Shown: piece by piece, positions 1 through 20,309 of the stretch
Layout: each line of letters begins with the position of its first letter
Position numbering within the stretch: position 1 is the stretch's first letter
Virus record (IMG/VR): IMGVR_UViG_3300042520_000763
Span: 1 to 20,309 of that record
DNA from: a virus
DNA: 20,309 nucleotides
Direction: 5' to 3' (one strand)
Program-made: the position numbers and the translations under genes
The notes under the pieces: model-generated
Seen by the model: only the letters and a program-made list of their open reading frames with translations
Databases searched by the model: none
Told to the model about the DNA's origin: nothing

Positions 1-127
1 AGATGGATGTATGGATGGATGTAGGTATATACATTAACAAGGCTAGGTCGCCAAGGTTGGGTTTAGTAGGTGAGGTCGCCAAGGTTGGGGAGGGTAGTTG
101 CTGGGGAGGGTAGTGTGAAGGTCGCCA
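1..127. repeat. Left inverted terminal repeat (127 bp, perfect)
   Basis: Bases 1-127 are the exact reverse complement of 20183-20309, compared base by base. The match stops at 128, where the left side reads GCAAC and the right-side complement reads AGATT. The outermost 30 bases hold short ATGGATGT/ATGGATGG repeats. Inside are three GGTCGCCA boxes (46, 74 and 120) and a duplicated GGGGAGGGTAGT (87 and 103). No gene lies inside; the exonuclease gene ends 20 bases further in. This is either a true terminus or the inner part of a longer inverted repeat. Confidence 0.97.
87..110 (+). other. G-run cluster, possible G-quadruplex
   Basis: Four runs of three or more G occur at 87-90, 92-94, 103-106 and 108-110, within two copies of GGGGAGGGTAGT 16 bases apart. 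The loops would be 1, 8 and 1 bases, compatible with an intramolecular quadruplex, though the central loop is long. The mirror copy lies on the minus strand at 20200-20223. The G-rich strand is the one whose 5' end is the window end. The structure is an inference. Confidence 0.4.
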
Positions 128-147
128 GCAACTTTTGGTTTATTTAA

Positions 148-906
148 TTAGATAAGAGCTAGTTTAAGTGCTGATTCTAGTGGTGGCGATAATCCATCCT
201 GTTTACTTAACCAAACTAAGTAATCCCTAGGAACTTCACTAAACTTACATCCTTTGTACTTACCAAATGGTAACTCTTTCATCTCTGCTAACGGTTCATT
301 CAGCTCCTCATAACTCTTTTTACCTTGAGAGCATAAACTAGCCAACTGTTCCCATGTTTCTACTTGTGGTAACTTCTCTAATACCTTTAACAATACTAAA
401 TAAACAAGTTTACAGTCAAGTACAGCACCATGAGCATTAGCTACGAGAGTCGCCCCATCTTCAGGATATAACCATTCTATAATAGTAGTCAACTTATGGC
501 TCTTTAAACCTTTATCTTTAGGAAATACCAACTGGGCTAGTTCCTTAGTACAGATAAGTTTAACATCAGGTTTACCAAATACCCTATGGTCATATGCTAT
601 GTTATGCCCAATCATATATTTAACTGACTTAGGGAACTCAAAGGTAGTAATAGAAGGACATTTAAGTACATCCTTCATATAAATACCTGTAACTTTACTT
701 GCTTGCAGTTCTATAGCTTTGGTAGGGCGGAAACGCTGTTCATAAACTGACAGAAAGTAGCTGTTATCACTAAGAAAAGTTACAGGATTGTCTACTACAG
801 CCTGTTTAAACTCTGCTAATGTATCCTGTACATGAAGCCAGCCTATTTCACAAGCTTGAGGGTCAACTAGACCTGTTGTTTCACTATCTGCTATAAATAC
901 TTGCAT
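148..906 (-). CDS. ExoX-like DnaQ-family 3'-5' exonuclease with DUF3820-like tail
   Basis: A 252-residue DEDDh exonuclease that would remove nucleotides from DNA 3' ends. Motif Exo I is D-S-E-T-T-G near the N-terminus. Exo II is N-I-A-Y-D in the middle of the domain. Exo III is H-G-A-V-L-D, with the histidine of the DEDDh subclass. The C-terminal 40 residues read PFGKYKG...DYLVWL, the signature of the small DUF3820-like domain often attached to phage and ExoX-type nucleases. The ATG at 906 is preferred; a GTG at 915 is in frame, and neither has a clear ribosome site. The start overlaps the preceding gene by 16 bases, so translation is probably coupled. It is the last gene of the leftward cluster, 20 bases from the inverted repeat, and I see no terminator after it. 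Confidence 0.9.
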   Translation of the reverse strand: MQVFIADSETTGLVDPQACEIGWLHVQDTLAEFKQAVVDNPVTFLSDNSYFLSVYEQRFRPTKAIELQASKVTGIYMKDVLKCPSITTFEFPKSVKYMIGHNIAYDHRVFGKPDVKLICTKELAQLVFPKDKGLKSHKLTTIIEWLYPEDGATLVANAHGAVLDCKLVYLVLLKVLEKLPQVETWEQLASLCSQGKKSYEELNEPLAEMKELPFGKYKGCKFSEVPRDYLVWLSKQDGLSPPLESALKLALI

Positions 907-1067
907 AAATACCACGCTAAAATAATTGTCATACTTAAACTAAAAGCTAAACAAGCTAATAGAAGTCTGTTTAAACCTTGTAATCTCTCATAATCTTGTC
1001 TATAAAAGTCTACTAGGTCAGCTTTAGCTTTCCATATATCATAAGGATTAACACTTTTACCAACCAT
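891..1067 (-). CDS. Small membrane protein, one C-terminal TM segment
   Basis: About 58 residues, function not recognised. The N-terminal half is charged and helical. The last 25 residues form one hydrophobic helix (LLLACLAFSLSMTIILAWYL) ending in CKYL, a tail-anchored-like layout. The start at 1067 is chosen because GGGGA lies six bases upstream; ATGs at 1073 and 1088 are in frame and also possible. It overlaps both neighbours. Small membrane proteins are common among phage accessory genes, and nothing points to a specific role such as holin. Confidence 0.65.
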   Translation of the reverse strand: MVGKSVNPYDIWKAKADLVDFYRQDYERLQGLNRLLLACLAFSLSMTIILAWYLCKYL

Positions 1068-1269
1068 TCTCATTCCCCATTGGTTCATTAATATCTAATC
1101 TATCTACTATATACTTTAGACTGTCTATAGCATCTTGTTCATTCTCACATAGCAGGTCAAATCCCTGATTATTCTCTAAGATAACTCTTAGAGTTGTACC
1201 GTCTATATAAGCTTTGATTAACTTAGCTGTTGCAAATACTACTTTCGAGCCTTCTAAATAAACAAACAT
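1057..1269 (-). CDS. Hypothetical protein, 70 aa
   Basis: A short protein with alternating hydrophobic residues suggesting a small beta-rich fold (FVYLEGSKVVFATAKLIKAY, then LRVILENNQGFDLLCE), followed by a helix containing DAIDSLKYIVDRLD. I recognise no family. Its ATG overlaps the ligase stop codon by one base (TAATG), and its 3' end overlaps the next small membrane-protein gene, so the three are read as one unit. Coding status rests on this tight packing and codon usage like its neighbours. Confidence 0.65.
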   Translation of the reverse strand: MFVYLEGSKVVFATAKLIKAYIDGTTLRVILENNQGFDLLCENEQDAIDSLKYIVDRLDINEPMGNENGW

Positions 1270-2141
1270 TAATCTATCTCCCTTGCTGTTTTATCTTCTC
1301 TAATACATTTAAACCTTGGTTCTCTAAGTGAACCATCAGGTAACTCTTTCATTGCTTTAACTTCCACTACTTTACCATGAATTAGACTAGGCATTACAAA
1401 CCACATATCTCTCTGAGCATCAGTCATACCTGATACAGAATGCCTAACCCCATTCTTATCTTGGACTACCAATGCTCCTAGAGTACCTGAGTATTTACCT
1501 TCACCTCTAAGAAAACCTACTACCAGTAAATCCTTAGTAACTTCCTCTTTAATCTTTAACATCCTGTCGTTACGTTTACCAAAGAAGTAACCTGAATCTA
1601 TATCTTTTAGAATAACACCTTCACCTCCTTTAGATATAACATTACCAAAATGGTCATAGAACACAGGTTCTTCTTTAGATACTTCCAGAATCTCTATTAA
1701 CGAAGCCTGTTCGCTAATAACTTGCTGGAATACATCTATATAGAGTTTGCAAGTCTCATATCTGACATAGAATGGAGTTCCAGTCTCATCTATAGTAACT
1801 ACATCATGTAAGTTAAGAACCACACCTTCTGCATCTTCATACTTTCTATTCAGTATCCCATTAGTTTCATGGAATAACATACCTGGGATAGTAGCTTCAA
1901 AGATAAACCTTAAATTCCTGCTAGGAGTAGATAACCTTTTAAACTTCTTAGATAAATAGGTTAATGAAGGTATCTCTCTACCTGCTGATGAACATAGTTC
2001 ACCCCAAATACCTTCTATACAATCTAAATACACATACCAGCCATCTAGCTTCTCTAAAATTGCATAATTACTGTTAAACTGGAAAGATTTTTTCTTTTTA
2101 GCTTCTGATAGATGTAGTACTTTCTGTATCGGTAAGGCCAT
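1269..2141 (-). CDS. ATP-dependent DNA ligase
   Basis: Seals nicks in duplex DNA through an enzyme-adenylate intermediate. Counting from the ATG at 2141 (290 residues), nucleotidyltransferase motif I is E-K-L-D-G with the AMP-accepting lysine at residue 31. Motif III is F-I-F-E-A. Motif IV is G-G-E-G-V-I-L-K. Motif V is M-L-K-I-K. A C-terminal OB-fold follows, including VVGFLRGEGKYSGTLGALVV. The size fits compact phage ligases with no N-terminal DNA-binding domain. An upstream ATG at 2210 is in frame and overlaps the preceding gene. The 2141 start is preferred because AGAGG lies seven bases before it and motif I then sits at the usual distance from the N-terminus. It would join Okazaki fragments and repair recombination products with the other replication genes. 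Confidence 0.95.
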   Translation of the reverse strand: MALPIQKVLHLSEAKKKKSFQFNSNYAILEKLDGWYVYLDCIEGIWGELCSSAGREIPSLTYLSKKFKRLSTPSRNLRFIFEATIPGMLFHETNGILNRKYEDAEGVVLNLHDVVTIDETGTPFYVRYETCKLYIDVFQQVISEQASLIEILEVSKEEPVFYDHFGNVISKGGEGVILKDIDSGYFFGKRNDRMLKIKEEVTKDLLVVGFLRGEGKYSGTLGALVVQDKNGVRHSVSGMTDAQRDMWFVMPSLIHGKVVEVKAMKELPDGSLREPRFKCIREDKTAREID

Positions 2142-2190
2142 GTTATTACCTCTAGGGTAGGTTAATAGGTTAATTGCTGGAAACTTTAAC

Positions 2191-2790
2191 TCAGGCCAGT
2201 TTAGTTTCATCTACTATAAACTCAGGAAACTGTAGGTTATCTAGTAAGTACTGACAGAAAGTCCTCCAATGCTTATATCTATGGTTATATCGCTGATTAT
2301 AGATATGTCTTAGCACTTTATAGTTAGTACAGACTACTCGTTCCTGTAACCAGCCTTCTGGTAAGTTCTCCTTCAATCTAGTTATATCTTTATAATACTC
2401 ACTTTCAGGGTTTTTAAACTCTTCAAGGCAGTAGTTAAAGGCATTTATAACTAAAGGTGATGTACCTACCTCAAAGTCATCTATTGTTACAGGTCTTTTG
2501 GACAAAGTATGCATGGTACTGGCAGATTGCTTAGTAACCCCAGCTCTGTAAGTATCAAACTCTTGCCAGAAACCCCGTGTAGCTTTGATATATATCCAGA
2601 CTACAATGCTTTCGCTGAACTTATTATGTCCACCATCTTTATGAGCTAGTGAATTAGCTCTAGCAACAGCTCTAGTAAATCTATCTTCATTCCAGAACTC
2701 CTCTAAAGGTATCTGATGGTCATAGAAAGATAGACTCATACCTAGTAGAGCTTCATTATAACCTGCTTCTCTAAGTACGCTTATATCCAT
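2191..2790 (-). CDS. ThyX-like phage protein (tentative)
   Basis: About 199 residues. The stretch ESIVVWIYIKATRGFWQEFD, then TYR...KQSASTMHTL, resembles phage proteins often labelled as thymidylate-synthase-complementing (ThyX-like). The C-terminal part, with VVCTNYKVLRHIYNQRYNHR, HWRTFCQYLL and PEF, recalls the end of that group. Flavin-dependent ThyX makes dTMP from dUMP. I do not see a clean canonical RHRxxSxNExSxR motif, so activity is uncertain and it could be a non-enzymatic relative. The start at 2790 follows GAGG and overlaps the preceding gene; an in-frame start at 2823 is less likely. Its place between a DUF6378-like gene and ligase fits nucleotide metabolism. Confidence 0.6.
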   Translation of the reverse strand: MDISVLREAGYNEALLGMSLSFYDHQIPLEEFWNEDRFTRAVARANSLAHKDGGHNKFSESIVVWIYIKATRGFWQEFDTYRAGVTKQSASTMHTLSKRPVTIDDFEVGTSPLVINAFNYCLEEFKNPESEYYKDITRLKENLPEGWLQERVVCTNYKVLRHIYNQRYNHRYKHWRTFCQYLLDNLQFPEFIVDETKLA

Positions 2791-3196
2791 CCCTATCACC
2801 TCTATCACCAAAGTTAATAACATATTCTTCCTGAGCTACTGTAGCTTCAGGTAATAGCTTAGAACCTTTAACTACTAACTGACCATCAATTACTTCTAAA
2901 GGCAAAGTCTTAACATCAGTAGAGCCATCTGTTGCCAGTAACTCATCAACAACAAGTTGAGTGTATCGTACGATGTCTCTCCAGCTGTCGATGTAGTTAG
3001 AATCACCATTTACAATCCTTGCTAACTTATGTAGAATCATATCTACAGCTTCTTGTTGTACTGGTGATAGAAACTTCTCTCTAGTTTCCAATTCTTCCTG
3101 TACTACTACTTTTAGTCTTTGTGATACTTCTGCATGACCTTTGAAAGAGCCATATCTTTTACCACGTTCATTTAATGTTTGTTTAATGTCTGTCAT
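2771..3196 (-). CDS. DUF6378-like phage protein
   Basis: 141 residues. The N-terminal E-R-G-K-R-Y-G-S-F motif, the central QQEAVDMILHKLARIVNGD and the later DSWRDIVRYTQLVVDEL match the helical phage family DUF6378. That family has been compared with all-alpha NTP pyrophosphohydrolases (MazG-like), but its biochemical role is not established. The C-terminal 50 residues are less conserved-looking and glycine/arginine-rich at the end. It starts inside the end of a tiny membrane-protein gene and overlaps the ThyX-like gene by 20 bases. Context suggests nucleotide-pool management. Confidence 0.75.
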   Translation of the reverse strand: MTDIKQTLNERGKRYGSFKGHAEVSQRLKVVVQEELETREKFLSPVQQEAVDMILHKLARIVNGDSNYIDSWRDIVRYTQLVVDELLATDGSTDVKTLPLEVIDGQLVVKGSKLLPEATVAQEEYVINFGDRGDRDGYKRT

Positions 3197-3302
3197 GTAT
3201 ATACTCCGCTATAAAAACATATGTTAAGCCTACTATAGCACCTATAGTTAGACCTATTACCAGCTCCAGCACTAAATGTACAAATAATTCCAATACCCAC
3301 AT
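3183..3302 (-). CDS. Tiny membrane protein, 39 aa
   Basis: A 39-residue protein whose central part (LVLELVIGLTIGAIVGLTYV) is one probable transmembrane helix. A short charged tail ends in HDRH. The start follows AGAGG with a normal spacer, just after the zinc-ribbon gene's stop. The 3' end overlaps the start of the DUF6378-like gene. No family recognised. Without this gene and the next two, 3197-3565 would look non-coding in an otherwise gap-free cluster. Confidence 0.6.
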   Translation of the reverse strand: MWVLELFVHLVLELVIGLTIGAIVGLTYVFIAEYIHDRH

Positions 3303-3304
3303 AA

Positions 3305-3448
3305 CTACCTCTGATGCTCTATTTTAATTTCATGTATCTTATCTAACTCATACCTAGCCAAACATTGGTGACATTCTGCTAGATTCCTAGATACATATAT
3401 CCTAAACACAGTGCTTCCACACTTAGTACAGCTAAAGTTAATTACCAC
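3305..3448 (-). CDS. Small zinc-ribbon protein, 47 aa, GTG start
   Basis: A 47-residue protein with two cysteine knuckles, C-T-K-C at residues 7-10 and C-H-Q-C at residues 26-29. The 15-residue spacing is typical of a zinc ribbon, followed by a basic helical tail (ARYELDKIHEIKIEHQR). Such mini-ribbons usually bind nucleic acid or protein partners. The GTG start overlaps the upstream gene by 11 bases and has GAAGAGG about nine bases upstream. No specific family assigned. The paired CxxC motifs strongly support that this is a real gene. Confidence 0.7.
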   Translation of the reverse strand: MVINFSCTKCGSTVFRIYVSRNLAECHQCLARYELDKIHEIKIEHQR

Positions 3449-3569
3449 GTTTAACTACCTCTTCTTTGATATAGTTAGGTATCTTCTCTTCCATATACTG
3501 GTATAAATGCCCCATGGCGGCAAAATAAATTATCCAGTAAATGGCATAACCTACTCTAGCTTTAGTCAT
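3438..3569 (-). CDS. Small probable membrane protein, 43 aa
   Basis: 43 residues starting MTKARVGYAIYWIIYFAAMG. The segment from VGYAIYW to YQYM is hydrophobic and aromatic and probably crosses or lies on the membrane; a charged tail follows (EEKIPNYIKEEVVKRGN). The ATG overlaps the TGA of the preceding wHTH gene (ATGA), and a purine-rich GGGGG/TAGG stretch lies just upstream. Its end overlaps the zinc-ribbon gene. Function unknown. Confidence 0.6.
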   Translation of the reverse strand: MTKARVGYAIYWIIYFAAMGHLYQYMEEKIPNYIKEEVVKRGN

Positions 3570-3847
3570 CGCCTACCCCCTAAGAAACTATTAGCTAATT
3601 GGTTGTCAAAAGTAACTTTAGGCTTATCCACTTTACCTTTAGTTCTATTGGACTCTTGATAGAATTCCTTAAACTCCTGAAAGTTATACAAGTTAGCGGT
3701 TCTACCTCCACCATACCATTCACCTTGCCTTACAGCTCTAGGTGCGCCTTCTTTACCTAGATATGCTCTAATCCTAGATTCAGATAACTTTAGAGCCTGA
3801 GCCATTTCAACTACTGTATATAAAGTTTTAGCTTCCGGTATCAACAT
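3566..3847 (-). CDS. wHTH DNA-binding protein (MerR/excisionase-like)
   Basis: About 93 residues. The stretch YTVVEMAQALKLSESRIRAY is a helix-turn-helix of the MerR/excisionase/Nu1 type. It is followed by a wing-like segment (GAPRAVRQGEWYGGG) and an aromatic helix (LYNFQEFKEFYQ), then a basic tail. Such proteins act as excisionases, terminase small subunits or transcription factors. With no integrase or terminase in the window, a regulator is the simplest guess. The start is uncertain. The ATG at 3847 has GGAGG 11 bases upstream, while an ATG at 3865 and a TTG at 3907 are also in frame. It overlaps the end of the dUTPase gene. Confidence 0.75.
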   Translation of the reverse strand: MLIPEAKTLYTVVEMAQALKLSESRIRAYLGKEGAPRAVRQGEWYGGGRTANLYNFQEFKEFYQESNRTKGKVDKPKVTFDNQLANSFLGGRR

Positions 3848-4283
3848 CTTTACTAATGCCTCCATCACTTCTTTCTGTAGTTTCTGGGAACTCCAATACC
3901 TCTTCAAAGTTTACATTTGCTAACTGTAAGAATACAGTCTGTGCAATTGCTGAGTAAGGTTCAATAGTTACTGTTTTATTACTGTTTCTATTCCAAGCAG
4001 ATACAAACCATTGTCCTTGATAGTCTGAGTCAATAACTCCGGTTAAGTTACCTACTACTAGCCCATCTTTATGGCCACGTTTACTTCTAGGTAGGATTAA
4101 ACCTACTATTGAAGGGTCTTTAATAAAAATAGCTAATCCTGTTGGAATTAGTTTACTTTCTCCGGGCTGTAGTACTAAGGTCTCATCTATAGCAGCTAGT
4201 AGGTCAAAGCCTGCACTACCATCAGTAGCTCTTTCAGGTAAACTTACCATATAATTTACCAATTTAACTTGTATTTTATTCAT
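3828..4283 (-). CDS. dut: dUTP diphosphatase (dUTPase)
   Basis: Trimeric dUTPase family, hydrolysing dUTP to dUMP and pyrophosphate. This limits uracil in new DNA and feeds dTMP synthesis. Visible motifs, in order, are: motif 1 G-S-A-G-F-D-L; motif 2 P-R-S-K-R-G; motif 3 G-N-L-T-G-V-I-D-S-D-Y; motif 4 Y-S-A-I-A-Q. The C-terminal motif 5 is unusual: RSDGGISKDVDTGS instead of the normal R-G-x-G-G-F-G-S-T-G. The phenylalanine that stacks on uracil is absent and a few residues are inserted. The start at 4283 gives 151 residues and an ATGA overlap with the preceding gene; GGGA lies six bases upstream. An in-frame ATG at 4295 is possible. The 3' end is overlapped by the wHTH gene. Confidence 0.93.
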   Translation of the reverse strand: MNKIQVKLVNYMVSLPERATDGSAGFDLLAAIDETLVLQPGESKLIPTGLAIFIKDPSIVGLILPRSKRGHKDGLVVGNLTGVIDSDYQGQWFVSAWNRNSNKTVTIEPYSAIAQTVFLQLANVNFEEVLEFPETTERSDGGISKDVDTGS

Positions 4284-4477
4284 TTTGAATCCCATTTATA
4301 GACGATTAAACCTTGTTCTGTATGTTGTTCTTTAGATAACTTACCCAACGCAACTAAATTACTAATCGAGAACAAACCAGTTAAAGGAATACCTGCATTT
4401 CTTAACTTACTCTGAATATATAACTCTGGGTTGTGCATCTTTTCTAACTCTTTAAATGTAACAGTTACTTCTATCAT
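4280..4477 (-). CDS. Hypothetical protein, 65 aa
   Basis: A short mixed alpha/beta protein (MIEVTVTFKELEKMHNPELY...), ending ...GLIVYKWDSK. No family recognised. It is joined by ATGA overlaps to both the polymerase gene upstream and the dUTPase gene downstream, so it is translated as part of the replication run. No membrane segment, cysteine cluster or obvious helix-turn-helix is present. Coding status is well supported by the two four-base overlaps. Confidence 0.7.
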   Translation of the reverse strand: MIEVTVTFKELEKMHNPELYIQSKLRNAGIPLTGLFSISNLVALGKLSKEQHTEQGLIVYKWDSK

Positions 4478-5910
4478 TTACAATCTCCATACGATTTATC
4501 TGAAATAGCTATACCAGCGGGAATAATTAGTTTCTTATTATATTGTAGTTCAATCTCCATATGTTTAGTAATTTTTTCAGGTGCGGTTAAATCAGACTTT
4601 AGATACTGCCCACTCAATGAGTCATGTGTCTGCATTAGTACCTGTACATTCTTAGGATTCTCTTTCTTATCTATATTAACCAGTCCTTTATTAACTAGAA
4701 TACCGATGGTACTTTGAGGAACCCAAGCAATTGCTTTATTGTTAATCATGTTATCAGAACGGTCTAGGAAGTATCCTCTAGCACCAAATACATTCTCAAC
4801 AAACCCAAACTTCTCCATATTAGCTATATGTCTTAACTGCCATTGCTTAACCTCTGGGCAGGCTGAGAAGTAAAACTTCTGCACTTTATCTACTTCATGT
4901 ACTAATAGTCCGGCTTTACCTGCCAGAGTAGGGGCTTTACCCAAATAGTTAGTACCATGACAAATAGCTTTAAAGATTTGTCTTTCTTTATCTTTCTTAG
5001 TTATAGTTCTGCCGTAGTACTCACTAGCAATAGTAGCATAAAGGTCTAGTTTATCGTCATTAAAGATACTAATAAGGAATTTACAATCACTATCAAAAGC
5101 AACTACCCTAGCATCTGCACCACTATAGTCAATATCAAAGAAGACATAACCATCATCAGGTATAAAGAGTCTTTTACAATTAGGTAACTCTGTAATACCT
5201 GTAGTTTCATCATCTATAGCTACCTCAAGAGTATCTTCATTATCGTCAGTAGGGTCTACAGAAGCTAGAGAGTACTTTAAATCTATTTTACCCTCTTTAG
5301 GTACGTTTTGCAGGTTCATACCGTTACCAAAAGCGTTCTTTCTACTTGCTAAACGATATGTCTTAGTACCAGCAACATTATAACTGGTTCTCATCCTACC
5401 ATCTTCGTCTACTTTAGCAGATAAGAAGGTTCTTACAAAGATACCGATACTTCTATACTCTAGTAATAGTTTTATCAGCGGAGCATAGATAGGATATTCA
5501 GCTAAGTAGTCAAGCATATGCTCTGAACCAAAGCTTTCTTTACCAGTCTTTCTATTAATCTTAGGCTTAATACCTAAAAGTTCAGTAAATACAGCTTTAA
5601 TCTGTGGTGTAGACTTAGGATTAAACTTCTCGCCTATGATATAGTCTAAATTAGCTTCTACAGAAGTTAATATCTGGGATAATTGGTTAAATAGTTCTTC
5701 TTTCTTCTCTAGGTCAATTCTAATACCACGGTTCATAACTCTAGTAAGAGCAGGAGCTAGTTCATATTGCTGAAACCCATAGAACTCTTGTAGTTTAGGG
5801 TTCTGGGACTTTAGAACACCTTGCAGAACTTCAGCTGTCTCTCTAGTGTAGAGAATATCTTTTACATTATATCTCCAACGTGTAACATCTTGTTCAGTGT
5901 AGTTAGCCAT
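4474..5910 (-). CDS. Family A DNA polymerase, polymerase-domain half (split gene)
   Basis: 478 residues from the ATG at 5910. It carries the palm, fingers and thumb of a Pol I-type replicative polymerase. Motif A is D261-Y-S-G-A-D, motif B is R310-QIF-K314...Y322, and motif C is H429-D430-S431. Tyr322 at the fingers position is as in T7 polymerase. Motif C has Ser where HDE is usual. The first 20 residues contain Y14-N-V-K-D18, which fits the Exo III motif (Y-x3-D) of the proofreading nuclease. The rest of that nuclease is encoded by the preceding gene, so the split runs through the exonuclease. The two reading frames overlap by eight bases (ATGGCTAA). GGAAGGA lies about 12 bases before the ATG, so reinitiation is plausible. 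A residue 207-242 region rich in D/E/T looks like a family-specific insertion. Earlier in-frame starts exist up to 5955. Confidence 0.92.
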   Translation of the reverse strand: MANYTEQDVTRWRYNVKDILYTRETAEVLQGVLKSQNPKLQEFYGFQQYELAPALTRVMNRGIRIDLEKKEELFNQLSQILTSVEANLDYIIGEKFNPKSTPQIKAVFTELLGIKPKINRKTGKESFGSEHMLDYLAEYPIYAPLIKLLLEYRSIGIFVRTFLSAKVDEDGRMRTSYNVAGTKTYRLASRKNAFGNGMNLQNVPKEGKIDLKYSLASVDPTDDNEDTLEVAIDDETTGITELPNCKRLFIPDDGYVFFDIDYSGADARVVAFDSDCKFLISIFNDDKLDLYATIASEYYGRTITKKDKERQIFKAICHGTNYLGKAPTLAGKAGLLVHEVDKVQKFYFSACPEVKQWQLRHIANMEKFGFVENVFGARGYFLDRSDNMINNKAIAWVPQSTIGILVNKGLVNIDKKENPKNVQVLMQTHDSLSGQYLKSDLTAPEKITKHMEIELQYNKKLIIPAGIAISDKSYGDCK

Positions 5911-7024
5911 GTTGTTGGTCGTCCTTCCAGTATTGATAGTTATCACAGTAAACACTAGCTAGAAACGCTAAGTTCTTTTCCATATTATTGTAAAGTACAT
6001 GGTGTAATATCATAGTATCAGTAAAAGCTTCTGTTTTAGTAAGCCAGAACTTCCATATAAACTGAGCATCATAAGCATAGTTCTGCCCTGTTACTTGTAT
6101 GTTCTCATGTGCTAGGACTTTTAAGAGCAACTCAAATACCTTATATTCTTCTTCAGCAGTCCAGAAGTTAGGATTATCTAAAGTAGAGAACGGAATACAG
6201 ATACCTCTATTGTTCTGGTAAGCAATCCCAATACAATCTATTGTGGAACTATAACGAGTTTCAATATCAACTGATACTAGCAAGTTATCTTTATCTAATT
6301 CTGTTAATAGCTCGGTCATAAAACCAGTAACAGTTTCAAGTTCTGTTCCTAGAATAAATTCTTGTTTTGGTTCTAAGTAACTGGCAACTGTTTTACCTTC
6401 TTCAACAAGCCCTTTAAACAAATCACCAGCTTTTAAACAATCCCATTGCATTACTGGTATTTTATCTGGACTACGCTGTTTAGTTACTGGTGGTAATACT
6501 GGAAATAAGATATGCTCTGGCAGTTTAAAACCTTCCCAAGATGTTTCTAAAGAAGCCCTATATTTAGATAAACCACCTAAAGGTTTCTGCGATTTGCCTG
6601 AACCTTGTGTAGCCGTATAACTTACTTTACCAGATAGGAAGAATAAACTCCACTTACCAGCTACAATAATTAACTTAGGCTCTACTTTAGCAATTTCATT
6701 AACTAACATCTGAAACTCTAACATTAGTTCTGGTGAAACATATAGGTCTTTCTGATGCTCTAGCTGTAAATAATGAGGCTTAGTTTCTAAACCTTTCTTC
6801 TTGCAGAAATCAGTAGCCCAGTCATAGCTATCTTTATCTGGTCTTTCATAGCTAAGATAGGTAGTATGGATAAACCTTTGTGGTATTCCTGCTTTAGCTA
6901 GGTCAGATAGTAATGATAGGTGACTTGCACCTGACCAAGCAAAATCTCTTTCTACTTCATTTTGTATCGGATAATCAACTATAACCATGACTGGTTTAGG
7001 TGATGGGTGTTTGGGTCTGTGCAT
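5903..7024 (-). CDS. UDG-like plus 3'-5' exonuclease half of a family A polymerase
   Basis: 373 residues. Residues 10-190 resemble the uracil-DNA-glycosylase-like domain fused to the N-terminus of some phage Pol I enzymes (SPO1 type). It appears catalytically degenerate: the usual GExPG loop reads VDYPIQNE, and the usual HPS motif reads L-P-P-V (residues 177-180). Residues 245-373 are the proofreading exonuclease, with Exo I D253-I-E255 and Exo II N315-Y-A-Y-D319. The protein stops at YWKDDQQHG before Exo III, which is encoded at the start of the next gene in another frame. The two products would have to associate for proofreading, or be joined by frameshifting; no classic slippery heptamer is visible. 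The start has AGAGGA seven bases upstream. The structured non-coding stretch 7025-7231 lies directly upstream. Confidence 0.85.
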   Translation of the reverse strand: MHRPKHPSPKPVMVIVDYPIQNEVERDFAWSGASHLSLLSDLAKAGIPQRFIHTTYLSYERPDKDSYDWATDFCKKKGLETKPHYLQLEHQKDLYVSPELMLEFQMLVNEIAKVEPKLIIVAGKWSLFFLSGKVSYTATQGSGKSQKPLGGLSKYRASLETSWEGFKLPEHILFPVLPPVTKQRSPDKIPVMQWDCLKAGDLFKGLVEEGKTVASYLEPKQEFILGTELETVTGFMTELLTELDKDNLLVSVDIETRYSSTIDCIGIAYQNNRGICIPFSTLDNPNFWTAEEEYKVFELLLKVLAHENIQVTGQNYAYDAQFIWKFWLTKTEAFTDTMILHHVLYNNMEKNLAFLASVYCDNYQYWKDDQQHG

Positions 7025-7231
7025 ATAGTTGTCCTCTATAAGTTAGTTGCTGGTTACGTTATCCAGCGGCTTTCGCCCGTAAGTACAGCCTAATGTCGGA
7101 GAGGTCACATCACCTAGTAAACACTACCTGTACTCTAGGAGTTTAACAGAACTACCTATACTGCCAGCTTACTGATACTGGGTTAGTCTAGCGGAGCAAT
7201 CATAAACGCTAAAACTAACAGTTGAAGCCAA
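7025..7231 (-). ncRNA. Structured non-coding region between SSB-like and polymerase genes
   Basis: 207 bases with no credible ORF on either strand, inside a cluster where most genes overlap. Several stems can be drawn: 7182-7187 with 7214-7219 and 7189-7193 with 7207-7211 (11 pairs, one internal loop); GCTGG 7049-7053 with CCAGC 7063-7067; GGC 7068-7070 with GCC 7075-7077, closing a GAAA tetraloop on the minus strand; TTACG 7054-7058 with CGTAA 7078-7082; and a CTGT..ACTC/GAGT..ACAG hairpin near 7125-7150. Some stems exclude or interlock with each other, so switching or a pseudoknot is possible. No T-rich tail follows the strong stem, and no tRNA features or clear group I core are seen. It could be a leader of the polymerase mRNA, an RNase processing site or a small RNA. 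Confidence 0.5.
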
Positions 7232-7720
7232 TTAAGCTTCTAATTTAGCTACTTTAGATACTTCAGCTCTAATAGCATCACCTTGCGCTCTACGAGTTAC
7301 ATTAACTAGAACATCATAGCCAGGTAGACTATTTGCAATGTTAGTAAACATAACAGTATAAGCTTCAAAGTCATTCATAGAGTCTTCAATACCTTCTTGA
7401 TACAACTCATCTGTAGTATCAATACCACAAGCTTGACCTAACTGTGCTAACTGTGGGTTATCATTAGACAACAAACCTGTGTCTTTATCAAAGCGGATAA
7501 AGAAGTTACCGTATACTTTAGGTTCATCTACACCTAAGTCTTTAATAACATCTTCATCTTTTACTACATAAACAGTTTGGATACTCATCCATTTACCTTC
7601 ACCATCTTTAGTATCGCCAGTCTTTACATCAGACTTAATGATAGAAGCAGGGTATTGACCAGCTTGCATTACTTTTCTTTCTGTAGACATTGAAGATAGG
7701 TCTAAATCAAAACGTGCCAT
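7232..7720 (-). CDS. SSB-like phage replication protein (tentative)
   Basis: 162 residues. It has an N-terminal beta-rich region with GQYPASIIKSDVKTGDTKDG, then GKWMSIQTVYVV, and an acidic, flexible second half. This resembles phage single-stranded-DNA-binding or DUF669/DUF2815-like recombination proteins that lie beside Sak4-type ATPases. Assignment rests on pattern and neighbourhood, not on an invariant motif. Codons such as CGT for arginine near both ends suggest stronger expression than the AGA-rich neighbours. The start follows AAAGGA, with a 79-base gap to the ATPase gene upstream, which could hold a weak promoter or processing site. The non-coding 7025-7231 stretch follows its stop. 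Confidence 0.6.
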   Translation of the reverse strand: MARFDLDLSSMSTERKVMQAGQYPASIIKSDVKTGDTKDGEGKWMSIQTVYVVKDEDVIKDLGVDEPKVYGNFFIRFDKDTGLLSNDNPQLAQLGQACGIDTTDELYQEGIEDSMNDFEAYTVMFTNIANSLPGYDVLVNVTRRAQGDAIRAEVSKVAKLEA

Positions 7721-7799
7721 AATAGTATTTCCTTTAGTAATAAATAATAAATAATAGATAATGTAATTGTGCTATTTAGTGGTCTAAGCACTTCGACCT

Positions 7800-8678
7800 T
7801 TAATCTGTAAAGACTGGATATGCTGAGAAGTCTGGCTTCAACTTATCTTGTCTAGGGAATCGTCTAGGGCTAGTTGCTACACCCTCTTTCTTACCAGCGA
7901 ACCAGAAGTTATCTTGTCTATCTACATAAGAATAGATGACTTCAGAGAACTTAGATACGATAGTATTATTCAAAGCTTGCCCAAAAGTCTTAGGATATAG
8001 TTTAGTAACTTTCAACTCTTCATCTTTAGGCTGTTTAACTGTCTGGTCTTCCCCAATAACAGGATGACCTAGCATGATGATAGAACATCTACATTGTTCA
8101 GTTAATGGTACAATAATCTTAGCCATTAGATTATTCTGTACATCACCATAATCTTTCTGAGTAGTTGCAGAACGACTACCTTTAACAGTTGAAACTAGAT
8201 AATCGACACAGGCTGTTAAACTGTCTACTACAAGGATAGTATCCTCATCCCATTGTAGATAGTCACCTAAGTTATCAACTTCTTTAGTAACATAGTCTGT
8301 ACCTTTAAATACTGCTAAACCTTCTAAGATAGAGATAAATTCATTATGTTTAGAACGGTCTCCAGCACCTATCTTAACTTTCAAAGCATCAGCTTCAGAT
8401 AGGTTAAGGAAGTTCTCTTTAAAGTCTTTAACTACTGCGGCTGAAGTGTACTTAGGATTATAAGTAGGTCTACAAACCATATAGTGTAACTGACCTTTCT
8501 TTAGAGTAATACCTAGACGTTTAATACCGTCTTCCATACCTGCCATTGCGTTCGCTTCTGTCATCAGGTATCTTACTTTCAAGTTAGGATTTTTATCTAA
8601 CAGTTTAAAGACAGTAGCTACTGAGCTGGACTTACCAGAACCACCTTCACCATATAATAGTATATTTGTTTTAATCAT
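7800..8678 (-). CDS. Sak4-like RecA-fold ATPase
   Basis: 292 residues. Walker A is G-E-G-G-S-G-K-S at residues 10-17. Walker B is T-I-L-V-V-D152-S-L. A likely sensor strand, CSIIMLGHPVI, follows. The size and order match phage Sak4/AAA_24 ATPases, which are RecA-fold proteins promoting single-strand annealing and recombination, usually with a phage SSB. That partnership fits the SSB-like gene immediately downstream and the PD-(D/E)XK nuclease immediately upstream. The ATG lies inside the nuclease stop region (overlap of eight bases). The Walker lysine and aspartate are intact, so activity is likely. Confidence 0.88.
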   Translation of the reverse strand: MIKTNILLYGEGGSGKSSSVATVFKLLDKNPNLKVRYLMTEANAMAGMEDGIKRLGITLKKGQLHYMVCRPTYNPKYTSAAVVKDFKENFLNLSEADALKVKIGAGDRSKHNEFISILEGLAVFKGTDYVTKEVDNLGDYLQWDEDTILVVDSLTACVDYLVSTVKGSRSATTQKDYGDVQNNLMAKIIVPLTEQCRCSIIMLGHPVIGEDQTVKQPKDEELKVTKLYPKTFGQALNNTIVSKFSEVIYSYVDRQDNFWFAGKKEGVATSPRRFPRQDKLKPDFSAYPVFTD

Positions 8679-9654
8679 TTTCTAAACCTAAAAGGGTTCT
8701 ATATTCAGTTAAAGGAATTTCCTTTCTACTTTCACTATCCCAAACTAATTGTTGATAATTACTAGAGATAAAGTTCTCACCGTACTTAGACTTACAACCA
8801 TCTTGGAAAGAACAAGGTCTAAAGAAAGAAGTACAACCATGCTGAAAATCAGGTACGAAATGGGACTTAAAGTTATTATCCCCCATAGTAGACTTATATT
8901 TCTCTACCATTTCAGTTACCTTACTAAGCATAGATTCATACCATAGGTTAATCATATAATCCGTGATAGGTATCTCAATCTCTTCACATTTAATCTCTTT
9001 AATTTGAATAGCTATCTTTCTAACTTTAGCGCCTACTGTAATGATACCTTTTTCCCTAGCTAACCAAGCATAACCGATGAACTGTCCTGCTGTAGCTAGT
9101 AAGTCAGCTTCGTTAGACTTAATTGCTTTGGTAGTTTTCTCATCCTCAATATAAATTCTACCCATACTTTGTGCAAGCATATCTAGTTTGCCTTTAAAGA
9201 TAAGTGGAACTCCTAATTCTGGGTGTAAGATAGGTAACTCAACTGTAAACTTATGTTCAATAGCATAAGTACCATCTTCTAACTGTGCTGGAATAACTTC
9301 TTCATTATCTAGCGGGAAGTAACGAAAATACTCTTTCAAGGCTAATCCCATACGTTCAGGACTTTTTAAAGTTTCTGTACTGGTGTTTGATTTTGCCATT
9401 TCCTCGTGTAGGCTCTCGATTACAGTATAATAGCCCAAATCAATCGCCTCAACAGCTGAAAGCTTGTCATTATAGTACGCTTTTCGAACCGTTTCAAGGC
9501 CTTTCGCGAAACTTCCCCCGGCGGCTAAGTCATTGTTAAAACTAGGTTTTCGCCAACTTTGACACCGTTCACGGTACCATTTCAACTGGCAACTTGACCA
9601 ACTACTTAAATCTGTGTTAGATAGGACTAACGGGAATAGTGTTTGTACTGACAT
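8671..9654 (-). CDS. PD-(D/E)XK nuclease, RecB/Cas4-like, with possible Fe-S cysteines
   Basis: 327 residues. The N-terminus (LSNTDLSSWSSCQLKWYRER) is the LSxSxLxxWxxCP-type opening of the RecB/Cas4 nuclease group. The catalytic core shows G-K-L-D158 and E170-D171-E172-K173-T-T, followed by Q191-FIG-Y195 (the QxxxY motif). Cys22 together with C274, C281 and C287 makes a four-cysteine set split between the two ends, as in Fe-S PD-(D/E)XK nucleases such as AddB and Cas4. It probably processes DNA ends for the adjacent Sak4/SSB pair. AGGAG lies five bases before the ATG. Bases from about 9390 to 9600 (roughly residues 18-88) are visibly more CpG- and GC-rich than the rest of the gene and its neighbours. 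Confidence 0.87.
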   Translation of the reverse strand: MSVQTLFPLVLSNTDLSSWSSCQLKWYRERCQSWRKPSFNNDLAAGGSFAKGLETVRKAYYNDKLSAVEAIDLGYYTVIESLHEEMAKSNTSTETLKSPERMGLALKEYFRYFPLDNEEVIPAQLEDGTYAIEHKFTVELPILHPELGVPLIFKGKLDMLAQSMGRIYIEDEKTTKAIKSNEADLLATAGQFIGYAWLAREKGIITVGAKVRKIAIQIKEIKCEEIEIPITDYMINLWYESMLSKVTEMVEKYKSTMGDNNFKSHFVPDFQHGCTSFFRPCSFQDGCKSKYGENFISSNYQQLVWDSESRKEIPLTEYRTLLGLEND

Positions 9655-9662
9655 AGTTACTC

Positions 9663-9878
9663 CTAGTTACTAGGTTTAAAATACATACGACCACTCTCTG
9701 TATACCCTACCTCACATAGTCTTCCCCTGAACCTAACACCCCTCATATCTCCGTTTTTAAATCTTCTAAATCTAGTAACCGAAATACCAAACCATTGGCA
9801 GGCTCTGTAGAAACTAACCCCATAACTAACGGCAACAACAACTTTATTAGCTCTATCTAAAATATCTCTTTCTTTCAT
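9663..9878 (-). CDS. Small basic protein, possible HTH, 71 aa
   Basis: 71 residues, rich in arginine and aromatics. The segment VVVAVSYGVSFYRACQWFGI, then SVTRFRRFKNGD, looks like a helix-turn-helix in which GISVTRFRRF would be the recognition helix. The C-terminal half (VRFRGRLCEVGYTESGRMYF) is beta-like and basic. I recognise no family. AGGAG lies about seven bases upstream, and the start overlaps the previous gene's TGA (ATGA). A DNA-binding accessory or regulator is the most reasonable guess. Confidence 0.65.
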   Translation of the reverse strand: MKERDILDRANKVVVAVSYGVSFYRACQWFGISVTRFRRFKNGDMRGVRFRGRLCEVGYTESGRMYFKPSN

Positions 9879-10228
9879 ATAATTTCTCCTGTTAGAGTAA
9901 ATTCTTTATTTCTCTTTTCATCATCTGTTAGTAACTCACCTGCTAACTCTCTCATCAACAGTAAGCCTAACGCCTTTTGTGTCAACTTCTTAGGTTTCTT
10001 AACTTTAACTACTTTCTCTTTCTTCTCCTTTACTGTTTTAGCATTAAGTATGAATTTAGTTTCTCTATTAGCTCTAACCCAATCTACTACTAGCTTCTGG
10101 TCTTCAAGAGTCATTTCATAACTTTCTGTAGTTACTTTATGCTTTAACTCTTGGTACTTTTGGTCTAGTAGAGCTAGTTCTTCTTCGGGTAGAGAATGTA
10201 TAACCTCAGTAGTTTCTACTTCACTCAT
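9875..10228 (-). CDS. Charged helical protein with lysine-rich linker, 117 aa
   Basis: Three parts are visible: an acidic, probably coiled-coil N-terminus (LPEEELALLDQKYQELKHKV); a middle ending in a run of lysines (KTVKEKKEKVVKVKKPKK); and a helical C-terminus (TQKALGLLLMRELAGELLTD). The lysine-rich linker suggests nucleic-acid contact. No family or enzyme motif recognised. The start overlaps the previous gene by eight bases and the stop forms ATGA with the next gene, so expression is coupled to the helicase-nuclease run. Confidence 0.65.
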   Translation of the reverse strand: MSEVETTEVIHSLPEEELALLDQKYQELKHKVTTESYEMTLEDQKLVVDWVRANRETKFILNAKTVKEKKEKVVKVKKPKKLTQKALGLLLMRELAGELLTDDEKRNKEFTLTGEII

Positions 10229-10430
10229 TAGGATAATTTCCTTCTACAATAAGTTTAAACATATTATAAATAGTATATCCTACTGCATCAGCGGTAGTCT
10301 CAAACTCTTCTGCCGGACTTTTACTAACCTCTAACCCATGTAATATAGCAGAAATTAGTACATCTCCTGTAGAAGTTCTAACAAAATCAGCTACAAACTC
10401 ATTAAACTGTCTTTCATCTACTGTATTCAT
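10221..10430 (-). CDS. Hypothetical acidic protein, 69 aa
   Basis: 69 residues, predicted mostly helical (FNEFVADFVRTSTGDVLISA, then ...AVGYTIYNMFKLIVEG). No cysteine cluster, signal peptide or known family. It starts nine bases after the helicase gene, with GGGGA immediately before the start region, and ends inside the next gene. Codon use matches neighbours. Function unknown. Confidence 0.6.
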   Translation of the reverse strand: MNTVDERQFNEFVADFVRTSTGDVLISAILHGLEVSKSPAEEFETTADAVGYTIYNMFKLIVEGNYPNE

Positions 10431-10439
10431 TTAAATCCC

Positions 10440-11732
10440 CTAACTAATAATTGATAAATGTTCTTTAGCTCTTGAGCATCCAACGTATAAAATTTTATGC
10501 CTAAGAACAGTATTATCACACTTCTTTATATCCTTCCAAGATACATATACTCTAGGTATAGTCATACCTTGACTTCTATGAGCAGTAATAGCATAACTAT
10601 GTTTCACATTAGCAAACATACTCATAGCAAAGTGGTAGTTTCTAAATGCCTTTTCTCTGGCTTTAGTAGTTTGTTTATTCCAGCACTCATATTTTAACCT
10701 ACTAGCTAGAGTTTTTAACTTGCTCTTATCTATAGCAACATAGAGCAGTGGTCTGGTTTTACTATCTACTTCTACTTCAAGTTCAAAACAAGGTACGCCT
10801 AGAACTGTAGCTAACCCTACCTTTCTAACAATAGCCTTAGTATTAGCAGAAAACTGTACTACTGCGGCTGAGCCGGATAGTTTATCTAATCTACCCTTAG
10901 TAATACCTACTAATGGCTCTACAAACACACAAGGACTGGTCATAATTACCTTATCTTTAGGATAGAACGGCTCAGGTAAAGCTGTGTTAAAGATACACTT
11001 TCTAATGTAGTTATTCATTACATCGGCTTCACGATTAGTCCAGCAGATATACTTACTACGTTCATAAAGAAAGTCATGTCTACCTTCTGTAGAGTCCATA
11101 TAATCCATTAAAGTTTGTAAACTTATGTCATACTGTTTACCAACTATTCTAGGTTTCTTATAGATGCAATTTTCTAACTTACTTATAAACTCAAATAGTT
11201 CTCCTTTATTCCTTTCTGGAGTAGTTAAAGTATATATCGGATAAGACTGTTTAAATACTACACTCTCACAGTCATCATCAGACTTTAGATTAACTACTAC
11301 CTCTGGTAACTGTGACCTATGACCTATAAATAATGTCTTCTTACCAGCTTCTAGTATAGCGTCTAAGAGTTCTTGCCCTACCATTGAACACTCGTCTACT
11401 ATAAGTAGGTTAATATCATTGATAATAGGTGTTTCAGCTCTTTGAGCTAGTTTAGCTTCCTCCTCGTCTGTTTTAAAGTGAAATCCTAGAGCTGAGTAGG
11501 TAGTTCTAATTAAACTACCTACTGGTAATACTAGCTCTAACTGTCTGCAAGCCTCATTGGTAGGTGAAGTAAATAAAGGGTCGCAATTCTTTAGCTCTGC
11601 TACTAGGTCTTTTACTATAGTAGTTTTACCTGTACCAGCACAACCTTCAAGTATTGCGAACCTTTTGTCACTATCCCACCAGTTCCTAAAGAACTCTTTG
11701 GCTCTTAGTTGGTCTTGGTTAAGAGTTATCAT
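10440..11732 (-). CDS. Dda/RecD-like SF1B DNA helicase
   Basis: 430 residues. Motif I is G30-C-A-G-T-G-K-T, motif Ia F-T-S-P-T-N, and motif II L-L-I-V-D113-E114-C-S. Motif III is G137-H138-R-S-Q141-L-P. A later arginine motif is T-P-E-R-N. Motif V is T-A-H-R-S-Q-G-M-T and motif VI Y-V-G-C-S-R-A-K. This is the arrangement of 5'-3' SF1B helicases such as T4 Dda, which load on single strands and remodel replication forks. Motif III is unusual: GDxxQLPPV is expected, but the aspartate is a histidine here and PPV reads PEV. The remaining catalytic residues are intact. The ATG overlaps the preceding stop (ATGA). It probably helps origin opening or fork restart. Confidence 0.92.
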   Translation of the reverse strand: MITLNQDQLRAKEFFRNWWDSDKRFAILEGCAGTGKTTIVKDLVAELKNCDPLFTSPTNEACRQLELVLPVGSLIRTTYSALGFHFKTDEEEAKLAQRAETPIINDINLLIVDECSMVGQELLDAILEAGKKTLFIGHRSQLPEVVVNLKSDDDCESVVFKQSYPIYTLTTPERNKGELFEFISKLENCIYKKPRIVGKQYDISLQTLMDYMDSTEGRHDFLYERSKYICWTNREADVMNNYIRKCIFNTALPEPFYPKDKVIMTSPCVFVEPLVGITKGRLDKLSGSAAVVQFSANTKAIVRKVGLATVLGVPCFELEVEVDSKTRPLLYVAIDKSKLKTLASRLKYECWNKQTTKAREKAFRNYHFAMSMFANVKHSYAITAHRSQGMTIPRVYVSWKDIKKCDNTVLRHKILYVGCSRAKEHLSIIS

Positions 11733-12589
11733 TCACATTCATAGATATAGTTAGTTACTTCTTCTAGTGTAAGCGGTACGGCAAAGGCGTATACATCACC
11801 ATCATCACTCTCTACTAGGTATGGGTAAGTATGCCGCTCAGTAAAAGACATTACAAATGCTAGAATATCTAGTCTATTTTCATTGTCACCTACCCAACAT
11901 AGTATCTTCTTATCTTTAAGAGCATCTTCCCATCTAGGAACTGGTTTAGGTTCTATAGTAGCTACTTGCCAGCCGAAAGGATAGTTAAAGTAAGGTAGTC
12001 CTTCTTGTTCCAGAACTCCGCCATATCTATCAAAAGTACTTAATTCACCTTCTTCTGTAAATCCATATATATATTCACCACCAGCACAACTAACATAACC
12101 ACCATTAGCTAAATGCTTATAAATCTCCTGCTGAGTGGTAAAAGTAGTTACTGGTTCTTTCACTATCTCTTCTACAATATCAAATTCAGAATGTTCAGAG
12201 CTATAAACACTACCAGTTAAAGACTTACCATATAGAAAACCATTTGTACCTGTTAAAGTATACTCATCCCAAGATTCTAAAGTAACTTCTTTACCTTCTC
12301 TAGTTCTGTAAGTTTTACCTGCTTCTATATTAACTATTACTTTACCTATCATTTTAATCTCCTCTGGGTTATATTCTGCAACTAGGTCTAGGTCATTTTC
12401 TATGATACCTACCCAAGAGCCACCATAAGTCCACGTTCTAGTGGCTGTAGATATATTAGTACCCATCTTATAAGTAGTAGCTGTGTACGCAAACTCTCTG
12501 AAGCCGTCTGTTAGTTGTTCTAAAGGTGCTGTATACTCACTTCCGTCTCTAGTAATATATTGTTTACCTTCCTCTAATTCTATAGCCAT
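11729..12589 (-). CDS. Repeat-containing phage protein of unknown function
   Basis: 286 residues. The first half contains two related modules: I-E-L-E-E-G-K-Q-Y-I-T-R-D-G-S-E, and about 80 residues later V-N-I-E-A-G-K-T-Y-R-T-R-E-G-K-E, both in beta-rich context. The second half starts TTQQEIYKHLANGGYV and ends with W..ALKDKKILCWVGD ... YAFAVPLTLEEVTNYI. That second half is related to the product of 17664-18140 on the other strand, which has RQEVFQALTEG, GVLCWVHN and ATPLTNEEIKQFL in the same order. No catalytic motif is evident; a binding role is possible. The start at 12589 follows AGAGG; a TTG at 12613 is in frame but lacks such a signal. It overlaps both neighbours. Confidence 0.7.
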   Translation of the reverse strand: MAIELEEGKQYITRDGSEYTAPLEQLTDGFREFAYTATTYKMGTNISTATRTWTYGGSWVGIIENDLDLVAEYNPEEIKMIGKVIVNIEAGKTYRTREGKEVTLESWDEYTLTGTNGFLYGKSLTGSVYSSEHSEFDIVEEIVKEPVTTFTTQQEIYKHLANGGYVSCAGGEYIYGFTEEGELSTFDRYGGVLEQEGLPYFNYPFGWQVATIEPKPVPRWEDALKDKKILCWVGDNENRLDILAFVMSFTERHTYPYLVESDDGDVYAFAVPLTLEEVTNYIYECE

Positions 12590-13053
12590 GTTGGTATACC
12601 TCTGTTTGTCCAATTATGTAAATGTTGTTTAGCGTTTCTGTAATAGTTTCTATAACTCTCTACTTTGTCAGCTACCTTATATTCATCAGGCATAGCTAAT
12701 GGTAGTTCTGTAAATTCACCTACAGGTATGTATGTGAACATTAAACCTAGAATATCTGCATCCTGTAGTTTCTCTACCGACAGGTGGTGCTTACCATATC
12801 TGTGGTAGTATTCTCTATCTAGTTCTATCATTAACTGATATAACCAAGTAGCGTTAGTTAAGCTTTGCCTAGCCCAGATACTACAAGGATGATTAACATG
12901 AGTAGTCTTGTAAGGACTAACTTGTTTACCAGCTTTGACATTAACTGCTGTGCATAGTAACTGAGCAGACTCTAGTATCATCTTTATAACATGTTTATCT
13001 GTATGGTACTGAGCGCAGAGTTTAATATCCCTATCTAAGTAAAATATATTCAT
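12580..13053 (-). CDS. Pyrimidine-dimer DNA glycosylase-like protein (tentative)
   Basis: 157 residues starting MNIFYLDRDIKLCAQYHTDK, then HVIKMILESAQLLCTA. Later come VNHPCSIWARQSLTNATWLY, DREYYHRYGKHHLS, PLAMPDEYK, and SYRNYYRNAKQHLHNW ending TWL. I recognise this pattern from widespread phage proteins commonly labelled pyrimidine-dimer DNA glycosylase. The label is homology-based and the activity is not shown for most members; conserved histidines and Y-R-N-Y-Y are the constant features. If active it would start repair of UV dimers. It overlaps the upstream gene by four bases and the downstream gene by ten. AGGTGAG precedes the ATG. Confidence 0.6.
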   Translation of the reverse strand: MNIFYLDRDIKLCAQYHTDKHVIKMILESAQLLCTAVNVKAGKQVSPYKTTHVNHPCSIWARQSLTNATWLYQLMIELDREYYHRYGKHHLSVEKLQDADILGLMFTYIPVGEFTELPLAMPDEYKVADKVESYRNYYRNAKQHLHNWTNRGIPTWL

Positions 13054-13319
13054 AGCTCACCTGTTGCTATAACCAGCTCTCTTAATAACTTAACTTCTTG
13101 TTTTGCGTTTCTAGTAGTAAGTTCTAAATGGTCATCCCTAACTATAATCTTTTTACTAAGAGGTAACTGGTCAAATATAGTATAGAACTTGCATCGTAAG
13201 GAAGCTTTAATAGCTTCTCTAACAGCATTACCTTGTCTATAAGCTAACATATCTAGTAGAGATTGATATTGTAAGTCGTTTAGAGACTGCCTTGAGTCTA
13301 TAAGTTGTTGTAGGTTCAT
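13050..13319 (-). CDS. Hypothetical helical protein, 89 aa
   Basis: 89 residues, largely helical (MNLQQLIDSRQSLNDLQYQS, then LLDMLAYRQGNAVREAIKAS), with a beta-like end (KKIIVRDDHLELTTRN). No family recognised. GGTGAGA lies before the ATG, and that ATG overlaps the stop of the preceding 47-residue gene (TAATG). The stop overlaps the glycosylase-like gene. Expression should be coupled to both. Confidence 0.65.
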   Translation of the reverse strand: MNLQQLIDSRQSLNDLQYQSLLDMLAYRQGNAVREAIKASLRCKFYTIFDQLPLSKKIIVRDDHLELTTRNAKQEVKLLRELVIATGEL

Positions 13320-13462
13320 TATCTCACCGTTAGTAAGTGGTAGGTAAAGTAGATATACTTGCCGTTGTTATGTAGTACTTTACCTACTTTAGGGTTGTTC
13401 AACCCACCTAGAGTACAAAAGAACTTGTAAGTTATGGCGTTACTTGTTGTTGCTGGAAACAT
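13319..13462 (-). CDS. Small hypothetical protein, 47 aa
   Basis: 47 residues, MFPATTSNAITYKFFCTLGG then ...NPKVGKVLHNNGKYIYFTYH. The pattern of aromatic strands and a glycine turn suggests a small beta hairpin protein. It fills the gap between two neighbours exactly: one base after the upstream stop, and overlapping the downstream ATG by one base. The ribosome site is GGAGG, overlapping the end of the upstream gene. Function unknown; I think it is a real gene because of the fit. Confidence 0.55.
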   Translation of the reverse strand: MFPATTSNAITYKFFCTLGGLNNPKVGKVLHNNGKYIYFTYHLLTVR

Positions 13463-13463
13463 T

Positions 13464-13685
13464 TTAATCCTCCAATACTGTATCTGCGAAAACCATCATA
13501 CGTTTACCTTTATAGGTAATTTGTATAGTAGCAAAGTTACCAACTTGTTCATAGAACTGGCAAGTTCGTGTAACTAATTTACCTGACTTAGTTTCTAAGG
13601 TAATCTTATCTTTGTTACCAAATCGGTCTATATGTACCCAACGAGAACCTGTGTTATTTAGGTAGAATGTATTGTATTCAGTCAT
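13464..13685 (-). CDS. Hypothetical protein, 73 aa
   Basis: From the ATG at 13685: MTEYNTFYLNNTGSRWVHID, then RFGNKDKITLETKSGKLVTR and ITYKGKRMMVFADTVLED. It is rich in short beta strands and lysine/glycine turns, like small phage OB- or SH3-like proteins, but no family is assigned. GAGG six bases upstream and a one-base gap after the preceding stop favour this start over the ATG at 13697. Second gene of the leftward transcript. Confidence 0.65.
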   Translation of the reverse strand: MTEYNTFYLNNTGSRWVHIDRFGNKDKITLETKSGKLVTRTCQFYEQVGNFATIQITYKGKRMMVFADTVLED

Positions 13686-13686
13686 A

Positions 13687-13920
13687 TTACACCTCAAATG
13701 TTCTAACTACTTTAATCGACTTATCAGGACTAATAGATGTTATAACTGTAACATCATCCTCAATAACTACGGTATCTGACGCACCGAATAGGTTATCAAA
13801 GAAACTACTACTATTAACATAATTAAGGTAGTGTTTTTCTGTAACTTCAGAAACTTTAGTAGATTCTAGTTCGTAACCTAGTTCACCTAGGCTGTATCTT
13901 TCAGTTGTTAATGTAATCAT
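13687..13920 (-). CDS. Hypothetical first gene of the leftward operon, 77 aa
   Basis: From the ATG at 13920: MITLTTERYSLGELGYELES, then ...VVIEDDVTVITSISPDKSIK ending VVRTFEV. Acidic and beta-rich, with no recognised family. AGAGG is seven bases upstream; an in-frame ATG at 13956 lacks this. It is the first gene downstream of the strong leftward promoter at 14000-14027, so it is expected to be expressed early. A takeover or regulatory role is common for such genes but is not shown here. Confidence 0.65.
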   Translation of the reverse strand: MITLTTERYSLGELGYELESTKVSEVTEKHYLNYVNSSSFFDNLFGASDTVVIEDDVTVITSISPDKSIKVVRTFEV

Positions 13921-13999
13921 AGTATTACCTCTGGTAACTAAGTTTAAGTAAGCCAATTACTGGCCGTTAGCGCTTGCCGTTTCCAGCAATTGAGCGGTC

Positions 14000-14027
14000 A
14001 TTATAATCTATTGTGAAACGATTGCAA
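14000..14027 (-). promoter_or_regulatory. Sigma-70-like promoter for the leftward operon
   Basis: On the minus strand: -35 TTGCAA (14022-14027), 16-base spacer, -10 TATAAT (14000-14005), a perfect -10. Transcription would start near 13993, about 70 bases before the first leftward ATG. The same layout (TTGCA, 16 bases, TATAAT) recurs at 20058-20085, suggesting both are read by the same host polymerase form. Confidence 0.75.
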
Positions 14028-14175
14028 GCGTTAAATTTAAATAAAAGCTATGGTTCCATAATAAAATTTTAAACATCTGGAAGCTTAAATTTCGCATTAT
14101 AAATAAGTATAAATAAACGATTGTAAAATTTTATAATATCCTGTAAAATCCGAAAACAGAAACAAAGCAATATTT

Positions 14176-14205
14176 TTGCCGTTTCAATTTCCCGTAAACT
14201 ACTAT
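14176..14205 (+). promoter_or_regulatory. Possible rightward promoter
   Basis: -35 TTGCCG (14176-14181), 18-base spacer, -10 TACTAT (14200-14205). Four of six matches in each box. It would place the transcript start within about ten bases of the ATG at 14219, a short leader, with AAGG as ribosome site. A TATAAT at 14132-14137 lacks a good -35. The rightward operon needs a promoter in this region, but the exact one is uncertain. Confidence 0.4.
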
Positions 14206-14218
14206 ATAAGGTATAGAT

Positions 14219-14545
14219 ATGAAAACATCAGTAGTATTTGAACTAGAGGACAACAAAGTACAACAGTTACTTTGTATTCCATTAGAAGCTATAGAGCTAT
14301 ATGTAGAGTTCGAGTTCGAGATAGTAGGTAGTTATCAGCCAGCTACTTTTAACTATCCAGCAGAGTTTCCAGACTTAGAAGGTGGTGATACCTTAGTTGC
14401 TGAAGTAACTTTTATAGATGGTTCTATTGTTAGTTTGAATGAGAAACAAATTAAAGCTTTAGATAAGTTATTAACTAAAGAACAGATAGATATAATGGAT
14501 TCAGCTTGTTGGGAACACTTTGATAACTTAAACGACTATAACTAA
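14219..14545 (+). CDS. Strongly acidic protein, first gene of the rightward operon
   Basis: 108 residues with about 22 Asp/Glu, about six lysines and no arginine, so a net charge near -16. Acidic residues alternate with hydrophobics in ELYVEFEFEIV, then AEFPDLEGGDTLVAEVTF, giving strands lined with negative charge. A C-terminal helical part ends in MDSACWEHFDNLNDYN. No family recognised. The composition resembles DNA-mimic proteins, which are often early phage products against restriction or host nucleases; this is only a compositional argument. AAGG precedes the ATG. A 12-base gap separates it from the next gene. Confidence 0.7.
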   Translation: MKTSVVFELEDNKVQQLLCIPLEAIELYVEFEFEIVGSYQPATFNYPAEFPDLEGGDTLVAEVTFIDGSIVSLNEKQIKALDKLLTKEQIDIMDSACWEHFDNLNDYN

Positions 14546-14557
14546 GAGGATATAACA

Positions 14558-14959
14558 ATGACTACTAAAATTTACTTAGGTACTCAAGATAATGAAAGAA
14601 TGTACGTTACCAAACATAAGTGGGATTGTAATTGGTACTGGGCTTTGGGCTATGTAGGCAACGATAACTGTCACTTTCATTTTGATTCTTATCTAAAGGA
14701 TGGTAAATCCGTTAATGATGTATTTACAGAATGTAACTTTACCTACGGGGATTGGTGGGTTATTAGAGATTTGTTTACCCAAGCCTATGCTCTAAAGAAA
14801 GTAGCTGAAGTATATCAATATGGAGGACATCAAATTACTAAAGCAGGTGTAACAGATATTATTAAAAACTCTGATAAAGCTAAACAAGTTAACGAAGATT
14901 TGAAACTTATCTTAGATACTGTCTGGGATTTTATGTTAGTTACTAACCTACGGAAATAA
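14558..14959 (+). CDS. Conserved phage protein with WYW-GYxGN motif
   Basis: 133 residues. The N-terminal part has KHKWDCNWYWALGYVGNDNC, then HFHFDSYLKDG, a pattern I recall from small phage proteins of unknown function. A GDWWVIRDLF segment and a helical C-terminus follow. The dense Trp/Tyr/His/Cys cluster could bind a metal or nucleic acid, but no motif proves it. AGAGGA lies upstream with good spacing. It is one base from the following gene. Function unknown. Confidence 0.75.
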   Translation: MTTKIYLGTQDNERMYVTKHKWDCNWYWALGYVGNDNCHFHFDSYLKDGKSVNDVFTECNFTYGDWWVIRDLFTQAYALKKVAEVYQYGGHQITKAGVTDIIKNSDKAKQVNEDLKLILDTVWDFMLVTNLRK

Positions 14960-14960
14960 T

Positions 14961-15239
14961 ATGAACATTCCATCAAACTACTCTTTAGAAGAGATTGTTA
15001 AGTACGTTGACTTACCAGAACCAGTTAGAAAACTACTTGAAGAAGCGGCTTTTAAGATTATTGAACTAGAGAAAGAGGTAAAGGCTTTCGATAGAATAGA
15101 AGAAAGACTTAGAGAACAGATATACTTTAGGGATGAATACATTGAACAGGTTGTTCAAACCAGTAAAACCACTACTAAGCATAAAGACTTAGCTAAGTTT
15201 ATCGAAATTACTTTAGAAAACAGTTATATAGAATTGTAG
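14961..15239 (+). CDS. Coiled-coil protein, 92 aa
   Basis: 92 residues, mostly charged helix. The central stretch KLLEEAAFKIIELEKEVKAF, followed by DRIEERLREQIYFRDEYIEQ, has heptad-like spacing of hydrophobics, indicating a coiled coil and probable dimer. No enzymatic motif. It follows the WYW-GYxGN gene by one base and may be translationally coupled to it. Function unknown. Confidence 0.7.
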   Translation: MNIPSNYSLEEIVKYVDLPEPVRKLLEEAAFKIIELEKEVKAFDRIEERLREQIYFRDEYIEQVVQTSKTTTKHKDLAKFIEITLENSYIEL

Positions 15240-15245
15240 GTATTT

Positions 15246-15527
15246 ATGAAGATAGCAGATATTAATAAAGCAGATAAAGCTGAACGTACCAATATGTTCT
15301 TTGACTATCTAACAGGACTTGGATTTACTGTTAATAGTACTTGTATCTATCATTGTTATTGCAGATATCCAGACTTTAAAATAGATATTTGGGCAACCAC
15401 AGCTAAGATGGATGTTGTAGAACATAATTTAGGTAAAAAACCTAAAAGATATAACGGCTACCAAAGCATCTTAAACGAAATTAATAGACTACATAAACTT
15501 TATTTGGAGAGCAACAATGGCAATTAA
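15246..15527 (+). CDS. Hypothetical protein, 93 aa
   Basis: 93 residues, mixed fold. The centre contains CIYHCYCRYPDFKIDIWATT, with C-x3-C-x-C and several aromatics, perhaps a metal site but without a second ligand pair. The C-terminus is basic (NLGKKPKRYNGYQSILNEIN). No family recognised. Its last codons overlap the start of the downstream helicase by 11 bases and carry that gene's GGAGA ribosome site, linking the two. Confidence 0.7.
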   Translation: MKIADINKADKAERTNMFFDYLTGLGFTVNSTCIYHCYCRYPDFKIDIWATTAKMDVVEHNLGKKPKRYNGYQSILNEINRLHKLYLESNNGN

Positions 15528-16983
15528 ACCTACTTTAGAGCAAGAACAAATCGTATTAGAAGCTAGTAAAGGTAGTAACCTAGCTATCTCGGCCTTTGCT
15601 GGTGCGGCTAAGACAACTACTTGCACACTTATAGCAGATAAACTACAACGTAAATCACTATATATAGCCTTTAACAAGTCAATAGCAGAAGAAGCTAAGA
15701 CTAAGTTCCCTTCTTGGGTAGAGTGTAGGACTTTACATTCACTAGCTTATGCTACTATTATTGCACCAGAGAAAATGTACAAGAAGGTATCTGGTTTCTT
15801 TGATACTAAACAGTTTGTAGAGCTATATGGTGAGCAGTTAGATTATTTAACCGAAGACAAACAACTAGAAACTATATTTAAAGTTCTGGATATTATAAAA
15901 GCTTTCTGTCAATCGGATAGTTTAGCTCTAGGAGAGTTTACCTATGCTTTCCTAGAACATGATAGAGCTAGTTATGATTATTATTTACCCTTAGTTCTTC
16001 AAGCTTGGGCGGCAGTTACAACTAAGACAAGTACTGTAAACATGACCCATGATGTTTACTTGAAAATGTATCAGTTATCTAATCCTAATCTGGAAGACTA
16101 CGAAGTTATCTACTTAGATGAGGCACAGGATTCTAACCCAGTTACCTTAGATATATTCTATAATCAGAATAGCAGTCAGTTAATTATGGTAGGTGACAGT
16201 TACCAGTCTATTTATGAGTGGCGTGGTGCGGTTAATGCTTTTGATAGTATTCCAGATACTTTTAAACGCTTGTATTTGACTGAAAGTTTCAGATTTACTC
16301 CAGAGATAGCTGAGTTAGCTACTAAACTTACTTCTATTGCTGGTAATGATAGACCAATCATAGGTAAGGCTGAGGTTAAACCAGTTAAAACAAGTGCTAT
16401 TATTGTTAGAACTAATGCTTCTATTATTGATTATCTACTTGCGGCAGTTCAAGAGAACTATAAAGTCCATGTAGTAGCTGATTTACAGGATTTATGGTCT
16501 AAACTTTACCATTTATCTGCTCTAGGTAGTGGGTCAAAGCCTAAATTCCCTAATGCTGAATTGCGTAGGTTTAACACTATAGGTGACTTTGCTACAGAAG
16601 CAGAACGTAACCCAGACCTAAAACGACTAGCTATGTTATCTTTTAAAATGTCACAAGGTAGAGGTACTCATGGTAATATAGTTGCTATTAAAGGTGTACT
16701 TGCTGAAACACCTGCTGAGGGTAAGTTTACTATTGTTACAGCCCATAAAAGTAAGGGCTTGGAATATGACTCAGTTACTTTAGATATGGATATGTTACGG
16801 GAAACAGAGGAAGGTGGTATTGATGACCTAGTTAAACTGCTGAAAGATAATCAAACCTTGAATCTGCTCTATGTAGCTATGACTAGAGCCAAATACCAAT
16901 TAACTTTACCTTCTAATGTCTATGATATTTTTGACAACCTAGAAGTACTAACCGACCTATGGGATAAGACTGCTAGTAATTAA
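15517..16983 (+). CDS. UvrD/FBH1-like SF1A DNA helicase
   Basis: 488 residues. Motif I is A28-G-A-A-K32-T-T-T, followed by the LYIAFNKSIAEEA segment typical of FBH1/UvrD-like helicases and a C-RTLHSLAYA motif. Motif II is Y-L-D201-E202-A-Q-D, motif III V-G-D-S-Y-Q-S-I-Y-E-W-R-G-A, motif IV TESFRF, motif V T-A-H-K-S-K-G-L-E-Y, and motif VI Y-V-A-M-T-R-A-K. These define a 3'-5' SF1A helicase. It is shorter than UvrD, as phage versions often are. It is complementary in polarity to the Dda-like helicase on the other strand. It probably serves recombination-dependent replication or replisome bypass. GGAGA precedes the ATG. Confidence 0.93.
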   Translation: MAIKPTLEQEQIVLEASKGSNLAISAFAGAAKTTTCTLIADKLQRKSLYIAFNKSIAEEAKTKFPSWVECRTLHSLAYATIIAPEKMYKKVSGFFDTKQFVELYGEQLDYLTEDKQLETIFKVLDIIKAFCQSDSLALGEFTYAFLEHDRASYDYYLPLVLQAWAAVTTKTSTVNMTHDVYLKMYQLSNPNLEDYEVIYLDEAQDSNPVTLDIFYNQNSSQLIMVGDSYQSIYEWRGAVNAFDSIPDTFKRLYLTESFRFTPEIAELATKLTSIAGNDRPIIGKAEVKPVKTSAIIVRTNASIIDYLLAAVQENYKVHVVADLQDLWSKLYHLSALGSGSKPKFPNAELRRFNTIGDFATEAERNPDLKRLAMLSFKMSQGRGTHGNIVAIKGVLAETPAEGKFTIVTAHKSKGLEYDSVTLDMDMLRETEEGGIDDLVKLLKDNQTLNLLYVAMTRAKYQLTLPSNVYDIFDNLEVLTDLWDKTASN

Positions 16984-16987
16984 TAAC

Positions 16988-17016
16988 TTGACCTATCTAG
17001 GGAACTGGGTTATAAC
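16988..17016 (+). promoter_or_regulatory. Sigma-70-like promoter before the hydrolase gene
   Basis: -35 TTGACC (16988-16993), exactly 17-base spacer, -10 TATAAC (17011-17016); five of six matches in each box. It lies in the only sizeable gap of the rightward operon and would give the hydrolase and downstream genes their own transcript, perhaps with different timing from the helicase. Confidence 0.7.
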
Positions 17017-17030
17017 CACAAGGAAGTGGT
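17015..17030 (+). promoter_or_regulatory. Small hairpin in the hydrolase leader
   Basis: ACCAC (17015-17019) pairs with GTGGT (17026-17030) around an AAGGAA loop. It sits at or near the predicted transcript start and 18 bases before the ATG; the true ribosome site AGGAG lies just after it. A 5' stabilising stem, or a decoy or regulated site (AAGGA in the loop), is possible. Five base pairs is short. Confidence 0.35.
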
Positions 17031-17047
17031 AAATATAGGAGAATAAC

Positions 17048-17389
17048 ATGGGTTCTATAGCCTGTTTATCGTTAATAATGTATATGGAAGCTCTAAATCA
17101 GAGTAACTATACCAAGGCTTTAGTAGCTGATGTAGCTATTGAAAGAGCTAGTCAAGAAGGGTTTTCTATTTGCAAAAGTATGAAGGTAAAGAAGTCCTAC
17201 TCTTGGATGTGGGATGGAAAGAATACTAGAGTAAATAGAAAGCTCTTGGAAGGTCTTAAACCTATTGCAGTTAAAGAGTTAAAGAAACCTATGATAACTG
17301 GTAGATATTTCTTTAATGAATGTACTATGGGTAAGAGATGGAAAACTAAACACAGCATGATTAGGAGTGAGAAATTATGTTTTTACTAG
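17048..17389 (+). CDS. SleB-type cell-wall hydrolase (probable phage endolysin)
   Basis: 113 residues matching the pattern of the Hydrolase_2/SleB family of peptidoglycan-cleaving enzymes. The N-terminal helix contains CLSLIMYMEAL with the likely catalytic Glu14. The R-A-S-Q..FSICKSM...YSWMWDG segment follows (family pattern: siC.vv...fSw). A C-terminal aromatic end, GRYFFNE...W...CFY, completes it. The family usually has NR before the C-W region; here it is ER. No signal peptide is present, so release would need a holin-type partner. AGGAG precedes the ATG, and its own promoter is at 16988. The last 30 bases recur behind the next gene (17625-17654). A bacterial sporulation role is unlikely in this context. 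Confidence 0.7.
   Translation: MGSIACLSLIMYMEALNQSNYTKALVADVAIERASQEGFSICKSMKVKKSYSWMWDGKNTRVNRKLLEGLKPIAVKELKKPMITGRYFFNECTMGKRWKTKHSMIRSEKLCFY
17360..17389 (+). repeat. 3' end of hydrolase gene, copy 1 of a 30-bp near-direct repeat
   Basis: The 30 bases encoding IRSEKLCFY plus stop recur at 17625-17654 with 26 of 30 identities. All four differences are synonymous in the hydrolase frame (AGG/AGA, TTA/CTT with two changes, TAC/TAT). The gene 17377-17625 lies between the copies, with its start inside copy 1. Confidence 0.85.
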
Positions 17390-17625
17390 AAAAGATTAAT
17401 AACTTCAGTAATAACTATAAAAAAGTAAATTATTTTGGTATAGATTTCTATGTAGATGAAGAAATAAAGTACATAGCTACTGATAAAGATGGGTCAATTT
17501 ACGGTTATATTGAATTGCCAGTTGAAAGAGTAAATGAATGGTGGGCTCCAGAAGTAAGCCCTCCTTACTTCGGTAACTGTAGTTACACAGGCCATTGGCA
17601 ATGTTCATTAATGGCAGTAGATTAA
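17377..17625 (+). CDS. Small phage protein, possible inserted cassette gene, 82 aa
   Basis: 82 residues: VNYFGIDFYVDEEIKYIATD, then KDGSIYGYIELPVERVNEWW and a Cys/Trp-rich end. The pattern of a beta strand, IATDKDGS and an aromatic motif occurs in small phage proteins that bind unknown partners; no function is assigned. It begins inside the end of the hydrolase gene (13-base overlap), with GGAG upstream as ribosome site. It is followed at once by a second copy of the hydrolase's last codons, so it appears to have been inserted there together with a duplicated 3' end. Confidence 0.7.
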   Translation: MFLLEKINNFSNNYKKVNYFGIDFYVDEEIKYIATDKDGSIYGYIELPVERVNEWWAPEVSPPYFGNCSYTGHWQCSLMAVD

Positions 17626-17654
17626 TTAGAAGTGAGAAACTTTGTTTTTATTAG
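17625..17654 (+). repeat. Remnant hydrolase 3' end, copy 2
   Basis: Encodes IRSEKLCFY and a stop in one frame but is attached to no hydrolase ORF; upstream in that frame there is no resemblance to the rest of the enzyme. It probably marks the old end of the hydrolase gene, displaced when the 17377-17625 gene arrived. See copy 1 at 17360-17389. Confidence 0.8.
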
Positions 17655-17663
17655 GAGAGTGTT

Positions 17664-18140
17664 ATGAGTTTGACAGAAGTACTACAAGGGTGGGAGCCTC
17701 TAAGTTATGACTGCCCTAGTCATTTAGCTAAAGAATGTTTCAATAAACCTAAAGAGGATATTATGAGTTTAACAAGACAAGAAGTATTTCAGGCATTAAC
17801 TGAAGGTAAAAAGATTGGATTAGTTCCTAGACTAGAAAGTTGTGACTGGATTGGTCTGCATACTTACTTTAAACTATTAGATGATGATGTTTTTGAATCA
17901 CTTAATTGGTGCATTGAAGCAGAAGCAGAACCACTTGAATGGTATGAGAACATACCTAGTCATGGTGTATTATGTTGGGTACATAATACTATTGAACATC
18001 CAAATAGCTCTAATAGTAGTCTAGCTGTTATTAGAGACCTTAGTATTGATGGTAATTATATGGACTATTTATTTAATGAGTGGTTCTATGCCACACCACT
18101 AACTAATGAAGAAATTAAACAATTCCTAAGAGGAGAATAA
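17664..18140 (+). CDS. PLTxEE-domain phage protein with duplicated start
   Basis: 158 residues from 17664, or 125 from an in-frame ATG at 17763. Both starts have good ribosome sites (AGGAG and AGAGG) and similar sequence after them: MSLTEVLQ at the first, MSLTRQEVFQAL at the second. So the first 33 codons look like a duplicated or leftover start region. The domain proper (RQEVFQALTEGKK ... GVLCWVHN ... WFYATPLTNEEIKQFL) is related to the second half of the protein at 11729-12589 on the opposite strand. The N-terminal RQEV..AL..G element also opens the next gene's product. No catalytic motif; likely a small binding protein. It is one base from the next gene. Confidence 0.72.
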   Translation: MSLTEVLQGWEPLSYDCPSHLAKECFNKPKEDIMSLTRQEVFQALTEGKKIGLVPRLESCDWIGLHTYFKLLDDDVFESLNWCIEAEAEPLEWYENIPSHGVLCWVHNTIEHPNSSNSSLAVIRDLSIDGNYMDYLFNEWFYATPLTNEEIKQFLRGE

Positions 18141-18141
18141 A

Positions 18142-18531
18142 ATGCTAAATCATAGAGAAGTATTAGAAGCACTACTAGCCGGAGAAACTTTAGTTGATGT
18201 AGCTGATAGCGGAATAACTATAAGATTTAATGGAACTAATATACTTGACCAAGAGTCGGAGGAACAGGAAACTATCTGCTTATTTGACTGGAAAATTAAA
18301 CCTAGAACTATTACTATCAATGGTTATGAAGTTCCTGAACCTATGAGGGTTAAACCAAGTTTAGGGGATAAATTCTATATTACATTTTTAACAAATAATA
18401 CTATAGAAAGTTATTTCTTTTCTGATAGCTCAACAGAAAATAGATGGTTTAAACTAGGTTTTCTACATAAAACCAGAGAAGCCGCAGAACTACACTTAGA
18501 AGCCTTACTTAGCTTTACAAAGCATGAGTAA
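18142..18531 (+). CDS. Phage protein with repeated N-terminal element, 129 aa
   Basis: 129 residues. The N-terminal HREVLEALLAGETLVDV resembles the starts of the neighbouring PLTxEE protein and the second half of the 11729-12589 product. A W-K-I-K-P linker, then TITINGYEVPEPMRVKPSLG and DKFYI, leads to a second beta-rich domain. This two-part architecture is common in phage proteins of unknown function. AGAGGAG lies upstream with good spacing. The last eight bases overlap the next small gene. Confidence 0.75.
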   Translation: MLNHREVLEALLAGETLVDVADSGITIRFNGTNILDQESEEQETICLFDWKIKPRTITINGYEVPEPMRVKPSLGDKFYITFLTNNTIESYFFSDSSTENRWFKLGFLHKTREAAELHLEALLSFTKHE

Positions 18532-18688
18532 AGCAACTAAGAAAAGAAAGAAAAGTAACTGGATGAAGGGTTTTATTATCGGACAGGATAAGAAAGACCC
18601 TTTAGCCTTATCACAACAAGAAGCTAGAGCTACTATAGCTGATACTTATGCTAAAGGTAGACAATTATATAAGGTAGGTGAGAAATGA
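18524..18688 (+). CDS. Small basic protein, 54 aa
   Basis: 54 residues: MSKATKKRKKSNWMKGFIIG, then QDKKDPLALSQQEARATIAD and TYAKGRQLYKVGEK. The N-terminus is strongly basic, suggesting nucleic-acid or acidic-protein binding; the rest is helical. It overlaps the previous gene by eight bases and the next by four (ATGA), which supports coding. Its last codons (VGEK) are also the ribosome site for the next gene, the same junction (GGTGAGAAATGA) that occurs one gene later. Confidence 0.65.
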   Translation: MSKATKKRKKSNWMKGFIIGQDKKDPLALSQQEARATIADTYAKGRQLYKVGEK

Positions 18689-18933
18689 CAATGGAAGATA
18701 GGTTAAAGGAATTAGAGAGGTATGGTGAGATAACTCTTAGTTATCATAAGTCTATTTATATGGGGACATTAGTATGGTACGCTTATATAGAACTATTTAC
18801 TCCTCAAGATGGGGTAGAGTTTAAAGTAAGAGGTAGCTATTTTGAGAATGTAAGTGATGCTTTACTTGATTTAGAGAATAAACTATTTGCTACTTTACAG
18901 AATTTGACTGCATTACCTAGAGGTGAGAAATGA
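18685..18933 (+). CDS. Small phage protein, 82 aa
   Basis: 82 residues: ERYGEITLSYHKSIYMGTLV, then WYAYIELFTPQDGVEFKVRG and ALLDLENKLFATLQNL. A strand-strand-helix pattern of the kind seen in small phage accessory proteins; no function assigned. The start is the ATG overlapping the previous stop (ATGA); an ATG two codons on is also possible. It ends in RGEK with the GGTGAGAAATGA junction leading into the next gene. Confidence 0.65.
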   Translation: MTMEDRLKELERYGEITLSYHKSIYMGTLVWYAYIELFTPQDGVEFKVRGSYFENVSDALLDLENKLFATLQNLTALPRGEK

Positions 18934-19241
18934 TTATACTATTCTCTAAAATAACTAAAGAAGTTAAGTTTATAGACCAAGAATCTAAAAGAGATTCGTT
19001 CTCTGAACTAGCTTACATAAATTTAAAGTTTAAAGAGTTTTGTATTCTCTGTGAGTTGGAAGAAGTAGAAGGTAAGTATCTATTTTCCATAAGAGAGCAA
19101 AAGTGTATTTTACATTTTGAGGAGGACATTAATGAACTATTAGTTCTATTAGAGTCTTGGTTTACTGATTTATATATTGTTAGGGTAACAACTCAAGGTA
19201 TAGGACTTGGTCTTTACTTACATATCGAGGAATCTAAATGA
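18930..19241 (+). CDS. Hypothetical protein, 103 aa
   Basis: 103 residues with beta-rich hydrophobic stretches (FKEFCILCELEEVEGKYLFS) and an acidic helix (HFEEDINELLVLLESWF), ending GIGLGLYLHIEESK. No family recognised and no transmembrane segment. Joined by ATGA overlaps to the genes on both sides, so clearly part of the rightward operon. Confidence 0.65.
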   Translation: MIILFSKITKEVKFIDQESKRDSFSELAYINLKFKEFCILCELEEVEGKYLFSIREQKCILHFEEDINELLVLLESWFTDLYIVRVTTQGIGLGLYLHIEESK

Positions 19242-19399
19242 TTTATTTAAAACGCTTTCAATACTTGCTGGAACTATTACTATGCGTAGTAATAATTCCT
19301 TTCGTAGTGCTATTTGGTGGAGTAATTATTATAAGTAGGGGAGAGGTAGACGGTTTAAACTCTTTACTATTTAATTTCTTAGGTAAGATTTTTAAATAA
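19238..19399 (+). CDS. Small membrane protein, 53 aa, last rightward gene
   Basis: 53 residues: MIYLKRFQYLLELLLCVVII, then PFVVLFGGVIIISRGEVDGL and NSLLFNFLGKIFK. A long hydrophobic segment from about residue 9 to 33 crosses the membrane once, with a short basic N-terminus; the C-terminal 20 residues are amphipathic. It overlaps the previous stop (ATGA) and ends just before the terminator. With a signal-less hydrolase gene in the same operon, a holin or other lysis helper is possible, but size and one TM segment are not enough to say so. Confidence 0.65.
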   Translation: MIYLKRFQYLLELLLCVVIIPFVVLFGGVIIISRGEVDGLNSLLFNFLGKIFK

Positions 19400-19415
19400 C
19401 TTACAGACAATAAAA

Positions 19416-19436
19416 AGGGCGGTAGTTAGCCGCCCT
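19416..19436. terminator. Bidirectional intrinsic terminator
   Basis: AGGGCGG (19416-19422) pairs perfectly with CCGCCCT (19430-19436) around a seven-base loop. On the minus strand the stem is followed by TTTTTATT, a strong terminator for the 19463-19996 gene. On the plus strand it is followed by CTTCTTT, a weaker tail for the rightward operon. It sits exactly between the convergent genes and is the most GC-rich hairpin seen. Confidence 0.9.
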
Positions 19437-19462
19437 CTTCTTTAGATACTGTTACCAGTATA

Positions 19463-19996
19463 TTACATAGCTTCAGCAGCAGCTAGTTTCAACTTAGCAA
19501 TTTCAATCTTAATTGCTTTCTCACCATACAAAGCTTGTTTAGCTTCTTTAGTTAATGCGGCAAAGATAGCATTTACTTTAGCAATACCTTCACTACCTAC
19601 AACATCAATACCATTTGCATTAGCATAGGCAGTTTGTAGTTGAGTTAATGGGGTTAAGCTTTCACCGTTACTGCCGCGAGTAGCCCATACACCAGCTTCA
19701 AATTCAGCTAGTTTACCTTCAATTACTGACTTAATATCTTCTACTTTAACACCAGCAGTAGATGCTTTTACTTTAGTAGAGAAACCGAAAGCTAAGGCTT
19801 GTGCAGTAAAGTCGTCTAAACCTTCTACATCATGTGAATAAGTAACTTGAGTACCGTCAACGATATGGAAAACAACTTCAACGCCAGTTTCTGTAATACG
19901 TTCGCTAGATAGTAAACGACCAGATACACCGAAGTTTTTAACTTGACCATCTTCCATGGTTACTACTGTTTGTTCTTTTGCTTGTACGTCTGACAT
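19463..19996 (-). CDS. Probable highly expressed phage protein of unknown function, 177 aa
   Basis: 177 residues. The N-terminal half is beta-rich (VKNFGVSGRLLSSERITETG, VEVVFHIVDGTQVTYSHDVE). A conserved-looking helical middle follows (ALAFGFSTKVKASTA...GKLAEFEAGVW), and an alanine-rich helical end (KLKLAAAEAM). This strand-plus-helix layout with G-x-W resembles small phage proteins of unknown role; I cannot name a family. It is a single-gene unit with a near-consensus promoter, AGAGGA ribosome site and strong terminator. It uses CGT arginine codons and many preferred-type codons, unlike the AGA-rich neighbours, all signs of high expression. It lies next to the right inverted repeat; a DNA-coating or terminus-related role is speculation. 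Confidence 0.78.
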   Translation of the reverse strand: MSDVQAKEQTVVTMEDGQVKNFGVSGRLLSSERITETGVEVVFHIVDGTQVTYSHDVEGLDDFTAQALAFGFSTKVKASTAGVKVEDIKSVIEGKLAEFEAGVWATRGSNGESLTPLTQLQTAYANANGIDVVGSEGIAKVNAIFAALTKEAKQALYGEKAIKIEIAKLKLAAAEAM

Positions 19997-20057
19997 GATA
20001 GAGTCCTCTAATTAGATTGTTAATTTAATCGCTAGGTGACTACCTAACGATGAGTCT

Positions 20058-20085
20058 ATTATACAGCTTTTTAAGATATGTGCAA
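20058..20085 (-). promoter_or_regulatory. Strong sigma-70-like promoter beside the right repeat
   Basis: On the minus strand: -35 TTGCAC (20080-20085), 16-base spacer, -10 TATAAT (20058-20063). Same geometry as the leftward operon promoter at 14000-14027. TGGCGAC boxes lie upstream from 20114 outward. It would drive the 19463-19996 gene with a leader of about 55 bases. Confidence 0.8.
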
Positions 20086-20113
20086 ATTATTTTATGCTTT
20101 AGTTAAATTTTGT

Positions 20114-20264
20114 TGGCGACCTTATGTATAAAGTTGGGATTGGCGACTCTCACATCTAAAGTAGATTTTTAGTTTCCAATCTTGGCGACCTTCACACTAC
20201 CCTCCCCAGCAACTACCCTCCCCAACCTTGGCGACCTCACCTACTAAACCCAACCTTGGCGACC
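20114..20264. repeat. TGGCGACC iterons at the right end
   Basis: TGGCGACC occurs at 20114, 20183, 20229 and 20257, plus a one-mismatch copy (TGGCGACT) at 20141. Start-to-start spacings are 27, 42, 46 and 28 bases. The left end has mirror copies at 46, 74 and 120 only. Most copies are followed on the complementary strand by AAGGTTGGG or similar. The arrangement resembles binding-site iterons for a replication, telomere or repressor protein. The innermost box lies 28 bases upstream of the -35 element at 20080-20085, so a regulatory role is also possible. The binding protein is unknown. Confidence 0.75.
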
Positions 20265-20309
20265 TAGCCTTGTTAATGTATATACCTACATCCATCCATA
20301 CATCCATCT
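20183..20309. repeat. Right inverted terminal repeat (127 bp, perfect)
   Basis: Exact reverse complement of 1-127. Unlike the left copy, its box motif continues inward beyond the repeat, with further TGGCGAC boxes at 20114 and 20141. A promoter for a leftward gene sits just inside. The extent of exactly 127 identical bases matches the largest k-mer used in some common short-read assemblies, so the true repeat may extend outward past the window. Confidence 0.97.

Follow-up and report, generated by a model that had tools for sequence, protein, structure and literature searches.

Elimination of GATC, with depletion of further restriction-type words, in a replication module of an uncultured tailed phage

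GATC-free genomes among described viruses

Loss of GATC is an already documented phenomenon, known from phage K, phiX174 and the HF1 haloviruses (Rusinov 2018). In the Staphylococcus Twort-like phages K and fRuSau02, which are tailed phages with dsDNA genomes, GATC is wholly absent and the absence was ascribed to host restriction (PMC5618024). The haloviruses of the HF1 group (HF1, HF2, Serpecor1, and Hardycor2) have zero GATC and are depleted in further palindromes, including many 6-mers (PMC7230728). In phiX174, zero GATC sites stand against about 20 expected; an effect of mismatch repair was tested in this phage, and the reason why it avoids GATC is still called unclear (PMC5014478). Among dsDNA phages, those that are not temperate have commonly been purged of Type II sites, typically to complete elimination, and every one of the 46 phages with a host carrying GATC Type IIM enzymes has too few GATC sites (PMC6286503).

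The stretch of DNA analyzed here (the window; positions 1 to 20309 of a linear IMG/VR virus record, 20,309 bases) resembles phiX174 in having no GATC, and six further words are depleted in it. It differs from each of the described systems: phages K and fRuSau02 are large myoviruses of Firmicutes, phiX174 is a small ssDNA phage, and the HF1-group members are archaeal viruses that also lack CTAG, whereas the window has 136 CTAG sites. The nearest named relatives by polymerase are Bacteriophage sp. ctMlz233 (MW202489; 42% identity) and Microcystis phage Mel-JY34 (PP438425; 33% identity), and no nucleotide relatives were found among named phages and plasmids. Both polymerase relatives have a replication gene set in common with the window but differ from it in a G+C content of about 60%, normal GATC counts (216/248 and 250/254), a polymerase encoded intact by one gene, and, upstream of that gene, a ParB-N6/N4 methyltransferase. 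Beyond the known phenomenon, the most useful additions of the present analysis are a multi-site signature and a methyltransferase contrast.

Absence of GATC from the window

Exact counting gives zero GATC in 20,309 bases, a count valid for both strands because GATC is palindromic; it covers this fragment, and the remainder of the virus genome may differ. Four null models place the expectation at ∼40–66 sites, with 65.8 from base composition, 51.5 from a maximal-order Markov model, a mean of 42.3 (sd 6.2) in dinucleotide shuffles, and a mean of 39.7 (sd 4.6, minimum 28, n = 300) in synonymous-codon shuffles of the coding sequence. Across 700 codon-preserving shuffles, in which proteins and overall codon usage were kept, GATC always numbered at least 27 (z about −8.5). 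When all tetranucleotides are ranked by depletion against the Markov expectation, GATC comes first, and its 0/51.5 amounts to elimination in the sense of PMC6286503 (ratio <0.1); the other four-base palindromes are all at 0.45 of expectation or above, the lowest being GGCC (7 vs 15.5 expected). A first-pass annotation of this DNA had claimed that GATC is absent throughout the 20.3 kb although dozens would be expected by chance, and had proposed a 4-mer count against a Markov expectation as a check; the exact counts confirm the claim. Its further claim that the avoidance is specific to GATC stands among 4-mers and fails overall, since six longer words are also strongly depleted.

The codons that flank potential sites carry the same signal. 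Aspartate before C is encoded by GAC in 34 of 34 cases, vs 72 of 324 elsewhere (Fisher p = 1e-20), and isoleucine after G is never encoded by ATC (0/64), vs 60 of 313 elsewhere (p = 7e-6). The purge therefore works via synonymous changes, and neither base composition nor the encoded proteins account for the absence of GATC.

Persistence of the loss among relatives

Two near relatives, both with 88–89% nucleotide identity to the window, are similarly poor in GATC, the closest being a contig of 21,468 bases (0 of 51 expected) and the second a contig of 15,936 bases (2 of 43 expected), and a more distant relative, L003, has 1 of 39 expected. Searches with the ligase, Sak4, and one terminal ORF for further near relatives returned only the two contigs already known. 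In a comparison of the window with 3300046819_000128 (88.8% identity over 18.4 kb), ∼21 and ∼20 GATC gains were expected by direction and 0 and 0 were observed, and the comparison with 3300047478_000125 (88.2% identity) yielded 1 and 0 gains against ∼18 and ∼17 expected, these expectations coming from a simple one-step model that is too high for most other palindromes also, up to threefold or more. GATC alone among palindromes is at or near zero gains in both pairwise comparisons. Counter-selection is still ongoing because at most one gain is seen against ∼17–21 expected per direction. The earlier proposal that selection removed GATC is thus strongly supported by the synonymous codons, by the clade-wide persistence of the loss at 88–89% identity, and by the missing new sites.

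In the polymerase tree, the window clusters with L004, L104, L003, and L002 (100/100 support), and the observed/expected ratios of GATC are 0.00 in the window, 0.00 in L004, 0.05 in L104, 0.03 in L003, and 0.67 in L002. L002, whose metagenome also yielded L003, retains 24 of the 36 sites expected, a shortfall that does not reach significance. Apart from this clade, L020, L021, and L034 are partially depleted (0.16 to 0.31), and their neighbors L030–L050 more weakly so (0.19 to 0.64). The purging is lineage-specific, because GATC ratios differ across groups of the tree, and it probably arose more than once. The uncultured lineage therefore offers a clean and quantifiable case of near-complete purging together with a sister, L002, that is not significantly depleted.

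Depletion of other restriction-type words

At a family-wise (Bonferroni) threshold, three of 477 tested 5-mers and three of 1,333 tested 6-mers are significantly depleted, and all are palindromic (3/3 in both sets; hypergeometric p = 2e-4 and 5e-6, respectively). The 5-mers are CCWGG (2 vs 22 expected), GCWGC (3 vs 20.5), and GGWCC (0 vs 10.1), and the 6-mers are TCTAGA (0 vs 11.5), ACTAGT (0 vs 10.6), and GTTAAC (1 vs 12.8), all six being Type II restriction-type words. Under synonymous-codon shuffling, the depletion of GCWGC and TCTAGA remains strong, that of CCWGG (z −2.4) and GTTAAC (z −1.9) is weakened, and AAWTT, a word not usually linked to restriction, is low as well. Because the support shifts with the null model, purging of secondary sites beyond GATC is likely, not certain. 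The purged sets vary by lineage, with GATC and GGCC missing from L003, CCWGG missing from L002, and GATC and GGWCC both low in L020, L021, and L034. The GGCC count in L003 is 0 vs 16 expected, unlike that of the window.

Probable host restriction and competing explanations

The ancestors of this phage probably met, repeatedly, hosts that restricted DNA at GATC and at several further Type II sites, which agrees with the elimination pattern of the published survey (PMC6286503). The co-purged words, being Type II palindromes as well, support a cause of the restriction type. Under such conditions, an ancestral phage would have passed repeatedly through hosts carrying several restriction systems, one of them GATC-specific; genomes bearing GATC would have been cut more often, variants that had lost sites would have been favored, and GATC would have been lost mostly by synonymous changes until none remained, with newly arising sites still being removed. 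The selecting agent would be a nuclease of a DpnII/MboI/Sau3AI-like, a DpnI-like methyl-directed, or a phosphorothioation-linked type, and the phage would probably be non-temperate with a lytic lifestyle. GATC, CCWGG, GCWGC, GGWCC, TCTAGA, ACTAGT, and GTTAAC together form the predicted restriction repertoire of the host population. In a freshwater community, lineages methylating GATC and GCWGC were described along with a predicted GGWCC methyltransferase (PMC6329791); such motifs are thus present in lakes, and the window's own habitat and host may be different.

A narrower account, in which GATC is targeted by a phosphorothioation (Dnd/Ssp)-linked or a methylation-dependent, Mrr-like nuclease and the other words by ordinary restriction systems, is unlikely. 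For the GATC-free haloviruses of the HF1 group, both phosphorothioation at GATC and restriction of Gm6ATC by Mrr have been discussed (PMC7230728), and the sequence data fit any of these nucleases alike. Nothing specific speaks against this account, which is a sub-case of restriction-driven purging; in the published survey, site avoidance is driven most often by classical Type II enzymes (PMC6286503).

Mismatch repair is a less probable cause still. In a host of the Dam/MutH type, GATC in phage DNA could be nicked by MutH or could lower the mutation rate, and hence be lost; phiX174 is entirely GATC-free, which raises its mutation rate, and MutH cutting at unmethylated GATC can lower phage yield (PMC5014478). 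A count of zero GATC by itself fits this explanation equally well, but mismatch-repair avoidance predicts depletion of GATC alone, whereas the fragment is also short of six further Type II palindromes, GGCC is missing besides GATC in L003, and GGWCC is low besides GATC in L020, L021, and L034. As Dam/MutH predicts GATC alone, the best fit is a phage evading several restriction systems of its hosts. The first-pass annotation had offered purging by restriction or by Dam/MutH, and the co-purged Type II palindromes support the former and not the latter, which does not predict them; the host population strongly targeting GATC that it proposed is still an inference.

That the sites disappeared without selection, through codon usage or a mutation bias such as the deamination of methylated C within GATC, is very improbable. 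The fragment is AT-rich (35% G+C) and methylcytosine deamination would remove GATC, but the codon-preserving shuffles never fell below 27 sites, the invariable use of GAC before C represents T-to-C replacement and not a product of deamination, GATT is not especially enriched (GATA 294, GATT 157, and GATG 146 on both strands), and L002, of similar composition, retains most of its GATC sites. An assembly or library artefact, be it a chimeric or fragmented contig or digestion by an enzyme that cuts GATC, has a negligible chance of being the explanation even though the window is a metagenomic contig with no isolate. The absence recurs in relatives whose contigs come from two other metagenomes, GATC is kept in L002, a different phage from the metagenome that gave L003, and digestion cannot leave behind 20 kb of uninterrupted coding sequence that is free of GATC and in which codon choice depends on context. 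Dam/MutH, deamination, and assembly artefact are consequently rejected as main causes.

The host was sought by several routes. A polymerase scan of genome contigs gave only relatives of 23–30% identity, in unrelated MAGs; DNA matches to ∼740 genomes (two phyla and one genus) were at chance level or lay in conserved gene fragments and yielded no host; no CRISPR-like repeat array accompanied three top-ranking hits in the phylum of G001; and no GATC-targeting host enzyme was found in these host searches. The strongest match of the host search, L117 (G452:C1:1300000-1319999), contains a DEDDh exonuclease 31% identical to that of the window (148–915), and this exonuclease adjoins a Zorya type I-like system (ZorA, B, C, and D by PADLOC). 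G452 shares its phylum with G007 (an alphaproteobacterial MAG), and the match permits no firm statement on the host.

Contrast with methyltransferase-carrying relatives

Among the 78 relatives in which the surroundings of the polymerase could be assessed, 72 have, upstream of it, a gene with ParB_N and N6_N4_Mtase domains, which Pfam confirmed in three of them. This gene was not found anywhere in the window by tblastn, and it is also absent from the four other clade members and from L047; the interval upstream of the window's polymerase ORFs (7025–7231) is without it by tblastn, by domains, and in comparison with the annotation of L008 and L009. A GATC ratio below 0.1 occurs in none of the 72 methyltransferase carriers vs four of the six non-carriers, absence being scored on fragments so that the gene could sit in unseen parts. 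The four purged non-carriers all belong to one clade, and L002 and L047 are methyltransferase-free yet unpurged.

It is a tentative and rather doubtful suggestion that the clade swapped its anti-restriction strategy, with loss of a protective methyltransferase compensated by purging of GATC and other Type II sites, and any causal link between methyltransferase loss and the GATC purge is hypothetical. If loss and purge are linked, two anti-restriction strategies would be comparable on one replication module. The idea that the lost methyltransferase was GATC-specific was also considered; simple protection of GATC is made less likely by L020, L021, and L034, which carry the gene yet stay low in GATC.

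Gene content of the fragment

The fragment is a replication module of an uncultured tailed phage with a PolA-type polymerase. On the minus strand it encodes a DEDDh exonuclease of the DNA polymerase exonuclease subunit family (148–915; phrog_192, E 1.1e-33; PADLOC DEDDh), an ATP-dependent DNA ligase (1269–2210; phrog_114, E 8.5e-60), a dUTPase (3828–4295; PF00692, E 1.8e-26), and a phage DNA polymerase of the PolA type in two ORFs. The polymerase domain has its own ORF (4474–5898; phrog_17, E 1.2e-61, and relatives), which reaches 5955 from a GTG and likely starts at an ATG at 5898 or a few bases upstream, and the exonuclease/N-terminal part is a separate upstream ORF (5903–7024; phrog_17, E 6.6e-13). 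The stop of the exonuclease ORF overlaps the start of the polymerase ORF (CATGGCTAA) at a junction near 5898–5905. The same split junction is found in contigs 3300046819_000128 and 3300047478_000125, and the polymerase of L002 and L003 is one long ORF. Between the window and 3300046819_000128, the polymerase ORF has ∼73% nucleotide identity over its alignable part and is GATC-free in both, and the adjoining exonuclease ORF has 87–91%. The polymerase ORF is far more diverged than its neighbors, as if exchanged.

Further along the same strand lie a small ORF, conserved and with no family match, that separates the polymerase from the Sak4-like gene (7232–7720) and from its position possibly encodes an SSB, a Sak4-like ATPase (7800–8678; phrog_124, E 1.5e-9), an exonuclease that is PD-(D/E)XK-like in the relative MW202489 (8671–9654; phrog_1218, E 1.2e-13), a Dda-like helicase (10440–11732; phrog_325, E 1.2e-66), and a pyrimidine-dimer DNA glycosylase-like protein (12580–13053; phrog_624, E 9.7e-56, and annotated relatives). 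A DNA helicase is encoded on the plus strand (15517–16983; phrog_1967, E 4.1e-91). Family matches of the scanned ORFs in this part of the genome included no methyltransferase, restriction gene, or integrase.

In two relatives, ORFs that resemble HNH homing endonucleases by eye are inserted beside replication genes (L004:13016-13648, 14201-14752, and 16831-17472; L006:1926-2438), and all of them are without GATC. A small, conserved, acidic-looking ORF of the window with no family match (14219–14545, plus strand) is, as judged by eye, a possible anti-restriction DNA mimic.
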